Assembly: GCF_006385705.1 (NCBI RefSeq)
Contig: NZ_VFRQ01000010.1
Location: forward strand, 62,001 to 126,000
Length of the DNA stretch: 64,000 nt
Origin: Pontibacter mangrovi
GTDB lineage: Bacteria > Bacteroidota > Bacteroidia > Cytophagales > Hymenobacteraceae
Direction of reading: 5' to 3'
The notes beneath the pieces are model-generated. The model searched no databases. It was not told where the DNA came from and saw nothing but the letters and a program-made list of their open reading frames with translations. Shown one piece after another: positions 1-64,000 of this stretch. Position 1 is the first letter of the stretch, and every line of letters starts with the position of its first letter. The position numbers and the translations under genes are program-made.

Positions 1-9
1 TTGCGTAAC

Positions 10-75
10 ATGGCTGGTAGCCTCGTTACAAATCACATCCCGAAGGGATCCGGGACGAGGGCACTACTAATGGAT
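10..75. repeat. Intergenic hairpin repeat at left edge
   Basis: A nested hairpin with an outer stem CCTCGT (21-26) paired with ACGAGG (55-60) and an inner stem CCCG (39-42) with CGGG (51-54). It lies in the gene-free first 108 bases. It looks like a palindromic intergenic element, but there is no second copy in the window, so the family assignment is a guess. Confidence 0.35.
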
Positions 76-108
76 ACGCACGGCTGATTTGATGATGGTA
101 TAATTGCT

Positions 109-519
109 TTACTTGCTCACCTTTGCCTGGTTTATACTTTGGATGAGCTCGTTACGCCTCACGCTAATGAAATCATACGTTGTATCGGCATCGGTTATCA
201 GCTTTGCGCCGAACGGGAACAGCAGCATCCAGCCTTCCTTCCGAAAATCTTTTATTTCGCTTAAGCTGATGTGGGTGCTGTCTTTCCCGTTAATGTATAG
301 CCCTCCAAAGTATGGTGAGGGAACAAAAATCAGCTCATCTGACGTAGCGATAACCTTTCCCTTTGCCGGCCATACTTTAGGTGTTCTACGGTAGAGACTC
401 ACATCGCGCTGCTCCATCAGCACTTCTTTGCCTTTAGAAGTATTAAGAGGGCTCTTTGTAGCGCAGCCGGCAGCTATCAAGAGCAGTAGCAAAAGAATTC
501 CTGTTGATTTCACATCCAT
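109..519 (-). CDS. Small lipoprotein of unknown function
   Basis: A 136-residue protein with a lipoprotein signal: basic start, leucine-rich core, and a lipobox-like IAAGC placing the lipidated cysteine at residue 19. The mature part is mixed alpha/beta and contains a segment reading SLSEIKDFRKEGW followed by a short hydrophobic stretch (LLFPFGAK). I do not recognise the family. It probably sits in the cell envelope facing the periplasm or outside. The next gene upstream (652-1494) is on the same strand but is separated by about 130 bases containing a terminator, so this is likely its own transcription unit. Confidence 0.7.
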   Translation of the reverse strand: MDVKSTGILLLLLLIAAGCATKSPLNTSKGKEVLMEQRDVSLYRRTPKVWPAKGKVIATSDELIFVPSPYFGGLYINGKDSTHISLSEIKDFRKEGWMLLFPFGAKLITDADTTYDFISVRRNELIQSINQAKVSK

Positions 520-596
520 GGCTTATCCTTTACTTTTCCATACTTCAAACGATTGCACAAAACGGCATTTATACTTTCTTCTTCAGCAAGAAACTA

Positions 597-631
597 AAAG
601 TCCCGCCTCTGCTATGCCGGGGCGGGACTTT
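597..631 (-). terminator. Rho-independent terminator of the 652-1494 gene
   Basis: An 11-bp perfect stem (597-607 with 621-631, core GTCCCGCC/GGCGGGAC) followed on the minus strand by a T-rich stretch, 21 bases past the stop of the lipoprotein gene. The motif TATACTT abuts the stem. Confidence 0.75.
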
Positions 632-651
632 ATACTTTACCAAGAAACGGC

Positions 652-1494
652 TTATTGCGCTTTCAGCGTAAACGTTCTCTCCACGGTGTTGTATGGCCCC
701 GGAATTACGTTGCCGCTGTTGTCTATCAGCTCCAGTTTAATTTTGTTCTCCCCCATCGGCAAGCCTTCCATGATGTATGGCATCCAGCGATCGAGCATAA
801 ACTCGGTGCCGTTGATGGTGGCGCGTACTTTGTTGCCGCTCGGCGACAGGTCCGTGTTCACCAGGTAGAAGTCCAGCATCACCTTGCCAGTCTCGTTCGG
901 GCCTACATACTCGCCTTTCGGACGGCTGTAGAACATGTGCGGCGCGTTCAGGTCAAAGTCCAGCGACTCGGTGGGGCGGCCCACTGTAATTTTGCGCAAG
1001 TCGTAGGCGCCTTTGTGCTTCAGGCTCTCGTGGTAAGAACGAGAAATGAACGACAGGATCACGTGCTCGCCCTCCGGAATGTCTTTGGTGAACTCCGTTT
1101 CGTAATGAGCCGTGTATGGCTGGTTATCAACAATGTTATGGATGTGCTGCCCTTGCTGCGAGTTGGCCATGTGCTCGGCGTTAGAGTGCGGCGTCATGCG
1201 CGTCAGCTCAAAGTTAGACAGCGAGTAGTCGAACTGAACCGGGCCCGGCTCCACCACGCCTCCGGCCGGCGGCGTGTTCAGGCGCAGCTGCGACTCAGGG
1301 TATTTCTGTGAGTTATCGAAGGCATACACACTCAGGCCATTCTTCGTCATCACAGCCCCTGCAGGGGTTGGCCCACCCACTACAGTCGATTCGGCAGGCG
1401 TTTGGTTTTCTGCTTCCTGTGTCTGGCGTGCTGTATCACAGGCCGTAAAGCCTAGCATAAGGGTTGAAGCCAGCAATAGGTACGTTTTTTTCAT
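652..1494 (-). CDS. Putative lipoprotein with two beta-sandwich-like repeats
   Basis: A 280-residue protein with a lipoprotein signal (lipobox GFTAC, cysteine 19), a low-complexity linker rich in E, T, P and A to about residue 45, then two similar segments. The first (about 75-180) has QGQHIHNIVDNQPY and GEHVILSFISRSYHESLK; the second (about 186-278) has GKVMLDFYLVNTDL and MGENKIKLELID. The pattern resembles bacterial DUF4399-like or Ig-like lipoproteins in Bacteroidota, sometimes labelled phosphopeptide-binding, but that label is not supported by any motif I can see. Probably exposed in the periplasm or on the surface. Monocistronic. Confidence 0.7.
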   Translation of the reverse strand: MKKTYLLLASTLMLGFTACDTARQTQEAENQTPAESTVVGGPTPAGAVMTKNGLSVYAFDNSQKYPESQLRLNTPPAGGVVEPGPVQFDYSLSNFELTRMTPHSNAEHMANSQQGQHIHNIVDNQPYTAHYETEFTKDIPEGEHVILSFISRSYHESLKHKGAYDLRKITVGRPTESLDFDLNAPHMFYSRPKGEYVGPNETGKVMLDFYLVNTDLSPSGNKVRATINGTEFMLDRWMPYIMEGLPMGENKIKLELIDNSGNVIPGPYNTVERTFTLKAQ

Positions 1495-1595
1495 GTATCT
1501 TTCGTTAGGTTAGCAATGAAGCTAATTTAGTAATAATTCTTTGTATATTGCGAAGTACGTGAATATCACGATAAAGTATACGCGAAAAATTATAT

Positions 1596-2579
1596 ATGAG
1601 CGAGATTTTATTTGATGAAATCCCTTCTTTAGACTTAGCGGATTTCACATCTGGAGATGCGGCAAGAAAGGCTCAGTTTGTACAAAAGCTAGGTGAGGCC
1701 TATCAGAACATCGGCTTTATTGCCTTGCGTAATCATGGCCTTAGCGACGAGCTTACCCAAAAGCTTTACGCTGCCACCAAAGATTTTTTTGCCTTGCCCG
1801 ACGAGGTAAAACAAAAGTATGAAAACCCTGAACTTGCCGGCCAGCGTGGCTATGTGGGCAAGGGAAAAGAAAAAGCAAAAGGATTTAACACCGGCGACCT
1901 GAAGGAGTTTTTCCATGTGGGGCAGGAGCTGAGCGACATCCCGGACTCAGACCCGATTAAAGAAGAATACCCGGAGAACATTTTCCCGGAGGAAGTGCCG
2001 GCCTTTAAAGAGGCTACCCTGGAGGCTTACCGAAAGCTGGAGGCAGCCGGCAAGCAGGTGCTGCGCGCCATCGCTATCCACCTGGGGCTGCAGGAAGATT
2101 ACTTCGACGAGAAGGTAAAGTATGGCAACAGCATTCTGCGCCCTATCCACTACTTCCCGATCGAGAACCCGGACAGCGTGCCTGCCGACGCGGTTCGCGC
2201 TGCCGAGCACGGCGACATTAACCTGATCACGCTGCTGATGGGCGCCAGCGCCGACGGCCTACAAGTGCTTCGCCGCGATGGCCAGTGGATTCCGATTACG
2301 GCCCTGCCGGAACAGGTGGTGGTGAATGTAGGCGACATGCTGGCCCGCCTGACAAACAATAAGCTAAAGTCTACCATCCACCGTGTGGTAAACCCGCCGC
2401 GCGAGCTGATGCATACTTCCCGCTTCTCTATCCCGTTCTTTATGCACCCACGCTCCGAAATGGACCTGACCTGTCTGGAGAGCTGCATAGACGAGCAGAA
2501 CCCAAAGGCGTACCCAGATGCCACCGCTGGTGAGTACCTGAACGAGCGCCTGGTAGAGCTAGGCCTGAAAAAGGCTTAA
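1596..2579 (+). CDS. Isopenicillin N synthase-like Fe(II) oxygenase
   Basis: A 327-residue member of the isopenicillin N synthase/2-oxoglutarate-Fe(II) dioxygenase family. The N-terminal DIOX_N region (about 7-120) includes the characteristic GFIALRNHGL. The catalytic jelly roll has HGD (H205, D207) and distal H262 (STIHRV) as iron ligands, plus R276 and S278 (RFS), the pair that normally binds 2-oxoglutarate or the substrate carboxylate. The length matches the family. The substrate cannot be read from sequence; such genes are often vaguely named flavonol or gibberellin oxygenases. A strong terminator follows, so it is monocistronic. Confidence 0.88.
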   Translation: MSEILFDEIPSLDLADFTSGDAARKAQFVQKLGEAYQNIGFIALRNHGLSDELTQKLYAATKDFFALPDEVKQKYENPELAGQRGYVGKGKEKAKGFNTGDLKEFFHVGQELSDIPDSDPIKEEYPENIFPEEVPAFKEATLEAYRKLEAAGKQVLRAIAIHLGLQEDYFDEKVKYGNSILRPIHYFPIENPDSVPADAVRAAEHGDINLITLLMGASADGLQVLRRDGQWIPITALPEQVVVNVGDMLARLTNNKLKSTIHRVVNPPRELMHTSRFSIPFFMHPRSEMDLTCLESCIDEQNPKAYPDATAGEYLNERLVELGLKKA

Positions 2580-2615
2580 ACCGGAACCTGTAATGCTGGA
2601 TAAGTAAACATAGAT

Positions 2616-2649
2616 AGAGAGATGGCTTTTTTGCTGTCTCTCTTTTTTT
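2616..2649 (+). terminator. Terminator after the oxygenase gene
   Basis: An 11-bp stem (2616-2626 with 2633-2643, two G-T wobbles), a six-T loop and then a run of seven T. An in-frame ATG at 2622 that would lengthen the next gene lies inside this stem, which argues for the later start at 2664. Confidence 0.8.
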
Positions 2650-2663
2650 ATTTTTATGCCATC

Positions 2664-3833
2664 ATGAGCTTGCGCTACTACATCTTTCTGAAAGACGTAT
2701 TGCTACTGGCCCTTACCGCTTTTGGCGGGCCACAGGCGCATATTGCCATGATGTTTAAGCTGCTGGTGGAGAAGCGGCGCTACCTTACCGAGCAGGAGCT
2801 GATAGAGCTGAACGCGCTTTGCTCCATCCTTCCCGGCCCTACCTCCACGCAAACGCTTACAGCCATCGGGTTTAAGATCGGGGGGCCTAACCTGGCCTAC
2901 CTCACCCTGCTCGTCTGGATAACGCCGGCCGCCACCATTATGGGCATTGCCGCTGTCACTATCTCCTATTTGCAAGGGCAAGGCATCTCGCTTGGCTTCC
3001 TCCGGATTGTGCAGCCCATGGCGGTGGGCTTTGTAGCCTATGCCGCTTATATGATCAGCTCTAAAGTAGTGCACACAAAAACCGCTGTCTCCCTGATGGT
3101 GGTCTCAGCCATACTTGCTTACTTCTTCCACTCGCCTTGGGTGTTCCCGGCCCTGCTGATAGCCGGGGGCGCCGTTACCGCGCTGCGGTTTAAGCAGCAC
3201 CCCCGCGAGAAGGACAAGCACCTGCACATAGAGTGGGCCAACTTTATACTTTTTGTGGCTGTGCTGATTACGGCGGCCTTGCTGGGTGCTTATACTTCGT
3301 CGTTGCCGGTGCGCCTTTTCGAGAACTTCTACCGTAACGGCAGCCTGGTGTTTGGTGGGGGCCAGGTGCTCATCCCGCTGCTTTACACCGAGTTTGTGGA
3401 CTTTAAAAAGTATTTAACAGGGGAGGAATTTCTTTCCGGCTACGCCATCGCACAGGCGCTGCCGGGGCCAACCTTTTCTTTTACTTCTTTTGTAGGCAAC
3501 CTGGCCATGCGCGATTACGGCATTGCCGGTCAGTTTTTAGGGTCGTTTGTAGCCACCGTAGGCATCTTTTTGCCGGGCACGTTCCTTATCTTCTTTGTCA
3601 TCCGGTTTTGGGATGAGCTGAAAAAATACCGCGTTATCCGCGCCTCGCTCGAGGGCATCAGTGCTGTGAGTTCCGGCATGGTGGTGGCCGCGGCCATACT
3701 TCTCTTTCACCCCATCGAGAGCACCTTGCTAAACTTCAGTATCGTGATAGCCACCTTTAGCCTGCTCATGTTTACCCGCATCCCGGCGCCTGTGCTCATC
3801 CTTTCCGGGCTTCTGCTGGGGTTTGTGGTGTAG
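2664..3833 (+). CDS. ChrA-family chromate-type ion transporter
   Basis: A 389-residue polytopic membrane protein with the two-domain architecture of the CHR family. The N-terminal half carries FGGPQAHIAM and NALCSILPGPTS; the C-terminal half repeats the pattern as VFGGGQVLIPLL and AIAQALPGPTFSF. About ten hydrophobic segments are visible. Family members export chromate with sulfate-like chemistry, but many homologues have no proven substrate, so chromate specificity is inference. I chose ATG 2664 (MSLRYYIF) because the upstream ATG at 2622 lies in the preceding terminator. No chrB regulator or sulfate gene is adjacent. Confidence 0.87.
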   Translation: MSLRYYIFLKDVLLLALTAFGGPQAHIAMMFKLLVEKRRYLTEQELIELNALCSILPGPTSTQTLTAIGFKIGGPNLAYLTLLVWITPAATIMGIAAVTISYLQGQGISLGFLRIVQPMAVGFVAYAAYMISSKVVHTKTAVSLMVVSAILAYFFHSPWVFPALLIAGGAVTALRFKQHPREKDKHLHIEWANFILFVAVLITAALLGAYTSSLPVRLFENFYRNGSLVFGGGQVLIPLLYTEFVDFKKYLTGEEFLSGYAIAQALPGPTFSFTSFVGNLAMRDYGIAGQFLGSFVATVGIFLPGTFLIFFVIRFWDELKKYRVIRASLEGISAVSSGMVVAAAILLFHPIESTLLNFSIVIATFSLLMFTRIPAPVLILSGLLLGFVV

Positions 3834-3875
3834 GATACCAATAAAAAAGGCCACCTTACGGCAGCCTCTTATACT

Positions 3876-4745
3876 CTATCGTTTCTCTTTTAGCATGCGG
3901 AGCAGGTACTCGCCGTAGCCGCTTTTCCTCAGTGGCTCAGCGGCTTGCCTTAATTGCTCATCGTTGATGAAGCCCATGCGCCAGGCCACTTCCTCGATGC
4001 AGCCGATCTTCAGGCCCTGCCGCTCCTCCACCACCTGCACAAACGTGGCCGCCTGCATCAGCGACTGGATCGTGCCCGTATCGAGCCAGGCGGTGCCGCG
4101 GTTGAGCACACCCACCTTCAGCTTGCCCCTGCGCAGGTACTCTTTGTTCACGTCCGTGATCTCGTACTCGCCCCTCTCGCTGGGCTGCAGGCTCTTGGCT
4201 ATACTCACCACGTCGTTGTCGTAGAAGTACAGCCCCGGCACGGCGTAGCTCGACTTGGGCTCTGCGGGCTTCTCCTCGATGGAGACGGCCTTCATCTCCC
4301 GGTCGAACTCCACCACCCCGTAGCGCTCCGGGTCGTGCACGTGGTAGGCGTAGATCACCCCGCCGTCGGGGTCACTGTTGGCCTGCAGGAGCTTGCTCAT
4401 GCCCGAGCCGTAGAAGATGTTGTCGCCCAATACCAGGGCCACCTTGTCCTCTCCGATGAACTCCTCCCCGATCACGAAGGCCTGCGCCAGCCCGTTGGGC
4501 TCTTCCTGCACCTTGTAGCTGAACCTGCAGCCGATGCGGGAGCCGTCGCCTAGCAGGCGCTCGAACATGGGCAGGTCGTGCGGCGTGGAGATGATGAGGA
4601 TCTCCCTAATGCCGGCCAGCATCAGCGTGGACAGCGGGTAGTAGATCATCGGCTTGTCGTAGACCGGCATGAGCTGCTTGCTCACCGCCAGCGTCAGCGG
4701 GTGCAGCCGGGTGCCCGAGCCCCCGGCCAATATGATTCCCTTCAT
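3876..4745 (-). CDS. rmlA: Glucose-1-phosphate thymidylyltransferase
   Basis: Converts dTTP and glucose-1-phosphate to dTDP-glucose in the cytoplasm, the first step of dTDP-6-deoxysugar synthesis. The nucleotidyltransferase signature GGSGTRLHP is at residues 8-16, followed by [20 protein letters not shown] and, later, LGDNIFYG. Its 289 residues match the RmlA family. It is the last gene of a five-gene operon, 17 bases after wbpP. RmlC and RmlD are not in the window, so whether the end product is dTDP-rhamnose is open. Confidence 0.95.
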
Positions 4746-4762
4746 CTCCTTTTATACTTTTG

Positions 4763-5788
4763 TTACTCCGCCGTGGCGGCTTTGGTGTCTCTGTAGATAA
4801 ACTCTTGGTTGTTCTTGAACCAGTCGAAGGTGCGCTGCAACCCCTCCTCTATTCGTACCTGCGGATCATACTTGAGGAGGCGCTGCGCCTTGGAGATATC
4901 GGCCAGGCTGTCGCGAATGTCGCCTGCGCGGTCGGGACCATGCACCGGCTCCACGTCAGCCCCGGCGGTCTCTTTCAGGATGTTATACATCTGCAGCAGC
5001 GAGGTGCGGTCGCCCACGGCAATGTTGTAGACCTGGTTCACCGCCTCCGGGTTCTCCACCAGCGCTGCTCTAATATTGGCCTCTACGCAGTTCTCCACAA
5101 AGGTGAAGTCACGCGTCTGCCCCCCGTCGCCGTTGATTTTCGGCGGGCGGTTGTGGATCAGCGCGTCGATGAACAAAGGTATCACGGCCGCATAGGCACC
5201 GTTCGGGTCCTGCTTTGGGCCGAAGATGTTGAAGTAGCGCAGCCCGATGATCTCCATGCCGTAGGTCTTGCCGAACACATCGGCGTACAGCTCATTGGCG
5301 TACTTGGTCACGGCGTAAGGCGAGAGCGGCTTTCCGATGCGGTCCTCCACCTTCGGCAGCTCCTTGCTGTCTCCGTAGGTAGAGGAAGAAGCCGCGTATA
5401 CAAAGCGCTTGATGTTATTCTCTTTGGCCGCGGTGAGCATGTTCACAAAGCCGCCCACGTTCACGTCGTTGCTCGTGATCGGGTCGTTGATGCTTCTAGG
5501 CACCGAGCCCAGCGCCGCCTGGTGCAGCACCACGTCCATACCCTGGCAGGCGTCCATGCAAGTCTGCACGTTGCGGATGTCGCCCTCCACCAGCTCGAAA
5601 GCCGGGTTATCCAGGAACTCCTCAATATTCTTGCGGTAGCCGTTGGAGAAGTTGTCCAGCACGCGCACTTTGCCTGCCTTATACTTCAGAAGGTACTCCA
5701 CCAGGTTAGAGCCGATAAAGCCGGCACCGCCTGTTACTAAAAACGACAGCCCGTCGAGGGGCTGTTCGTGAAATGGGGAATCATACAT
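4763..5788 (-). CDS. wbpP: UDP-GlcNAc(A) C4-epimerase, WbpP/TviC type
   Basis: A 341-residue extended short-chain dehydrogenase. The NAD-binding motif is TGGAGFIGSN (residues 19-28); the active site has AASSSTYG with S135/S136 and SPYAVTK with Y158 and K162. Segments such as RYFNIFGPKQDPNGAYAAVIP are typical of WbpP/TviC epimerases acting on N-acetylated UDP-sugars rather than GalE. Paired with the tviB-like dehydrogenase five genes up, it would interconvert UDP-GlcNAcA and UDP-GalNAcA. The C4-epimerase assignment is family-based; exact substrate is inferred. It lies 19 bases downstream of rmlB. Confidence 0.85.
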   Translation of the reverse strand: MYDSPFHEQPLDGLSFLVTGGAGFIGSNLVEYLLKYKAGKVRVLDNFSNGYRKNIEEFLDNPAFELVEGDIRNVQTCMDACQGMDVVLHQAALGSVPRSINDPITSNDVNVGGFVNMLTAAKENNIKRFVYAASSSTYGDSKELPKVEDRIGKPLSPYAVTKYANELYADVFGKTYGMEIIGLRYFNIFGPKQDPNGAYAAVIPLFIDALIHNRPPKINGDGGQTRDFTFVENCVEANIRAALVENPEAVNQVYNIAVGDRTSLLQMYNILKETAGADVEPVHGPDRAGDIRDSLADISKAQRLLKYDPQVRIEEGLQRTFDWFKNNQEFIYRDTKAATAE

Positions 5789-5807
5789 ATTGTTGCTGAA
5801 TCTATAC

Positions 5808-6857
5808 TTACCGATGCGTGTACTGTTGCTCGTAATAACTTTGGTAGTTGCCCGATGTTACGTTCTCGAGCCACTCCGGGTTCTCCAGGTACCAGTCTAT
5901 AGTCTTGCTCAGGCCCTGCTCAAATGTCACCGACGGCTTCCAGCCCAGTTCGTCCATCAGCTTAGAGGAGTCAATGGCGTAGCGCAGGTCGTGGCCGGCG
6001 CGGTCCTTCACAAAGGTGATGAGCTTTCTGGAATGCCCCTTCTCACGTCCCAGCTTCTCGTCCATCTGGTCGCAGAGCAAGTGGATCAGGTCCAGGTTCT
6101 TCCACTCGTTCACGCCGCCGATGTTGTAGGTGTCGCCCACCCTGCCCTCATGGAAGATCACGTCGATGGCCCGGGCGTGGTCCAGCACGTAGAGCCAGTC
6201 GCGCACATTCTCACCCTTGCCATACACGGGCACCGGACGCTCGTTCTTGATATTGTTGATCGCCAGCGGAATCAGCTTCTCAGGGAAGTGGTTCGGGCCG
6301 TAGTTGTTCGAGCAGTTGGAGATCTTGATCGGCAGCCCGTAAGTATGGTACCAGGCGCGCACGAAATGGTCCGAAGAGGCCTTGGAGGCAGAGTATGGGG
6401 AACGCGGGTCGTAGGCCGTCTCCTCGGTAAACAGGCCGTCCTCGCCCAGCGAGCCGTACACCTCATCGGTGGAGATGTGGTAGAACAGGTGCCTGCCCAG
6501 GTCCTCCGCCCAATGCTTGCGGGCCGCATTCAGCAGGTTCACCGTGCCGATGACGTTCGTCTGCACGAAAGCCAGCGGGTCGGATATGGAGCGGTCCACG
6601 TGCGACTCGGCCGCCAGGTGGATCACGGCATCGAATTTATACTCCGAGAAGATCTCCTCCAGGAAGCCCGCGTCCACGATGTCGCCCTTCAGGAAAGTAT
6701 AGTTCTCCTTGTCCTCGATGTCCGACAGGTTCTGCAGGTTGCCCGCGTAGGTCAGCTTGTCGAGGTTGTAGATCTGGTACTCCGGGTATTTGGTAACGAA
6801 CAGGCGCACCACATGCGAGCCGATGAAGCCCGCTCCGCCCGTAATCAATATTTTCAT
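5808..6857 (-). CDS. rmlB: dTDP-glucose 4,6-dehydratase
   Basis: Converts dTDP-glucose to dTDP-4-keto-6-deoxyglucose. From ATG 6857 the protein is 349 residues, the normal length: TGGAGFIGSH at 6-15, the catalytic T130-D131-E132 (ISTDEVYG), and Y155/K159 (SPYSASK). An upstream in-frame ATG at 6899 would put 14 odd residues before MKILITGG and overlap galE, so I reject it. The start codon is two bases past the galE stop, indicating translational coupling. Two copies of the AAGTAT word span the junction. Confidence 0.95.
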   Translation of the reverse strand: MKILITGGAGFIGSHVVRLFVTKYPEYQIYNLDKLTYAGNLQNLSDIEDKENYTFLKGDIVDAGFLEEIFSEYKFDAVIHLAAESHVDRSISDPLAFVQTNVIGTVNLLNAARKHWAEDLGRHLFYHISTDEVYGSLGEDGLFTEETAYDPRSPYSASKASSDHFVRAWYHTYGLPIKISNCSNNYGPNHFPEKLIPLAINNIKNERPVPVYGKGENVRDWLYVLDHARAIDVIFHEGRVGDTYNIGGVNEWKNLDLIHLLCDQMDEKLGREKGHSRKLITFVKDRAGHDLRYAIDSSKLMDELGWKPSVTFEQGLSKTIDWYLENPEWLENVTSGNYQSYYEQQYTHR

Positions 6858-6859
6858 AC

Positions 6860-7894
6860 TTATACTTTTTCTTTCTGAAGCGATACTTGCCAATCCCAAG
6901 CGCTTTTCATGGCCTCCTCCAGGGTACTGGTGGTTTTAAAACCCAGTTCCTGGGTTGATTTGGTCACGTCGGCATAGATCTTTGGCACATCACCGGCGCG
7001 GCGCGGCCCTACTTTATAGTTCAGCTTCTGCCCGGATGCTTTTTCAAAAGCTTTAATGGCTTCTAACACGGTATTACCTGTACCAGTGCCTACGTTAAAG
7101 AATTCTATACTTTGAGCTTTACCCTGCAGCAGACGCTCTACCGCCACCACATGGGCTTTGGCCAGGTCCACCACATGGATGTAATCGCGGATGCAGGTGC
7201 CGTCAGGCGTGTCATAGTCATCGCCAAACACGGTAAGCTCTTTACGTATGCCAGCGGCCGTTTGAGTAATGAATGGCACCAGGTTGTTCGGCACGCCCAG
7301 CGGCAGCTCTCCGATTTTGGCAGTCGGGTGTGCCCCGATCGGGTTAAAGTAGCGCAGGGCTGTGGCTTTGATGTGGCTGTTGCCGCTGTTAGCTAGGTCC
7401 GTCAGGATCTCCTCGCATACTTTTTTGGTGTTGCCGTACGGCGAGTTCGCCTTCTGCACCGGTGTTTCTTCGGTTACGGGCAGCTGGTCCGGAATGCCAT
7501 ACACGGTGCACGACGAGGAAAATACCAGGTTCGGCACCTTACACTCCTCCATCACCTGCAGCAGCGCCACCAGCGAACCCACGTTGTTATGGTAGTATTT
7601 CAGCGGCTCCGACACCGACTCGCCCACCGCCTTATAGGCCGCAAAATGAATGACGCCTTTAACATTCTGTTCCTGCTCAAACACCTGGCGCAGGGCCTCA
7701 GTATCTGTGCAGTCGATGCGGTGGCACGGGATTTCGCGGCCAAGTATGGCGGCGATACCCTCCAGTGCGCTCTCTTCGGAGTTAGAGAAGTTGTCGATGA
7801 TCACCGGCTCATAGCCCGCCTCCACCAGCTCCACTACGGTGTGGGAGCCGATGTAGCCGGCGCCTCCGGTTACCAGTATCTTTTCCTTTGCCAA
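6860..7894 (-). CDS. galE: UDP-glucose 4-epimerase
   Basis: Interconverts UDP-glucose and UDP-galactose. A 344-residue GalE-type protein: TGGAGYIGSH (9-18), SSSCTVYG (about 126-133), catalytic Y153 and K157 (SPYGNTK), then LRYFNPIGAHPTAKIGE and the substrate-binding region GTCIRDYIHVVDLA, which is diagnostic for GalE. It sits between tviB (12-base gap) and rmlB (2-base gap) in the nucleotide-sugar operon. Confidence 0.95.
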   Translation of the reverse strand: MAKEKILVTGGAGYIGSHTVVELVEAGYEPVIIDNFSNSEESALEGIAAILGREIPCHRIDCTDTEALRQVFEQEQNVKGVIHFAAYKAVGESVSEPLKYYHNNVGSLVALLQVMEECKVPNLVFSSSCTVYGIPDQLPVTEETPVQKANSPYGNTKKVCEEILTDLANSGNSHIKATALRYFNPIGAHPTAKIGELPLGVPNNLVPFITQTAAGIRKELTVFGDDYDTPDGTCIRDYIHVVDLAKAHVVAVERLLQGKAQSIEFFNVGTGTGNTVLEAIKAFEKASGQKLNYKVGPRRAGDVPKIYADVTKSTQELGFKTTSTLEEAMKSAWDWQVSLQKEKV

Positions 7895-7906
7895 TTGTCT
7901 ACAGGT

Positions 7907-9196
7907 TTATAAGCTTGTATATTCTATGTCCTTAATTTTGCTGCGGAAGATGCCTTTCAGGTCCACCAGAATCGGGCTGCCGTTCATGATCGACTTGAAG
8001 TAGCTCTCGTCCAGCTCCATGTAGGCTTTGTGCGGCACGGCCACCACCACGGCGTCGTAGTCTTTGCCGGCTTCCTCTACCAGGCCAAAGCCATACTCGT
8101 GCTGCAGCTCCTCTGAGTTAGCGTAAGGGTCTACCACCTCCACGTTCACGCCAAAGCTCTGCAGCTCCCGGATCACGTCTACTACTTTCGAGTTACGGAT
8201 GTCCTCCACGTTCTCCTTAAACGTAGCGCCCATCACCAGCACCTTTGTCTGCGAGATGTTCTTGCCGCGCATGATCATCATCTTCACCAGCTTGTTGGCG
8301 ATGTGCGCGCCCATGGTGTCGTTGGTGGTGCGGCCGCTCAGGATCACTTTGGCATCGTAGCCCAGCGCCTTTGCTTTGTAGGTCAGGTAGTAGGGGTCCA
8401 CGCCGATGCAGTGGCCGCCTACCAGGCCCGGGGAGAAGCGCAGGAAGTTCCACTTGGTACCGGCAGCTTCCAGCACTTCGTAGGTGTTAATGTTCATCCT
8501 GTCGAAAATGATGGACAGCTCGTTCATCAGGGCGATGTTGAGGTCGCGCTGCGTGTTCTCGATTACTTTTGCCGCCTCAGCCACTTTAATGGAAGAAGCA
8601 CGGTGTACGCCGGCATCAATCACCAGCTCGTATACTTTCGCAATCTCCTCCGCCGACTCCGCATCGCTGCCAGAAACCACCTTTACGATCTTGGCCAGAG
8701 TATGCTCCTTATCGCCTGGGTTGATACGCTCCGGAGAGTAACCTACTTTAAAGTCCACGCCGAACTTTAGGCCCGACTCGCGCTCCAGCACCGGCACGCA
8801 ATCCTCCTCCGTGCAGCCAGGATATACTGTCGATTCAAACACCACAAAATCACCTTTCTTCAGCACCTTACCTACCGTGGTAGAGGCAGAAAGTAGCGGC
8901 TTCAGGTCCGGCTGGGCGTGGTTATCTATTGGCGTTGGCACGGCCACAATAAAGAACTTTGCCTCGCGCAACACGTCCAGACTGTCGGTAAACTCGATGT
9001 CAGCACCCTCAAACTCGCTGCTCTCCAACTCCCCGCTCGGGTCGATGTTATTGCGCATCATCTCCACACGCTTCGAGTTGATATCGAACCCGATCACTTT
9101 TACTTTTTTAGCGAAGGCAAGGGCAATAGGCAGTCCTACGTAGCCTAAGCCAATCACGGCAAGTTTGGCTTCTTTGTTGAGTATTTCCTGGTACAC
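7907..9196 (-). CDS. tviB: UDP-N-acetylhexosamine 6-dehydrogenase
   Basis: A 429-residue UDP-glucose/GDP-mannose dehydrogenase-family enzyme with GLGYVGLP at 16-23, the conserved ESTVYPGCTE, and the catalytic cysteine C263 in GGHCIGVDPYY. The central and C-terminal domains (GAHIANKLVKMM, GATFKENVEDIRNSK) match TviB/WbpA/Cap5L enzymes that oxidise UDP-GlcNAc or UDP-GalNAc to the uronic acid. The wbpP-like epimerase in the same operon supports an N-acetylhexosaminuronic acid product. First gene of the operon. Two -7-like CAAAnnTA sites (complement TAnnTTTG) lie upstream at 9329-9336 and 9340-9347 without a good -33 box. Confidence 0.88.
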   Translation of the reverse strand: MYQEILNKEAKLAVIGLGYVGLPIALAFAKKVKVIGFDINSKRVEMMRNNIDPSGELESSEFEGADIEFTDSLDVLREAKFFIVAVPTPIDNHAQPDLKPLLSASTTVGKVLKKGDFVVFESTVYPGCTEEDCVPVLERESGLKFGVDFKVGYSPERINPGDKEHTLAKIVKVVSGSDAESAEEIAKVYELVIDAGVHRASSIKVAEAAKVIENTQRDLNIALMNELSIIFDRMNINTYEVLEAAGTKWNFLRFSPGLVGGHCIGVDPYYLTYKAKALGYDAKVILSGRTTNDTMGAHIANKLVKMMIMRGKNISQTKVLVMGATFKENVEDIRNSKVVDVIRELQSFGVNVEVVDPYANSEELQHEYGFGLVEEAGKDYDAVVVAVPHKAYMELDESYFKSIMNGSPILVDLKGIFRSKIKDIEYTSL

Positions 9197-9396
9197 GATA
9201 TGTATAGTTTAAATCTGTTACAGTTTTTACAAGTATAGCTAAGTCAGCCATTTTGACAACAAAACGGCAATTTATACTTTCCATTGCACTTCCTTGTTCT
9301 TTTGGAAAGCAGCGGAATCGCATTTAGCCAAATTTACCACAAAAGTACAATTTTAACATTAACTTCGGATAATTTAGGCTGATTTTAACATCTACC

Positions 9397-10251
9397 TTAC
9401 TTCTTGCCGCACACGATGCGGTTTTTCCCGAAAAGATCCGCCACGACCTGCGCCTCGGCAAAGCCTGTTTGCAGCAACAGCTCCTTTACCTCCTGCCCGT
9501 AGCGCTCGTTTATCTCGAAGTATACTTTGCCGCCTTTTTTCAGTAGCTGCAGCGCCACCTCGGTTATTCTTCTGTAGTATTTCAGCGGGTCCTGATCGGG
9601 TACGAACAGGGCCAGGTGCGGCTCATACTGCAGCACGTTCTCCCGCATCTGCCGCTTTTCCTCCTCCAGCACATAAGGCGGGTTGCTCGTGATGATGTCC
9701 AGTGAAGCGGGTTTTATACTTGGCACCGGCTCAAAAATATCCGCCTGCAGCCACTCCACCGGCAGTTTATACTTGGCCGCGTTGGCCCGCGCCACCTCCA
9801 GCGCCCCCTCCGACACCTCCAGCCCGTAGACTTGAGCGTTTGGCAAATTGGCCGCCAGCGCCAGCGGAATGCAGCCGCTCCCGGCGCAAATGTCCAGCAC
9901 CTGCAGCCCCTGCTGCTCTTTGTGCTCCCGCAGCACCAGGTCCACCAGCTCCTCTGTCTCCGGCCTCGGAATCAGCACCCGCTCATCCACCTGCAGCTCC
10001 AGGCCATAAAAGTGCGCCACGCCCAGCACATACTGCACCGGTTCCTGCCGCTGTAGCCGCTGCACCATCTGCGCTAGCTGCGCCTCCTGCGCCGGGCTTA
10101 CCTCCTCCTGCTGCGCCAGCATGAGATGCATGCGGTTTTTCTGCAGCACGTGCTCCAGCACCAGTTGGGCTATACTTCCCGCCTCGGGCTCGGGGTAAGC
10201 CGCTTTTATACTTTCCCGGATGTGCTGCTGCACTTGCTGTATGGTTGCCAC
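9397..10251 (-). CDS. prmC: Release factor glutamine N5-methyltransferase
   Basis: Methylates the glutamine of the GGQ motif in peptide-chain release factors. A 284-residue protein with the N-terminal helical domain, LIPRPETEELV at 93-103, the SAM-binding loop DICAGSGCIPLA (120-131) and the catalytic N190-PPY193. The C-terminus has YFEINERYGQEV. Transcribed divergently from ribD, with about 200 bases between them and about 200 free bases before the tviB operon downstream. Confidence 0.95.
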   Translation of the reverse strand: MATIQQVQQHIRESIKAAYPEPEAGSIAQLVLEHVLQKNRMHLMLAQQEEVSPAQEAQLAQMVQRLQRQEPVQYVLGVAHFYGLELQVDERVLIPRPETEELVDLVLREHKEQQGLQVLDICAGSGCIPLALAANLPNAQVYGLEVSEGALEVARANAAKYKLPVEWLQADIFEPVPSIKPASLDIITSNPPYVLEEEKRQMRENVLQYEPHLALFVPDQDPLKYYRRITEVALQLLKKGGKVYFEINERYGQEVKELLLQTGFAEAQVVADLFGKNRIVCGKK

Positions 10252-10275
10252 GTCTATATTTTCTGTTGATTTCGG

Positions 10276-10291
10276 TATCTTTGCAAAAGTA
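10276..10291. promoter_or_regulatory. Back-to-back -7 elements between prmC and ribD
   Basis: The 16-mer TATCTTTGCAAAAGTA is TAnnTTTG joined to its mirror image CAAAnnTA, so one site offers a Bacteroidota -7 element in each direction between divergent genes. I find no convincing -33 TTG at 19-21 bases on either side, so this is only a candidate. Confidence 0.35.
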
Positions 10292-10295
10292 AGGT

Positions 10296-10452
10296 TTAAG
10301 ATTTGAAGATGTGGAAATTTGGAGATGTGAAGATGAGTTTGCCTCCCAGTTTAGCATCACATCAACTTTCTAACCTTCTAACTATGTAAGCCGCAAAGTA
10401 TTGCAGCTCTACAACTCTTAAACGCTCTAACTCCTAAACTCTCTAACTCTGA
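10296..10452. repeat. Low-complexity short-period repeats before ribD
   Basis: About 150 bases made of imperfect short units: GAAGATGTGGAAATTTGGAG-like at 10300-10336, then units of the type CTCTAACTCCTAAAC at 10415-10452. Similar CTAACTC-type runs occur at about 17630-17690 and 22191-22213. Within it, 10388-10416 is a degraded copy of the GTAGAGACGC palindrome family. Confidence 0.55.
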
Positions 10453-10454
10453 CC

Positions 10455-11483
10455 ATGTCTGACGAACGATACATGCGACGCGCACTGGAGCTGGCCCGGC
10501 TAGGCAGCGGCTATACTTCCCCGAACCCGATGGTGGGCTGTGTGGTGGTGCACGAGGGGCAGATTATCGGCGAGGGCTGGCACCAGAAGTATGGCGGCCC
10601 GCATGCCGAAGTGAATGCCATTGCCGCCGTGGAGGACAAGCGCCTGCTGCCCCAAAGCCGTGTGTACGTAACGCTGGAGCCCTGCTCGCACTACGGCAAA
10701 ACCCCGCCCTGCGCCGACCTGCTCATCAGCCATGGTGTGAAGGATGTGGTGATCTGCAACACCGATCCGAACCCGCTCGTGGCTGGCCGTGGCATCAAAA
10801 AACTTTTTGAAACCGGAGCCCAGGTAAAGGTGGGTGTGCTGGAGGAGGAAGGGCTGGAGCTGAACAAGCGTTTCTTCACGTTTCATACTAGAAAGCGGCC
10901 GTTCATACTTTTAAAGTGGGCCGAGACGGCAGACGGTTTTATAGCGGCGGCCAATTACCAACAGGAGCAGATCAGCGGAAAGCTGGCGCAGCGGCTGGTG
11001 CACAAGTGGCGCTCTGAGGAGCAAGCTATACTGGTGGGTAGCCGCACCGCTTTGTATGATAACCCGCGCCTGAACACGCGCCTGTGGAGCGGCCAAAACC
11101 CGCTGCGCCTGGTAATAGACAAGCAACTGCTGCTGCCCCCGCACCTGCACCTCTTCGACGGAAGCCAGCCAACGGTGGTTTATACTTACAAGCATCAGGA
11201 AGATCGGGACAATTTATACTTTGTGCAGCTACGGGAGGACGAACCCATACTTCCGCAGATCATGGAGGACCTGCACCGCCGCAACGTGCTGTCGGTAATG
11301 GTGGAGGGGGGCACGTTTCTGCTGGAGAGCCTGCTGCAGGCCAACCTCTGGGATGAGGCTCTGGTGTTCAAGAATCTGCATAAAACACTTCCGGCCGGCA
11401 TTAAAGCGCCCGGTATGGCATACGGACAGCTGCAAAGTATACAAACCTTATGCGCAGACCAGCTGTTGCACTACCGGCGTTAG
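10455..11483 (+). CDS. ribD: Riboflavin deaminase/reductase RibD
   Basis: Bifunctional riboflavin enzyme: the N-terminal cytidine-deaminase-like domain deaminates diaminohydroxyphosphoribosylaminopyrimidine, the C-terminal domain reduces the product. Zinc site: H50-A-E52 and C77...C86 (LEPCSHYGKTPPC). NPMVGCVVV at 24-32 is characteristic. The reductase part begins near residue 150 (RPFILLKWAETADGFIA). Full length at 342 residues. Other rib genes are not in the window. It contains about seven copies of the AAGTATR word in several frames. Confidence 0.95.
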   Translation: MSDERYMRRALELARLGSGYTSPNPMVGCVVVHEGQIIGEGWHQKYGGPHAEVNAIAAVEDKRLLPQSRVYVTLEPCSHYGKTPPCADLLISHGVKDVVICNTDPNPLVAGRGIKKLFETGAQVKVGVLEEEGLELNKRFFTFHTRKRPFILLKWAETADGFIAAANYQQEQISGKLAQRLVHKWRSEEQAILVGSRTALYDNPRLNTRLWSGQNPLRLVIDKQLLLPPHLHLFDGSQPTVVYTYKHQEDRDNLYFVQLREDEPILPQIMEDLHRRNVLSVMVEGGTFLLESLLQANLWDEALVFKNLHKTLPAGIKAPGMAYGQLQSIQTLCADQLLHYRR

Positions 11484-11574
11484 TTGTTCGTTAATGGTTA
11501 TTCGTTTGAATACATTCATGCATCAGCGTTAGCATATTAAACAATTAGCACATTCACTCATTCAAAATAAAAAC
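11484..11574. other. AT-rich spacer between ribD and msrC
   Basis: Ninety bases of low-complexity sequence with ATT-rich units (GTTCGTTAATGG, AGCATATTAAAC, AATTAGCACATTC). No promoter matching TTTG-N19-TAnnTTTG seen. It resembles the decayed short-period spacer repeats elsewhere in the window. Confidence 0.4.
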
Positions 11575-12057
11575 ATGGCCGAATCCTTAATCATAGATAC
11601 AGACCTCAGCAAAGAAGAAAAGTATAAAGCGCTGCTGCCGCAGATAGAAGCTCTGACTGCCGGCGAAACCGACCTGATCGCGAACATCTCGAACCTGGTG
11701 GCCGCGTTGCGTCAGGGTATGGGCTTCTTTTGGGTTGGCGTATACTTTAACAAGGAGGGGCAGCTGGTGCTGGGTCCGTTCCAGGGGCCGATTGCCTGCA
11801 CACGCATCCCGTACCACAAGGGCGTTTGCGGCGCCTGCTACACCCAGCAAAAAACCATACTTGTGCCGGACGTGGAGGCCTTCCCGGGCCACATCGCCTG
11901 CAGCAGCGACTCTAAGTCGGAGATCGTACTGCCAGCTATGAAAGACGGCGAGGTAAAACTGGTACTGGACGTGGACAGCGACAAACTGAATGACTTCGAC
12001 GAGGTGGACCAAAAGTACCTGGAGCAGCTGATGAAGCTGGTGGAGAGCTGGTTTTGA
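11575..12057 (+). CDS. msrC: Free methionine-(R)-sulfoxide reductase
   Basis: A 160-residue single GAF-domain protein that reduces free Met-R-sulfoxide. Key cysteines are C75 (GPIACTRI), C85 (KGVCGAC) and C109 (GHIACSSDS), which line up with the three redox cysteines of the E. coli enzyme; C88 is additional. GMGFFWVGVYF (48-58) and LVLDVDSDKL (129-138) are typical fRMsr segments. Thioredoxin would be the reductant (family knowledge). Monocistronic, with a MITE-like element and a bidirectional terminator downstream. Confidence 0.92.
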   Translation: MAESLIIDTDLSKEEKYKALLPQIEALTAGETDLIANISNLVAALRQGMGFFWVGVYFNKEGQLVLGPFQGPIACTRIPYHKGVCGACYTQQKTILVPDVEAFPGHIACSSDSKSEIVLPAMKDGEVKLVLDVDSDKLNDFDEVDQKYLEQLMKLVESWF

Positions 12058-12073
12058 TTTCGTTATCAGTATT

Positions 12074-12298
12074 CCTGCCGCAAGTTTAGCGAAGCGTAAA
12101 TGTGGCTATACATGGGGCAAGTTTGTAATTTGCTTTATGCGTGAGCAGAAAAGTATACGTTAGCAGATTTATACTTTGCAGACTATTGCCAGAGGATAAA
12201 GTATAGCCGGAGCCTTTTAAACTTGCTTTTTAAAGCAAAGCAGTTGAAAACTACTGCCATACTTAGCCACATTTACGCTTCGCTAAACTTGCAGCAGG
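12074..12298. mobile_element. MITE-like element with 35-bp inverted termini
   Basis: The left terminus (12074-12108) and right terminus (12264-12298) are inverted repeats identical at 34 of 35 positions; both begin CCTGCYGCAAGTTTAGCG reading inward. The 155-base interior has no ORF and holds several AAGTATR words. No target-site duplication is obvious. No transposase is present in the window, so mobilisation in trans is inference. Confidence 0.6.
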
Positions 12299-12303
12299 CC
12301 AAA

Positions 12304-12327
12304 AGAGACGCAACGTATTGCGTCTCT
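12304..12327. repeat. AGAGACGCAA palindrome
   Basis: A perfect inverted repeat: AGAGACGCAA (12304-12313), four-base centre CGTA, TTGCGTCTCT (12318-12327). Related copies are at 17534-17561 and, degraded and inverted, at 10388-10416. It abuts the MITE-like element. Confidence 0.6.
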
Positions 12328-12346
12328 ACAAATCCTGATTTAGACA

Positions 12347-12383
12347 AAAAGGCCGCTGCAAGTATAAATTGCAGCGGCCTTTT
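12347..12383. terminator. Bidirectional terminator between msrC and psd
   Basis: A perfect 15-bp stem (12347-12361 with 12369-12383) flanked by A-run and T-run, serving convergent msrC (+) and psd (-). The seven-base loop GTATAAA, with the adjoining stem bases, makes a copy of the AAGTATA word. Confidence 0.85.
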
Positions 12384-12433
12384 CGTTTCTATTGTCTAAT
12401 ATCTAAAGTCTAGAATCTAGCATCTTCAAAAAC

Positions 12434-13117
12434 TTACCCAAACAAGGTCGGCGGTGGCGTTTTTAGCTGGGCGATAACAGTTTGCCCGCCTTTTGTCTTC
12501 TGCCCAAGCTCGACCTTTATTTCTGTATCCAGTGGCACAAAAATATCAACGCGCGAGCCGAATTTGATAAAGCCAAACTCCTCGCCCTGGCTCACTTCAT
12601 CGCCTTCGTTTACATACCACACAATGCGGCGCGCCATGGCGCCGGCAATCTGGCGGAAAAGCACCTCCGGGCCAGCCGTAGACTCCACCACCACGGTCGT
12701 GCGCTCGTTCTGCGTGCTCGACTTAGGGTGCCAGGCCACAAAATAATTGCCCGGGTGATACTTGAAATACTTTACAATGCCGGACACGGGGTTGCGCGTG
12801 ATGTGCACGTTTATCGGCGACATGAAGATGGAGATCTGCTTGCGCTTGTCCTTGAAGTACTCCGGCTCCTCCACTTCCTCAATCACCACCACCTTGCCGT
12901 CGGCCGGGGCAATCACCAGGTCATCGTGCAGCAGCAGCGTGCGGTAAGGGCTCCGGAAAAACTGCAGGATCAACAAAAAAAGAACGGCTGATACAGCTGA
13001 GAAAATTTTGTTAAAGGTACTATTCTCTGCATTAAAGTTGTAGAGCAACAGGTTCAGCACTACAAGCGCTAGCAATGTAAAAAATAATATCTTCCGTCCT
13101 TCCTTGTGAATCTTCAT
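12434..13117 (-). CDS. psd: Phosphatidylserine decarboxylase
   Basis: Converts phosphatidylserine to phosphatidylethanolamine at the inner membrane. From ATG 13117 (MKIHKEGRK, the usual start in this short Bacteroidota form) it is 227 residues; an in-frame ATG at 13153 would add 12. Two N-terminal membrane segments (about 9-30 and 38-54), APADGKVV, then INVHITRNPVSG and the self-cleavage site FGS (G187-S188), where the serine becomes the pyruvoyl group. It follows glutamate dehydrogenase; cdsA, two genes up, makes the CDP-diacylglycerol used upstream in the same pathway. Confidence 0.93.
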   Translation of the reverse strand: MKIHKEGRKILFFTLLALVVLNLLLYNFNAENSTFNKIFSAVSAVLFLLILQFFRSPYRTLLLHDDLVIAPADGKVVVIEEVEEPEYFKDKRKQISIFMSPINVHITRNPVSGIVKYFKYHPGNYFVAWHPKSSTQNERTTVVVESTAGPEVLFRQIAGAMARRIVWYVNEGDEVSQGEEFGFIKFGSRVDIFVPLDTEIKVELGQKTKGGQTVIAQLKTPPPTLFG

Positions 13118-13237
13118 TCTGTTTTGTGTTTGCCGCAGGTACTTTAAACTCATAAAAGCCCATCCAGTTACGTGGATGGGCTAAACCTGCTTCAAAAATA
13201 TGTAAACTTTCGGTTATTCTTCTAAAAAACTTATCTC

Positions 13238-14518
13238 TTAGAAGCCACCGCGGTACTTATACGTCATGGCTACTTTGTCGATGGCCACGATGTAGGCGGC
13301 AATACGCATCGGCACGTTATACTTCTGCGAAGCGGCATACACACGCTCGAAGGCTTCGTTCATGATGCGCTCGGCACGCTCGTTTACGCGCTCCAGCGTC
13401 CATTTAAAGCCCATGCGGTTTTGCACCCACTCAAAGTATGACACCGTTACGCCTCCCGAGTTGGCCAGGATGTCCGGCACCACCATGATGCCTTTTTCGT
13501 TGATGATATTATCGGCTTTGTAAGAAGTCGGGCCGTTGGCACCTTCCACAATCAGGCGGGCCTGGATCTTATCCACGTTGTGGATCGTGATCACGTCCTC
13601 TACGGCAGCTGGCACCAGCACATCCACTTTAGAGGTTAGCAGCTCGCTTGGGTCGTCCATCAGCTCAGCGCCTTTGAAGCCTTCCAGGCGGCCGTTGTGC
13701 GCGTTTTTATACTCAATGGCCTCTTCAATGTCGATGCCGTTGTCGTTCCAGTAAGCGCCGCTCACGTCGCTTACGCCCAGTATCTTCACGCCGCGCTCTG
13801 CCATTAGCTTGGCTGCCCAGGCACCCACGTTGCCAAAGCCCTGCACCGCGGCTGTAGACTTAGACGGGTCCATGCCCAGTTTTTCCATCGCAGCCATCGC
13901 CGATACCATTACGCCACGGCCTGTTGCCTCTACGCGGCCCAGCGAGCCGCCCAGCACCAGCGGCTTGCCTGTTACCACGGCATGCTCTGTAGAGCCTTTT
14001 GTCTTAGAGTATTCGTCCATCAGCCAGGCCATCTCGCGCGGTCCGGTGCCCATGTCCGGTGCCGGAATGTCGCGGTCCGGGCCGAAGATATCCACCAGTG
14101 AGGAAGTATAGGCCCTCGTCAAGCGTTCTATCTCACCGGCCGACATAGAATATGGGTCGCAGATGATGCCGCCCTTGGCACCACCGTACGGTATATCCAC
14201 CACGGCGCACTTCCAGGTCATCCAGGCGGCCAGGGCCTTCACCTCGTCCAGAAACACATCCGGAGCGTAGCGTACACCACCCTTAGACGGGCCCAGGATA
14301 GTGGAGTGAATTACGCGGTATCCCTCGAACACACGCACCTTACCGTCGTCCATGGTCACGGGCACGTTCACGATTACCTGACGCGTTGGAGACTTCAGCA
14401 CGTTGTATACTTCCTCATCCAACCCCAGCACCTCCGCCGCAATATTGAAACGCGACATCATCGACTCGAAAGGGTTTTCCTTATCCTTGATCGGAGCTGG
14501 CTCTTTGTATAACATCAT
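13238..14518 (-). CDS. gdhA: Glutamate dehydrogenase (ELFV family)
   Basis: Catalyses reversible oxidative deamination of glutamate to 2-oxoglutarate. A 426-residue ELFV dehydrogenase: GGVRYAPDV near 80, MTWKCAVVDIPYGGAKGG with K103 and catalytic K115, APDMGT with D155, and the Rossmann motif GFGNVG near 225. The ending RIAAYIVAIDKVAMTYKYRG is typical of the short hexameric GDH class. Cofactor preference is not readable by eye. It lies between cdsA and psd on the same strand, about 100 bases from each, as though inserted into a lipid gene set. One of three ELFV genes in the window. Confidence 0.9.
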   Translation of the reverse strand: MMLYKEPAPIKDKENPFESMMSRFNIAAEVLGLDEEVYNVLKSPTRQVIVNVPVTMDDGKVRVFEGYRVIHSTILGPSKGGVRYAPDVFLDEVKALAAWMTWKCAVVDIPYGGAKGGIICDPYSMSAGEIERLTRAYTSSLVDIFGPDRDIPAPDMGTGPREMAWLMDEYSKTKGSTEHAVVTGKPLVLGGSLGRVEATGRGVMVSAMAAMEKLGMDPSKSTAAVQGFGNVGAWAAKLMAERGVKILGVSDVSGAYWNDNGIDIEEAIEYKNAHNGRLEGFKGAELMDDPSELLTSKVDVLVPAAVEDVITIHNVDKIQARLIVEGANGPTSYKADNIINEKGIMVVPDILANSGGVTVSYFEWVQNRMGFKWTLERVNERAERIMNEAFERVYAASQKYNVPMRIAAYIVAIDKVAMTYKYRGGF

Positions 14519-14617
14519 CTACTCTTAAATTTATTGGTGAGTAATCAATCAGTGATATATTTCGCGGCAAAGTTGAGAATTATAGTTACAACCTCCTACG
14601 GGCAGGCTACAATTTTT

Positions 14618-15445
14618 TTAGAAGATCTGAAGAAAGGCAACCACAAACGGAATAACCATTAAAAGGCTGTCGAAACGGTCGAGCAGGCCGCCGTGCCCCG
14701 GAAGCAGTGTACCCGAGTCTTTTACGCCCAGGCTGCGCTTCAGCAGCGACTCCGACAAATCGCCCAGCACCCCTACCACGCCCACGATCACCGCAATGCC
14801 TATCCATTGGTAGGCCTCCAGGTCCGGGAACAGGTAAGACAGGCCGTAGCCGACAAGTATGGTTAGCAGCGCGCCGCCTGCCCAGCCCTCCCAGGTCTTG
14901 CCCGGCGAGATACGCTCGAACAGCTTGTGCTTGCCAAAGTTCTTCCCGAAAATGTACGCCCCTGTGTCGGAAGCCCAGATCAGCAGCATCAGCCCAAGTA
15001 TGGGTTGCCAGCTATACTCCTCGCCAAAGTAGCCCAGCAGGTGCAGCATGCCAAAAGGCCCGGCAATGTACAGGGCGCCCAAGATGGTAAAGGCGATGTT
15101 GGTGAAAGGCTGGGGCTTTTTGCGGTACATCTCCGCTATGATCACCACAAACGGCAGCGGCAGCGACAGGTACAGCAGCTCACTGGCCGCCATCCTTTTC
15201 TGCACCAAAAACATAGAAGTATAAAACACCGCGCCAAGGATAAGCCCCAGCGGCCGGTTAGGGCGCATGCCCTGCACGCCTACCAGGGTATAAAACTCGG
15301 AGATCCCCAGCAGCGTGAGCCCCAGGAACAGCAGAAAGTATGTCCACTCGCTAAACCAGATGCCGCCAATAAACACGGCGGCGCCCAGCACCCCTACAAT
15401 AATCCGTTGGTTTAAATTACTCAGCGTTGATAGTTTGTTACTCAT
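14618..15445 (-). CDS. cdsA: Phosphatidate cytidylyltransferase
   Basis: Makes CDP-diacylglycerol from phosphatidic acid and CTP in the inner membrane. A 275-residue polytopic protein with about seven to eight hydrophobic segments and the CdsA signature at the C-terminus: GDLSESLLKRSLGVKDSG, then LLPGHGGLLDRFDSL. It lies 52 bases after the CPBP protease gene and upstream of gdhA and psd on the same strand. Confidence 0.94.
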   Translation of the reverse strand: MSNKLSTLSNLNQRIIVGVLGAAVFIGGIWFSEWTYFLLFLGLTLLGISEFYTLVGVQGMRPNRPLGLILGAVFYTSMFLVQKRMAASELLYLSLPLPFVVIIAEMYRKKPQPFTNIAFTILGALYIAGPFGMLHLLGYFGEEYSWQPILGLMLLIWASDTGAYIFGKNFGKHKLFERISPGKTWEGWAGGALLTILVGYGLSYLFPDLEAYQWIGIAVIVGVVGVLGDLSESLLKRSLGVKDSGTLLPGHGGLLDRFDSLLMVIPFVVAFLQIF

Positions 15446-15497
15446 GCAGTGGGCTTGCGCCGGATAGGGCGACGGGTGTTAGGGTTTAAGGGTCTGT

Positions 15498-16457
15498 TTA
15501 CAGTTGCTCTTCTACTTCATCGGCCACAAGTTGCTGCCGCAGTGGTTGGCGAGCAAAGGCCTGGTGCAAAAAGTATAAAATGGCTGCGCTTATCACCACC
15601 GACAGCAAAATACTGTACCACGGCATGGCCTCAGTGCTCTCAATGTCGGCGTTGATGGAGCCTGTTTGCTGCAGGTACAGCATAAACACCGTAAAGCCGT
15701 TGTTCACGAAGTGCGCCACGATGGGCACGATCAGGCGGCCAGACCAAAAGTATAAATATCCGAACAGCGCTCCAAGTATGGCCCTTGGCAAAAACCCGAA
15801 GAACTGCACGTGGATGGCGGCAAAGATGATACCCGTCACCCAGATGGCTACGTGTATGTTGCCGAACCAGCGGAAGATCTGCCGCTGCGCAATGCCCCGG
15901 AACACCAGTTCCTCGCCTACCGCCGGGATCAGCGCAAACACCACCAGCCCCACCAGCAGCTCCGGCACCGTGCCAAACTGCGTGATAAGCTTTGTGAGCT
16001 CGGCCAGCTGCTCCTCCTGCGCCCGCGCCCATTGCTCAAAGCCGTTCATAAAGTCGGGGAAGTTCATGTTGGCGTTCCAGCTGATGATAACGGAGTTGGC
16101 CGGCATGATCGCCACGACCAGCAGGCCGCTGAGCAGCACCAGCAGCCACGGAGACGGCACTTTCCAGTTCAGGTACTCATCCAGCCTATAGTTGAGCGAG
16201 CGCAGCAGAATGGCCGGGGCCACAATAAAAGCGAAGAACTGCAGCACGCCCTGCAGCAGCAGCATCACGCCAGGCCCTTGCGGGTGGGCGGCGGGGTTGG
16301 CGGCCACATTCGCCAGCTCTATCAGCCCTACGCCAAAGATCCAATTAGCCAGCAGGCCTACCACAAACATGGCCACAAAATAGCCGCCCGCCATGTACAC
16401 TATCAGCAGTAGCAATACCCAACTTGGGTGCAGATCTTTCGAGATGAAACCTTTCAT
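15498..16457 (-). CDS. CPBP-family intramembrane metalloprotease
   Basis: A 319-residue membrane protein of the CPBP (CAAX protease, Rce1-like) family. Motif 1 is EELVFR (E182, E183, R187), motif 2 has FAAIH (H216), motif 3 HFVNN (H249, N253), giving the glutamate/histidine active site. Roughly eight hydrophobic segments. The substrate is unknown; the association with cdsA suggests membrane biogenesis but that is only context. Divergent from dusB. Confidence 0.9.
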   Translation of the reverse strand: MKGFISKDLHPSWVLLLLIVYMAGGYFVAMFVVGLLANWIFGVGLIELANVAANPAAHPQGPGVMLLLQGVLQFFAFIVAPAILLRSLNYRLDEYLNWKVPSPWLLVLLSGLLVVAIMPANSVIISWNANMNFPDFMNGFEQWARAQEEQLAELTKLITQFGTVPELLVGLVVFALIPAVGEELVFRGIAQRQIFRWFGNIHVAIWVTGIIFAAIHVQFFGFLPRAILGALFGYLYFWSGRLIVPIVAHFVNNGFTVFMLYLQQTGSINADIESTEAMPWYSILLSVVISAAILYFLHQAFARQPLRQQLVADEVEEQL

Positions 16458-16510
16458 AGGGAGAATTAGGTTTAATTGGCGTAAATTTACGCGAATAATT
16501 AAATTTTGCT

Positions 16511-17506
16511 TTGGTAAAGATTGCTAACATAGCGTTAGGGGAGTTTCCGTTGCTGCTGGCACCGATGGAGGACGTGAGTGATCCGCCGTTCCGCAAAGTA
16601 TGCAAGGCCAACGGTGCCGACCTGATGTACACAGAATTTATCTCCTCTGAGGGTTTGATACGTGACGCCGCCAAAAGTGTGCAAAAACTCGACATTTTCG
16701 ATTACGAGCGCCCTATCGGCATCCAGATCTTCGGCTCTGATATTGAGTCGATGCGCGAGGCGGCCATCGTGTCGGCCCAGGCCGGCCCGGACCTGATCGA
16801 CATCAACTATGGCTGCCCGGTGAAGAACGTGGCCTGCAAGGGAGCGGGCGCGGCCCTGCTGCGCGATATCCCGAAGATGGTAAAGATGACCGAGGAGATT
16901 GTGAAGGCCACCGACCTGCCGGTTACCGTGAAAACCCGCCTCGGTTGGGACGAAGACACCAAGTATATCGTGGAGACGGCCGAGCGCCTGCAGGACATCG
17001 GCATAAAAGCTCTGAGCATACATGGCCGCACGCGCGTGCAGATGTATAAAGGCGAGGCCGACTGGAGCCTGATCGCGGAGGTGAAGAACAACCCGCGCAT
17101 GCACATCCCGATCTTCGGCAACGGCGATATCGACTCGCCGCAGAAGGCGCTGGAGTACCGCAACAAGTATGGCGTGGACGGCATCATGATCGGCCGCGCC
17201 AGCATCGGCTACCCGTGGATCTTCAACGAGATCAAACATTATATGAAAACCGGTGAGGTGTTGCCGGGGCCAACCTTGGAGGAGCGCGTGGAAGTATGCC
17301 GCCAGCACTTTACCCACTCGCTGGAGTGGAAGGGCGATAAGCTGGGTATTTTCGAGATGCGCCGCCACTACACCAACTACTTCCGCGGCCTGCCGCACTT
17401 CAAGCCGCTGCGCATGAAACTGGTGCAGTCCGAAGACATCCAGGAAATCTACGACACGCTGGATGAGATCGCTCAGACGATGAGCTATGAGGAGGTAGAA
17501 AGGTAA
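16511..17506 (+). CDS. dusB: tRNA-dihydrouridine synthase DusB
   Basis: FMN enzyme that reduces uridine to dihydrouridine in the tRNA D-loop. 331 residues in a TIM barrel: APMEDVSDPPFR (17-28), DINYGCPVKNVACKGAGAALL with C102 in the GCP motif, VKTRLGWDE, SIHGRTR and GNGDI. The start is TTG at 16511, giving MVKIANIALGEFPLLLAPM, which matches usual DusB N-termini; no in-frame ATG is suitably placed. Divergent from the CPBP gene. Confidence 0.93.
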   Translation: MVKIANIALGEFPLLLAPMEDVSDPPFRKVCKANGADLMYTEFISSEGLIRDAAKSVQKLDIFDYERPIGIQIFGSDIESMREAAIVSAQAGPDLIDINYGCPVKNVACKGAGAALLRDIPKMVKMTEEIVKATDLPVTVKTRLGWDEDTKYIVETAERLQDIGIKALSIHGRTRVQMYKGEADWSLIAEVKNNPRMHIPIFGNGDIDSPQKALEYRNKYGVDGIMIGRASIGYPWIFNEIKHYMKTGEVLPGPTLEERVEVCRQHFTHSLEWKGDKLGIFEMRRHYTNYFRGLPHFKPLRMKLVQSEDIQEIYDTLDEIAQTMSYEEVER

Positions 17507-17533
17507 AGAAGTAGAAAGGTAGAAAAGACGGGG

Positions 17534-17561
17534 TTGTAGAGACGCAATACTTTGCGTTTTT
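17534..17561 (+). terminator. Terminator after dusB from the GTAGAGACGC repeat
   Basis: A short hairpin ACGCAA (17542-17547), loop TACT, TTGCGT (17552-17557), then a T-run. It is a member of the repeat family at 12304-12327, here with the outer arm replaced by T residues so that it reads as a terminator. The centre contains ATACTT. Confidence 0.5.
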
Positions 17562-17730
17562 ATACTTGCGGCAGCGACAAAATAATTTCAGGAGTTGGAG
17601 CATTAGATAAACAAATCTGACGTTCCAACTCTTTATTTTTGCAGAAACTTTCAAACTCTTCAACTCCTAAATCCCCTAACTCATCAAAACCACTACTACC
17701 CCCGCTGCACAAGAAACCGCTACCCCGGCG

Positions 17731-18588
17731 TTGGCCTGGGTGCTGGTGGTTATACTTGCCCTGATCTGGGGCACCTCGTTCATACTTATCAAAAAGGGGC
17801 TGGTAGTTTATTCTTCGGATGAGCTGGGGGCGCTGCGGATGGTGATTGCCAGCGCCGCGCTGCTGCCGTTTGCCATCCGGAACCTGCGCAAGGTAGAGCC
17901 CAGCCGCTGGAAATTCCTGATGGGCAGCGGCCTGCTGGGCAACTTCTTCCCCGCTTTCCTGTTTGCCATTGCCGAAACGCGCCTGGCCAGCGGACTGGCG
18001 GGTGTGCTTAACTCGCTTACGGCACTGTTTACGCTTGTTATGGGCGCCTTACTTTTCAGCCAGTCCATTACCTGGATGCGCATGCTCGGCATCGTGATCG
18101 GTATTGCGGGCACAGTCATACTTATCTTCACCGGCAACGGCAACGCCGAACTCAACAACATGTACTATGGCCTGTACATTGTGCTGGCCACCATTTTCTA
18201 CGGCATCAGCGCCAACATCATCAAGCACCGCCTGCACAGCATGAAGGCCATTGCCATCTCCAGCCTGGCGCTGCTTACGGTGGGGCCAATTGCGCTGGCC
18301 TACCTGCTCACCACCGACTTTTTCTTCAAATTGCAGCATGAGCCGGGGGCCTGGGAGGCGCTGATGTACATCGCCATACTGGCCGTGTTCAGCACCGCTA
18401 TTGCCTTGGTGCTTTTCAACAAGCTCATCCACATTTCCACCACCCTCTTTGCCAGCTCCACCACCTACCTCATACCCGTTGTGGCGCTGATGTGGGGCGT
18501 ACTCGACGGTGAAACCATACACCTGTGGCATTACGTAGGCATGGTGGTTATCCTGTTGGGCGTGTTTATCGTAAACCGGGCCAGGTAA
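17731..18588 (+). CDS. EamA/DMT-family transporter
   Basis: A 285-residue, ten-helix drug/metabolite transporter with two EamA repeats (about 5-130 and 138-280). GTSFILIKKGL and LASGLAGVLNSLTALFT are typical. Substrate unknown; the family exports amino acids or metabolites. The start given is TTG 17731. Upstream in frame the sequence stays open for 17 codons and translates to a plausible T/A/P-rich N-terminus (KTTTTPAAQETATPA) beginning after a stop, but it offers only ATC where an ATG would be expected. The start is therefore uncertain. Confidence 0.85.
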   Translation: MAWVLVVILALIWGTSFILIKKGLVVYSSDELGALRMVIASAALLPFAIRNLRKVEPSRWKFLMGSGLLGNFFPAFLFAIAETRLASGLAGVLNSLTALFTLVMGALLFSQSITWMRMLGIVIGIAGTVILIFTGNGNAELNNMYYGLYIVLATIFYGISANIIKHRLHSMKAIAISSLALLTVGPIALAYLLTTDFFFKLQHEPGAWEALMYIAILAVFSTAIALVLFNKLIHISTTLFASSTTYLIPVVALMWGVLDGETIHLWHYVGMVVILLGVFIVNRAR

Positions 18589-18724
18589 CCCTGCAGCAAG
18601 CGCAAAGCCCTACGCCTGCCACGCCTGTTTTCGGCTTTTGGCTGGCGCTGCAGCATACAAACATTTCTATGTTTCCTGATTCTTTTCTATCTTAGGGAGT
18701 TTCAAAAACCCGCGAACAATCTGA

Positions 18725-20719
18725 ATGAAGCTTTACAAGCCCCTCCTGAGCCTACTGCTGCTCCTCCTGTTTTCTGCACAAGCCATGGCGCAAGACCTGG
18801 TTTCCAAAAACGAGATAGAAGAACTGCAGCTACAGGCCATTAACGACACTGCCTTTACCCTGCGCACTGTAACCGAAGCCGGCAACCTGATAAAGTATAG
18901 CGGCACCATGCCCCTACGCATAAACGGCGAGCTCCAAGATGCCTCCTTTACCGAGGGCGAGACCGTTTTCTCGCTGGCCGAAAGGGCCGAGCTGGTGCAG
19001 GTGAGCGCTAACCTCGGCACCCATACCCTTGCCCGCCTCTACCAACTGAACCCGGAAGAGCAGCGCGGGGTGGAGGAGTTCCCGATGTGGCTATCCATCC
19101 TTCCGCCGCTGATCGCCATCGTGCTGGCGCTTATTTTCCGGGAGGTGCTGCTGGCGCTTTTCGCCGGCATCTGGGTAGGCGGCTTCGTCATCTACGGGCT
19201 TTCGGCAAAGTCGCTGTTCACGGGCCTGCTCGCCGTCGGCGATACCTTTCTGATGGAGGCCCTCACCGACAGCGACCACGTTTCCGTTATTATTTTCTCG
19301 ATGCTGATCGGGGGCATGGTGGCCATCATCTCCAAAAACGGAGGCATGGCCGGGGTGGTAAACCTACTCTCGCGCTATGCTAAATCAGCCAAAAGCTCTC
19401 AGCTGGTAACGTGGGTGCTGGGCGTGGCCATCTTTTTCGATGACTATGCCAACACCCTGATCGTGGGCAACACCATGCGCCCTGTTACAGACGGGCACCG
19501 GGTATCGCGCGAAAAACTGGCTTACCTGGTGGACAGCACTGCCGCGCCCGTTGCCGCCATTGCCTTTGTAACGACCTGGATAGGCGCAGAATTGGGCTAC
19601 ATAAAAGATGCCGCCGTTAAGCTCGGCATTCAGGAGGGGGCGTATTCCCTCTTCTTCCACTCGCTGGAGTATGCGTATTACCCAGTGCTGACGCTAATTT
19701 TTATGCTGATGCTGATTCTGATGAACCGGGATTATGCCGCGATGCACCACGCCGAGGTGAGGGCCCGCGAAACCGGTGCCGTGACCGCAGCCAGCCTGGA
19801 CCGCGCCGGGCAGCAGAAACAAGAGCAGGAAATGGCAGAGTTCGAGCCGATAGATGCCACCCGCACCCGCGCCGTTAACGCGCTGCTGCCCGTGCTTACC
19901 GTTATTGGCGGCACACTCGTGGGCCTGCTTTATACCGGCTACAGCCCCGACGTATGGGCTGACGCCAGCATTGGCTTCCTTCGCAAGCTCTCCATCACCA
20001 TCGGTGACTCCAACTCTTACACAGCGCTTATCTGGGCCTCTCTGGGCGGCGTTATTGTTGCCATAGCCCTCACCATTAGCCAGGGCATCATGCGCCTCAG
20101 CGAAACGATGGAATCTTTGGTAGTGGGCTTTAAAACCATGCTGCCGGCCATACTTATACTTGTGCTGGCCTGGTCGCTGGCGGCTGTTACGCAGGAGCTG
20201 TACACCGCAGAGTACCTTACCTCGCTGCTGTCTGGCAACGTGTCGCCCTACTTTCTGCCAGAGATCACTTTCTTCCTGGCTGCAGCCATTGCGTTCTCTA
20301 CCGGTTCTAGCTGGGGCACCATGGCCATCCTGTACCCCCTCATGATGCCGGCCGCCTGGTATGTTTGCCAGCAACAGGGCTTCAGCGTAGAAGAAACTAT
20401 GCCGATCATGTACAATGTGATATCGGTGGTGCTGGCCGGCGCGGTTTTCGGCGACCACTGCTCCCCTATCTCCGACACCACCATCCTGAGCTCCCTGGCC
20501 TCCGGTTGCAACCACATAGACCACGTGAAGACGCAGCTGCCGTACGCCCTAACCGTGGCGCTGGTATGCAACCTGGTGTGCACCAACCTGTCGGCCCTGG
20601 GCGTGCATTGGGCACTGGTATACGGCATCGGTGCCGCCATACTTTGGGGCGTCATCAGGGTATTAGGCAAGAAGAACGAGGAGGCGCCAGTACCTGCAAC
20701 AGCGTCTGTTTTAGATTAA
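18725..20719 (+). CDS. NhaC-type Na+/H+ antiporter with secreted N-domain
   Basis: A 664-residue protein. Residues 1-22 form a cleavable signal peptide (ending AMAQ). Residues 23-115 are a soluble beta-rich domain facing the periplasm. From about 120 the protein is a polytopic NhaC-family antiporter: PPLIAIVLALIFREVLLALFAG, IFFDDYANTLIVGNTMRP, FSTGSSWGTMAILYPL and FGDHCSPISDTTILSS. The ion specificity is a family inference. The N-terminal extension is unusual compared with classical NhaC. The next gene starts five bases later. Confidence 0.88.
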   Translation: MKLYKPLLSLLLLLLFSAQAMAQDLVSKNEIEELQLQAINDTAFTLRTVTEAGNLIKYSGTMPLRINGELQDASFTEGETVFSLAERAELVQVSANLGTHTLARLYQLNPEEQRGVEEFPMWLSILPPLIAIVLALIFREVLLALFAGIWVGGFVIYGLSAKSLFTGLLAVGDTFLMEALTDSDHVSVIIFSMLIGGMVAIISKNGGMAGVVNLLSRYAKSAKSSQLVTWVLGVAIFFDDYANTLIVGNTMRPVTDGHRVSREKLAYLVDSTAAPVAAIAFVTTWIGAELGYIKDAAVKLGIQEGAYSLFFHSLEYAYYPVLTLIFMLMLILMNRDYAAMHHAEVRARETGAVTAASLDRAGQQKQEQEMAEFEPIDATRTRAVNALLPVLTVIGGTLVGLLYTGYSPDVWADASIGFLRKLSITIGDSNSYTALIWASLGGVIVAIALTISQGIMRLSETMESLVVGFKTMLPAILILVLAWSLAAVTQELYTAEYLTSLLSGNVSPYFLPEITFFLAAAIAFSTGSSWGTMAILYPLMMPAAWYVCQQQGFSVEETMPIMYNVISVVLAGAVFGDHCSPISDTTILSSLASGCNHIDHVKTQLPYALTVALVCNLVCTNLSALGVHWALVYGIGAAILWGVIRVLGKKNEEAPVPATASVLD

Positions 20720-20723
20720 TAAA

Positions 20724-21173
20724 ATGATCCCTACTCCAGAGATACAGAGCGGCTCGCTGCAGCCCCCGAAAGCCGCCAGCGCCTTGCACCGGCTGCAGCA
20801 GCTGATCGACGCCCTTAACACGAAAGACATCCCCGAGGAGACAGCTAAAAGAATTACCCGGCTGGTTGAGGGGCTAAACGAGCCTGACGGAGCGGCAGGG
20901 AACTTTGCAACCACTGTGGAGCAGACAACCGGTGCTATACTAAAGCTGGTGGAGAAGGAGCTGAAACTGGTACCGCAGAAGCATTACCTGAAGCAGTGGA
21001 TGCCGATTGGCATTGGGCTTGGCCTGCCTTTTGGGGCCGCTTACGCTTCTCTCCTGGACAATATGGGCTTGTTCGGCATCGGTATCCCGATCGGTATGGG
21101 CATTGGCATTGCCATTGGCACGCACCTGGATAATAAAGCCGCCACAGAGGGGCGGCAGTTGGAGATGGAGTAG
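20724..21173 (+). CDS. Small glycine-rich membrane protein, unknown
   Basis: 149 residues. A soluble helical N-terminal part (about 1-85, including EETAKRITRLVEGLNEPDG) is followed by two glycine-zipper-like hydrophobic helices (about 92-140: IGIGLGLPFGAAYASLL and IGIPIGMGIGIAIG). I do not recognise a named family. It starts five bases after the NhaC-type gene and is probably co-transcribed, which hints at an accessory role, but nothing more. Convergent with the next gene, 11 bases apart. Confidence 0.7.
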   Translation: MIPTPEIQSGSLQPPKAASALHRLQQLIDALNTKDIPEETAKRITRLVEGLNEPDGAAGNFATTVEQTTGAILKLVEKELKLVPQKHYLKQWMPIGIGLGLPFGAAYASLLDNMGLFGIGIPIGMGIGIAIGTHLDNKAATEGRQLEME

Positions 21174-21184
21174 GTTATACTTGC

Positions 21185-22168
21185 CTAAAACGTAAGCTCG
21201 TAAAAGTCATGCACAATGGTGCGGGCACCGTAGCTCTCCTTGTTCCGGATAAGCCCCTCGTTCAGGTAATGCCCTTGCTCTTCTGTGGAGATGCCAAAGC
21301 TAAAGTACTTTTTATGTGGGTATACTTCCGTCAGCAGCCAGTCTAGCAGCACATCCAGCGCGTGCAAGTGGCGCCCGCGCGCAGAAGTGGCGATGTACTG
21401 TGCGTGTGCCACGGTAGGGGTTTCGTAAACCAGCACCCCGGCCAGCAATTCACCAGCATCCGTGGCAGTGTAAAGCTTGATATTTTCCGGAAAGCGCGAG
21501 GCCAGCAGTTGCATCTCTTCCGCCGTGTGCGTTGGCACCGCGCCATACTTTTCCTGGAGCAGCTCTTTTTCCAGCTCAAAAAAATCAGCATACTTTTCTG
21601 ATTGCCCAGCTTGCAAAGTGGCTCTTTTCCCCTGCGATAAACGCCATCTCCTGTCTTTGCTATACTTTACAGCCCCTCCCATCTCCACCACAGCACTGGC
21701 ATCGCGGCGGTAAAGCATGGCGCCGTTTCGGAACAGCGCGTACAGGTCTTCCTCGGCAGGCAGTTGGTGATAGATGTGCGGAATAGCTTTGTAAAGTATA
21801 CTTCTAAAGCCCAACTCCCGGAAGTATAATTTCATGGCCTGCACCGCCTCCAGCATCAGCGTCGCCTTCATGCGCTTGTCTGTAATGAAGCCGCCATAGC
21901 TCAGGCCACCATGGCTCTGCACCTCCAGCCCCACCTCGTTTACAGGCAGCAACGCCACCAGCTTGCCTTTGTGGTAAAACAGCAGCGAGTGGTCCGTAAA
22001 CCTGTCGGCATGATACTCCATGTAATCGCGCAGCAGCAGAAAGGTGCCGTTCTTCGACGCCCGCACAAACGCATCCCAAGCCTGTTTATACTTTGCGCTA
22101 TACTTTACAACCTCCACAGACCAGTGATTAAGGGGATTTTTCTGATTAAGTATGATTTCTGTCTGCAC
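21185..22168 (-). CDS. GNAT/FemAB-like acyltransferase
   Basis: A 327-residue protein with the double-GNAT layout of FemAB-like or peptidogalycan-type acyltransferases: GTFLLLRDYMEYHADRF near 41-57, LPVNEVGLEVQSHGGLSYGGF, a central region RWRLSQGKRATLQAG, then LLAGVLVYETPTVAHAQYIATS and FSFGISTEEQG at the C-terminal domain. The acceptor is unknown; cell-wall or cell-surface modification is possible. The gene is especially dense in AAGTATR words (about eight), some encoding KYSAKYK and SILYK segments. Confidence 0.75.
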   Translation of the reverse strand: MQTEIILNQKNPLNHWSVEVVKYSAKYKQAWDAFVRASKNGTFLLLRDYMEYHADRFTDHSLLFYHKGKLVALLPVNEVGLEVQSHGGLSYGGFITDKRMKATLMLEAVQAMKLYFRELGFRSILYKAIPHIYHQLPAEEDLYALFRNGAMLYRRDASAVVEMGGAVKYSKDRRWRLSQGKRATLQAGQSEKYADFFELEKELLQEKYGAVPTHTAEEMQLLASRFPENIKLYTATDAGELLAGVLVYETPTVAHAQYIATSARGRHLHALDVLLDWLLTEVYPHKKYFSFGISTEEQGHYLNEGLIRNKESYGARTIVHDFYELTF

Positions 22169-22213
22169 CTTGGATTAGGCATGACTCCAACCTCTTTAAC
22201 TTTCTAACTCTGA

Positions 22214-23395
22214 TCAACGATTCAGCACGATCCGGAAAGTGGTGCCTTTGCCTACCTCCGACCATTTCACGTAGAGGCGGCCGTCGTGGTAGTTGTCGAT
22301 GATGCGCTTGGCCAGCGCCAGACCGAGGCCCCAACCGCGTTTCTTGGTAGTGAAGCCCGGCAGGAAAACCGAGTCGACCTTGCTTTTCGGGATGCCCTTG
22401 CCGGTATCGGTAATATCCACGGCGATGCTGCTCTTGCCCAGCAGCACCAGCTGTATATCTATACTTCCACGGCCCTCCATGGCATCCACGGCGTTTTTAC
22501 AGATGTTCTCGATCACCCAGTCGTAGAGCGAGACATTCACCTTGGCCGTAATGTCCGGCGAGAACGTGGACTCCACGCTGAAGGCCACTTTACGCGAGAT
22601 ACGGTTCTGCAGGTAATTGATGGCGTTTTGCGTGATCTGCAGGATGTTCTCGTCGCGCAGCGTAGGTACCGAACCAATGTTAGAGAAACGCTCCGTGATG
22701 ATCTCCAGCCGCCGCACGTCCTTGCCAAGCTCCTCCAAAATCGGCTCGTTCTCGAACTTGGGGTTAGCCTTGATGTACTCATACCAGGCCATTAGTGAGG
22801 AGAGCGGCGTGCCGAGCTGGTGCGCCGTTTCCTTGGCCAGTCCCACCCATACCCGGTTCTGCTCGGCGCGGCGCGAGTAGCTGAAGGCGAAGTAGGCCAC
22901 CAGCGCAAAGCACGAGATCACGATCAGCTGCACGTACGGGTAGTAGCGCAGCTGCGAGAGCAGCTCAGAGTCCTTGTAAAAAACATAGTTCACCGAGCCC
23001 TCCGCCCACGGCACCACAATGGGCTCGTGCTGCTCTTTCATCTTCTCTATCTCGCCCTGCAGGTATTCGTTTATTTTATCCGGCTTATCCGAAATGTTTT
23101 CCGGGATATTGATGTTCTTTGAATCAAGTATGTTTTCCTTCTCATCCGTAAGTATAACAGGAACAGTAGTGTTGGATGACAGGATCTCCTCCTCGATGAA
23201 CACGATATTGTCGTCGCTGGGGGCGTTGATCATGTAGCGGAGGCCCTTGGCGTAGAGCTGCACCAGCTCCTGCTCCCGCTCCGACAGCTTGCTTACAAGT
23301 ATATTGGTATAGGTAATGGTGGCGGCGCCGATGATGAGGGCAATGATAACAACAACAAGCTTTATTCTGTTCTTTTGGGAGTAGATGGGAATCAT
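22214..23395 (-). CDS. Orphan membrane sensor histidine kinase
   Basis: 393 residues: TM1 at about 12-32, periplasmic sensor loop 33-150 of unknown fold, TM2 at about 152-173, no HAMP domain visible. The kinase core has H192 in KETAHQLGTPLSSLMAW, the N-box ENICKNAVDAMEG near 300, G1 DTGKGIP, and GWGLGLALAKR. The AHQLGTP form of the H-box is common in Bacteroidota. No response regulator is adjacent. It is divergent from hemA with about 110 bases between. Ligand unknown. Confidence 0.9.
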   Translation of the reverse strand: MIPIYSQKNRIKLVVVIIALIIGAATITYTNILVSKLSEREQELVQLYAKGLRYMINAPSDDNIVFIEEEILSSNTTVPVILTDEKENILDSKNINIPENISDKPDKINEYLQGEIEKMKEQHEPIVVPWAEGSVNYVFYKDSELLSQLRYYPYVQLIVISCFALVAYFAFSYSRRAEQNRVWVGLAKETAHQLGTPLSSLMAWYEYIKANPKFENEPILEELGKDVRRLEIITERFSNIGSVPTLRDENILQITQNAINYLQNRISRKVAFSVESTFSPDITAKVNVSLYDWVIENICKNAVDAMEGRGSIDIQLVLLGKSSIAVDITDTGKGIPKSKVDSVFLPGFTTKKRGWGLGLALAKRIIDNYHDGRLYVKWSEVGKGTTFRIVLNR

Positions 23396-23453
23396 GCAGT
23401 AAACACGTAATTTATTTGAAATTAGTATAAATTAAACATAGAGGGCAAGTAAG

Positions 23454-23484
23454 TTTCATTTTAAAAATTAGAGCTTTAACTTTG
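23454..23484 (+). promoter_or_regulatory. hemA promoter
   Basis: TAACTTTG (23477-23484) matches the Bacteroidota -7 box TAnnTTTG; TTTC (23454-23457) sits 19 bases upstream where TTTG is expected. A transcript start near 23490 would leave about 20 bases before ATG 23509 and would exclude the longer ORF start at 23482. Confidence 0.55.
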
Positions 23485-23508
23485 CGCCTTAGTAGAACCC
23501 ACGTTATT

Positions 23509-24792
23509 ATGCTTCAGAACTTTAAAGCAATCAGCCTGTCGTATAAGAAAGCGCCGCTGGATATCAGGGAGCTGATTGCCTTAGATGAACCTTCCTGCAG
23601 GCTTTTCCTGCAAACGCTCAAGAACTTTATTCAGGCTTCTGATATTCTTGTTCTATCTACCTGCAACCGCACCGAAGTATACTATAATTCCGATACAGAC
23701 CACAGCGCTGAGATCGTAAAGCTTTTGGGTATCACCAAGGGCATCGAGAACATTTCTCAGTATTTCGATTTCTTCACTATCCTGACAGAGCACGACGATG
23801 CCGTGCAGCACCTGTTCGATGTGTCGATGGGGCTGGAGTCGCAGGTGGTGGGCGATATGCAGATCTCGAACCAGGTGAAGACGGCTTACCAGTGGAGCGC
23901 CGACAACGAGACTGCCGGCCCGTTCCTGCACCGCCTGATGCACACCATCTTCTTCACCAACAAGCGCGTGGTGCAGGAGACTTCTTTTAGAGATGGCGCC
24001 GCCTCTACCTCGTATGCCGCCATCGAGCTGATCGAGGAGCTTACCGCCGACATCACAGACCCAAGTATACTTGTTGTTGGCCTCGGCGAGATTGGGGCCG
24101 ATGTGTGCCGCAACCTGAAAGATCAAGGCTTTAAGAACGTAAAGATCTCTAACCGCACGCAGGCAAAAGCCAAAGCACTGGCCGAGGAGTGCCAGATGGA
24201 GGTGCTGCCGTTTGAGAGGATCGTGCAGGGGATGAAGGAGGCCGATGTGATTATTTCTTCCGTAGCCCGCGAAACGCCTTTCTTTACCAAGGAGATGGTG
24301 AAGCGGCTGGATGTGCTCACGTTCAAGTTCTTTATCGATTTATCGGTGCCGCGCAGCGTGGAGCCGGAAGTGGAAAGTATACCGGGCGTGCTGGTGTATA
24401 ACATCGACACCATCCAGAACAAAGCTTCCGAGGCCTTGCAGCGCCGCATCAATTCAGTACCGAAGGTAAAGGAGATTATTGCCGAGTCTATAGAGCAGTT
24501 CAACGACTGGTCGAAGGAGATGATGGTGTCACCGACGATCCACCGCCTGAAGAACGCATTGGAGACGATACGCCAGGAGGAAATGGCCCGCTATATGAAG
24601 AAGCTGGGACCGAAAGAAACGAAGTTGGTAGACAGCATCACCAAATCAATGATGCAAAAAATTATAAAGCTGCCGGTGCTGCAACTAAAGGCTGCCTGCA
24701 AGCGCGGTGAGGCTGAAACACTCATCGACCTACTCAACGACCTGTTTAACCTGGAGAATCAGCCGGAAGAGGCTGGCCAAAAATCTGAGTAA
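23509..24792 (+). CDS. hemA: Glutamyl-tRNA reductase
   Basis: First committed enzyme of C5 tetrapyrrole synthesis, reducing glutamyl-tRNA to glutamate-1-semialdehyde with NADPH. From ATG 23509 it is 427 residues: STCNRTE with catalytic C52, GLESQVVGDMQI, the NADPH-binding GLGEIGADV, and the C-terminal dimerisation helix. The alternative start at 23482 would lie within the predicted promoter. No other heme genes are close by. A strong terminator follows. Confidence 0.95.
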   Translation: MLQNFKAISLSYKKAPLDIRELIALDEPSCRLFLQTLKNFIQASDILVLSTCNRTEVYYNSDTDHSAEIVKLLGITKGIENISQYFDFFTILTEHDDAVQHLFDVSMGLESQVVGDMQISNQVKTAYQWSADNETAGPFLHRLMHTIFFTNKRVVQETSFRDGAASTSYAAIELIEELTADITDPSILVVGLGEIGADVCRNLKDQGFKNVKISNRTQAKAKALAEECQMEVLPFERIVQGMKEADVIISSVARETPFFTKEMVKRLDVLTFKFFIDLSVPRSVEPEVESIPGVLVYNIDTIQNKASEALQRRINSVPKVKEIIAESIEQFNDWSKEMMVSPTIHRLKNALETIRQEEMARYMKKLGPKETKLVDSITKSMMQKIIKLPVLQLKAACKRGEAETLIDLLNDLFNLENQPEEAGQKSE

Positions 24793-24815
24793 ACAGTACA
24801 ATTTATTTAGTGAAA

Positions 24816-24875
24816 AAACGGCTGAGGCCTCCGCAAATCTCTGCTTTTAGAGACAAACGGGGGCCTCAGCCGTTT
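24816..24875. terminator. Bidirectional terminator, hemA and arsR
   Basis: A perfect 14-bp stem (24816-24829 with 24862-24875, AAACGGCTGAGGCC and complement) around a 32-base loop, between convergent hemA and the ArsR gene. On the minus strand it is followed by a T-run; on the plus strand by a weaker one. Confidence 0.8.
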
Positions 24876-24919
24876 CTTCCACTGGCAACCTGATACTGCA
24901 CTTGGGTGCAGGCTCGTGC

Positions 24920-25228
24920 TTATATATCAATACAGCACTCTTCCAGGCAGTCGATTACATCAATCAGTTTCGGGATAGCCAGCGAATAATAAATCTTTGT
25001 TCCCACTTTAAAAGACGAGAGCACGCCCTTGTCTTTCAGCGTAATCAGGTGTTGCGATGCAATGGCCTGGGGCAGGTCTAACTGCTTATAAATCTCTGTA
25101 ACAGTTAATTTATCCTCCTTCCCAAGCAAATCCACGATCGCCAGTCTTTTGGGGTGTGCCAGTACCTTCAGCATGGCTGCCGCCTTATCTATCTTCTTCG
25201 ATTCAACTCTTGACAACAAACTTTTCAT
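24920..25228 (-). CDS. ArsR-family winged-helix regulator
   Basis: A 102-residue ArsR-type repressor: LAHPKRLAIVDLL (23-35), the recognition helix region LPQAIASQHLITLKDKGVL (52-70) and the wing GTKIYYSL. The C-terminus carries C94 and the pair C98-C99 (DCLEECC), a possible metal or redox site, though the classic ELCVCDL metal motif of ArsR alpha-3 is absent. Target genes unknown; it could act on the divergent anmK region. Confidence 0.88.
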   Translation of the reverse strand: MKSLLSRVESKKIDKAAAMLKVLAHPKRLAIVDLLGKEDKLTVTEIYKQLDLPQAIASQHLITLKDKGVLSSFKVGTKIYYSLAIPKLIDVIDCLEECCIDI

Positions 25229-25350
25229 AATTAAAAATATACCTAACAGTTTCTACAATTCATTTATTCAATCCTATTCATAATAAGATATATACGAAGC
25301 CTGCACTATTTGGCTGAATATCATTGCCGTGCTTTTAGTATTTTTGGCCA

Positions 25351-26424
25351 ATGGACACTTCTTATCATGTAATCGGGCTAATGTCCGGGACGTCGCTCGA
25401 CGGCTTGGATATAGCACACTGTAGATTTACGTACAAATCTCATAATTGGATATATGAGATACTGAATACTACTACATTAACATATACTAATGAACTAATT
25501 GACTCCCTCCGGGATGCCGAGACTGCCAGCGGTCTGGAACTGGTGGAGCTGGACCATGCCTTCGGCAGGTTCATGGGCCAACAGGTTCATGAGTTTGTAC
25601 AACAACACGGAATCCGCCCTGATTTTGTTGCCTCCCACGGCCACACCATTTTCCACCAGCCCGGCAAACACATCTCGCTGCAGCTGGGCCACGGCGCCTA
25701 CCTGGCCGCCCACGCACAGCTGCCGGTTGTCTCGGACTTCCGCACCCTCGACATAGCCTTGGGCGGGCAGGGCGCTCCGCTGGTGCCCATCGGCGATGCG
25801 CTGCTGTTCGGCAAGTATGACTACTGCATAAACCTGGGAGGCATAGCCAATGTTTCTTACTCCCATAACGGCAAGCGGCTGGCTTTCGACACAAGCGCCT
25901 GCAATATGCTGCTGAACACGCTGGCCAACAGCGTGGGCAAGCCCTATGATAACAACGGCGAGCTGGCCCGCTCCGGTATGCTGGCGCCACAGCTGCTGGA
26001 GGCCCTGAACAGACCGGCATACTTCCTGGACCCGGCGCCCAAGTCGCTGGGCAAGGAGTGGATACTGGAGCACAGCCTGAAGAGCATAGAGGAGAGCGCA
26101 GCCTCCGTGGCCGACAAGCTGCACACGGTTTGCCACCACATAGCCCAACAGCTGCGCCAGGCACTGCCACAGCTGCACGAGGGGCAGCACCATGTACTGC
26201 TCACCGGCGGCGGCGCGTTTAACGGCTACCTGGTGGAGCAGATACAGCAACAGCTGGGGTCAAAGTATAACGTGGAGGTGCCGGCCCCGGAGGTAGTGTC
26301 GTTTAAGGAGGCGCTGATCTTTGCCTTTCTGGGGGTGCTGCGCTGGCGCGGCGAACACAATTGCCTCAGTAGCGTTACGGGGGCCAGCCGCGACAACATT
26401 GGCGGCGCCATTTACCTGTTTTAA
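25351..26424 (+). CDS. anmK: Anhydro-N-acetylmuramic acid kinase
   Basis: Phosphorylates and opens anhydro-MurNAc for cell-wall recycling. 357 residues with GLMSGTSLDGLDIA (9-22), the sugar-kinase SHGHTIFHQP, LGGQGAPLVPIGD and NLGGIANVSY, then LLTGGGAFNGYL. Length matches AnmK. The MurQ etherase is not in the window. A TATTTTTG at 25339-25346 is too close to the start codon to be its -7 box. Confidence 0.95.
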   Translation: MDTSYHVIGLMSGTSLDGLDIAHCRFTYKSHNWIYEILNTTTLTYTNELIDSLRDAETASGLELVELDHAFGRFMGQQVHEFVQQHGIRPDFVASHGHTIFHQPGKHISLQLGHGAYLAAHAQLPVVSDFRTLDIALGGQGAPLVPIGDALLFGKYDYCINLGGIANVSYSHNGKRLAFDTSACNMLLNTLANSVGKPYDNNGELARSGMLAPQLLEALNRPAYFLDPAPKSLGKEWILEHSLKSIEESAASVADKLHTVCHHIAQQLRQALPQLHEGQHHVLLTGGGAFNGYLVEQIQQQLGSKYNVEVPAPEVVSFKEALIFAFLGVLRWRGEHNCLSSVTGASRDNIGGAIYLF

Positions 26425-26430
26425 GTTTTG

Positions 26431-26438
26431 TACCTTTG
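26431..26438 (+). promoter_or_regulatory. Candidate -7 box for the 26469 gene
   Basis: TACCTTTG matches TAnnTTTG, lies just past the anmK stop and 31 bases before the next ATG. No TTG at the expected 19-21 base distance upstream, so support is partial. Confidence 0.35.
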
Positions 26439-26468
26439 CTCAACCCAAAACACAACCTATAAACTGGA

Positions 26469-27701
26469 ATGAAAGACTTACTTGAGAAATTCGAGAACAA
26501 GAGACCTGAGATAGTATTTGAGTGGAAAGACCCTGATACAGAGGCTGAAGGCTGGGTAGTGATCAACTCGCTGCGCGGCGGTGCGGCAGGCGGGGGCACA
26601 CGTATGCGCAAAGGCCTGGATAAGCGTGAAGTGGAGTCTCTGGCCAAGACCATGGAAGTGAAATTCACGGTATCCGGCCCGGCCATTGGCGGCGCCAAGT
26701 CCGGCATCAACTTCGACCCGGCCGACCCGCGCAAGCGCGGCGTGCTGGAGCGCTGGTACAAGGCTGTTATCCCGCTCCTGAAAAGCTACTACGGCACCGG
26801 CGGCGACCTGAACGTGGATGAGATACACGAGGTAATCCCGATTACGGAGGACTATGGCCTGTGGCACCCGCAGGAGGGCGTGGTAAACGGGCACTTTAAC
26901 GCCACCGAGCCGCAGAAGATAAACAAGATAGGGCAGCTGCGCCAGGGCGTGGTAAAGGTGATTGAGGACCCGCACTTCTCCCCTTCCACCGCCCGCAAGT
27001 ACACGATTGCCGACATGATCACGGGCTATGGCGTGGCCGAGGCCGTGCGCCACTACTACAGCATCTGGGGCGGAGCCTTTGAGGGCAAGCGCGCTATTAT
27101 ACAGGGCTGGGGCAACGTAGGGGCCGCGGCGGCTTTTTACCTTGCCTCTAAAGGCGTTAAAATAGTAGGTATCATCGACAGGGCCGGCGGCCTTATCAAC
27201 GACAAAGGCTATACTTTTGAGGAGATCACGGACCTGTTCCTGAACCGCCAAGGCAACGCGCTCAGCCCTAACACGGCAGGCATACTTTCGTTTGAGGACG
27301 CGAACAGCCGCATCTGGGACCTTCCGGCTGAGATTTTTATACCTGCCGCCGCCTCCAGGCTGGTAACGCGCGAGCAGGTGGAGCGCATGGTGCAGAGCGG
27401 CATGGAGGTGATCTCCTGCGGCGCCAACGTGCCGTTCCAGGACCCGGAGATCTTCTTTGGACCAACCGGTGAGTTTGCCGACCGCAACCTATCCGTCATC
27501 CCTGACTTTATCGCCAACTGCGGCATGGCGCGCGTGTTTGCCTACCTAATGGAAAGCGATGTGGAGATAACGGACGAGGCCATCTTCAGCGACACTTCCG
27601 ACATTATCCGTACTGCCTTGGAGAAATCGCATGAGAAGCGGGTGCAGAAAACCGAGATTGCCAAGACAAGCTTCGAGATAGCCCTAAGCCAGCTGCTTTA
27701 A
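26469..27701 (+). CDS. Divergent Glu/Leu/Phe/Val dehydrogenase
   Basis: A 410-residue ELFV-type amino acid dehydrogenase. It keeps the two active-site lysines at the family spacing (K65 and K77 in MEVKFTVSGPAIGGAKSG) and the Rossmann motif GWGNVGAAAAFYL, but the region between, ADPRKRGVLERWYKAVIPLL, and the segment YGLWHPQEGVVNGHFN differ from both the GDH at 13238 and the leucine dehydrogenase at 37392. Substrate cannot be assigned. It starts about 45 bases after anmK and is followed 12 bases later by an MscS channel gene. Confidence 0.85.
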   Translation: MKDLLEKFENKRPEIVFEWKDPDTEAEGWVVINSLRGGAAGGGTRMRKGLDKREVESLAKTMEVKFTVSGPAIGGAKSGINFDPADPRKRGVLERWYKAVIPLLKSYYGTGGDLNVDEIHEVIPITEDYGLWHPQEGVVNGHFNATEPQKINKIGQLRQGVVKVIEDPHFSPSTARKYTIADMITGYGVAEAVRHYYSIWGGAFEGKRAIIQGWGNVGAAAAFYLASKGVKIVGIIDRAGGLINDKGYTFEEITDLFLNRQGNALSPNTAGILSFEDANSRIWDLPAEIFIPAAASRLVTREQVERMVQSGMEVISCGANVPFQDPEIFFGPTGEFADRNLSVIPDFIANCGMARVFAYLMESDVEITDEAIFSDTSDIIRTALEKSHEKRVQKTEIAKTSFEIALSQLL

Positions 27702-27712
27702 AATTAGTACCG

Positions 27713-28885
27713 ATGAACTGGGAGGCTTTTATACAGAGCGGTTGGCTCCGCCAGGAATTTTTGGGTAACACCGTGGGCGAATACCTGCTCACGGCGGCCA
27801 TCCTGCTTTTTGGCTACATCTTCAAAACACTTTTCTCTAGATTGATCTCGGGGCTGGTGTACAAGCTGGGTAATAGATTTTGGCAGGAGGCGGACCTGGC
27901 AGAGTTTCGGCGCCTGCTTATTCAGCCACTGGAGGTGCTGCTGTTTCTGGTGTTTTTATACCTGGCTTTCCAGGTGCTGGATTATCCGGTAAAGCCCGAC
28001 GACCTGCAGGAGGGCGACCCGTTCCTGAAGACGTTCCTGTTCCGCACGTACCAGGTGTTCATCATCGTGGCGCTAACGTGGGTGCTGCTGCGCTTTATAG
28101 ACTTTGTGGGGCTGGTGTTTACCTACCGCACCCAAAAAACCGCTTCTAAGCTAGACGATCAGCTGGTGCCTTTCTTCAAGGACTTCACGAAGGTGATAGT
28201 CGTGATCTTCTCTTTCCTGGTGATGCTGGGCTCAGTGTTTGGCGTGAACGTGACAGGTTTGGTGGCCGGCCTTGGCGTAGGCGGTTTGGCTGTTGCCTTT
28301 GCCGCCAAAGAGAGCCTGGAGAACCTGTTAGCCTCTTTCACCATTTTTCTGGATAAGCCTTTTATGGCCGGAGACCTGGTGCAGGTGGGCGACCTGATAG
28401 GCGTTGTAGAGAAAGTGGGGTTCCGGAGCACGCGCATCCGCACGCTGGAGAAAAGCTTTGTAACAGTGCCTAACAAGCTCATGATCGACAAGCCGCTGGA
28501 CAACCTGACGCTGCGCACCTTCCGCCGCGCCAAGTTCGACGTGACGCTTACCTACGATACCTCTTCCGCCCAACTCAGGGCCATCACCCGCGACATACAG
28601 GCCTACCTGGACCAGCACCCGCGCACCAACCAGGACGGGCGCGTGCGCTTCCTGAACCTGGGGCCTCACTCCAAGGATGTGATGGTGCAGTATTACGTAG
28701 ACACGATGGACTGGAACGAGTTCATCGACATCAAAGAAGAGATCAACTATAAGATTGTGGAGATTGTGGAGAGCCACGGCGCCGAGTTTGCCTTCCCGAC
28801 CCAGACGGTGTACCTGCAAAAGCCTGAAGCCAAGCCAGTGCCCCCTGCACAGAAACCATACTTTGGCAGCTCTGACCTGGAGTAG
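27713..28885 (+). CDS. MscS-family mechanosensitive channel
   Basis: A 390-residue small-conductance mechanosensitive channel. Several N-terminal membrane helices (to about 175), then the pore helix and gate region VNVTGLVAGLGVGGLAVAFA with AKESLENLLASF, followed by the beta domain (FMAGDLVQVGDLIGVVEKVGFRSTRIRTLE) and a C-terminal alpha/beta domain. It would release solutes under hypo-osmotic shock. Co-transcribed with the ELFV gene; terminator follows. Confidence 0.93.
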   Translation: MNWEAFIQSGWLRQEFLGNTVGEYLLTAAILLFGYIFKTLFSRLISGLVYKLGNRFWQEADLAEFRRLLIQPLEVLLFLVFLYLAFQVLDYPVKPDDLQEGDPFLKTFLFRTYQVFIIVALTWVLLRFIDFVGLVFTYRTQKTASKLDDQLVPFFKDFTKVIVVIFSFLVMLGSVFGVNVTGLVAGLGVGGLAVAFAAKESLENLLASFTIFLDKPFMAGDLVQVGDLIGVVEKVGFRSTRIRTLEKSFVTVPNKLMIDKPLDNLTLRTFRRAKFDVTLTYDTSSAQLRAITRDIQAYLDQHPRTNQDGRVRFLNLGPHSKDVMVQYYVDTMDWNEFIDIKEEINYKIVEIVESHGAEFAFPTQTVYLQKPEAKPVPPAQKPYFGSSDLE

Positions 28886-28895
28886 CCACAAATAA

Positions 28896-28924
28896 AAAAG
28901 CCGGAGAAGCTCCGGCTTTTTTTT
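28896..28924 (+). terminator. Terminator after mscS
   Basis: Stem AAAAGCCGGAG with its complement around a three-base loop, then eight T residues, starting about 10 bases after the stop codon. Confidence 0.9.
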
Positions 28925-29190
28925 CACCCTTATATCTTATTTCCTTATGAATTTCGTGTTTCCTTGGCACTTGCCTGTGCGGCGGTGCCTATCCTTCCTC
29001 TTCTCCTAGCAACCTGTTTGTTGCTGATTTGCTCTCTTTAACGGGATGCTTCCCCCTCTGTTACACACAAAGTATAACATTTCCGATGTATGGCCTTTAT
29101 TTTCGGGTAAACTGCCCCTATTTACAAGTAAAGCGATGTAACTTTTTCCCGGCAACGCGCACTTGAGCTATTAAACGCTATTATTCCTGC
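28925..29190. other. Intergenic gap with no recognised feature
   Basis: About 265 bases between the mscS terminator and the end of the AsmA-like gene. It is pyrimidine-rich in the first half, contains one AAGTATA, and shows no ORF of note, no tRNA-like fold, and no strong hairpin. Confidence 0.5.
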
Positions 29191-31698
29191 TTAGTCGAAG
29201 TCAAAATACTCGCCCTCCTGCAGCTCTACTTCCTTCTCCTGCTGCTTGGGCTTCTTGCCGCGCAGCAGGTCGCGTAGCTCCTGCCCTTCCTGCTTCAGGT
29301 CTGTCTTTATCTTCTCCCGCACCCGCACATTGTCATAAGCTATCTTAAAGTCGCTCTCGCTGCCTTTCAGCGTCAGGAACAGGTTGCTATTGCCTGCGTC
29401 AGGGTCTTCGGCCACTGTACCGAAGCGGGCGTCCTTATCGGGCTTGCGGTTGCTAAAGAGCGGCAGCTTTATCTTATAGTCCATCTTTTGGTCGAAGGTA
29501 TGGGTGCCAGACACCGACACCACCGGCGCGGCCGACAGGTTGGAGCGGATGTCCATCTCCGGAATGTAGATCGTGCCCTGCTGTATCCAAAAGGAGTTGT
29601 GCAGTTCGGCAAAGCGCATATTAGCCAGCTCAGAGCGCTTCACAAACGCCGACATCTTCTGCATAGGCGGGAAGTTGATGAGCTGCCCGTTGCGCACGGT
29701 AGCCTGTATCTCTGCCTGCAGCAGGTCGGTTTTAGGGCTGAGCTGGCTATCGAAGTATACATCTGAGATGATGTTGGCCGTGAGGAGGCCGCGCAGGTGG
29801 CGCTCCTCTATAAAGTTCTGGTGGAAATTCTCGAATACATAGAAGAGACTGTCTACGCTCATGTTGTTGAGCTTTGCGGCGGTGCTCACCTTAATGTGGT
29901 CGCGGGTGCGGGCATCCAGGTTTCCGCGCACGGCAAAGTCTCCGCCTATGGCCTGAAAAGAAATGTTCGGCGACGACACCACCTGGTTGCGCAGCTTTAC
30001 CTGCCCCTCAATGTTCTTTCCCCTGAACCTCCGGAACCGCATCCGGTCGATGGAGGCGCTCAGGTCGAAGGCGATGTCTGGCGAGATAAGGAATTTATAC
30101 TCCTCGCCGGTGCGGGCCGCCTCCGGTGTGTTCTGCTCCTCGCTCAGCAGCTGATCGAAATTCAGGTACTGGCTCTTGAAATCGGCCTCCACCAGCAGGC
30201 GCTGCTTGTCCAGTATAAGCCAGGCCATCACGTTCTTAAACATCCCGTTGATGGTAAAGTCAGACTCGCCCAATTGGCCTTTAAAATCAGACACAGCCAC
30301 GTCGTTGCGCTTAAACATAAAGTTGCCGTTCAGGCTGCGCATTGGCAGCGGCATCTCCTGCAGTGTCAGCGACACGTTGTGCAGCGTGATGTCGCCGGTG
30401 GTGTTGAGCGTGCTGTTGCCTGGGCGGGCCTTAAACTCGTTCAGGTTGCCGGAGAAGGCGATGCGCACGTCTGCTAGCCCGCTCCCGCTGCGCACCTGCT
30501 CTATTTTGGCCAGCCCCAGCACATAGCCCACATCCAGCATGCCCTGCACATCAAACGCGATGTAGGGGTTGTCGAAGTTGCTATACTTCAGGTTGCCTTT
30601 AAACGGCCTGCCGTTCAGCATGCCCTTCAGCTCCCTCAGCTCCAGCACCGATGTGGCTGCCTTATGTTGCTCGCCGTTCGTAAAACTGCCTGTCAGGTAG
30701 ATCTTTTCCACACGCTGCTGCACATCGGGGTGGAAAAAGGAAGCATCGCGCGCGCCGAAGTTTATATTTATACTTGGCATGTGCTTGCCAGAGGCCTGTC
30801 CCTTCACGGTGCCGTTAAAGTATACTTCGCCCTCGCTGCGGTACTGGCTAAACTCCTCGGTCATACTTTGGGGCAGCAGCGAGAGCAGCGACTGCACGTT
30901 GGTGTTCTTGCCTTCCACCTGCAGGTCCAGCTCCGTCACGCCACTATAAGCGATCGCTCCGCCCACCTCGTAGGCCGCCTCCCCTACCTGCACCACTGAG
31001 GGCCGCAACGCAATGGTCTGCGCCTGCCGGTTTATACTTAGCGCCGAGGCAAGGTTCACCTTCTTTCCTTTAAAATACTCGCCCGTGCCTACTTTTATAG
31101 TATGGATCGTAGCCTGCCCGTCCGCCTCGATGTCTATGGTTTCGGGGGAAATGGCCAGGGCGGCAGCCAGCTGGTGCGCCTCCACCTCGTAGGTCTGCTT
31201 GAGCTGCTGGTCGATGTAATGCACGGCCACTTCGCGCAGGTTTATACTTTCCAGATCAAAGGAAAAGTCGCTGCTGGAGGAAGTAGTGTCGGTGGCGATG
31301 ATCTGGTAGTTCACCTGCCCGTCGGGCAGCACCTTCACGTATACTTCGCCCTGTTCCATGTAAAACTCTTTCACGCTATACTCGCCGCGCAGCACATCCC
31401 AAAGGCTAAAGGTAAAGTATAGCTTCTCGGCCCGCGCCAGCGACTCCTCGCTCTCCGGCAGCCCCTCGTGCACGTTCACCTCGTCCAGCGAAACAGCTAC
31501 CTGCGGAAACTTGTCGAAGAGCGAGAGCGAAATCTGCCGCACATCCACCTTTGTTTTGATGTGCTTGTTGGCCTCGGCCACAAAAAGCCCGATTATTTTA
31601 TCCTGATAGGTGTATACCAGCGCCAACGCCAAAGCAAGGGCTGCCACAAAAATAGCGACGCCATAAAATAGCACTTTTTTTACCGCTCCAATTTCCAC
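29191..31698 (-). CDS. AsmA-like envelope protein
   Basis: An 835-residue protein with one N-terminal membrane helix (about 7-29) and a long beta-rich periplasmic body. The start, EANKHIKTKVDVRQISLSLFDKFPQVAVSLDEVNVHE, and the C-terminal AsmA_2-type region (NGQLINFPPMQKMSAFVKRSELANMRFAELHNSFWIQQGTIYIP region, about 660-720) identify the AsmA/TamB-related superfamily, now thought to form lipid-conducting bridges between membranes. C-terminus is charged and low complexity (KKPKQQEKEVELQEG). Function in this organism is inferred from the superfamily only. It carries about ten AAGTATR words. Confidence 0.85.
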   Translation of the reverse strand: MEIGAVKKVLFYGVAIFVAALALALALVYTYQDKIIGLFVAEANKHIKTKVDVRQISLSLFDKFPQVAVSLDEVNVHEGLPESEESLARAEKLYFTFSLWDVLRGEYSVKEFYMEQGEVYVKVLPDGQVNYQIIATDTTSSSSDFSFDLESINLREVAVHYIDQQLKQTYEVEAHQLAAALAISPETIDIEADGQATIHTIKVGTGEYFKGKKVNLASALSINRQAQTIALRPSVVQVGEAAYEVGGAIAYSGVTELDLQVEGKNTNVQSLLSLLPQSMTEEFSQYRSEGEVYFNGTVKGQASGKHMPSININFGARDASFFHPDVQQRVEKIYLTGSFTNGEQHKAATSVLELRELKGMLNGRPFKGNLKYSNFDNPYIAFDVQGMLDVGYVLGLAKIEQVRSGSGLADVRIAFSGNLNEFKARPGNSTLNTTGDITLHNVSLTLQEMPLPMRSLNGNFMFKRNDVAVSDFKGQLGESDFTINGMFKNVMAWLILDKQRLLVEADFKSQYLNFDQLLSEEQNTPEAARTGEEYKFLISPDIAFDLSASIDRMRFRRFRGKNIEGQVKLRNQVVSSPNISFQAIGGDFAVRGNLDARTRDHIKVSTAAKLNNMSVDSLFYVFENFHQNFIEERHLRGLLTANIISDVYFDSQLSPKTDLLQAEIQATVRNGQLINFPPMQKMSAFVKRSELANMRFAELHNSFWIQQGTIYIPEMDIRSNLSAAPVVSVSGTHTFDQKMDYKIKLPLFSNRKPDKDARFGTVAEDPDAGNSNLFLTLKGSESDFKIAYDNVRVREKIKTDLKQEGQELRDLLRGKKPKQQEKEVELQEGEYFDFD

Positions 31699-31812
31699 CT
31701 ATCGAAAGTTCAGATTTTTAGCACCTTACAAAACCTAAAGGTAGTGCAGTAATAACACGCGAACAATAGCACATTGCCGTTGAAAAAATATTTCAGAAAT
31801 TTTTCGCAAATG

Positions 31813-31844
31813 TTTTGCAGTCTCAAAAATAACCTCCATATTTG
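31813..31844 (+). promoter_or_regulatory. tRNA-Val promoter
   Basis: TTTTG (31813-31817), 19-base spacer, CATATTTG (31837-31844): a near-perfect Bacteroidota TTTG-N19-TAnnTTTG promoter. Predicted start near 31851, about 35 bases before the tRNA. Confidence 0.7.
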
Positions 31845-31885
31845 CATCATCAAACGGGGACAAAAGGTCTTTAAAAAAGAAAAAA

Positions 31886-31960
31886 GGGGTGTTAGCTCAG
31901 CTGGTTCAGAGCACCTGCCTTACAAGCAGGGGGTCACTGGTTCGAATCCAGTACGCCCCA
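31886..31960 (+). tRNA. tRNA-Val (anticodon TAC)
   Basis: 75 bases folding as a complete cloverleaf: acceptor GGGGTGT with ACGCCCC (one G-T pair), D-arm AGCTCAG, anticodon loop CTTACAA giving TAC, T-arm with GGTTCGAATCC, discriminator A. CCA is not encoded. Flanked by a promoter and a terminator, so it is a single-gene unit. Confidence 0.97.
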
Positions 31961-31961
31961 C

Positions 31962-31990
31962 AAAAGGACAACTGCAAAGTTGTCCTTTTT
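31962..31990 (+). terminator. Terminator after tRNA-Val
   Basis: A 12-bp stem (31962-31973 with 31978-31989, AAAAGGACAACT and complement), four-base loop GCAA, followed by T-run, directly after the tRNA. Confidence 0.9.
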
Positions 31991-32141
31991 TTATATCTAT
32001 ACTTTTCTATTTCTGCCCCCGCAGGCCAACGCGCAGCATAGCCTATACCTTACCAACGGCTTTGCCCCGGGCATAGTATATCTCTCCCCCTGCCGCTCCG
32101 GCAGTTGTAAGCTTCTTCAGGAAATTATCGGTTTATACTTG

Positions 32142-32738
32142 CTAGGCCTGCGCCCTAGAAAACAGCTCGTGCAACGCCAGCACCTGCGGGATGATGAGGT
32201 GCTCGTCGTCGTTGTAGATGATGTGCTGGGCGCGGCGCAGCTTCTCTTCCTCGCTCATTTGCCGGGCAATGATGGCCTTGATGTCGGCCTCTGTGCGGTG
32301 GGTGTCGCGCTTTAGCAGGCGCTTCATGCGAAGGTGCAGCGGTGCGGAAACCACAATGACCTGGTCCAGTTGCCGCCACGAGTCCGACTCATACATGAGC
32401 GCAGCCTCTTTTAGCACGTACGGCTTGTGGGCATGCAAGGCAGCCCAGGCTTCAAAGTCTTTGCCCACGTGCGGGTGCACCAGGGCGTTCAGCCGCTCCA
32501 GTTGCGGCGGGTTGTTAAACACCACGCTGGCCAGGTAGGCTCTATCCAACTCCCCGGCAGCGGTAAAGGTGGCACCGCCGAAAGCCTCCTGCAGCTCCTG
32601 CCGCAGTTCCCGGTCGTGGTGCATCACCCATTTGGCACGGGTATCGGCATCATACACCGGCACGCCTAGCAAGGCAAACATTCGGCTCACGATGGTTTTG
32701 CCCGTGCCTATGCCCCCGGTTATTCCGATCTTCAGCAT
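32142..32738 (-). CDS. coaE: Dephospho-CoA kinase
   Basis: Final step of coenzyme A synthesis: phosphorylates the 3'-hydroxyl of dephospho-CoA. 198 residues with the P-loop GGIGTGKT (8-15), VYDADTRAKWVM, and KRLLKRDTHRTEADIKAII near the lid. Start overlaps the ybbR stop by one base. Last gene of the nusB-to-coaE operon. Confidence 0.95.
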   Translation of the reverse strand: MLKIGITGGIGTGKTIVSRMFALLGVPVYDADTRAKWVMHHDRELRQELQEAFGGATFTAAGELDRAYLASVVFNNPPQLERLNALVHPHVGKDFEAWAALHAHKPYVLKEAALMYESDSWRQLDQVIVVSAPLHLRMKRLLKRDTHRTEADIKAIIARQMSEEEKLRRAQHIIYNDDEHLIIPQVLALHELFSRAQA

Positions 32739-33715
32739 TACTTGCGCCTGGAAACTTTTATGCGGTTAGGCCACACCTGCACATTGCGTATGCCGCGTGG
32801 CTGCTGCACGAGCTCCGGCACCAGGGTAGAGTCGATGGGGTTAAACCTGCTGTAGTCCAGCACGGCCTTGAAAGCGGTGCGGTTTAGCGCTGGCACAGAA
32901 TCTTGCAGCACCTGGTAACGCACCACCACAATGGACGGGCGCAGGCTGAGCTTTGCCCCCTCCGGCACGTTTACCAACTCAGGCAGCAGCTGCCGCTCCT
33001 CCGGCACCAGGCCCTTTACGTTTACGCTCACCTGCGCCTCCTCTACATCAGCCTCCACCAATGACTGATAGTCATAGTTTACCGGCACAGACACCTCTGT
33101 GGGCTCCACCAGGCTTTGCTCAGGCAAGCGCAGCAGGAAAGGGTTCGGCAGGCTGTCTATGAGTGAGGCGGGGCCGGTAAAAGTAATGCTGTCGGGGTTA
33201 ATGCGCACGGGTCCCACAATGGTATGCAGGTTATCAGTCAGCCTCTGGCTTGGGTCCAGGCGTAGCGCCATGCGCTTCTGCACCTTGGGGTCGAAGTCGA
33301 AGTAGATGGTGTCCGTAACCACAAAGTTAAGTTGGAGGCCATCGAGGGCATTGACCAGCGAAGGGCGCAGGGCAGAGCCAAGCAGGTAGTTGTTGCGGGG
33401 CAGGTCGCGGATATAGATTTCGGCGGGCTGCACATCCAGCCGCAGGCTCTTGCGCAGCAGCTTCCAGCCTTTGCCGGTCACGTTGATATCCACCTCCTGT
33501 GGCAGCGGCTTTATGGGCACCAGCTGCCTATCGTTATACACAAACCGGATAGGATAAGAGGTTTGCGTACTGTAGCTTTTGTTCAGGGCGTTAAGGAGCC
33601 AAAAGGTAGAGGCCGCCACAAAACAAAGCAGTACTATTCGCCAGTAGTGCTTTGTTCGTGGCTGAAATGGCCTCATAAACCATAAGGCTATATTTTTTAC
33701 TCCCTCTAAAGCCAA
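32738..33715 (-). CDS. YbbR-domain membrane-anchored protein
   Basis: 325 residues: an N-terminal cytoplasmic segment and one membrane helix at about 25-45 (IVLLCFVAASTFWLLNAL), then YbbR-like repeats outside the membrane (YPIRFVYNDRQL, PQEVDINVTGKGWKLL, VRINPDSITFTGPASLIDSL). In Firmicutes YbbR (CdaR) regulates diadenylate cyclase; in Bacteroidota it sits with coaE and its role is not established. One-base overlap with coaE; two bases from yajC. Confidence 0.85.
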   Translation of the reverse strand: MALEGVKNIALWFMRPFQPRTKHYWRIVLLCFVAASTFWLLNALNKSYSTQTSYPIRFVYNDRQLVPIKPLPQEVDINVTGKGWKLLRKSLRLDVQPAEIYIRDLPRNNYLLGSALRPSLVNALDGLQLNFVVTDTIYFDFDPKVQKRMALRLDPSQRLTDNLHTIVGPVRINPDSITFTGPASLIDSLPNPFLLRLPEQSLVEPTEVSVPVNYDYQSLVEADVEEAQVSVNVKGLVPEERQLLPELVNVPEGAKLSLRPSIVVVRYQVLQDSVPALNRTAFKAVLDYSRFNPIDSTLVPELVQQPRGIRNVQVWPNRIKVSRRK

Positions 33716-33717
33716 TG

Positions 33718-34026
33718 TTAGGCTGGTTTTTGCACGCGCATGGTAGCTTCCATGGACACGGCTGTTTTATCGAATGTCAGGCGTACGCCTTTGTCCACTT
33801 CTAACGTAATGGTATCGTCGTCTATTGCAATCAGCTTGCCGTGCATGCCGCCAATCGTAATGATGGTCATGCCCTTGGTCAGCTCCTCGCGGAACTTCTT
33901 CTGGTCGCGCACTTTTTTCTGCTGTGGGCGGATCATGAAGAAGTAAAACACAAGTATAATGGCTCCGAACATGAGCAGCTGAGGCAGCATGCCGCCGTCC
34001 GGCGTCTGAAGAAGTATATTGTTCAT
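33718..34026 (-). CDS. yajC: Preprotein translocase subunit YajC
   Basis: 102-residue accessory subunit of the Sec translocon, partner of SecDF. One N-terminal membrane helix (about 17-36, LLMFGAIILVFYFFMIRPQQ) with the characteristic FFMIRPQQKK, then a conserved cytoplasmic part GMTIITIGGMHGKL. Located between DUF1573 and ybbR in the operon. Confidence 0.95.
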   Translation of the reverse strand: MNNILLQTPDGGMLPQLLMFGAIILVFYFFMIRPQQKKVRDQKKFREELTKGMTIITIGGMHGKLIAIDDDTITLEVDKGVRLTFDKTAVSMEATMRVQKPA

Positions 34027-34059
34027 CTTTGGTGTATTCTCTTATTAGCTAAGCAAAAA

Positions 34060-34605
34060 CTAGTTGCGGCGAACCGGGCCACTGGCGCCAGCTGCCGGAA
34101 TGCTGCTGCTTTCCACATTGCCTTTCAGGGCCACGCGCACAATGTTAGGCTGGGTGTTGGCACGGATGGTAACGGTTGGCTGCTGCTGGCCCATTTTGCC
34201 GGTGCTGTTAAACTTAACGGCTACTTTGCCAGTCTCGCCTGGTGCAATAGGCTCTTTAGGCCAGTCAGGTACCGTACAGCCGCAGGTGGCCGAGGCGCTT
34301 TCGATGATCAGCGGCGTTTTGCCGGTGTTGGTGAACATAAAAGTATGCTCTATTGACTCACCCTGCTTAATAGAGCCAAAGTCATACTCTGTTTCCTCGA
34401 ACGACATGACAGGCGCGTTCTCAGAAGGGGCAGCCTGGTCTTCTGTGGCGGCAGGCGCCACATTCGGGTTCTCGATTGGCTGGGCCGTTGCCTCAGTTGC
34501 GGTGTTCTCTGCCACGGCTTCGTTGCCGGTGGTGCTGTTGTTGTCACAGCTTGTAGCGAACATGGCTACTGCCAGGCCCGCTACCAAAAACAGGTTCTTT
34601 TTCAT
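34060..34605 (-). CDS. DUF1573 lipoprotein
   Basis: 181 residues: lipoprotein signal (FATSC, cysteine 20), a 45-residue linker rich in A, E, T and P, then one DUF1573/ASPM-SPD-2-Hydin-like beta-sandwich (about 75-170) with YDFGSIKQGESIEHTFMFTN and the conserved SATCGCTVPDWP. Function of the family is unknown; it is a fixed companion of yajC in Bacteroidota operons. Follows the dehydrogenase gene by 21 bases. Confidence 0.9.
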   Translation of the reverse strand: MKKNLFLVAGLAVAMFATSCDNNSTTGNEAVAENTATEATAQPIENPNVAPAATEDQAAPSENAPVMSFEETEYDFGSIKQGESIEHTFMFTNTGKTPLIIESASATCGCTVPDWPKEPIAPGETGKVAVKFNSTGKMGQQQPTVTIRANTQPNIVRVALKGNVESSSIPAAGASGPVRRN

Positions 34606-34626
34606 AATACTTTAGGGCTACTATGG

Positions 34627-35625
34627 TTAAAGTTTCGCGATGATGTTTTGAGCAAACTCCATGGTGCCTGCCTTGCCGCCCAGGTCGCCGGTGCACTCCT
34701 CTTTGTTCGCCAAAGTGGCTTCCAGCGCAGACTCTATGCGGTTTGCCTCGTCCTTCAGGTCCAGGTGGTGCAGCATCATGATGGCAGAGCGCAGCAGGGC
34801 AGTTGGGTTGGCAATGCCTTTGCCGGCAATGTCCGGGGCTGAGCCGTGCACGGCCTCAAAGATGGCCATCTCGTCGCCGATGTTGGCGCCGGCCACCACG
34901 CCCAGTCCGCCTACCAGGCCTGCGCACAGGTCAGACAGAATATCGCCAAACAGGTTTGTCGTCACGATCACGTCAAACTGCTCTGGCTTGGCCACCAGCT
35001 GCATGCACATGTTGTCGATGATCTTGTCGTCAGCCTGGATGTGCGGGTAGTCTTTCGCAGCGGCTCTGAACTCATCCAGGAACAGGGCGCCGGCGCTTTT
35101 CAGGATATTCGCCTTGTGCACAGCGGTTACCTTCTTGCAGCCATGCTTGTCGGCATAGGCAAACGCGGCTCTCACGATTTTGCGGCAGCCTACGCGCGTC
35201 AGGCGGGCCACAGAGTCGGAGATCTGCAGGCGCTCGTCGAACATCTCCAGGCCAGAATACAGGCCTTCGGTGTTCTCGCGGAACAGCACTGAGTTTACGT
35301 TGTCGAAGCGGGTTTCTACGCCTTTGGTCGTCTTGGCCGGCCTCACGTTAGAGTAGAGGTCGAACATCTGGCGCAGCTGCACATTTATACTTTTAAAGCC
35401 TTTGCCAACCGGCGTGGTAATAGGGCCTTTCAGGGCCACTTTGTTTTTCTTAAGAGAAGCGATCAGCGTTTCTGGTATCAGCTCGCCGATGGCATCAAAG
35501 GTAGTCTGGCCTGCGTTCTCTTCTTCCCAGGTTACGGGAACGTTTGCTGCGCTAAAGATGGCTTTTACAGCTTCGGTTATCTCAGGTCCAATCCCGTCGC
35601 CGGGGATAAGGGTTACTTGTCTCAT
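34627..35625 (-). CDS. NAD-type isocitrate/isopropylmalate dehydrogenase
   Basis: 332-residue beta-decarboxylating dehydrogenase: [12 protein letters not shown] (5-16), [18 protein letters not shown] with the substrate-binding arginines, [11 protein letters not shown], the lysine/aspartate catalytic set in VHKANILK and [10 protein letters not shown], and [18 protein letters not shown]. The SINVQLRQ form and lack of a leucine operon favour NAD-dependent isocitrate dehydrogenase over 3-isopropylmalate dehydrogenase, but homoisocitrate or tartrate relatives are not excluded. It sits within the nusB-coaE operon, 8 bases from ytxH, which is not its usual place. Confidence 0.82.
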
Positions 35626-35633
35626 GGTAAAGT

Positions 35634-35939
35634 TTACAGTTCTTTCCTGCTATTAATTTCGTTGATGAGCGAGTCTACGTCGCCAAGCAGCTTCTCGGCT
35701 TTCTCTTTCGCGTCCTGTATCACGCGCTGCCCCTCCGACTTGGCTGTGGTGGGCATGTTCTCGCCTTTGGCGATCAGCTGCTCCAGCAGGTCCGAAAGGG
35801 TGTCGCGGTATTTTTCCAGTCTATAGCTCAGCCAGTTTCTTGTTTCGCGGCCTTTCTCCGGGGCGAAAAGCAGGCCGGCCGCAGCTCCTACAGCGGCGCC
35901 GGAAACGAAAGCCAGTAGCGCACTTGTCTTTTTACTCAT
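35634..35939 (-). CDS. YtxH-domain protein
   Basis: 101 residues: short hydrophobic, glycine/alanine-rich helix at about 7-26 (ALLAFVSGAAVGAAAGLLFAP), the YtxH signature GLLFAPEKGRETR, then an amphipathic coiled-coil-prone helix to the C-terminus. Related to general-stress YtxH proteins and to small membrane-associated proteins of unknown function. Lies between nusB and the dehydrogenase. Confidence 0.85.
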   Translation of the reverse strand: MSKKTSALLAFVSGAAVGAAAGLLFAPEKGRETRNWLSYRLEKYRDTLSDLLEQLIAKGENMPTTAKSEGQRVIQDAKEKAEKLLGDVDSLINEINSRKEL

Positions 35940-36029
35940 AGTCTCTTTTTATGCTTTATAATCTCGGGTACAAACTTTTCCTCTTCTACGGAGAAAACGC
36001 TGCAAAGGCCGTTGCTGGTTTTTGCAAGC

Positions 36030-37202
36030 TTATTTGTTGTCTATCAAGCCGCGGCCCGATTTACGGATATCGCCTTTGGCGCTAAGCTCCTGTGCCATCT
36101 TATCCAGCACACCGTTGATAAACTGCTTGCTCTTAGGGGTGCTGTACAGCTTCGAGATCTCGATGTACTCGTTGATGGTTACCTTAACCGGGATGCTGCG
36201 GAAGATGTGCATCTCACAGAGGGCCATCTTCAGGATAATTTTATCGAGCAGGGCCACGCGCTCCACGTCCCAGTTCTTCACGCTGGCTGCTATCATGGCC
36301 TCATATTTCTCGTCCTGCTCTACCGTCTGGAAGTATAAATCCTCAAAGAAGGCCTTATCGTCTTCCCAGTTGGCCGACAGGTCCAGGAGCTGCTTGTCTT
36401 CCTCGGCTTCCTCACCGAAAATCTTCACGGTTTTGTTCACCAGGCTTCTCACGATGGACTTGTTCTCCACCCAGTTCAAGTCCTGCTCCTCAAACAAAGA
36501 TTGTAAGTTTTTTTCTTTAAAGATAATGTTTTTGAAAATATGTTTCACCACCTCTACGTCCTCTTCCAGGGTATGCTCGGGCTGCTTCACATAGTCCAGA
36601 AACACGTCGTCCTTCTTCAGGATGTTCTTGTAAACGGCGCGAATCTCGCTGATGTCGGAGCCCCAGCTGATGTTGCGGCGGATGATGCTCTCCTGGTAAG
36701 ACGGGCTCTGCAGCAGGCGCTGCACCACCTTGTTGCGCAGGAAACCGGTGGTATCGGGGCCTTCGGCGGCGGTGTAGCGGTTGGCTTTCTTCTCCTCCTC
36801 TTCCTCTATCAGGCTCACAATCACCTCCAGAATCTGCAGCGTGCCCAGGTAATGGTCGTAGATGCGCTCCACGGCGCTCAGCATCTGGTTGCCGTAGTAC
36901 TTAAAGTCTTTCTTGGTGGCGTTGTTGTAAAAGGCAATCGCTCTGTTAACCGCATCAATGGCTTCCTTGTCGGCGCCCTCTGCATCGTACTCCTGCTTCT
37001 CGTGCCACTCCTTAAACATCAGGGTGGCCATTTGTTTTTTGCCTTCCAGCAGTTTTTTGTCCTGCACCTCCATTGAGTTAAGGTTGGGCGCGAAATCTTC
37101 GCTTATCTGGTCCAGGGCCAGCAGATAGTCTGAACCGACGGCTTGCTGATACGCGTAGATGGCCTGCATTGCCTTGATTCGTAGTGTTCTGCGGTTGAGC
37201 AT
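36030..37202 (-). CDS. nusB: Transcription antitermination factor NusB, long form
   Basis: 390 residues, against about 140 for E. coli NusB. The C-terminal third (about 255-375) is the NusB fold: NWDVERVALLDKIILKMALCEM and IPVKVTINEYIEISKLYSTPKSKQFINGVLDKMA. The N-terminal 250 residues hold LNRRTLRIKAMQAIYAYQQ, which resembles the start of NusB, and a long helical insertion typical of Bacteroidota. It acts in rRNA antitermination with NusE/S10 (family knowledge). First gene of the operon running to coaE. Confidence 0.92.
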   Translation of the reverse strand: MLNRRTLRIKAMQAIYAYQQAVGSDYLLALDQISEDFAPNLNSMEVQDKKLLEGKKQMATLMFKEWHEKQEYDAEGADKEAIDAVNRAIAFYNNATKKDFKYYGNQMLSAVERIYDHYLGTLQILEVIVSLIEEEEEKKANRYTAAEGPDTTGFLRNKVVQRLLQSPSYQESIIRRNISWGSDISEIRAVYKNILKKDDVFLDYVKQPEHTLEEDVEVVKHIFKNIIFKEKNLQSLFEEQDLNWVENKSIVRSLVNKTVKIFGEEAEEDKQLLDLSANWEDDKAFFEDLYFQTVEQDEKYEAMIAASVKNWDVERVALLDKIILKMALCEMHIFRSIPVKVTINEYIEISKLYSTPKSKQFINGVLDKMAQELSAKGDIRKSGRGLIDNK

Positions 37203-37309
37203 ATTTTTATTTTAAAGAGCGTGTTGTTTGGTAATGTATAAGGTGGGCCGTAGCCCGGGTAATCTGTTTGCCTACTGTGTAAAAGCGGAAGTAGCAGGCT
37301 ATAGTTCCG

Positions 37310-37342
37310 CAAAGGTAACCGGTAAAAACAAAAGTGCCACAA
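37310..37342 (-). promoter_or_regulatory. Candidate nusB operon promoter
   Basis: On the minus strand, TACCTTTG (37317-37310) preceded by TTG (37342-37340) with a 22-base spacer. The -7 box is good, the spacing slightly long. Start would be near 37303, 100 bases before nusB. Confidence 0.4.
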
Positions 37343-37391
37343 GTTAATGCAGCACTTTTGTCTTTTACAGAATCAGGTCATCTGCTGTAGC

Positions 37392-38492
37392 TTAGTAGGT
37401 AGAGCGTACCTTGCCGATGCTTTCGATGCGTTTCTTGGCCATTTTCATGGCGGCAGCCTGGTTGTGGATGCCCTCTTTCTCGGCGAGCTCAAAGATATCC
37501 AGGGTATAGCCGTAGATGCGCTCCGTCTGGGCATAGGCGCTCTCGCGGTTGTAGCCGATCAGCTCAGAGTACACGTTGATCAGGCCGCCGGCGTTGATGA
37601 GGAAGTCCGGGGCGTACACGATGCCTTTCTCGATCAGGGCCGGGCCGTGCAGTTTCTCGTCGCGCAGCTGGTTGTTGGCAGAGCCGGCGATCACCTGGCA
37701 CTTCAGGCGGTTCAGGGTATCATCGTTTACAGTGCCGCCCAGCGCGCACGGAGAGTAGATGTCCACGTCCAGGTCGTAGATCTCATCCATGCCCACTACT
37801 TTGGCGCCATACTTCTCGGATACCTCGCGCAGGCGGTCTTCGTAAATATCGGTGATGAAAATCTGGGCGTTCTCTTTAGCCAACAGCTCCACCAGGTAGC
37901 CGCCCACGTGGCCAACCCCCTGCACGGATATCTTCTTGCCCTCCAGCGAGTCGGAGCCGAACGCTTTTTTGGCAGCGGCCTTCATGCCCATGTACGTACC
38001 GTAAGCCGTAACCGGAGACGGGTCTCCGCTACCGCCCATAGACTCCGGCAGGCCGGCCACGTGCTCGGTCTCCATGCGGATGTACTCCATGTCTTTGGTA
38101 GTAGTGCCTACGTCTTCAGCGGTAATATAAGCACCGTTCAGGTTCTTCACAAAACGGCCGTATCTGCGCATAAACGCCTCGCTCTTGTCTTTTTTAGCAT
38201 CGCCGATGATCACGGCTTTACCGCCACCCAGGTTCAGACCGGAGATGGCCGCCTTGTAGGTCATACCCCTTGAAAGACGGAGAACGTCATCAAGAGCTTC
38301 TGCCTCAGAAGCGTAAGACCACATACGGGTACCGCCCAGCGCCGGCCCCAGTACGGTGTTATGAATGCCGATGATGGCTTTCAAACCAGTTTCTTTGTCG
38401 TGGCAGAAAACAACTTTCTCGTGATTGTGTTCTGATATCTGATCAAAGACTGATTTGTCTTTTTTCACTTCAACTTCTTTTAATTCCACCAT
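37392..38492 (-). CDS. Leucine dehydrogenase (ELFV family)
   Basis: 366-residue NAD-dependent branched-chain amino acid dehydrogenase: LGPALGGTRMW (48-58), K80 and K92 (MTYKAAISGLNLGGGK) at the family spacing, the Rossmann motif GVGHVGGYL and DIYSPCALGGTVND, all diagnostic of Leu/Val/Phe dehydrogenases. It makes branched-chain 2-oxo acids that can feed iso-fatty-acid synthesis, abundant in this phylum (inference). About 190 bases upstream of nusB, same strand, with its own promoter. Confidence 0.92.
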   Translation of the reverse strand: MVELKEVEVKKDKSVFDQISEHNHEKVVFCHDKETGLKAIIGIHNTVLGPALGGTRMWSYASEAEALDDVLRLSRGMTYKAAISGLNLGGGKAVIIGDAKKDKSEAFMRRYGRFVKNLNGAYITAEDVGTTTKDMEYIRMETEHVAGLPESMGGSGDPSPVTAYGTYMGMKAAAKKAFGSDSLEGKKISVQGVGHVGGYLVELLAKENAQIFITDIYEDRLREVSEKYGAKVVGMDEIYDLDVDIYSPCALGGTVNDDTLNRLKCQVIAGSANNQLRDEKLHGPALIEKGIVYAPDFLINAGGLINVYSELIGYNRESAYAQTERIYGYTLDIFELAEKEGIHNQAAAMKMAKKRIESIGKVRSTY

Positions 38493-38566
38493 TGATAGTT
38501 TTGATTAGGGGTTGTTCTATCTTTGTGAAACAGGGAGGTGAGAGATCACCCACCCTTTTCGCGCTG

Positions 38567-38596
38567 CAAAATTAAATCTTTTTTTGGTTATTTCAA
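38567..38596 (-). promoter_or_regulatory. Leucine dehydrogenase promoter
   Basis: Minus strand: TTG (38596-38594), exactly 19 bases, TAATTTTG (38574-38567). A textbook Bacteroidota promoter. Predicted start near 38560, leaving a leader of about 70 bases. Confidence 0.7.
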
Positions 38597-38646
38597 TTTG
38601 CTCTCGCTAACTCTACGTAAAAGCGCAAAGGCATCAAGTTCTGACT

Positions 38647-40428
38647 GTGAAATCGTTACGTTATCTAAATAAATACCTCCTAAAGTATAAGTACCGGCTG
38701 CTCCTGGGGCTGCTGTTCACCATCATATCCAACTTCTTTCAGATTTTGCCGGCGCAGGTGGTGCGGCATGCCTTCAACCTGATAAAGGAGGGCATTAACC
38801 TGCATGGCCTTTTCGGGGGCATGGCACAGCAGGAGGTGGTGTACGATATCTTCTCCAGAAGCATCCTGGTGTATGGCGTGATCATACTTCTGATGGCGCT
38901 GCTGCGGGGCGTGTTCCTGTTTTTCGTGCGCCAGACCATCATCGTGATGAGCCGCCTGATCGAGAACGACCTGAAGAACGAGATTTACGAGCACTACCAG
39001 AGCCTGCCGCTCAGCTTCTACCGCCGCAACAACACCGGCGATTTGATGGCGCGCATCTCGGAGGACGTGAGCCGCGTGCGCATGTACGTTGGCCCGGCCA
39101 TCATGTATGGCATCAACCTCGTCATCCTTTTCCTGATGGTGATCCCCTACATGCTGTCGGTAAACGTGAAGCTGACGCTGTATACATTGATCCCGCTGCC
39201 GATACTGGCCATCAGCATTTACTACGTCAACAACATCATCCAGCGCAAGTCCGATGAGATACAGCGCAGCCTCTCGGGCATCACCACCTTTGTGCAGGAG
39301 GCGTTCTCAGGCATCCGGGTCATCAAATCCTTTGTGCGGGAGGACGACTCGCATAACAACTTCACCACGGCCAGCAACACTTATAAGGACAAGTCGCTGG
39401 AGCTGAACTTCGTGAACTCGCTGTTTTTTCCGCTCGTGCTGTTTCTGGTGGGCCTGAGCACGATCATCACCGTGTACATCGGCGGCCAGGAGGTGATCAA
39501 CGGCAGCATCACCACCGGTAACATCGCCGAATTTATCATCTACGTGAACATGCTGACCTGGCCGGTGACCTCGCTGGGCTGGACGGCCAGCTTGGTGCAG
39601 CGCGCCGCCGCCTCGCAGGAGCGCATCAACGAGTTTCTACACACCAAAAACAACATTGTTCCCCGTGAAAACATCAGCAAAGAGCTCAAGGGCGACATCT
39701 GCTTTGAGCACGTGGACTTCGTGTACCCCGACACCGGCATCCATGCCCTGAAGGACGTGTCGTTCGACATCAGGCACGGCGAAACGCTGGCCGTGATCGG
39801 CAACACCGGCTCGGGCAAGAGCACCATCGCCAACCTGCTGCCGCGCATGTATGACGTGACGGGCGGGCGTATCCTCATCGACGGCATGGACGTGCGCGAC
39901 TACAACCTCGACAGCCTGCGCAGCCAGATCGGCTATGTGCCGCAGGATGTGTTCCTGTTCTCCGACTCTATCCGCAACAACATCGGGTTTGGCCTGCCAA
40001 GTATAACCGAGGAGCAGATGGTGCAGGCCGCCAAGGATGCCGACGTGTATGAGAACATCGCGCGTTTCCCGGAAGGGTTTAACACCAAGCTGGGTGAGCG
40101 CGGCATTACCTTATCCGGCGGCCAGAAGCAGCGGGTGTCCATTGCGCGGGCGCTGGTGCGGGAACCCAGCATCCTCATCCTCGACGACTCGCTTTCGGCT
40201 GTGGACACGAAGACCGAGAACGCCATCCTCAACAGCCTGCGCCGCATCATGCAGAACCGCACGAGCATCATCATCTCGCACCGGGTGTCATCGGTAAAAT
40301 TGGCCGACCGCATACTGGTGCTGGACGACGGGGAGATTGTGCAACACGGCACGCACGAGGAGCTGATAAACCAGGAGGGGCTCTACAAGCAACTATATGA
40401 GCGCCAGCTGCAGCAGGAAGACGTGTAA
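38647..40428 (+). CDS. ABC exporter half-transporter with degenerate Walker B
   Basis: 593 residues, MsbA/MDR-type: six membrane helices (1-325) fused to one nucleotide-binding domain. Walker A GNTGSGKST (385-393), signature LSGGQ intact (489-493), Walker B followed by aspartate D514 in LDDSLSAVD where the catalytic glutamate is expected, H-loop in IIISHRVSS. The start is GTG at 38647. In heterodimeric exporters such as TM287/288 or BmrCD this D-for-E change marks the subunit contributing the degenerate site. A matching partner is at 43420-45189. Substrate unknown (drug or lipid). Confidence 0.92.
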   Translation: MKSLRYLNKYLLKYKYRLLLGLLFTIISNFFQILPAQVVRHAFNLIKEGINLHGLFGGMAQQEVVYDIFSRSILVYGVIILLMALLRGVFLFFVRQTIIVMSRLIENDLKNEIYEHYQSLPLSFYRRNNTGDLMARISEDVSRVRMYVGPAIMYGINLVILFLMVIPYMLSVNVKLTLYTLIPLPILAISIYYVNNIIQRKSDEIQRSLSGITTFVQEAFSGIRVIKSFVREDDSHNNFTTASNTYKDKSLELNFVNSLFFPLVLFLVGLSTIITVYIGGQEVINGSITTGNIAEFIIYVNMLTWPVTSLGWTASLVQRAAASQERINEFLHTKNNIVPRENISKELKGDICFEHVDFVYPDTGIHALKDVSFDIRHGETLAVIGNTGSGKSTIANLLPRMYDVTGGRILIDGMDVRDYNLDSLRSQIGYVPQDVFLFSDSIRNNIGFGLPSITEEQMVQAAKDADVYENIARFPEGFNTKLGERGITLSGGQKQRVSIARALVREPSILILDDSLSAVDTKTENAILNSLRRIMQNRTSIIISHRVSSVKLADRILVLDDGEIVQHGTHEELINQEGLYKQLYERQLQQEDV

Positions 40429-40576
40429 AGTTTACTGATTTTTAGACGCCTTTAGCCATTTCTCATACTTCCTTGGGACATCAAAAGCAGGTAGTGGGAT
40501 TTTTTTAGCCCTGAAACTGTTATGCATACGTATAGCAGTTTTACTATCACCTTAAAACCCTCTAAACATCCTGTAT

Positions 40577-40990
40577 ATGGCTATCGACTTACAGCAAATC
40601 GGCAAAAGGTTCAGATTTTATACAAACCTGAAAGAACTGGAAATGGACGATCTGAAATCCATGACCGGCAGCGACGAAGAAACCCTTAGCAACATTATTC
40701 ATGGCCGCAACATTGTGATGGATGAGCTGGTGGCTATTGTAAAGAACTTTGCAGACCTGAACCCGCAATGGCTGATTTACGGCGAGGGCAGTATGTTTAA
40801 ACCCATGGATGAGAACGGGCATTGCCATGAGCCCAACAAGAAAGACTGCCTGAAGAAAGATAAAACTGCCTACCTGAAGCAGATGAAGGACATGCTGATT
40901 GAGCTGGAAGCGGCGGAGATCGCCAAGGGCCATAAACCGGATGTAGATGCCCTAAAGGCTAAACTAGACCAATTGCGGGCGGCACAGTAA
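40577..40990 (+). CDS. XRE-like DNA-binding protein, degenerate HTH
   Basis: 137 residues. Residues 5-75 follow the pattern of a lambda-repressor-like helix-turn-helix: IGKRFRFYTNLKELEMDDLKS, SDEETLSNIIHGRNIVMDELVAIVKNF, ending in LNPQWLIYGEGSMF, which corresponds to the WLLTGEGEM signature that closes many XRE domains in Bacteroidota. The recognition helix is poorly conserved. C-terminal half is a charged coiled-coil-like helix with a cysteine cluster (GHCHEPNKKDC). Probably a regulator; target unknown. It stands alone between the exporter gene and a terminator. Confidence 0.65.
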   Translation: MAIDLQQIGKRFRFYTNLKELEMDDLKSMTGSDEETLSNIIHGRNIVMDELVAIVKNFADLNPQWLIYGEGSMFKPMDENGHCHEPNKKDCLKKDKTAYLKQMKDMLIELEAAEIAKGHKPDVDALKAKLDQLRAAQ

Positions 40991-41006
40991 GTGCCGCTTC
41001 TTTTTT
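40979..41006 (+). terminator. Terminator overlapping the XRE-like gene stop
   Basis: Stem GCGGCAC (40979-40985) with GTGCCGC (40991-40997); the stop codon TAA lies in the five-base loop; then a T-run to 41006. Confidence 0.7.
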
Positions 41007-41032
41007 ATACTTTATACTTGAGTTTTATACTT
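41006..41032. repeat. Three tandem TATACTT words
   Basis: TATACTT at 41006-41012, 41013-41019 and 41026-41032, overlapping the end of the SUMF1-domain gene on the other strand. The densest same-orientation cluster of the window-wide motif. Confidence 0.8.
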
Positions 41033-42191
41033 ACTCCTCCAGCCGCTCTATATCGCAAACGCACCTGAAGCCGACTTTCTCTGATGGCAAAGTATAAAGC
41101 TGGCGATCTGTGATTCTGGAGCTTTCCAGTCCATCTTCCCAACTGCCCCCTTTGGCTACTCCCTTCTCAGCCACCATTTCGGCCACATTCCCTATCATAT
41201 GGAACAGGCCGTAACCCTGCGTGAAGCCACTGTAGACGTAGGCCGGTGTGCTAAATTGCAAAAAGTATGGCAGTGGCCGCTTCAGGTTAAAGTATAAATC
41301 ATGTACCTCCGTCTGCTCCAGGTCCTGTCTAACTTGCGCTACAGGTTTAGGCGAGCTGATCTTCCTGGCTATGTATGCTGCGGCTTTAGGGTTAACTTTA
41401 TACTTTGCCGTCGCTCCGGTTGCGCCTCCGTATGGAAACTTATACTTATCTAGCCCGGCGGCTGCAATGGTTTCCCACTCCTGCTCTGTTGGCAACCTAA
41501 AGGTAAATTTCAGCTTTTGCTCATTTTTGGGGTTACTGTTGTAAAAGGCTGTCACCACAGCTGAGCGCCACTTGCAGTACTCCACCGCCTGCTCGTAACT
41601 CACCCCCACCACAGGGTAAAACAAGTACTCCGGATGGTATTGATAAGACGTGACGGGTGCAATCTCATCTATTTTGTCCCCCACTGCATCTTTAGCATAA
41701 TAGTAGTCTGCTTGCCTAAGCCTGATTACAGTTGTGTCGGGCAGTTGGCGATGATAGTATAAAACAGATGAATCCCGCTGGATATAAAAAAGGAACTCCT
41801 GCCAGTGCAGGTTTGTCACCTCTACCTCATCGGCGTAAAGCTGCAGCGAATGAATGTAGACGGCACCCGGTGGGCTCCCGGTAATGCCTGCAAGAGCTGT
41901 ATCGCCTAAAATTTGTCCCATAGCAGCCCACTGAGCTGTAGTTTGCGCTTTCTTTTCCTGCTTTGATAGCTGCAACGTATCAACCTGCTTTATACTTCCG
42001 CGCCTGATGAGCTTACTATCCTGAAAGCCTTTGTAATTATCGTACGGAGTATAGTTGCCATTTGAGCCGTACTCAAGGCCGGTGTTGGTGCTGTAAGCGC
42101 CGGGATGCGCAGCGTTAGGATAGTATGACCTGCACCCTGTGAAGGGGACGACTAAAGACAATGCGTATGTTAAAATGCGCAAACTCCTCAT
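41031..42191 (-). CDS. SUMF1/GldJ-like domain lipoprotein
   Basis: 386 residues with a lipoprotein signal (PFTGC, cysteine 20) and a formylglycine-generating-enzyme/SUMF1 fold from about 110: PPGAVYIHSLQLYADEVEVTNLHWQEFLFYI, PVVGVSYEQAVEYCKWRSAVV, FRLPTEQEWETIAAAG, YGLFHMIGNVAEMVAEKGVAKGGSWEDG and VGFRCV. Bacteroidota use such lipoproteins as GldJ/GldK gliding or secretion components, but no gld/por genes are near, so the role is open. The catalytic cysteines of true FGE are not evident. The start overlaps the tetR stop by four bases (ATGA). Confidence 0.82.
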   Translation of the reverse strand: MRSLRILTYALSLVVPFTGCRSYYPNAAHPGAYSTNTGLEYGSNGNYTPYDNYKGFQDSKLIRRGSIKQVDTLQLSKQEKKAQTTAQWAAMGQILGDTALAGITGSPPGAVYIHSLQLYADEVEVTNLHWQEFLFYIQRDSSVLYYHRQLPDTTVIRLRQADYYYAKDAVGDKIDEIAPVTSYQYHPEYLFYPVVGVSYEQAVEYCKWRSAVVTAFYNSNPKNEQKLKFTFRLPTEQEWETIAAAGLDKYKFPYGGATGATAKYKVNPKAAAYIARKISSPKPVAQVRQDLEQTEVHDLYFNLKRPLPYFLQFSTPAYVYSGFTQGYGLFHMIGNVAEMVAEKGVAKGGSWEDGLESSRITDRQLYTLPSEKVGFRCVCDIERLEE

Positions 42192-42808
42192 ACCTCTTCG
42201 CCCCGTACGGTAATCCCGTTAAGGATAAGGTTGACCGTATAGAGCACATCCCGCTCAATTTTCGCGAAATCAATGGAAGGCAGCCGGTGGAAATCGGCGC
42301 GCTGGAACTCCTCGAACTGGATCAGGTCCTTCACCGTCATCATAGAATAGCCCACGCGCTCAGCATCGCAGGACATGAATATACCTTTGGCGACCCCTTC
42401 CTTTATCACCGTGGCGTAATAGTTGGCCTCCTTCCCCCGCGACTCCCGGAACAGCTCCTGGAACATGGCCCGCGTCTCGATGAGCACTTTGATGGAGATG
42501 GTATGCTCCGACACGATTTCCTGGTAGTAGCGCAGCGAGGACTGGATGTATAACAGCAGGCGCTTGTGCGGGTTGGGCTCGTGCTCGGCCAGCTGCTTGA
42601 TGTGTGAGAGGCGCGCCTTCCACTCCTGCGAGAACGCCTCGATGTAGAGCAGCTCCTTGCTTTTGTAGTAGTAGTACAGCGAGGGCTTTTTCATGCCGAT
42701 GGCCGCAGCGATGTCGTCGAGGGTGGCCTTGCTGTAGCCCAACCTGCCAAACACGCTTTTGGCTGCCTCTAAGATCAGCTCCTTTTTAGCCTCTGCTTTC
42801 TTGCCCAA
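42188..42808 (-). CDS. TetR/AcrR-family regulator
   Basis: 206 residues: N-terminal HTH (ILEAAKSVFGRLGYSKATLDDIAAAIGMKKPSLYYYYKSKELLY, about 12-55) and a ligand-binding helical domain. It heads a two-gene unit with the SUMF1-domain lipoprotein, with ATGA overlap. Its promoter carries an array of three AAGTATA words in alternating orientation within and beside the spacer, a candidate operator for autoregulation. It may also control the GyrI-like/ABC exporter genes upstream on the same strand. Confidence 0.9.
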   Translation of the reverse strand: MGKKAEAKKELILEAAKSVFGRLGYSKATLDDIAAAIGMKKPSLYYYYKSKELLYIEAFSQEWKARLSHIKQLAEHEPNPHKRLLLYIQSSLRYYQEIVSEHTISIKVLIETRAMFQELFRESRGKEANYYATVIKEGVAKGIFMSCDAERVGYSMMTVKDLIQFEEFQRADFHRLPSIDFAKIERDVLYTVNLILNGITVRGEEV

Positions 42809-42860
42809 AGTATAAATGCTGTGGTGATAAGGGGTTGATGAAGTATAAACCCGCTCCTCC

Positions 42861-42890
42861 CAAAGTTAAAGTATAAATCTATACTTGCAA
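42861..42890 (-). promoter_or_regulatory. tetR promoter with AAGTATA array in the spacer
   Basis: Minus strand: TTG (42890-42888), 19 bases, TAACTTTG (42868-42861). The spacer reads CAAGTATAGATTTATACTT, an inverted pair of the window-wide word; a third copy at 42889-42895 overlaps the -33 box. Predicted start near 42854. Confidence 0.65.
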
Positions 42891-42898
42891 GTATAGGG

Positions 42899-43420
42899 CT
42901 ACTCCTTTACCGGCACCTCCAGCACGCCTTTGTCATCCTCCGGGAACCACTCCACGTAAAACTCCTCCAGCTTCAGCTTCTCCTCCTTGGCATAGTCGAA
43001 CACGGCGGCGTATAGCTTTTTGGGCAGCAGGGCTATACTTGCCGTGGCCTCGGCCCGGACTACCTGACGGCCACCCGGCACAGTGCGCAACACATAGCCC
43101 TCCGGCAGCTTGGCAGTAGAGTCCGGGATGATGATGCCGATGAAGGCGCGGATGCTGTCGCCGCTCTTGTCGGGGTCGTTGTAGTAGATGTTGCCCGGGT
43201 AGCCCTGCAGCTCTTTCTCCTGCAGTACCTGCGACACCCGCTGAAAGGCCTCGCCCATGGCCTTGTCCTCCACAGCGCCCTCAAAGGGCTGGCCGGCTAC
43301 ATACATGGTTTCAGAAGAGGTAAGGGTGACGTCCGGCGCTGTAAAACCGCCCAGGTAAGTATAAAACACCAGCAGGATGGTGGCAACACCTGCCAGCACG
43401 TAAAAAATCTTCTTGTTCAT
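42899..43420 (-). CDS. GyrI-like/SRPBCC-unrelated small-molecule binding protein
   Basis: 173 residues: an N-terminal membrane anchor (about 4-22) and a soluble domain with a two-fold beta-alpha pattern, KAMGEAFQRVSQVLQEKELQG ... NIYYNDPDKSGDSIRAFIGIIIP ... GRQVVRAEATASIALLPKKLYAAVFDYAKEEKLKLEEFYVEWFPEDDKG, that resembles the GyrI-like (AraC effector-binding) fold. Ligand unknown. Its start codon overlaps the stop of the ABC exporter gene, so both are translated together, which suggests a role with the transporter. Confidence 0.7.
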   Translation of the reverse strand: MNKKIFYVLAGVATILLVFYTYLGGFTAPDVTLTSSETMYVAGQPFEGAVEDKAMGEAFQRVSQVLQEKELQGYPGNIYYNDPDKSGDSIRAFIGIIIPDSTAKLPEGYVLRTVPGGRQVVRAEATASIALLPKKLYAAVFDYAKEEKLKLEEFYVEWFPEDDKGVLEVPVKE

Positions 43421-45189
43421 TATTGGTCGATCATGTTCTTGTACTGCATCTGGTACAGCTGCGCGTAATAGCCGTTTTTCTCCAGCAGCTCTTCGTGGTT
43501 GCCCATCTCCTTCAGCTCGCCGCGGTCCAGCACAATAATTTTATCTGCTTTTTGGATGGTGCTGAGGCGGTGCGCGATGACAATGGAAGTGCGGCCGTGC
43601 ATCAGCTGGTCAATGGCGTACTGGATCAGCTCCTCGGTTTCGGAGTCTACGCTGGAGGTGGCCTCGTCCAGGATGATGATTTCCGGGTTGTAAACCATGG
43701 CTCTAACAAAAGAGATGAGCTGGCGCTGGCCTACGGATAAGGTAGCGCCGCGCTCCATCACCTGGTAGTGCAGCCCGCCCGGCAATCGCTCAATAAACTT
43801 GCGTGCCCCCACCAGGTCGGCGGCGTGCCACATCTGCTCCTCGGTTATACTTTTGTTGCCCAAACTGATGTTGTCGGCTATACTTCCGGAGAAAAGGAAC
43901 ACATCCTGCAGCACCACGCCGATGTGGTGGCGCAGCACGCTCAGGTCATACTCCTGCAGGTCGTGGCCATCCACCACAATATGCCCTTTGTTGATCTCGT
44001 AGAAGCGGTTGAGCAAGTTGATGACAGAGGTCTTGCCGGCACCTGTGGCCCCCACAAAAGCCACTGTTTCGCCTGCCTTTACCTCAAACGAAAGGTCGCG
44101 CAGCACCCAGTCTTCGTCTTTGTAGGCAAACCATACATGCTCAAACGTCACGTTGCCTTTAATCTTTTCCGGGGCATAGCTGCCGTTGTCCGGGATCATC
44201 TCCTTGCTGTCGAGCAGGCGCATGAGCCGCTCGGTGCTAACCACGCCCAGCTGCAGCGTGTTAAAGCGGTCGGCGATCATGCGGATCGGGCGGAAGAACA
44301 TCTGGATGTACAATATAAACGCCATCAGCGTACCCAGCGTAATGTCATTTTCTATCACCCCGTAAGCGCCGTACCATACCAGCAGGCCCAGGCCCGCCGC
44401 GCCGATGATCTCGGCCACCGGAAAGTAAATGCTATAGTATAAGACCGAGCGAACGTTGGCGCGGGTATGCTCCTTGTTGATCTCCTTAAACTTCTCCATC
44501 TCGCGCTTCTCGTTCGTGAAGATCTGCACGATGCTCATGCCTGTGATATGCTCCTGCACAAAGGAGTTGAGCCGCGCCACCGCTGTACGCACCTCCTGAA
44601 AGGTGTTCTTTATCTTCTCCTTGAAAATATAGGTACTGATGAGCATGAGCGGGAACGTGGACAAACTCACCAGCGCCAGCTCCCAATCGATGTAGAACAT
44701 GAAGCCGAGGATGAAGACCAGCTGCAGGATATCGCCGATCATGGCGGCCAAGCCCTCGCTGAACACATCCGACAGCGTCTCCACGTCCGACACGTTGCGG
44801 GTTACGAGGGTTCCAATCGGGGTGCGGTCGAAGAACTTGAGGCGCAGGTTCAGGATGTGGCGGTAGAGTACAATCCGGATGTCGCGGACCACGTGCTGGC
44901 CCAGCCAACCGGCAAAATAAGTGTGCAGGTACTGCACAATGGCATGCACCACCAGCAGCACGCCCAAAATCAAGAACATGCGGTTCAGGCCCTCCCAATC
45001 GTTGTTCAGGATCTCGTGGTCTACGGTGTACTGAATGAGGAAGGGGCGCACGGCGGCCAGCACGGCCGAGGCAAAGGTTAGGAACACGATAAAGTAGAAG
45101 ATCCTGACGTAGGGCTTCACAAACGTATAAAGCCGCTTGATCACGTCTGAGTCGAATACTTTACCGCTTTGTTTAGGTGTATCTTCCAA
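43420..45189 (-). CDS. ABC exporter half-transporter with degenerate signature
   Basis: 589 residues with six membrane helices (to about 320) and one nucleotide-binding domain. Walker A GATGAGKT (380-387), Walker B with normal catalytic glutamate E509 (ILDEATSSVD), H-loop IVIAHRLST, but the signature is LSVGQ (484-488) instead of LSGGQ. This is the complement of the 38647 subunit (good signature, degenerate Walker B), as in heterodimeric exporters. The start codon is TTG 45189; no in-frame ATG lies between it and the upstream stop. Confidence 0.92.
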   Translation of the reverse strand: MEDTPKQSGKVFDSDVIKRLYTFVKPYVRIFYFIVFLTFASAVLAAVRPFLIQYTVDHEILNNDWEGLNRMFLILGVLLVVHAIVQYLHTYFAGWLGQHVVRDIRIVLYRHILNLRLKFFDRTPIGTLVTRNVSDVETLSDVFSEGLAAMIGDILQLVFILGFMFYIDWELALVSLSTFPLMLISTYIFKEKIKNTFQEVRTAVARLNSFVQEHITGMSIVQIFTNEKREMEKFKEINKEHTRANVRSVLYYSIYFPVAEIIGAAGLGLLVWYGAYGVIENDITLGTLMAFILYIQMFFRPIRMIADRFNTLQLGVVSTERLMRLLDSKEMIPDNGSYAPEKIKGNVTFEHVWFAYKDEDWVLRDLSFEVKAGETVAFVGATGAGKTSVINLLNRFYEINKGHIVVDGHDLQEYDLSVLRHHIGVVLQDVFLFSGSIADNISLGNKSITEEQMWHAADLVGARKFIERLPGGLHYQVMERGATLSVGQRQLISFVRAMVYNPEIIILDEATSSVDSETEELIQYAIDQLMHGRTSIVIAHRLSTIQKADKIIVLDRGELKEMGNHEELLEKNGYYAQLYQMQYKNMIDQ

Positions 45190-45390
45190 AAGTATGCTTC
45201 TGCTAAAGTATGGTTATCATTGCTGCACTGTCTCCTCTGTACGAGCGCTACTGTTTAACCGATTGTAAAGTTAATGGTTTTGGATCAGGATTTTCAGGTT
45301 TAGGGGATGTTGATTGTTAGTTGGTGATTGTTGATTGCCTCTCTGGCGGTAGCGTCCGCTTGTGCCTCTATACTTTTATAGCCGCAGAAT

Positions 45391-45427
45391 TCCCCTCCTT
45401 AGCTAAGGAGGGGCAGGGGTGGTTTGA
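45391..45427. repeat. CCCCTCCTTAG palindrome with AGGGGTGG tail
   Basis: A perfect 22-base palindrome (45392-45413) beginning CCCCTCCTTAG, followed by GCAGGGGTGG. Copies or relatives are at 48550-48675 and 52171-52290. Confidence 0.65.
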
Positions 45428-45441
45428 TCAGGCTTAAACCA

Positions 45442-45475
45442 GAAAAGGCCGAAGCCACAACAGCCCCAGCCTTTC
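45442..45475 (-). terminator. Terminator of the trans-sulfuration gene
   Basis: GAAAAGGC (45442-45449) pairs with GCCTTTC (45469-45475); on the minus strand the hairpin ends in CCTTTTC, 28 bases past the stop. Moderate strength. Confidence 0.45.
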
Positions 45476-45502
45476 CTATACTTTAAAATCTATGCTTTAG
45501 GC

Positions 45503-46804
45503 TTAGGCCTCTACAGCAACCGCTACTTTTGCCAGCGCCTGCTCAATATCGGAAATAATATCATCCGGGTGCTCCACGCCCACTGAGATACGCACCATCC
45601 CCTCTCCTATGCCCATCTTGGCACGGTCGGCTGGGGAAATGTCGGAGTGGGTCATAGAGGCGGGATGCTCTGCCAGCGACTCGGTGCCGCCCAGGCTTAC
45701 CGCCAGTTTTATCAGCCGCAGGCTGTTCAGGAATTTAAAAGCCTCTTTCTCGCCACCTTTCAGGTCGAAGGAGATCATGGAGCCGGCGGCGGTGCATTGC
45801 TTCTGGTAAATAGCCTGCTGCCGCGGATTGTCCTGCAGGTCGCCGAGGTAGTAAATCTTTTCCACTTTCGGGTGCTGCTTCAGGTAGTTAGCCACGGTTT
45901 CTGCACCGCGAGCCTGCGCCTCCATGCGTATTTTCAGCGTTTCCAGGCTGCGCATCAGCATCCAGCCGGTCCAGGGACTGGCCATGGAGCCGGCAAACGT
46001 GCGCATGCCCTTCACCTGCTTCATCAGCTCAGAAGAACCGGCACAGGCCCCGGCAATCAGGTCGGAGTGGCCGCCGATATACTTGGTGGCAGAGTATAAA
46101 ACCAAGTCAGCGCCGTGCTTGAGCGGGTGCGAGAACACCGGCCCCAGGAAGGTATTGTCCACGGCTACCACTACTTTTTTATCTGCGGTGGAGTGCTTTC
46201 TCGCCAAGGCCACGCACTCCTCAATGTCCACCAGGTGGTTTGTGGGGTTGGCAGGCGTTTCCACATACACCATCGCTAGCTTATCGGCCACACCGGATTC
46301 CTCCAGCTGCTGGGCGATCTGCTCCGGGGTGGCGCAGGCGTTAAAGCCTATACTTTGGATGCCGAACTTGGGCAGGATGTTCTTGATGTAGTAGTCGGAG
46401 CCGCCGTAGATGGGCTCGCTGTGCAGGATCACGTCGCCGGGTTTTAGCAGGGCCAGCAGTGTGGTGCTGATAGCCGCCATCCCGCTGGCAAACACCGCGG
46501 CTTCCTCGGCGGCGTCCCAGAAGCGGAGGCGGTTCTCCAGTATCTCCAGGTCGGGGTTGTTGAGGCGGCTATAGATCAGGCCCAGCTGCTCCTCGGCGTT
46601 CTTCTCGCGCAGGCCGTAGGCCAGCTCAAAAAATGCTTTGCCCTCTTCGGCACTCTTAAAAACAAAGGTGGATGTTTGGTAAATCGGAGCTTTCACGGCC
46701 ATTTCCGACCACTCGGGGTTGTACCCGTAGCTCATCATTAAACTCTCCGGCCGCACGTGCTTTCCGTTTAAGTGCGGCCCCAGATGGTCCTCTTCCAGTT
46801 GCAT
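45503..46804 (-). CDS. PLP-dependent trans-sulfuration enzyme
   Basis: 433-residue cystathionine gamma-synthase/methionine gamma-lyase family member. PLP lysine K241 in LYSATKYIGGHSD; YSRLNNPD and FASGMAAIST at the cofactor site; VETPANPTN and VDNTFLGP; C-terminal SLGGTESLAEHPASMTHSD. Whether it is a gamma-synthase, gamma-lyase or beta-lyase cannot be decided by eye; the long N-terminus (MSYGYNPEWSEMAVK) marks a subgroup common in Bacteroidota labelled cystathionine gamma-synthase family. Follows truA by about 35 bases on the same strand. Confidence 0.88.
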   Translation of the reverse strand: MQLEEDHLGPHLNGKHVRPESLMMSYGYNPEWSEMAVKAPIYQTSTFVFKSAEEGKAFFELAYGLREKNAEEQLGLIYSRLNNPDLEILENRLRFWDAAEEAAVFASGMAAISTTLLALLKPGDVILHSEPIYGGSDYYIKNILPKFGIQSIGFNACATPEQIAQQLEESGVADKLAMVYVETPANPTNHLVDIEECVALARKHSTADKKVVVAVDNTFLGPVFSHPLKHGADLVLYSATKYIGGHSDLIAGACAGSSELMKQVKGMRTFAGSMASPWTGWMLMRSLETLKIRMEAQARGAETVANYLKQHPKVEKIYYLGDLQDNPRQQAIYQKQCTAAGSMISFDLKGGEKEAFKFLNSLRLIKLAVSLGGTESLAEHPASMTHSDISPADRAKMGIGEGMVRISVGVEHPDDIISDIEQALAKVAVAVEA

Positions 46805-46838
46805 AATCAGGTTAGTTTTGGGTTAAGGTTGATTAGTT

Positions 46839-47585
46839 TTAAGGTATAAATAGTTCAGGTGGATACTCTACTTTAGCCAAATACAGCCCTTCCGACGGTG
46901 CTGCGCCGCTGGACCGGCTCCTGTCCTGGCTGGCGATAATCTGCTCAAACTCCGCCACTGTCAGCTTTCCGCGGCCCACGTCTACCAGTGTGCCCACCAC
47001 CAGGCGCACCATGCCTCTCAGAAAGCGGTTGGCCCGGATGGTGAATTGCAGCTCCTCCCCCTCCTGTTGCCACACGGCCTCATACATGTTGCAACGGTAA
47101 TGTTTGGTATCGCCTTTTACTTTGCTGAAGGTAGTAAAATCCTCATACTTTATTAGTATGGCGGCGGCCTCGTTCATTTTACCCATATCCAAAGGGCGGC
47201 TGTGGTACCAGGCGTGGTAGCGTTTAAACGGGTTTTTGCGGAGCGTGATATGGTAATGGTAGGTGCGGGCAAAGGCATCGTAGCGGGCGTGCGCCTCGGC
47301 CTGCACGGGGTATAAGTTCACGGCGGCGATATCCTCCGGGAGGATGCGGTTGAGGCGATAAACGACGTGCTGCGGGTCCAGCTCCTGCTGAGCGTTAAAG
47401 TGCACGAATTGCTGGCTGGCATGCACCCCGGTATCGGTGCGGCCGCTGCCGGTGGTACTAATCGGCTCGCGCAGCACCTTGCTCAGGCTATCCTCCAACA
47501 CCTCCTGCACCGACAGCGCGTTTGGCTGCACCTGCCACCCATGAAACCGGGTTCCGTCGTAAGCTATCTCTAAAAAATACCGCAT
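46839..47585 (-). CDS. truA: tRNA pseudouridine38-40 synthase
   Basis: Isomerises uridines 38-40 of the tRNA anticodon stem. From ATG 47585 it is 248 residues (MRYFLEIAYDGTRFHGWQ); the extra ATG at 47618 adds an uncharacteristic leader. The catalytic aspartate lies in GSGRTDTGVHAS (about 46-57). FKRYHAWYHSRPLDMGKMNEAA and FLRGMVRLVVGTLVDVGRG are typical TruA segments. Likely co-transcribed with the trans-sulfuration gene. Confidence 0.94.
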   Translation of the reverse strand: MRYFLEIAYDGTRFHGWQVQPNALSVQEVLEDSLSKVLREPISTTGSGRTDTGVHASQQFVHFNAQQELDPQHVVYRLNRILPEDIAAVNLYPVQAEAHARYDAFARTYHYHITLRKNPFKRYHAWYHSRPLDMGKMNEAAAILIKYEDFTTFSKVKGDTKHYRCNMYEAVWQQEGEELQFTIRANRFLRGMVRLVVGTLVDVGRGKLTVAEFEQIIASQDRSRSSGAAPSEGLYLAKVEYPPELFIP

Positions 47586-47742
47586 AAGGCAAAGGTATGA
47601 TTTTGGAACAAAAGACACAGGACAAAAGGTGCAACCGCACCTGCTTTACAGGGCAAAGGCAGGTCTAATCATACTTTTCCGCACGAGCGTTCTTGGCTGG
47701 CATGCCGCCTTTCTCATAAATATCCCTTCGCCACAATCTTAA

Positions 47743-47774
47743 TTTTAGTTTTTACAGGGGTTTGGCTAATTTTG
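47743..47774 (+). promoter_or_regulatory. Candidate promoter of the DUF4293 gene
   Basis: TAATTTTG (47767-47774) matches the -7 box; TTTTA (47743-47747) is 19 bases upstream in place of TTTG. Predicted start near 47781, ATG at 47805. Confidence 0.45.
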
Positions 47775-47804
47775 CGGTTCTTAAGCAGATAATTATACCA
47801 TCTT

Positions 47805-48305
47805 ATGATACAACGAATCCAAACTGTGTTTCTGGCGCTTATGGCCATTGCCCTGATCTCCATGCTGTTTCTGCCGCTTTGGTCTAAAACAGACCCTGCC
47901 ACTGGCGAAACGCTGGTGCTGTCGGCCTGGAACCTCAAATCTTATTTCCTGACAGAGGCAGGCGAGCCGGGCAAGGTTGGCACCATTGCACAGCAGGGCA
48001 CCATTGCCATTGGCATGCTGGCCATTGCCGCCGCCGTACTTGCCGTGTATGAGATTTTCCAGTACAAGAGCCGCCTAAACCAGATGAAGCTCGGCCTGCT
48101 GAACACGTTGCTGATTATGGCAACGCTGGGCGCGATGCTCTACTATGCCTATTTTGTGGGCAACGACCTGATCCAGGTGGAGGGCAAAGGCACGTACGAG
48201 GCTGGCTTTTACATGCCATTACTGGCGCTGGTGCTCAATTCCCTGGCCAACCGCTTCATCAAACGCGACGAGGACCTGGTAAGGTCGGTGGACAGGCTGC
48301 GATAG
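47805..48305 (+). CDS. DUF4293 four-helix membrane protein
   Basis: 166 residues with four hydrophobic segments (about 6-24, 57-80, 96-118, 134-152) and the DUF4293 start MIQRIQTVFLALMAIALI, a Bacteroidota-specific family of unknown function. It keeps the usual loop after helix 1 (LPLWSK...) and ends in NRFIKRDEDLVRSVDRLR. Divergent from truA, own promoter, strong terminator. Confidence 0.88.
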   Translation: MIQRIQTVFLALMAIALISMLFLPLWSKTDPATGETLVLSAWNLKSYFLTEAGEPGKVGTIAQQGTIAIGMLAIAAAVLAVYEIFQYKSRLNQMKLGLLNTLLIMATLGAMLYYAYFVGNDLIQVEGKGTYEAGFYMPLLALVLNSLANRFIKRDEDLVRSVDRLR

Positions 48306-48330
48306 TAAGCCGCAAAGTACAAAACAGATA

Positions 48331-48366
48331 AGGCGGGTGTTGCTTCGGCGGCACCCGCCTTTTTTT
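48331..48366 (+). terminator. Terminator after DUF4293 gene
   Basis: Stem AGGCGGGTG (48331-48339) with CACCCGCCT (48352-48360) and seven T residues. Confidence 0.9.
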
Positions 48367-48459
48367 GTGGCTGGAGGCGACGTTTTCAGCTATACTTATC
48401 TGCTGCCTCTGTGGCACAAGCTGTAAGTTCAGGAGCAGTTTTGGCCTGCCGCTTGTGTT

Positions 48460-48484
48460 TATACTTGTGCTATACTTTATACTT
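48460..48484. repeat. Cluster of three TATACTT words
   Basis: TATACTT at 48460-48466, 48471-48477 and 48478-48484 in an intergenic region, same orientation. Confidence 0.75.
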
Positions 48485-48489
48485 TCCAT

Positions 48490-48554
48490 GGCGCCCCGAA
48501 GGCTTTCGGGGTGTCTTCTCCTGCTTTAGCCAAAGCTATGCAACTTGAACCAAG
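48490..48554. repeat. GGCGCCCCGAAGG intergenic repeat, copy 1
   Basis: GGCGCCCCGAAGG followed by TTTCGGGGTG, then GCAACTTGAACCAAG. A second copy is at 51779-51834 with the same order of blocks. The CCCCGAA.../...TTCGGGG part can form a hairpin. Confidence 0.55.
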
Positions 48555-48675
48555 TCCCCTTCAAAGGGGGCAGGGGGATGACAATCGTTCTCAAAAACTC
48601 CCTCCCCTGTTCTTAGGGGAGGGCTGGGGAGGGGTAAACTCCCCTCCTTAACCCAGGAGGCGCAGGGGCCATTGG
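48550..48675. repeat. Cluster of AGGGG-type palindromic repeats
   Basis: Three units in a row: TCCCCTTCAAAGGGGG (48555-48570), CCTCCCCTGTTCTTAGGGGA with tail (48601-48637), and CCCCTCCTTAACCCAGGAGG with tail (48641-48667). The second unit and its leading AAAACTCCC recur at about 52264-52290. Confidence 0.6.
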
Positions 48676-48713
48676 ATCCTGCACTACCGAGCTCTCTACT
48701 ATCAGATAAAAAA

Positions 48714-48744
48714 AGCGCAGCACAGGTATCCTCCGTGCTGCGCT
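48714..48744 (-). terminator. Terminator of the DUF4476 gene
   Basis: Perfect 10-bp stem AGCGCAGCAC (48714-48723) with 48735-48744; on the minus strand it is followed by seven T residues. Confidence 0.85.
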
Positions 48745-48799
48745 CACTTTATATCACACTAAACCTTAAACTTTTTCCTTTCTCGTTTCTAAACTCACT

Positions 48800-49558
48800 T
48801 TATCTTCTCCGCCTGGCGTATTCCTCCAGCTCTCGCACGCTGCTATCGAACCGGAACAGGTCGAAGATGTAGTAGAAGTGCTCGCGGTCGCAGAGGTTGT
48901 CGTAGGCGTATTTGGCGAACTCTACGCGGGTGCTTTCGTGGTCGAACTGCCGCAGCAGGCGCTTCAGATCGTCGGCCATGATACTGTTGCCACGCAGCGC
49001 CTCGCGGGCTATGCTTAGTTTGGAACTCTCGAAGTCTCGGCGGCGAATAGCCTCTATGGCGCGGTCCAACTCACGCCCCGAAAGCAGGTTGCGGCAGTTG
49101 CCGTAGTAATCGTCGCGATAGCGGTCATCGTATCGATCGTCATAACGGTCGTGGCCGCAGTGGTCGTCGTGGCGGTGGTGGTCCGGGTAAGGGGGCAGCG
49201 GCGGTCTAGGCACTACAACAGGTGCCAACGGGATCTCGCTCAGGAGTTTAAGATAGGCTTTGCCGCTCCTGCCCAACGTGCGCACGCCATAGTTTGCCTC
49301 TACCCCGTGCGGCACAAACACCCTCTGCCCCATTTTGTACATGCCGTGCCGGCTGCGCACGCGCAACTCCACATAATGCTCGCCCGGACGCACGTGGTTC
49401 AGGCGCACATAGTTGGTAGCTGCCCGGTTCGCCAAACGTCCGTCTATTTCAACCTGAAATAGCTCGCCGCGCTCGGCAGTGAAAGTAAGGATGGAGCTTT
49501 GTGCCCAAACCGGCAGCGCCAGCAGCACAAACAGGAACGGTAGTAGAAGCTTTCTCAT
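48800..49558 (-). CDS. DUF4476 secreted protein
   Basis: 252 residues from ATG 49558 (MRKLLLPFLFVLLALPVWAQ, a cleavable signal peptide); the ATG at 49597 would hide it behind 13 charged residues. An N-terminal beta-rich PEGA-like segment (about 20-110), a His/Asp-rich linker (PDHHRHDDHCGHDRYDD, possible metal binding) and a C-terminal helical DUF4476 domain (LSGRELDRAIEAIRRRDFESSKLSIAREAL). Function unknown, exported. Confidence 0.85.
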   Translation of the reverse strand: MRKLLLPFLFVLLALPVWAQSSILTFTAERGELFQVEIDGRLANRAATNYVRLNHVRPGEHYVELRVRSRHGMYKMGQRVFVPHGVEANYGVRTLGRSGKAYLKLLSEIPLAPVVVPRPPLPPYPDHHRHDDHCGHDRYDDRYDDRYRDDYYGNCRNLLSGRELDRAIEAIRRRDFESSKLSIAREALRGNSIMADDLKRLLRQFDHESTRVEFAKYAYDNLCDREHFYYIFDLFRFDSSVRELEEYARRRR

Positions 49559-49629
49559 GGCAAGTATAGGTTTTTGCTTATACTTGCTCTTAGCCAATTA
49601 TTGTGCCAGTTTGGTTATTAATCGCAGTT

Positions 49630-50310
49630 TTACTTCTCCCGCTTCAGGTTAAGGTTGTAGTTGAGGCCGATGGCTAAAGAGCCAGGGTATGGATACTCGT
49701 CTCTTGGAGCTAACTTCCGCCTAAAGCTCCGGCTGATCATGTAGTAGTTGAAGTAAGCGTCCAGACGACTATTTATGTTGTAGCCAAGCCCAAAACCACC
49801 TGTTAAGTAGGCATTCAAACCAGAGGTTTTCTCGTTATAGATTACCGTTTCTATCCCACCTTCTTGTTCTGTCTTTGCTGCTTGCGTAGTGCTATACATC
49901 GGCGTAAACATCCCTGTACCATAGAACTGTAGCCGCTTTAGAGGGTAGAATAACATATACTCCATTGTAATCGGCACCCCCACGCCTCGCGTTTTAGATG
50001 TTTCATTATAATGGATAAGATTGTCTTCAGACTCTACATAAGTATAACTCCAATCCTGATTGTCGGTACCATACCATATTCCAGTTTGCAACCTTACCCT
50101 TTTATTAAGCTTATAGCCCATATACATAGAGGCGTAAGGCTGAATATTTCCACCCTTTGGCTGCTGGCTGTATTTTAAGTCATATCCTATAACAAGAGCA
50201 TTAGCGCCTATGTAAAGCTGTTTGGCTCTTGCGGTGTCTTTATAGACCACTAGCTGGGCCTTAGCCGCAAACGAGGTAAGCAGCATAAGTGATAAAAAGA
50301 GTGTTTTCAT
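49630..50310 (-). CDS. Outer-membrane beta-barrel-like protein
   Basis: 226 residues from ATG 50310 with signal peptide MKTLFLSLMLLTSFAAKAQ; upstream in-frame ATG at 50379 is rejected because it buries the signal. The mature part alternates aromatic and polar residues with repeated turns (YASMYMGYKLNKRVRLQTGIWYG, FGLGYNINSRLDAYFNYYMIS), as in small outer-membrane beta-barrels. It ends in NLNLKREK rather than an aromatic residue. Lower GC than its neighbours. Specific family not recognised. Confidence 0.7.
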   Translation of the reverse strand: MKTLFLSLMLLTSFAAKAQLVVYKDTARAKQLYIGANALVIGYDLKYSQQPKGGNIQPYASMYMGYKLNKRVRLQTGIWYGTDNQDWSYTYVESEDNLIHYNETSKTRGVGVPITMEYMLFYPLKRLQFYGTGMFTPMYSTTQAAKTEQEGGIETVIYNEKTSGLNAYLTGGFGLGYNINSRLDAYFNYYMISRSFRRKLAPRDEYPYPGSLAIGLNYNLNLKREK

Positions 50311-50422
50311 TTGAGGTATGTTTATAGGAACGCAAATACTTAGCTCTATAAATATATCTATATTGAAGTATAAGTACAAGGCAATTGCCTCAGCCTCTTG
50401 GCAACATCAGCCCCAAAAAACA

Positions 50423-50455
50423 GAAGCGCCACAGGTGCTGTACCTGTGGCGCTTC
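50423..50455 (-). terminator. purM terminator
   Basis: Perfect 14-bp stem (50423-50436 with 50442-50455), five-base loop, then TGTTTTTT on the minus strand. Confidence 0.85.
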
Positions 50456-50477
50456 AGAAGTATAAATGAAGTTTGCT

Positions 50478-51647
50478 TTAGCCTTCGTAGTAGAACTCAC
50501 CGTACGGGCTGCGGATGGTGAGCTCATTAGTTTTGCTCTCTTCTACGCGGCCAATGATCTGAGCCTCCACACCAAAGCTCTTCGAGATGTCGATCAGGCT
50601 CTGCGCATGCTCCTCCGGCAGGTAAATTTCCAGGCGGTGGCCCATGTTAAAGACTTTGTACATCTCTTTCCAGTCGGTGTGGCTCTGCTCCTGTATAATG
50701 CGGAACAGCGGCGGCACCGGCAGCAGGTTGTCTTTAATAATATGCACTTTCTCGGTAAAGTGCAGCACTTTGGTCTGGGCGCCTCCGCTGCAGTGCACCA
50801 TGCCGTGGATGTGCGGGCGGTGCTGCTTCAGAATCGCCATCACGATGGGCGCATAGGTACGCGTTGGCGAGAGCACCAGTTTGCCTATCTCCACACCTGT
50901 CTCAGGGTCTACATCTGTCAGGCGCAGGTTACCGGAGTACACCAGGTCTATCGGCAATTCTGGATCGTAGCTCTCGGGGTAAGAGGCAGCCAGGTATTTA
51001 TGGAACACGTCGTGGCGGGCCGAGGTGAGGCCGTTGCTGCCCATGCCGCCGTTATACTCTGTCTCGTAAGTGGCTTGCCCGTAAGAGGCAAAACCTACGA
51101 TCACGTCGCCGGGCTGTATGGTGTGGTTCGAAATCACCTCGTCGCGGCGCATGCGGGCGGTTACGGTGCTGTCCACGATGATGGTGCGCACCAGGTCGCC
51201 CACGTCGGCTGTCTCGCCGCCGGTGCTGTAAATGCCCACGCCGTTGTCGCGCAGCATCTGCAGCACCTCCTCGGTGCCGTTGATGATAGCGGCAATCACC
51301 TCGCCCGGGATCAGGTTCTTGTTGCGGCCAATGGTAGAGGAAAGCAGGATTCTATCGGTAGCGCCCACGCATAGCAGGTCGTCGGTGTTCATCACCACGG
51401 CATCCTGGGCAATGCCTTTCCACACGCTCAGGTCGCCGGTCTCTTTCCAGTACATGTACGCCAACGAGGATTTGGTGCCGGCCCCGTCGGCGTGCATAAT
51501 GGCGCAGTAGTCTTCGTCTCCCGTCAGAATATCGGGGATGATCTTGCAGAAAGCTTTCGGGAATAGTCCTTTGTCGATGTTTTTGATGGCGTTGTGCACA
51601 TCCTCCTTAGAGGCGGATACGCCGCGACGCAAATATCTGTTTTCCAT
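50478..51647 (-). CDS. purM: Phosphoribosylformylglycinamidine cyclo-ligase
   Basis: AIR synthetase, fifth step of purine synthesis, ATP-dependent ring closure of FGAM. 389 residues in the PurM/selenophosphate synthetase fold: HADGAGTKSSLAYMYW, the metal/ATP site VMNTDDLLCVGA, GGETADVGDLVRT and a C-terminal domain with VFNMGHRLEIYLP. The longer, MENRYLRRGVSASKEDVH type is the Bacteroidota form. A CAAATTTA at 51669-51676 (TAAATTTG on the minus strand) is a plausible -7 box. Monocistronic with a strong terminator. Confidence 0.93.
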   Translation of the reverse strand: MENRYLRRGVSASKEDVHNAIKNIDKGLFPKAFCKIIPDILTGDEDYCAIMHADGAGTKSSLAYMYWKETGDLSVWKGIAQDAVVMNTDDLLCVGATDRILLSSTIGRNKNLIPGEVIAAIINGTEEVLQMLRDNGVGIYSTGGETADVGDLVRTIIVDSTVTARMRRDEVISNHTIQPGDVIVGFASYGQATYETEYNGGMGSNGLTSARHDVFHKYLAASYPESYDPELPIDLVYSGNLRLTDVDPETGVEIGKLVLSPTRTYAPIVMAILKQHRPHIHGMVHCSGGAQTKVLHFTEKVHIIKDNLLPVPPLFRIIQEQSHTDWKEMYKVFNMGHRLEIYLPEEHAQSLIDISKSFGVEAQIIGRVEESKTNELTIRSPYGEFYYEG

Positions 51648-51778
51648 AGTTTCAGGATGATTTGCCTACAAATTTAACAAACAGAACGGCATTCGCGACA
51701 GCAGCGGCCATTTATTATACTTTAAACTAGCGGGTTGCAAAGGTTATGCAAGAGCTGTCTCCTTTTCTATAGCTCCCT

Positions 51779-51834
51779 GGCGCCCCGAAGGTTTTGGGGG
51801 TGCCTTGCCGCCGCTTCCTGCAACTGGAGCCAAG
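51779..51834. repeat. GGCGCCCCGAAGG intergenic repeat, copy 2
   Basis: Same block order as 48490-48554: GGCGCCCCGAAGG, TTTTGGGGGTG, then GCAACTGGAGCCAAG. Confidence 0.55.
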
Positions 51835-52045
51835 CTATCTTCTCTAGCTGCCGTTCATCCTCAGTTTTACGAACCTAAAGTTGCATCTCCTACTTTGGTG
51901 CCCTCCGAGGCCGGGAGGCCTCATCTTCCCGCATCGCGCTGTGTTCCCTTCCTTTGCTCCTGACGTCGCAATGCCCTTACAGGGCACCGGAATCTCACAA
52001 GGCGCTCAACGGAAAGATTGGGATCAGGTTCGATAGCTACCGTTT

Positions 52046-52149
52046 TGTCATCTCGACCTTCGGGAGAGATCTCTTCAGAGTTCCCGATACAACTCTCACA
52101 GCTACGCTGGCTCTTTTCGGCTCTCGCCTCAAGAGTACTCGAGATGACA
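52046..52149. repeat. 104-bp element with TGTCATCTCGA inverted ends
   Basis: Perfect 11-bp terminal inverted repeats, TGTCATCTCGA (52046-52056) and TCGAGATGACA (52139-52149), with internal GAGAGATCTC and complementary blocks. It matches the general form of the GTCATYTCGA-type intergenic repeats seen in many Bacteroidota genomes. No coding capacity. Confidence 0.6.
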
Positions 52150-52170
52150 GAGAAAGCAGCAAGTACAATT

Positions 52171-52290
52171 CCCCTCCTTAGCCAAGGAGGGGTTAGGGGT
52201 GGTTGGTGAGGGCTGGAGTAAATTCCCCTCCTCGGATGGGCCAGGGGTGGGTTAATCGTCAGCAAAACTCCCTCCCCTGTACTTAGGGGC
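52171..52290. repeat. Cluster of AGGGG-type palindromic repeats
   Basis: A near-perfect 22-base palindrome at 52171-52192 with tail GTTAGGGGTGG, a second degenerate unit at about 52224-52250, and a third (CTCCCTCCCCTGTACTTAGG) at about 52268-52288. Confidence 0.6.
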
Positions 52291-52345
52291 GATTGGGTAA
52301 ACATCCCGCACATCCACACTCCTGCAAACCCTGATCCAGACAAAC

Positions 52346-52381
52346 CAAGGGCCGCACAAGTATAAACTTATGCGGCCCTTG
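52346..52381 (-). terminator. Terminator of the PorE-like gene
   Basis: Stem CAAGGGCCGCA (52346-52356) with 52371-52381, extended by AAGT/ACTT inside. The loop contains AAGTATAAACTT, a copy of the window-wide word. No long T-run on the minus strand, so strength is moderate. Confidence 0.6.
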
Positions 52382-52401
52382 CCCTTGTAGCGCTACACTG
52401 A

Positions 52402-54357
52402 TTACTCCTGTATACGTACCACTTTAAATTCGGTGCGGCGGTTGCGCTGGTGCTCTGCCTCAGTTTTGGCATTTTTCACCACCGGCCGACTCTCGCCGTA
52501 ACCTTTGGCCGTGATGCGCGAGCGATCGATGCCTTTGGAGATGATGTACTCCACGGCAGACTCGGCACGGCGCTGCGACAGGTCCTCGTTATAGACATCC
52601 GAGCCGCGGGCATCGGTGTGGGAGCTGAGCTCAATGGAGATGCCAGGGTTGTCCTGCAGTATCTGCACCAGTTTGTCCAGCTCCACGGCTGCATCCGGAC
52701 GAATATCGGCTTTGTCAAAGTCGTAGAAAATGTTCTCCAGCACAATCGCCTTCTCTTTCACGATCTCGTTCAGCACCAGGTTTGCCGTTAGGCGCACCTC
52801 GTTTACCGGGTCTTTCAGTTCGCTCTGTGGCGGCATTTTACCTTTTGTGCTGATGCGCATGCGAGCCGTAAAGAAGCCCGGCTTCTCCGCAATCAAGGAG
52901 TAAGTAGAGGCTGAGTCGAGGGGGAAGGAGAACTTGCCATCGGCATCGGTACTGGCCATAGCTACCTGTTTGCCAGCCTCATCCCGCAGGGCCACGGTAT
53001 TGTTGGGCACCGGCGTGCGCTGACGGGCTCCTTCGCGCAGCTGGTATAAAGTACCATCTACAAAGAACTTCACCAGTTTTCGGTCGGTCCTTACAAAGCT
53101 ATACAGGTCGTCACCGCCTTTGCCGCCCTCACGGTTCGACGAGAAAAACCCGAACTGCTCATTCACGAAGTACATCCCGAAATCATCGCCCGGAGAGTTT
53201 ACCGGCCGGCCCAGGTTCACTGGCTTACCGTTCTCAATGCGGAACAGGTCGAGGTTGCCCAGGCCGGGCAAGCCATCAGAGGCAATGTACACTGTGCCGT
53301 CCGGCCCTACGGACACGAAGCTCTCGTTACCGGCTGTGTTGATGCCCGGCCCCAGGTTCTCCGGTGCCGTAAAGCGGCCGTTATCATCCAGCGTAGACTT
53401 ATAGATGTCTGTGCCTCCCAGGCCACCTTTGCGGCTGGAGGAGAAGTATAAGGTTTTGCCATCCGGCGTAAAGGCAGGCGACGAGTCCCAAGCCTCGCGG
53501 TCGTTTATACTTAGCAGCTTCGGCTCAGTCCAGCCGTTGGCCCGGCGCTGCGACACAAACAGGTCCACGTTGCGGCGGCCCTTTTTGGTGCCCTCGTTGC
53601 CGCGGGCAAACACCATGGTGGCGCCGTCGTTGGTAAAGGTGGCAAAAGCCTCGTGCAGCTCTTCGTCGTTGATGTTCTCATACTTGTGCACGGCGCCGCC
53701 CATCTCTGCAGCAGAGTCGGTTAGGGTGGTATAGTAGATGTCGAGGAAGCCTTCGCCGTTGCCCAGGTATTCTTTGCCCGGCCCGCGCGTAGAGGAGAAG
53801 ATCAGCTCGTTGCCCAGCACATAAGGGGCAAACTCGGAGGCATCCGTGTTCAGCGCCTCTGCGTTCTCTACTTTGTAGCGGCCGCCCAGGTCCATCAGCT
53901 CATCCAGCTGCTGCAGGTTCTCCAGTTCCCGCACCGCCATCGATTTCAGCTGCGGGCTGGTAGCCACCTGCGCATACTGCCCCATCCGGTGCAGAGCCTC
54001 CTCATACTTGCCGTTTGCCTTCAGGGCCAGCGGATAGTAGTAGTAAGCGTCTTCTTTGCGATAATTGGCATCCAGCGCGGCTTTATAGTATGGCTCCGCC
54101 TCGGCCAGTCGGTTAGAAAGACGATAAGCCTCGGCTATTTTGTAGTTTACCTCTCCGGCATTGGCGGCTTTTCCGAGTGCCTGCTTGTAGTACTCAAGGG
54201 CCCGCTCATACTCTTCCTGGCCAAATCGCTTATCGCCTTTGCTCAGGTAATGGCTGGCGCCGCAGCCGCTGAGCATCAGCAATAGCAGAAACAGAAAGCC
54301 AAGCTGTTGCAGTTGTTTTGCCAGGGACTTTGTGGGGAGCATGGTATGCATGAGCAA
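52402..54357 (-). CDS. PorE-like OmpA/TPR/beta-propeller lipoprotein
   Basis: 651 residues with a lipoprotein signal (LMLSGC, cysteine 32). Domain order: TPR repeats (about 38-155: YERALEYYKQALGKA, AEPYYKAALDA), a PD40/TolB-like propeller (about 165-425 with SSTRGPGKEYLG, SPAFTPDGKTLYFSSSR), a carboxypeptidase-regulatory-like domain (about 435-510, DADGKFSFPLDSASTYSLIAEKPGF region) and an OmpA peptidoglycan-binding domain (about 530-648, NIFYDFDKADIR, SHTDARGSDVYN). This order is that of PorE of the type IX secretion system, but many paralogues exist and no por genes are adjacent. The exact start among three nearby ATGs is unsure. Confidence 0.85.
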   Translation of the reverse strand: MLMHTMLPTKSLAKQLQQLGFLFLLLLMLSGCGASHYLSKGDKRFGQEEYERALEYYKQALGKAANAGEVNYKIAEAYRLSNRLAEAEPYYKAALDANYRKEDAYYYYPLALKANGKYEEALHRMGQYAQVATSPQLKSMAVRELENLQQLDELMDLGGRYKVENAEALNTDASEFAPYVLGNELIFSSTRGPGKEYLGNGEGFLDIYYTTLTDSAAEMGGAVHKYENINDEELHEAFATFTNDGATMVFARGNEGTKKGRRNVDLFVSQRRANGWTEPKLLSINDREAWDSSPAFTPDGKTLYFSSSRKGGLGGTDIYKSTLDDNGRFTAPENLGPGINTAGNESFVSVGPDGTVYIASDGLPGLGNLDLFRIENGKPVNLGRPVNSPGDDFGMYFVNEQFGFFSSNREGGKGGDDLYSFVRTDRKLVKFFVDGTLYQLREGARQRTPVPNNTVALRDEAGKQVAMASTDADGKFSFPLDSASTYSLIAEKPGFFTARMRISTKGKMPPQSELKDPVNEVRLTANLVLNEIVKEKAIVLENIFYDFDKADIRPDAAVELDKLVQILQDNPGISIELSSHTDARGSDVYNEDLSQRRAESAVEYIISKGIDRSRITAKGYGESRPVVKNAKTEAEHQRNRRTEFKVVRIQE

Positions 54358-54384
54358 GTATGGTTAAGGTTAGCCTGTTCAGGT

Positions 54385-54867
54385 TCAGAAATAGCGGGAG
54401 AGCCAGCTGTTGCCGGCCGGCCGTGGCCATGCCTGCTGCAGATCCCCGTACGTGGTTATAAGCGTATCAAAGTATAAAGTATTCTTGTCTATGTCGCCGG
54501 CGGCCACTTTGCTCTTCAGCTCTGGCATACTTACCAGCTCTACCTCCCCCTCTCTCTGGAAAGCCAGCTGCGTGCGGTCCATAAACGACAGCCCGAGGCG
54601 CTGCTCCAGCTCCCGCACAAACCTTACCGAGGCATCAATAGAGCAACCGCTGGCGGCAGTGGCGTCCTCGTTGTTGGCCAGCACCAGAAAGCGCCCGTGC
54701 AGCAACGTTGCTGAGGACTGCAAGCCTTTGCCGTGGCTGCTCCACTCCGTAGCAAAACGCTCCAGCACCGGGCTTACTTCAGCCTGCTCCGCTTCGGTAA
54801 GCGGCCTGCTAGCCTGGTAAACCCAAATACGCGCCTGCGGGGGCAGTTGATCAAACGGAATATACAT
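54385..54867 (-). CDS. Conserved Bacteroidota protein of unknown function
   Basis: 160 residues from ATG 54867 (MYIPFDQLPPQARIWVYQASRPLTE); the ORF extends upstream to 54948 but that part reads repeat sequence. The protein has no signal peptide or P-loop. Homologues in Bacteroidota are, as I recall, often labelled ABC transporter ATPase, a name with no support here since Walker motifs are absent. Features: VLERFATEWSSHGKGL, GRFLVLANNEDATAASGCSIDASVRFVRELEQRLGL. Downstream of the iron-sulfur gene on the same strand, separated by a repeat. Confidence 0.75.
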   Translation of the reverse strand: MYIPFDQLPPQARIWVYQASRPLTEAEQAEVSPVLERFATEWSSHGKGLQSSATLLHGRFLVLANNEDATAASGCSIDASVRFVRELEQRLGLSFMDRTQLAFQREGEVELVSMPELKSKVAAGDIDKNTLYFDTLITTYGDLQQAWPRPAGNSWLSRYF

Positions 54868-54873
54868 AATTTT

Positions 54874-54965
54874 AATTGTTGGATTGTTAGTTGTTGATTG
54901 TTGCTCATTAATTGCTCCATGAAGTATAGACTCCACAGCAATTAACAATCAGCAATCAACAATTA
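54874..54965. repeat. AATTGTTGATTG inverted-repeat element, copy 1
   Basis: Imperfect inverted repeat of about 92 bases: left arm of TTGATTGTT-type units (54874-54916), right arm AGCAATTAACAATCAGCAAT... (54937-54965). It fills the gap between two same-strand genes and ends on the stop codon of the upstream gene. The centre holds one AAGTATA. Confidence 0.65.
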
Positions 54966-55781
54966 CTTCGAAAGCCCTTCGGCCTGGGCAATCAGCTCGG
55001 CGATATCGAACACTTTTACGCTTTCCTCCTGCTCCTTGTTCTTTACGCCGTCATTCATCATCACCATACAAAACGGGCAGGCTGTGGCGATCACGCCGTT
55101 GCCGTCTCCCAGCGTGGCCAGGGCCTCTTCTGTTCTTTCGATGTTGACGTCTTTTTTGCCTGGCTCCGGCTCTTTAAACATTTGGGCACCGCCGGCACCG
55201 CAGCACAGGCCATTGGCGCGGCTGCGCTTCATCTCCACCAGGTCGGCATCCAGGGCAGCCAGCACGTCGCGGGGCGCTTCGTAAATATCGTTGGCGCGGC
55301 CCAGGTAGCAGGAATCGTGATAGGTAATGCGCTTGCCTTTGAACGCCTCTCCGCCTTTTACATGCACCTTGCCCTCGTTTATCAGCTGCTGCAGGAACGT
55401 GGAGTGGTGGATCACCTCATAGTTGCCGCCCAGGTCAGGGTACTCGTTTTTGATGGTATTGAAGCAGTGTGGGCAGGCCGTCACGATCTTCTTCACGTTG
55501 TAAGCATTCAGCACCTCAATGTTGGTCAGCGCCTGCATCTGGAACAGGAACTCGTTGCCGGCACGCTTGGCCGGGTCGCCGGTGCAGCTCTCCTCGGTGC
55601 CCAGCACGGCATACTTCACGCCCACGTGCTCCAGTATCTGCACAAAAGCGCGGGTTACTCTTTTATAGCGGTCGTCGAAAGCGCCGGCACAGCCTACCCA
55701 AAACAGGATTTCAGGTTCCTCGCCATTGGCAGCCATCTGTGCCATAGTGGGCACTTTCACTAATCTTTTATTCTCTTCCAT
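54963..55781 (-). CDS. CCG-domain iron-sulfur protein (HdrB/LutA-like)
   Basis: 272 residues with two cysteine-rich CCG-type domains: FWVGCAGAFDDR ... TACPHCFNT and HDSCYLGRANDIYE ... NGLCCGAGGAQMF with TACPFCMVMM. Such domains bind special iron-sulfur clusters in heterodisulfide-reductase-like and LutA/GlpC-like enzymes. Together with the membrane iron-sulfur protein encoded upstream (55884-57257) it would form a two-subunit equivalent of HdrD-type electron-transfer proteins, possibly linking an electron carrier to menaquinone. Separated from that gene by a 100-base repeat. Confidence 0.88.
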   Translation of the reverse strand: MEENKRLVKVPTMAQMAANGEEPEILFWVGCAGAFDDRYKRVTRAFVQILEHVGVKYAVLGTEESCTGDPAKRAGNEFLFQMQALTNIEVLNAYNVKKIVTACPHCFNTIKNEYPDLGGNYEVIHHSTFLQQLINEGKVHVKGGEAFKGKRITYHDSCYLGRANDIYEAPRDVLAALDADLVEMKRSRANGLCCGAGGAQMFKEPEPGKKDVNIERTEEALATLGDGNGVIATACPFCMVMMNDGVKNKEQEESVKVFDIAELIAQAEGLSK

Positions 55782-55783
55782 CT

Positions 55784-55888
55784 GATTATTTGATTGTTGG
55801 TTGTTGATCGATGATTGCTATACTTCCACAAATCCTCTGGTCAACGCGCAACTATAAAGCAATTAACAATAAGCAATCAACAATTAAT
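55784..55888. repeat. AATTGTTGATTG inverted-repeat element, copy 2
   Basis: Same design as 54874-54965: left arm 55784-55818 (GATTATTTGATTGTTGG...), right arm 55857-55888 (AAGCAATTAACAATAAGC...), ending on the stop codon of the upstream gene. One TATACTT in the centre. Confidence 0.65.
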
Positions 55889-57257
55889 TTTTAGAAGGCA
55901 CATACAGCTCGTCGGCCCAGTTAAAGCGGTCGGAGGCCGGGAAGGCCCACGGTGCGCCGTTGTTCTCGATGTTGGTGAACATGGCGTTCAGCGAGGCTGG
56001 CGCGGCAGACTCCTCCAGCACCAGGTAGCGGCGCAGGTCCATGATGGTGGACAGTTGGTCGATGTTTACCGGGCAGGCCTCCACACAGGCGTTGCACGAC
56101 GTACAAGCCCACAGTTCTTCCGGCGTAATGTAGCCCCGCAGCAGCGTTTTCTCCTCGGTCACCTCCACACGCTCCACGCCCATCTCTTTGTAGTGGTTAG
56201 GCTTGAAGATAGCCGGGTGCTCGCCCTTTTCCTCCATGCGGTCGCGGGTGTCCATCACGATCTTGCGCGGAGAGAGCAGTTTGCCCGTAATATTGGCCGG
56301 ACAAACAGACGTGCAGCGGCCGCACTCGGTACAAGTATAGGAGTCCATCAGCTGTTTCCAGGTCAGGTCTTCCACGTCTTTGGCCCCGAAGCGCTGGATC
56401 ACCGGGTTGCCCTCGGCGTCTACCTCCGGGGCGGGCGGCTGGTAGCTCGGGTCCAGCATGGCTTTGATCTCGTTGGTGATGGCCGCATTGGTGGTGAACT
56501 TACCCTTTGGCAGCAGCTTGGAGTAGTACACGTTCGGGAAGGCCATGATGATGTGGAAGTGCTTGGAGCTTGGCAGGTAGTTCATGAAGGCAAGTATGCC
56601 CAGGATGTGGAACCACCAGCCTACGCGGCCAATGATGTGCAGCGTGTCCGGGTCGCTGCCCAGCGCGTTTACAAACATAGAGCTGATCGGGAAAGCGCCG
56701 GCTATGTGGGTGCCGCGCAGCTCAGCCAGCTTCAGGTCAGAGATATTGAAAGCGAACAGCGCCAGCATTAGCACGATCTCCGTGATCAGGATAAGGTTGG
56801 CGTCCAGCTTTGGCCAGGCGCGCATCTCCACGCCATTAGCCAGCCGCGGCACGTGCGTTACGTTACGGCGCCACAGGAAGATGGCACAGGCAATAATCAC
56901 CAGCGCTGCCAGTATCTCATTTACGGCCATCAGGCCGCTATAAAGTATGCCTGCGAAGCCCAGAATGCGGTGGGTGCCAAAGATACCGTCGATCAGGATC
57001 TCCAGCACCTCGATGTTGATCACCAGAAAGCCTACATACACGAACAGGTGCAGCACAGCGGGCAGCGGGCGCTTAAACATTTTCTGCTGGCCAAAAGCCA
57101 CCAGCAGCATTTTGTTCAGGCGCTCGGAGGGGTTGTCAGCCAAATCCGTGTCACGGCCCATCAAAACGTTCTTGCGGATCTTGCGGATCTGCCACACAAA
57201 CAGGCCGATGCCAACGGCAGCTACCAGTAAAAAGACAATGTTCTCGATTCCTATCAC
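55884..57257 (-). CDS. Membrane iron-sulfur oxidoreductase subunit
   Basis: 457 residues. Five to six membrane helices in the first 250 residues (about 5-22, 68-90, 98-130, 153-171, 206-228) with histidines (H70, H96, H217, H236) that could bind heme as in NarI-like domains, then two 4Fe-4S motifs: C309, C312, C315, C319 and C385, C388, C391, C395. This layout matches the membrane half of ETF-menaquinone oxidoreductase/HdrDE-like proteins. Electron flow from ETF or an equivalent to menaquinone is inference; an acyl-CoA dehydrogenase gene lies 5 kb away. Confidence 0.87.
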   Translation of the reverse strand: MIGIENIVFLLVAAVGIGLFVWQIRKIRKNVLMGRDTDLADNPSERLNKMLLVAFGQQKMFKRPLPAVLHLFVYVGFLVINIEVLEILIDGIFGTHRILGFAGILYSGLMAVNEILAALVIIACAIFLWRRNVTHVPRLANGVEMRAWPKLDANLILITEIVLMLALFAFNISDLKLAELRGTHIAGAFPISSMFVNALGSDPDTLHIIGRVGWWFHILGILAFMNYLPSSKHFHIIMAFPNVYYSKLLPKGKFTTNAAITNEIKAMLDPSYQPPAPEVDAEGNPVIQRFGAKDVEDLTWKQLMDSYTCTECGRCTSVCPANITGKLLSPRKIVMDTRDRMEEKGEHPAIFKPNHYKEMGVERVEVTEEKTLLRGYITPEELWACTSCNACVEACPVNIDQLSTIMDLRRYLVLEESAAPASLNAMFTNIENNGAPWAFPASDRFNWADELYVPSKN

Positions 57258-57358
57258 GGCAATTATTCGTTATACATACTAATTAGTAGATAAAGATAGC
57301 AGGATATTGAGAAAGATGTACGCCTGCGCACTTTTTTAAAATATTTTTCTGCGTAATG

Positions 57359-57389
57359 TTTGCTACTTAAAAATTGGTTACTACTTTTG
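57359..57389 (+). promoter_or_regulatory. tRNA-Phe promoter
   Basis: TTTG (57359-57362), exactly 19 bases, TACTTTTG (57382-57389): a perfect Bacteroidota promoter, start predicted near 57396, 30 bases before the tRNA. Confidence 0.8.
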
Positions 57390-57425
57390 CATACCCTTTC
57401 GGAACAAGGGGACACAACAAGAGCT

Positions 57426-57498
57426 GGTGATGTAGCTCAGTTGGTAGAGCAAAGGACTGAAAATCCTTGTGTCGGTGGTTCGATTCCACTCATCACCA
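57426..57498 (+). tRNA. tRNA-Phe (anticodon GAA)
   Basis: 73 bases: acceptor GGTGATG with CATCACC, D-arm AGCTCAGTTGGTAGAGC, anticodon loop CTGAAAA giving GAA, T-arm GGTGGTTCGATTCCACT, discriminator A. CCA not encoded. Own promoter and terminator. Confidence 0.98.
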
Positions 57499-57500
57499 CG

Positions 57501-57531
57501 AAACCCTCACGCTAAACCGTGAGGGTTTTTT
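57501..57531 (+). terminator. Terminator after tRNA-Phe
   Basis: Stem AAACCCTCAC (57501-57510) with GTGAGGGTTT (57519-57528), eight-base loop, then a run of T. Confidence 0.9.
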
Positions 57532-57663
57532 GCTTTTATACCCTACCCTAACCGGCACTTGCTATACTTTGTTTCCGACCCTGCAGTTATAAAACTGGCG
57601 TTATGCCTTCTGCCACGGTTTTTATACTTTTCGTCTCAGAACCACACTAAACCTTATTCCGCC

Positions 57664-57777
57664 ATGAGGAACAAAGTATACTGGAGCGCCATCTTTGCAG
57701 GCATGTCGGCCGGCATTGGCACGGTGCTGCTGCTCTCGCTAATTTACCTTTTGTTCATCCAACCTATACAGTTTTAG
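57664..57777 (+). CDS. 37-residue single-helix membrane protein
   Basis: A short ORF beginning MRNKVYWSAIFAGMSAGIG with one hydrophobic helix (about 9-32). It ends five bases before the TlpA gene and shares its strand, so it is likely the first gene of that operon. I chose ATG 57664 because the upstream in-frame extension reads intergenic sequence. Function unknown; could be a small partner of the thioredoxin-like protein. Confidence 0.55.
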   Translation: MRNKVYWSAIFAGMSAGIGTVLLLSLIYLLFIQPIQF

Positions 57778-57782
57778 CCACC

Positions 57783-58289
57783 ATGACGAGGAGAGGGACA
57801 TTTTGGGCTGCCTATGCCGTGGGCTTTACAGTAGCCGCCCTTATTGCCGTGTTTGCCTTTAGCATGCTAAACAGCATGGTGCCGCGGCAGGTAAACTGGC
57901 AGGCGCTGGAGCTCACTAACCTGAAAGGAGAGCCGGTAAGCCTGGAGGACTATCGCGGAAAGCCGGTGCTGGTAAACGTATGGGCCACCTGGTGCAAGCC
58001 TTGCCTTAAAGAGATGCCGGCCATGGAGGCGTTGCAGCAAAGTATGCCAGGCAAGATCTCTATACTTACGGTGTCGGATGAGGAGGCAGGGAAGCTGCTG
58101 AAGTTCCGTGAGAAGAAGGCATATACGTTTACTTACCTCCGCGCCACCAAGCCACTAGCCACCCAATCGCTTACCCTCTACCCCACCACCTACCTTTTGG
58201 ATGGAGAAGGCGACGTTGCAGCTGTATACATAGGCGCTCAGGAGTGGGCCAGCGAGGCGTTTAAGGAGAAGGTGCTGCAGCTGAATTAA
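57783..58289 (+). CDS. TlpA-like membrane-anchored thioredoxin
   Basis: 168 residues: N-terminal membrane anchor (about 10-30) and a periplasm-facing thioredoxin fold with the active site W70-C71-K-P-C74 and the cis-proline P134 (TLYPTTYLLD). It belongs to the TlpA/ResA/CcmG group of disulfide reductases that serve cytochrome c maturation or oxidative repair. Tail overlaps the convergent DnaJ gene by four bases. Confidence 0.9.
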   Translation: MTRRGTFWAAYAVGFTVAALIAVFAFSMLNSMVPRQVNWQALELTNLKGEPVSLEDYRGKPVLVNVWATWCKPCLKEMPAMEALQQSMPGKISILTVSDEEAGKLLKFREKKAYTFTYLRATKPLATQSLTLYPTTYLLDGEGDVAAVYIGAQEWASEAFKEKVLQLN

Positions 58290-59389
58290 GGCTGACAGTT
58301 AGCGCGCAGCTCCAGCAGGGCGGCGCTGTAGCCCAGCTCGTAGGCCCTGTAAAAGTGAAAGCATGCCGAGTCGGGCTGCTGCTGCTCCAGCTGCGTGCGG
58401 GCCAGCAGGTAATACAGGCGCCCGTTTTCTTTGTCGTTTGCCAGCCCGAGGCGGTAGTCCTGCTTGGAGCGCTCCCACTGGCCCTGCTTGTAGTAAGCAA
58501 ACCCCCGAAAGGTAAGCGCATCCACCCGCCCTGCCCTGGCGCCGCTGTGCTGCAAGAACGTGCTAAGGTCGGCAATGGCAGGCGCGTACTCCCGCAGGTA
58601 AAACAGGCGCACCTCGCCGCGCTTCAGGTAAGCCTGCCACAGCTTCGGGTTCAGTTGCAAGGCCCTTGTCAGGTCCTGCTCCGCCTGCCTGTACCTGGCC
58701 AGCTGCTGGTAGCTGCGCCCGCGCATGTAGTATACCTCCGCCGAGGGGCGCTCCTGCAGGGAGATGGTCTTGTTCAGGTCCTCCAGCGCAGAGTTGTAGT
58801 TCTCATACACATCCAGCTCAATCATGGCGCGCGCCTCGTACGCTGCCGCTTTATCAGGTATAAAGTTGATGGCATCCGTTAGCAGGCGATGGGCGCTGCT
58901 GTACTTGCCGTCGGCGATATAGGTCATGGCTGTTTTATACTTGTCTTCCCCCGTAATGTGGTCCATCACGGTTTTTAGCAGCAGGCTGAACAGCAGGAGC
59001 CCTCCCACAAAGGCCGCCGTTATGTACCAGTCTTTGCGCGAGAACTTGCTGCTTTTGGGTTGGCGCTTCTTGTAGTGCCGCTCGTGCACGCCGGCGGGCT
59101 CGCGGGTGGTGTAGTGGCGGGGCTCGTACCGCCGGGGCTGGTGCTGCATCACGGCACGGTGCTGCTGCTCGCGCTGGTACTGCAGCCGAAGGTCGTAAAG
59201 AGCGCGCTTGTTAGGGTTAGACAGCGTTTGGTAGGCCTCGTTCACCCGCTTAAAGAGCTCCTCGGCCAGCAGGTTGCCGGGGTTCTTGTCTGGGTGGTAC
59301 TTAATGGCCAACCGCTTGTACGCCGCCTTCACCTCCTGGGCCGGGGCCGTGGCACTTATACCTAATACCTGATAATGCGTTTGGTTCAA
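58286..59389 (-). CDS. J-domain protein with TPR repeats
   Basis: 367 residues: J domain at 4-68 with HPD at 32-34 (KYHPDKNPGN), a basic linker, one membrane helix (about 124-146, WYITAAFVGGLLLFSLLLK), then TPR repeats from about 155 to the end (YKTAMTYIADGKYSSAHRLLTDAINF, AEVYYMRGRSYQQLARYRQAEQDLTRALQLN). It would recruit DnaK to the membrane; the TPR side location depends on topology, which I cannot settle. Convergent with TlpA. Confidence 0.9.
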   Translation of the reverse strand: MNQTHYQVLGISATAPAQEVKAAYKRLAIKYHPDKNPGNLLAEELFKRVNEAYQTLSNPNKRALYDLRLQYQREQQHRAVMQHQPRRYEPRHYTTREPAGVHERHYKKRQPKSSKFSRKDWYITAAFVGGLLLFSLLLKTVMDHITGEDKYKTAMTYIADGKYSSAHRLLTDAINFIPDKAAAYEARAMIELDVYENYNSALEDLNKTISLQERPSAEVYYMRGRSYQQLARYRQAEQDLTRALQLNPKLWQAYLKRGEVRLFYLREYAPAIADLSTFLQHSGARAGRVDALTFRGFAYYKQGQWERSKQDYRLGLANDKENGRLYYLLARTQLEQQQPDSACFHFYRAYELGYSAALLELRANCQP

Positions 59390-59548
59390 GCAGGTGTTCC
59401 TCTATAGTAAAAGCCTAGTCTTAAATTTAACTAAATCTGCACGATTAACCTCAAAATCACCGCTGCAGTTTTATTCAATTATACTTTACGTAAATTTTTT
59501 AGTCTACCCTCGTATACAGAACAAGTGTTAAAAAAACTTGAAAACAAC

Positions 59549-59929
59549 ATGGCTCTACAAGATAACGGAACCCGGGAACGCAACCCCCATCTGATGGAAA
59601 ACCTGATGGGGTACATAGACACACGCATCGACATTATTCGGCTGGAGATACAGGAGAAACTGAAGACAACTTTTGTAAGCGCTATCCATGCCGTGCTGCT
59701 GGGGTTTATCGCGTTTATGGTCGTTATTTTCCTTAGCATTTTCCTGGGCCTGCTGCTAAACCACCTGCTCGACAGCAGCTTCTGGGGCTTTGGCATCGTG
59801 GCCCTGTTCTACATCATACTTTTAGCTATACTTGTGGTAGGGCTGGATAAAAAAGTGTTTCAAGGCGTGGCCGACAAAGCTTTCGACAACACCATCTATA
59901 AATCTGATAAACGAGAAAAACACATATGA
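59549..59929 (+). CDS. Phage-holin-family/YqjE-like membrane protein
   Basis: 126 residues from ATG 59549 (MALQDNGTRERNPHLMENL). Two membrane helices (about 46-69 and 77-99) preceded by an amphipathic helix (YIDTRIDIIRLEIQEKLK). This is the holin-X/PF07332-like family found widely on bacterial chromosomes; there is no phage context, so lysis is unlikely. Overlaps the next gene by four bases (ATGA). Confidence 0.8.
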   Translation: MALQDNGTRERNPHLMENLMGYIDTRIDIIRLEIQEKLKTTFVSAIHAVLLGFIAFMVVIFLSIFLGLLLNHLLDSSFWGFGIVALFYIILLAILVVGLDKKVFQGVADKAFDNTIYKSDKREKHI

Positions 59930-60534
59930 GCGAACTGAACAACCCGTTGTTTGACAACGAGCGCGAGTTTCTGGAGCGGCAGAAAGAAGAATATAAAAAC
60001 GCGCTGATGGGCGACGTTGACCAGATCAAGTCGCAGGGGCAGGAGATTGGCCGCAAAGCCGCCATTGCCGGGGGCCTGCTGCTGGCCGGCTGGCTGGTGA
60101 AGCGCATGATCTCCGGGGGCGGCAAAAAAAAGGCAAAGAAGCGCAAGAAAAGCAAAGGCACGCCGCAAGGCACCTTTGTGGCCGCTGCCTACCCAACGCA
60201 TACTTCTACCCCGCTCATAGACTACAACTCTTACGTGCATGAGCAAGAAGACGATTACACGTTGTCGTCGGAGCGGATGCCACATGCCAGCCACACGGCC
60301 GACGTAAAAAAAAAGCCCGGTGAGAGCTTCCTGAACTCCAGGGCGGCTAAAATGATACAGCAACAGCTGCTATTGCTGTTGCTGGCCTACGGCGCCAAAA
60401 AGCTGGAAGAATACCTGCAGAGTGTCTCTGAAAATAACGATATTGCGGCTAAACCTGCTGCCCCCGAGCCGGTGGTGGAGGTTACTGAGATAGAGACAAC
60501 TGAGTATATCGTTCCGGAAAAGGATGCCATTTAA
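59926..60534 (+). CDS. Membrane-associated protein of unknown function
   Basis: 202 residues. A charged N-terminus, a first hydrophobic stretch (about 43-65, KAAIAGGLLLAGWLVKRMI), a strongly basic patch (GGGKKKAKKRKKSKG), a central polar region and a second hydrophobic helix (about 143-162, QQQLLLLLLAYGAKKLEEYL), then an acidic tail. ATGA overlap with the holin-like gene implies a shared role, together resembling the YqjD/YqjE-type membrane pair. Its stop overlaps the next start by 11 bases. Confidence 0.7.
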   Translation: MSELNNPLFDNEREFLERQKEEYKNALMGDVDQIKSQGQEIGRKAAIAGGLLLAGWLVKRMISGGGKKKAKKRKKSKGTPQGTFVAAAYPTHTSTPLIDYNSYVHEQEDDYTLSSERMPHASHTADVKKKPGESFLNSRAAKMIQQQLLLLLLAYGAKKLEEYLQSVSENNDIAAKPAAPEPVVEVTEIETTEYIVPEKDAI

Positions 60535-61288
60535 CCAAAACCGCCCAAAACAAAACCTTACCACAGGCAGGAAGCACTTTGCCGTGCTGCTCGACCCCGA
60601 CAACCTGACGGAGGCTTCCTGCCTGCACCTCATTGCCCTGAGCGAGACCCATGCCGTGGACTTTTTCTTTGTCGGCGGCAGCCTCATTACCTCCCAAAAC
60701 CAGTCCGGCCTTATCCGCCTCCTGAAGCAGCACAGCAGCGTGCCGGTTATACTTTTCCCGAGCAGCAGCCAGCACATCGACACCCAGGCTGACGGCATCC
60801 TGCTGCTTTCCCTCATCTCGGGCCGCAACCCGGATTTCCTGATCGGGCAGCACGTCATCTCGGCCCCTACACTAAAAGCCAGCGGACTGCAAGTATACCC
60901 CACCGGTTATATGCTGATAGACACCGGCCGCCAAACCACCGCGTCTTACATGAGTGGCACTGCGCCTATACCTTACGACAAACCCGCTATTGCCGCCAGC
61001 ACGGCAATGGCCGGCGAGCTGCTGGGCCTGCAGTATATTTTCCTGGATGGCGGCAGCGGCGCTATGCAGCCGGTTTCTGCGGAGATGGTGGCCGCCGTGC
61101 GCCAAGCCGTGGAGTTGCCAATTATAGTTGGCGGCGGCATTGACACTACCCAAAAGGCCGCTGCCATACTTAATGCCGGTGCCGACGTGGTGGTGGTTGG
61201 CAACCACATAGAAAAAAACCCCGGCTTTTTGGCCGAGGTCTCTTCTCTTGTTGCTTCGTATAACGTTGCCTTAGATGTTCATCGCTGA
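60524..61288 (+). CDS. Geranylgeranylglyceryl phosphate synthase-like
   Basis: 254 residues in the GGGPS/PcrB TIM-barrel family. KHFAVLLDPDN (17-27), FFVGGSLIT, VILFPSSSQHIDTQADGILLLSLISGRNPDFLIGQH region, YPTGYMLIDTG, YIFLDGGSGAMQPV and VGGGIDTTQKAAAILNAGADVVVVGN are the conserved blocks, the last binding the glycerol-1-phosphate. Bacteroidota carry the group II form. It couples polyprenyl diphosphate to sn-glycerol-1-phosphate, an archaeal-type ether-lipid step; the physiological product in this phylum is not settled. Overlaps the convergent AraC gene by 18 bases. Confidence 0.9.
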   Translation: MPFNQNRPKQNLTTGRKHFAVLLDPDNLTEASCLHLIALSETHAVDFFFVGGSLITSQNQSGLIRLLKQHSSVPVILFPSSSQHIDTQADGILLLSLISGRNPDFLIGQHVISAPTLKASGLQVYPTGYMLIDTGRQTTASYMSGTAPIPYDKPAIAASTAMAGELLGLQYIFLDGGSGAMQPVSAEMVAAVRQAVELPIIVGGGIDTTQKAAAILNAGADVVVVGNHIEKNPGFLAEVSSLVASYNVALDVHR

Positions 61289-62197
61289 TTCGCGACGGCG
61301 CATCTTGCCGGCAGGTATACCAAACATCATTTTAAAGCGGCGGCAGAAGTATGCGGTGTCTTTGTAACCAACTTCTTTGCCGATCTCGCGGATGCTCTTC
61401 TTGGTAGTGCGCAGCAGGAACACGGCACGCTCCATACGCTGGTACTCAATGTAGTCCTGCGGGTTGATGCCGGTCAGCATTTTGAAGTACTGCCCTACAT
61501 AATCCTCAGACACATTGGCCACGTTAGAAAGCACTTTGTTAGACAAGTCGCCGCCCAGGTTCTCCTTGATGTAGTTGAACAGGTCAATCAGGCGAGGGTC
61601 TTTAAAGTAGGTGCTGTTCGTTGCCAGCTGCTCCACAAACATCCTGTTCTTCAGGATGTGGCGCACAATCTCCACCACAATCTGCTCTGTGTACAGATTG
61701 ATCAGGCGCTCTTTGCCCGGCAGTTCCTGCATGCTCTCCTCCACCACTTTGATCACCAGGTTGGCAAGCTTCGTGTTGTTAGAGATCAGGAACGCAGGCA
61801 GGTCCAGCGATGCGAAGAAGTTTACCGAGTCGAATACCTTCGCCTCAAAGCTCACGTAGCTGTGGCTTTCCTCCGCGTCTCCGATCAGGTCCAGGTCGTT
61901 GTTGCTTCTAAAGAACTTCTCTCTGTTCGTGATCAGGTCATCGTTGGTGATAGACTTGCCTTCGCCAGCCGGTCCGTAAGTAACCTTTGTGCTTCGGCCA
62001 CCAGGTATGAATAGAAGTTCCCCTTCCTCTACTACATGCTCCTCATCACCGAAACCGATACTGCCTTTGTGCAGCAGGATCAGATTGTTACCTACATCAT
62101 AGTAGTTGCGCACCGTAAACGGCTGCTGCAACACCAGATTTTTCGCTTTAATGAATCGCACCCCAAGCGACTCAATAATCTTATTGTAATCTTCCAT
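61271..62197 (-). CDS. AraC-family transcriptional regulator
   Basis: 308 residues from ATG 62197 (MEDYNKIIESLGVRF). N-terminal cupin-like sensing domain (about 20-110: NNLILLHKGSIGFGDEEHVVEEGELLFIPGG), a helical middle and a C-terminal pair of HTH motifs (about 215-300: SNKVLSNVANVSEDYVGQYFKMLTG and SIREIGKEVGYKDTAYFCRRFKMMFG). No sugar-metabolism gene is nearby. It is fewer in AAGTATR words (one) than its neighbours. A CAAAACTA (62273-62280) upstream may be its -7 box. Confidence 0.9.
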   Translation of the reverse strand: MEDYNKIIESLGVRFIKAKNLVLQQPFTVRNYYDVGNNLILLHKGSIGFGDEEHVVEEGELLFIPGGRSTKVTYGPAGEGKSITNDDLITNREKFFRSNNDLDLIGDAEESHSYVSFEAKVFDSVNFFASLDLPAFLISNNTKLANLVIKVVEESMQELPGKERLINLYTEQIVVEIVRHILKNRMFVEQLATNSTYFKDPRLIDLFNYIKENLGGDLSNKVLSNVANVSEDYVGQYFKMLTGINPQDYIEYQRMERAVFLLRTTKKSIREIGKEVGYKDTAYFCRRFKMMFGIPAGKMRRRESAMNI

Positions 62198-62356
62198 GTG
62201 TGTTACCAACTAACTTTTATACTATAAACCCTTTAATTTTGGCCTAAAGCTAAGACTAATCTTTATAAAATTCAAAACTAATATTAAAATTTATTTTAAT
62301 TCGATAAAGACTATCTATAGCTCAAATCACATGGAAACAGCCTTTTGTGCGTTTTT

Positions 62357-63496
62357 TTACTTAAGCATTTCTCTCGAAATTACTATTTTCTGTATTTCGG
62401 AGGTACCTTCATAAATTTGTGTGATCTTCGCATCACGCATCAAACGCTCCACATGGTATTCTTTCACGAAACCGTAACCACCGTGAATTTGCACTGCTTC
62501 CACAGTTGTTTCCATAGCCACTTTAGAGGCAAATAACTTGGCCATTGCGCCTGATTTGCCATAATCGCTGTGTGTATCTTTGTCATAAGCGGCCTGAAGG
62601 CATAACAGGCGCGCCGCCTCGATGTTCGTTGCCATATCAGCCAGTTTAAACTGTATGGCCTGATGTTTTGAAATCTCTACGCCAAAGGCCTTGCGTTCTT
62701 TAGAGTACTTCAAGGCCAGTTCCATAGCTCCGGAAGCAATGCCTAAAGCCTGCGAGGCAATGCCGATTCGTCCTCCAGCCAGTGTTTGCATCGCAAACTT
62801 AAATCCGAAGCCATCCTCTCCTATCCTATTCTCTTTTGGTACTTTTACGTCAGAAAACATTAAAGAGTGGGTATCTGAGCCACGAATTCCTAATTTATTT
62901 TCTTTTGGTCCAACTACAAATCCTTCCATTCCGCGCTCTACGATCAGCGCATTGATGCCACGATGCCCTTTTTCAGGGTAAGTTTGTGCAATTACAAGGT
63001 AAACGGAAGCGGTGCTGCCATTGGTGATCCAGTTCTTAGTACCATTCAGCAGGTAGTAGTCGCCCATGTCTTCGGCGGTGGTGCGCTGTGAGGTGGCGTC
63101 AGAACCGGCCTCTGGCTCTGACAGGCAGAAAGCGCCGATCATCTCGCCGGAAGTCAGCTTTGGCAGGTATTTCTGCTTCTGCTCCTCATTCCCGAACTTC
63201 TCCAGGCCCCAGCACACCAGTGAGTTGTTTACCGACATTACCACAGACGCAGAGGCATCTACCTTAGAGATTTCCTCCATCGCCAGCACATAGGAGATCG
63301 TGTCCATGCCGCCTCCGCCATACTTAGGGTCCACCATCATGCCTAAAAAGCCAAGCTCACCCATTTTCTTGATCTGCTCTGCCGGGAACTTCTGCTCCTC
63401 GTCGCGCTCAATTACGCCGGGCAAAAGCTCGGCTTGCGCAAACTCACGGGCGGCAGCTTGCACTGCCAAGTGCTCCTCTGTAAGTTGAAAGTTCAT
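62357..63496 (-). CDS. Short-chain acyl-CoA dehydrogenase
   Basis: 379-residue FAD enzyme of the butyryl-CoA dehydrogenase type. FGAFCLSEPEAGSD-like segment at about 121-134 (GAFCLSEPEAGSDATSQRT), the FAD/substrate region YLLNGTKNWITNG, QTLAGGRIGIASQALGIA, and the catalytic base E363 in YEGTSEIQ. First step of fatty-acid or branched-chain acyl-CoA oxidation, passing electrons to ETF. Own promoter; the iron-sulfur pair at 54963-57257 could be the quinone end of this chain. Confidence 0.94.
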   Translation of the reverse strand: MNFQLTEEHLAVQAAAREFAQAELLPGVIERDEEQKFPAEQIKKMGELGFLGMMVDPKYGGGGMDTISYVLAMEEISKVDASASVVMSVNNSLVCWGLEKFGNEEQKQKYLPKLTSGEMIGAFCLSEPEAGSDATSQRTTAEDMGDYYLLNGTKNWITNGSTASVYLVIAQTYPEKGHRGINALIVERGMEGFVVGPKENKLGIRGSDTHSLMFSDVKVPKENRIGEDGFGFKFAMQTLAGGRIGIASQALGIASGAMELALKYSKERKAFGVEISKHQAIQFKLADMATNIEAARLLCLQAAYDKDTHSDYGKSGAMAKLFASKVAMETTVEAVQIHGGYGFVKEYHVERLMRDAKITQIYEGTSEIQKIVISREMLK

Positions 63497-63541
63497 ATGC
63501 GTTATCTAAAGGATAAATTTTAACTAGTTTTAATTCCGGTA

Positions 63542-63573
63542 CAAAACTATGAAATTAAGTTGCATTTATTCAA
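63542..63573 (-). promoter_or_regulatory. Acyl-CoA dehydrogenase promoter
   Basis: Minus strand: TTG (63573-63571), 21 bases, TAGTTTTG (63549-63542). Predicted start near 63535, 39 bases before the ATG at 63496. Confidence 0.6.
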
Positions 63574-63658
63574 CCTGGTATACTAATAATTGTTGTGAAT
63601 CCTCCATAGTTTATGTATAATTTTATTTCAGAAGCTGCAGGAGAAGCACAAAAACACA

Positions 63659-63690
63659 GCGCCGCCAATGCAAAAGCAAAGGCGGCGCTT
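63659..63690 (-). terminator. Terminator of the zinc metallopeptidase gene
   Basis: Stem AGCGCCGCC (63659-63667) with GGCGGCGCT (63682-63690), 14-base loop, followed on the minus strand by GTGTTTTTGTG, about 27 bases past the stop codon. Confidence 0.7.
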
Positions 63691-63716
63691 GTACTGTCAG
63701 GCATATTTAATATTTC

Positions 63717-64000
63717 CTAGTCGCGGCGTCCCATCAGTAGCGACACATAGTACAACAGCGTAGCCAGTGAGCCAAGCGCAGCCACCACGTAGGTCAGGGC
63801 GGCCCATTTCAGGGCGTCTTTTGCCATGGCGTGCTCCTGTGTGGTTACTATGCCGCGGCGGTCTATCCAGGCAAGGGCGCGCTTGCTGGCGTCAAACTCC
63901 ACGGGCAGTGTAACAAAGCTGAAGATAGTGGTTAGGCCGAACAGCGCCACCCCGATGGCTAACGGAATAGGCGTTGTCTGTATCATAAGTATACCGATCA
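63717..64000 (-). CDS. Zinc metallopeptidase (YugP-like), C-terminal part
   Basis: The reading frame is open to the window edge (upstream of the ATG at 63986 it continues as IGIL), so this is the 3' part of a longer gene. The visible 94 residues hold two membrane helices and the family C-terminal pattern IFSFVTLPVEFDASKRALAWI ... AKDALKWAALTYVVAALGSLATLLYYV, typical of YugP-like membrane zinc peptidases. The HEXXH catalytic motif would lie outside the window. Confidence 0.8.
   Translation of the reverse strand, partial: IGILMIQTTPIPLAIGVALFGLTTIFSFVTLPVEFDASKRALAWIDRRGIVTTQEHAMAKDALKWAALTYVVAALGSLATLLYYVSLLMGRRD

Follow-up and report, generated by a model that had tools for sequence, protein, structure and literature searches.

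To our knowledge, dialect-bearing DNA uptake sequences are known only from Neisseriaceae and Pasteurellaceae, both of which use pili. The Pasteurellaceae word (USS) is a different, longer motif, and uptake in this family is pilus-based. Chi and KOPS sites are likewise short asymmetric words with many copies. The uptake sequences of Neisseriaceae (DUS) are described as short asymmetric words in thousands of copies, whose clade dialects lie a few letters apart around a fixed core; kingDUS reaches 5,918 copies in 2.4 Mb, and Simonsiella muelleri carries two dialects in one genome (PMC3630211). USS are reported to be over-represented genome-wide and linked to natural transformation (PMC7811141, PMC12616744). 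Cyanobacterial HIP1 and the alternate HIPs are very frequent too, with alternate words in relatives and near absence in some species (PMC4390886). Finally, Riemerella anatipestifer is described as transforming without known pilus proteins, for which it needs ComEC, DprA, RecA, ComF, and a three-HHH-domain protein, and transformation is reduced in its YifB (ComM) mutants; the term "DNA uptake sequence" is absent from the main text of that paper (PMC8459023).

The word AAGTATR, which pervades the window (the whole 64,000-nucleotide stretch analyzed here; Table 1) and the genome carrying it, resembles DUS in its thousands of copies, its asymmetry, its clade dialects differing by a few letters, and its similar density, and resembles USS in being over-represented genome-wide. 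It differs from DUS in belonging to a member of the Bacteroidota, in being shorter, in the absence of pilus or type II secretion ATPases from all 50 genomes of the genus, and in that its uptake role is putative. In a literature search for AAGTATR or for uptake sequences of Pontibacter or Bacteroidota, which covered a minority of subscription journals and no bioRxiv preprints, none of the papers listed was such a report.

An earlier note on the window had claimed about 195 copies of AAGTAT/ATACTT, an extension to AAGTATR in about 95% of them, and larger gaps of 1.3 to 2 kb. The recount agrees: 197 copies are present (81 on the forward and 116 on the reverse strand), 186 of which (94%; 77 forward, 109 reverse) read AAGTATR, comprising 125 AAGTATA and 61 AAGTATG, and the widest gap between AAGTATR copies spans 1,972 bases. 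The spacing, described there as fairly even, is instead close to random, the gaps averaging 343 bases (sd 376), with close co-oriented pairs in excess. Against these 186 copies, 11 are expected from base composition, 15 from a second-order and 37 from a third-order Markov model, the last value being raised because the underlying 4-mers are already inflated by AAGTATR itself. The five-word cluster lies inside or at the edge of the gap between the called genes at 42188-42808 and 42899-43420. The palindrome AAGTATACTT, formed where two words on opposite strands overlap, occurs 25 times in a 724-kb set drawn from the genome carrying the window and a related genome (G129).

Table 1. Features of the window and their coordinates.
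Feature	Position	Strand	Details
Whole window	1..64000	both	186 AAGTATR copies, about 1 per 344 bases; contig C2:62001-126000 of the genome carrying the window (G000)
Syntenic block	4763..18588	.	Its genes yielded the species tree and allowed words to be compared site by site
AAGTATACTT, two overlapping opposite-strand words	9518..9527	.	Further copies at 21794, 24063, 30818
Glutamate dehydrogenase gene	13238..14518	-	Pfam PF00208/PF02812
Three co-oriented words (41006, 41013, 41026)	41006..41032	-	From the position list
Five-word cluster (42808+, 42841+, 42869+, 42880-, 42889+)	42808..42895	.
Three co-oriented words (48460, 48471, 48478)	48460..48484	-	From the position list

The over-representation of AAGTATR in the window and in the genome is real, and the signal held up in a genome-wide count as well as in a codon-shuffled control. 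The genome, which belongs to Pontibacter in agreement with the family Hymenobacteraceae guessed in the earlier note, contains 10,809 copies (4.88 Mb, 35 contigs), versus 1,085 of the pattern read backwards. In the 192 genes called across 284 kb of this genome, 406 copies were observed (214 sense, 192 antisense) versus 45.2 after codon shuffling, and each of the six reading frames is enriched 4.8- to 35-fold over this control. In coding DNA the word exceeds a local Markov model 9.9-fold, and between genes 7.7-fold, with the reversed word near expectation in both (32 vs. 44 and 30 vs. 24, respectively). An artifact of codon usage or composition is excluded by the codon shuffling together with the six-frame and intergenic enrichment; a local repeat or mobile element is excluded by the genome-wide counts and by a transect through G129, where 20 samples of 20 kb hold 35-66 words each. 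The earlier view that the sense strand is not obviously favored has to be qualified by a mild sense bias in the 724 kb of the two genomes (597 same vs. 448 opposite). The codon-shuffled control leans the same way (29.6 vs. 15.7).

A word of this kind might be bound by an abundant nucleoid or regulatory protein and be under selection at thousands of places. The raw density is indeed higher between genes than within them (3.3 vs. 1.9 per kb), and of the word pairs less than 100 bp apart 322 have the same and 217 the opposite orientation; such close co-oriented pairs would suit a DNA-binding protein. However, the composition-corrected enrichment is no higher in intergenic DNA, and there is no tie to promoters: intergenic words are found at 4.23 per kb between convergent, 3.52 between divergent, and 4.15 between co-directional genes, with only a modest orientation preference relative to genes. 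We therefore regard this explanation as hardly credible. Alternatively, the word could serve a chromosomal helicase-nuclease or translocase as a Chi- or KOPS-like site, as its asymmetry, its density, and its presence on both strands would allow. This is very improbable, since replication-strand skew is absent from the 4.98-Mb contig of G129, where the 20 samples gave 266/238 forward/reverse words at positive and 210/235 at negative GC skew, and since the word is not associated with an AddB-like protein: the gene for the AddB-like PD-(D/E)XK protein is open in 50/50 genomes, whether word-bearing or wordless. Moreover, the loss of such a site in eight species of a single genus would be unexpected.

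Within Pontibacter the word exists in dialects. Among the 50 genomes compared, AAGTATR (dialect A) is strong in 20 and weak in one, CAGGTATAGC (dialect B) occurs in 12 genomes of one clade and weakly in another genome (G115), and CAACTATAG (dialect C) in four; three genomes have both an old and a new word, one has another word, and eight have none. In unbiased 7-mer counts, which rest mostly on 20 kb per genome, AAGTATA, AGGTATA, or AACTATA rank among the top words and exceed the Markov expectation about 13- to 18-fold in their own group. Genome-wide, AGGTATA numbers 5,748-9,303 copies in the 12 genomes of the B clade versus 720-3,132 in the other 38. The dialects follow the species tree, except for the weak G115, which falls outside the B clade: AAGTATR sits on deep branches and is probably ancestral, and B and C each form one clade. 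The three genomes carrying A and C words together (G055, G018, and G033) adjoin the pure C genomes on the tree and parallel the two-dialect genome of S. muelleri. The comparison with relatives left the signal standing. Outside the genus, 68 loci of 4-21 kb contain no word of like count and enrichment save the palindromic CCTAGG and, more weakly, TCCGGA. Of 20 samples covering further genera in the family, one (G030) had no usable letters and the remaining 19 gave the same picture.

By means of the glutamate dehydrogenase gene, the orthologous region was located in 46 further Pontibacter genomes. Words are also conserved at orthologous positions: in pairwise comparisons of A genomes, 4,982 of 9,734 (51%) are retained, compared to 17% of AT-rich 7-mers and 10% (46/440) of reversed words. 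In five no-word genomes, the A word is kept at 133 of 2,575 A sites (5%), compared to 13% for AT-rich 7-mers. The B word occupies 10% of A sites in B genomes and 1.4% in no-word genomes. Within the syntenic block, each genome contributes 8-26 sites to the differences in retention, which are weak by themselves; G052 belongs to the four genomes of lowest retention by a narrow margin (0.13 vs. 0.14).

Dialects and near absence in some species, together with high genome-wide frequency and alternate words in relatives, are also features of HIPs. By analogy, a methyltransferase of matching specificity combined with biased mismatch or short-patch repair could create words from near-misses, and the dialects would then track methyltransferase changes, much as the alternate HIP words of cyanobacteria are described as tied to different methyltransferases (PMC4390886). 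However, HIPs are GC-rich palindromes with methyltransferases, whereas AAGTATR is AT-rich and non-palindromic (its reverse complement, YATACTT, is a different word), and its near-misses are not depleted. The summed observed/expected ratio of the 20 one-mismatch forms is 1.29 in A genomes and 1.15 in seven no-word genomes for AAGTATA, and 0.91 and 0.83, respectively, for the one-mismatch forms of AAGTATG. Hence no precursor word has been consumed, which also speaks against Vsr-type or other directed conversion. Since, in addition, word density tracks the integrity of comM among the strong A genomes (see below), a HIP-like origin is decidedly unlikely.

The competence gene set of Pontibacter resembles the one used by Riemerella for transformation without pili. 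Matches to ComEC, DprA, and ComM were found in 50/50 genomes each, with broken copies in a few, so that the check for competence genes was positive in the no-word genomes as well. One 311-aa protein of Pontibacter contains three HHH_3 stretches; counted from the listed rows, the gene for this HHH_3-repeat protein (304-346 aa) is open in 49 of 50 genomes and broken in one. All four genes are open in the eight no-word genomes, therefore comEC, dprA, comM, and the HHH gene alone do not bring about the word. By contrast, the pilus/type II secretion ATPase (PF00437) was detected in 0/50 genomes by a search that was positive in 13 of 14 control genomes. The type IV pilus machinery of the neisserial ComP/DUS or Pasteurellaceae USS type thus appears to be missing, a type IV pilus receptor is excluded, and a pilin receptor of the ComP type is not to be expected. 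The Riemerella surface gene RA0C_RS04920 contains the domain DUF5689, which was rejected as a receptor candidate because its occurrence in 22/50 genomes is unrelated to the word; homologs of the Riemerella surface genes were not identified in Pontibacter. In our own reading of the sequences, the 12 DUF5689 proteins of 413-450 aa appear to be lipoproteins encoded beside SusD-like genes, and the 10 of 1,099-1,299 aa look like secreted nucleases.

Word density is linked to the state of comM. Five of the 20 strong A genomes have a broken comM and carry 1.20-2.00 words per kb, and the other 15 carry 2.07-3.26 (exact one-sided p = 6e-5, for an association spotted once the search results were in and densities derived from rounded genome sizes); this comparison did not include the weak carrier G131 or the three mixed genomes. 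In a regression on the tree, comM state gave p = 6e-5 for density and p = 0.012 for the word/control ratio. G087, in which comEC, dprA, comM, and the HHH gene are all broken, has the second-lowest density and the lowest ratio (5.3). Other genomes, like the eight no-word ones, speak against an uptake role: G046 has broken comEC, dprA, and comM yet shows no decay, keeping 16/16 consensus B words and a high B count (9,303), and G131, whose comM is open, carries only 4,061 words in its 4.9 Mb. The sisters G085 (comM broken, 2.00 per kb) and G008 (open, 2.07 per kb) are nearly equal in density, and the word/control ratio is higher in G085 (8.1) than in G008 (7.1).

Dialects, retention at orthologous sites, and the link to broken comM point to transformation. 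From the four classes offered by the earlier note, this evidence favors an uptake sequence, and the Chi/KOPS, HIP1-like, and protein-bound-site readings are weakened. We assign a probability of roughly 0.7 to AAGTATR being the equivalent of a DNA uptake sequence in Pontibacter, used in pilus-free transformation by a putative receptor. We infer that uptake is the selected step, that the receptor reads the word, and that molecular drive spreads it. A putative cell-surface or early-periplasmic DNA receptor, belonging to an apparatus without type IV pili, would prefer word-bearing fragments of dead kin at uptake; by analogy to Riemerella, it may perhaps consist of a TonB-dependent transporter and a surface lipoprotein. 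Incoming DNA would cross ComEC as a single strand and then recombine with the chromosome with the help of DprA, RecA, and ComM. Every round would overwrite wordless alleles with word-bearing ones, so that words would build up on both strands wherever a site permits and would be maintained there by this drive. A shift in receptor specificity would slowly rewrite the genome, from AAGTATR to AGGTATAG in one clade and to AACTATAG in another, genomes with both words being transitional, and words would decay once recombination of incoming DNA ends.

Alternatively, the word might act within transformation but after uptake, where a ComEC/HHH-linked nuclease, a helicase, or a RecA loader could read it and thereby stimulate recombination or protect incoming strands. 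All links between the word and comM or competence fit this equally, and ComM itself acts at the recombination stage. We nevertheless consider it unlikely, since DprA, ComM, and the AddB-like protein are also present in no-word genomes and since the established example of dialect-bearing words acts at uptake (PMC3630211).

If AAGTATR is an uptake sequence, it adds a third case that lies in another phylum and works without pili, implying that the trait evolves repeatedly, and provides an independent replicate for the dispute between selection and molecular drive. We lean towards the wider view that Pontibacter, and so the Bacteroidota, evolved its own pilus-independent, sequence-specific uptake, and that at least three dialects arose as receptor changes rewrote thousands of sites in each genome, isolating clades sexually. 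Ancestral, switching, switched, and lost states coexist in one genus, which makes receptor specificity, decay rates, and dialect-dependent recombination barriers testable. An uptake role would moreover open a way into how transforming DNA crosses the outer membrane in Bacteroidota and offer a practical key to the genetics of the genus, as donor DNA could be given the word.

Some stretches are poor in words. Two accessory-looking 20-kb stretches of the genome carrying the window hold 8 and 7 words (15 in 40 kb), compared to 30-71 in 11 other samples of this genome. Elements inserted in comM contain five words in 9.5 kb, and the flanks beside them six in 4.5 kb.

The 64-kb window contains 186 copies of AAGTATR (125 AAGTATA and 61 AAGTATG), where a second-order Markov model predicts approximately 15, and the entire P. 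mangrovi genome (4.88 Mb in 35 contigs) has 10,809 copies versus 1,085 of the reversed word, i.e., the pattern read backwards. This confirms the massive over-representation that the earlier note had perceived in the window, including its estimate of about 195 AAGTAT (197 counted). The signal also persists when codon usage is controlled for: 192 genes (284 kb) of this genome carry 406 copies as opposed to 45.2 after shuffling of synonymous codons, with enrichment in all six frames. Relative to a local Markov model, enrichment is 9.9-fold within genes and 7.7-fold in intergenic DNA, the reversed word being close to expectation; copies thus do lie in every frame and between genes, as had been proposed. 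Flank preferences are mild, with T disfavored directly before and after the 7-mer and A preferred before it. The spacing described as fairly even is instead approximately random, with a surplus of close pairs (<100 bp) in the same orientation (322 vs. 217 opposite; 724 kb of P. mangrovi and a second genome, G129). Co-orientation of neighboring words was seen both inside and outside genes in these data. A function as Chi-type site has low weight, as no replication-strand skew was found along the 4.98-Mb contig of G129, where 20 samples of 20 kb contained 35 to 66 words each.

The glutamate dehydrogenase encoded in the window shares 91–96% identity with Pontibacter proteins and no more than 79% with those of Hymenobacter, which places the window in Pontibacter. 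Among 50 Pontibacter genomes including P. mangrovi, the ratio of AAGTATR to the reversed word lies between 0.9 and 14.9. Outside the genus, 100 genomes from five further genera in the family give ratios of about 0.75 to 1.5, except for one genus (g3) with about 1.3 to 2. Unbiased 7-mer counts in the other 49 genomes, made on 20 kb each (5.4 to 16 kb in four), trace the lack of AAGTATR in half of the genus to the use of different words. The comparison with relatives suggested earlier yields a word with dialects within the genus. AGGTATA (extended CAGGTATAGC) is the word of twelve genomes, with 5,748 to 9,303 copies genome-wide compared to 720 to 3,132 in the remaining genomes (n = 38); AACTATA (extended CAACTATAG) is that of four, and stands side by side with AAGTATA in three (G018, G033, and G055). 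Common to the three dialects is A..TATR, letters 2 and 3 being variable. Naming the dialects A (AAGTATR), B (AGGTATA), and C (AACTATA), the 50 genomes comprise 20 strong A (P. mangrovi included), one weak A (G131), 12 B plus the weak-B G115, four C, three that mix A and C, one with the palindrome TATATA (G002), and eight with none (G113, G013, G109, G073, G095, G028, G127, and G125), where A and B were counted genome-wide and C was assigned from sampled stretches, G028 and G127 were classified from a different region than the remaining genomes, and G125 from 5.4 kb together with its A and B totals for the genome. The C word is weakly enriched in one of the eight, G073 (34 vs. 7.5 in 60 kb).

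In a species tree built from nine syntenic-block proteins of 47 genus genomes and two outgroups (49 rows; in three further genus genomes the anchor gene was not recovered at the search threshold), the 12 B genomes form one clade, from which the weak-B genome G115 is placed apart, and the C genomes are nested in a clade whose remaining members are the mixed genomes. The tree requires a minimum of eight state changes. Since the deep branches carry A, the A word is probably ancestral.

Codon alignments of 11 syntenic genes permitted a site-by-site comparison. Between A genomes, the A word is kept at the same site in 4,982 of 9,734 cases, compared to 17% for AT-rich 7-mers and 46/440 for the reversed word, which bears out conservation at orthologous positions. 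In five no-word genomes only 133 of 2,575 A sites (5%) still carry it, vs. 13% for AT-rich 7-mers, and the B word occupies 10.1% of A sites in B genomes vs. 1.4% in no-word genomes. Words are thus held where the system is alive, fade where it is absent, and are partly rewritten in place upon dialect change. A methylation-linked repair bias that makes the word has low weight: hand-summed observed/expected values of one-mismatch forms are 1.29 (AAGTATA) and 0.91 (AAGTATG) in A genomes and 1.15 and 0.83 in seven no-word genomes, and this lack of depletion for either word argues against repair-type conversion from a single precursor.

The search for competence genes in carriers proved positive, ComEC, DprA, and ComM/YifB each having matches in 50/50 genomes. 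Among the matches listed, an HHH_3-repeat protein of 304–346 aa is open in 49 genomes and broken in one. The P. mangrovi homolog (311 aa, three HHH_3 stretches) resembles a protein required for transformation in Riemerella, which is transformed without known pilus proteins; the main text of the Riemerella study nowhere mentions a DNA uptake sequence by that term (PMC8459023). ATPases of type II/IV secretion and pili (PF00437) were found in 0/50 genomes, although the same search was positive in 13 of 14 control genomes. The word system would work like the neisserial and Pasteurellaceae uptake systems, but it is not classifiable under them, because these possess a pilus that is missing in the 50 genomes.

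The comM frame is interrupted in six genomes (see table). In G087 comEC, dprA, and the HHH gene are broken as well, and in G046 comEC and dprA; the ComEC frame of G119 is shorter (561 aa) without internal stop.

Interruptions of comM in Pontibacter genomes
Genome	Locus	Break
G064	L283	foreign sequence from codon 238
G071	L284	foreign sequence from codon 238
G052	L286	foreign sequence from codon 372
G085	L287	foreign sequence from codon 372
G046		frame change
G087		stop

Within the 20 strong A genomes (G131 and the three mixed genomes excluded), the five with broken comM have 1.20 to 2.00 words/kb and the 15 others 2.07 to 3.26, an association noticed post hoc and based on rounded genome sizes (exact one-sided p 6e-5 by density, 0.0012 by ratio; tree-aware regression, p 6e-5 and 0.012, respectively). 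In an inner clade of 12 genomes, the four with broken comM show the four lowest control-subtracted retention values (p 0.002). There are exceptions: G046 retains 16/16 consensus words despite its broken comM, G131 is word-poor though comM is open, and the comM-broken G085 barely differs from G008. All eight no-word genomes keep comEC, dprA, comM, and the HHH gene, so the word-reading factor would be something other than these four. The foreign parts at codon 238, from two species, are dissimilar to each other, that of G071 including an SMC-like ATPase gene; those at codon 372, from two more species, resemble one another and encode tyrosine integrases (PF00589). The gene looks like an integration hotspot, and these insertions resemble in their target the AbaR islands reported from comM of Acinetobacter (PMC7508600).

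In most respects visible in sequence, the pattern matches uptake sequences: the words are numerous, occur in dialects around a constant core, coexist in mixed genomes, are retained at orthologous sites, and are linked to competence. Cells would then preferentially take up word-bearing DNA, and a receptor would read the word. Of the classes initially considered (uptake sequence, Chi/KOPS, HIP1-like word, protein-binding site), the uptake-like one is favored, and the others are retained as rivals of low weight, among them a chromosomal protein binding the word; low weight is also given to action at a later step of transformation. A literature search, conducted largely outside subscription journals and preprints, found no report of AAGTATR or of an uptake sequence in Pontibacter or Bacteroidota.

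The starts of the P. mangrovi contigs C4 and C5 (L169 and L170, 20 kb each) hold 8 and 7 words; eleven other samples of this genome hold 30 to 71 each. These two stretches encode TonB-dependent receptors, an M16 peptidase, and a transposase of the IS110 type, and were probably acquired or belong to a second replicon; for 8.9 kb of L169, a plasmid collection gave no near match. At the comM inserts, foreign parts contain 5 words in 9.5 kb and adjoining host parts 6 in 4.5 kb. No-word genomes average 5.9 Mb (n = 8; 5.2–6.5 Mb) vs. 4.6 Mb for the 39 genomes strong in A, B, or C (3.8–5.5 Mb; p 7e-6, ignoring kinship on the tree).

Other words are also over-represented. CAGGTC/GACCTG occurs 92 times in the window (34 expected, third-order model), but does not rank among the top 12 6-mers in 220 kb from other parts of the genome. 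The palindrome CCTAGG (62 in L017 of Solirubrum and 56 in L222 of G004, vs. about 8 expected) and ACCTAGG (20 vs. 2.5 in L046 of Hymenobacter crusticola) are perhaps a further, HIP-like genome word in the family. In G002 (L136 and L271, 40 kb), TATATA reaches 152 vs. 34 and CTATATA 43 vs. 5.6; of 14 other genomes compared, 10 have fewer TATATA than expected, and the count is elevated in G115 (22 vs. 6.1).
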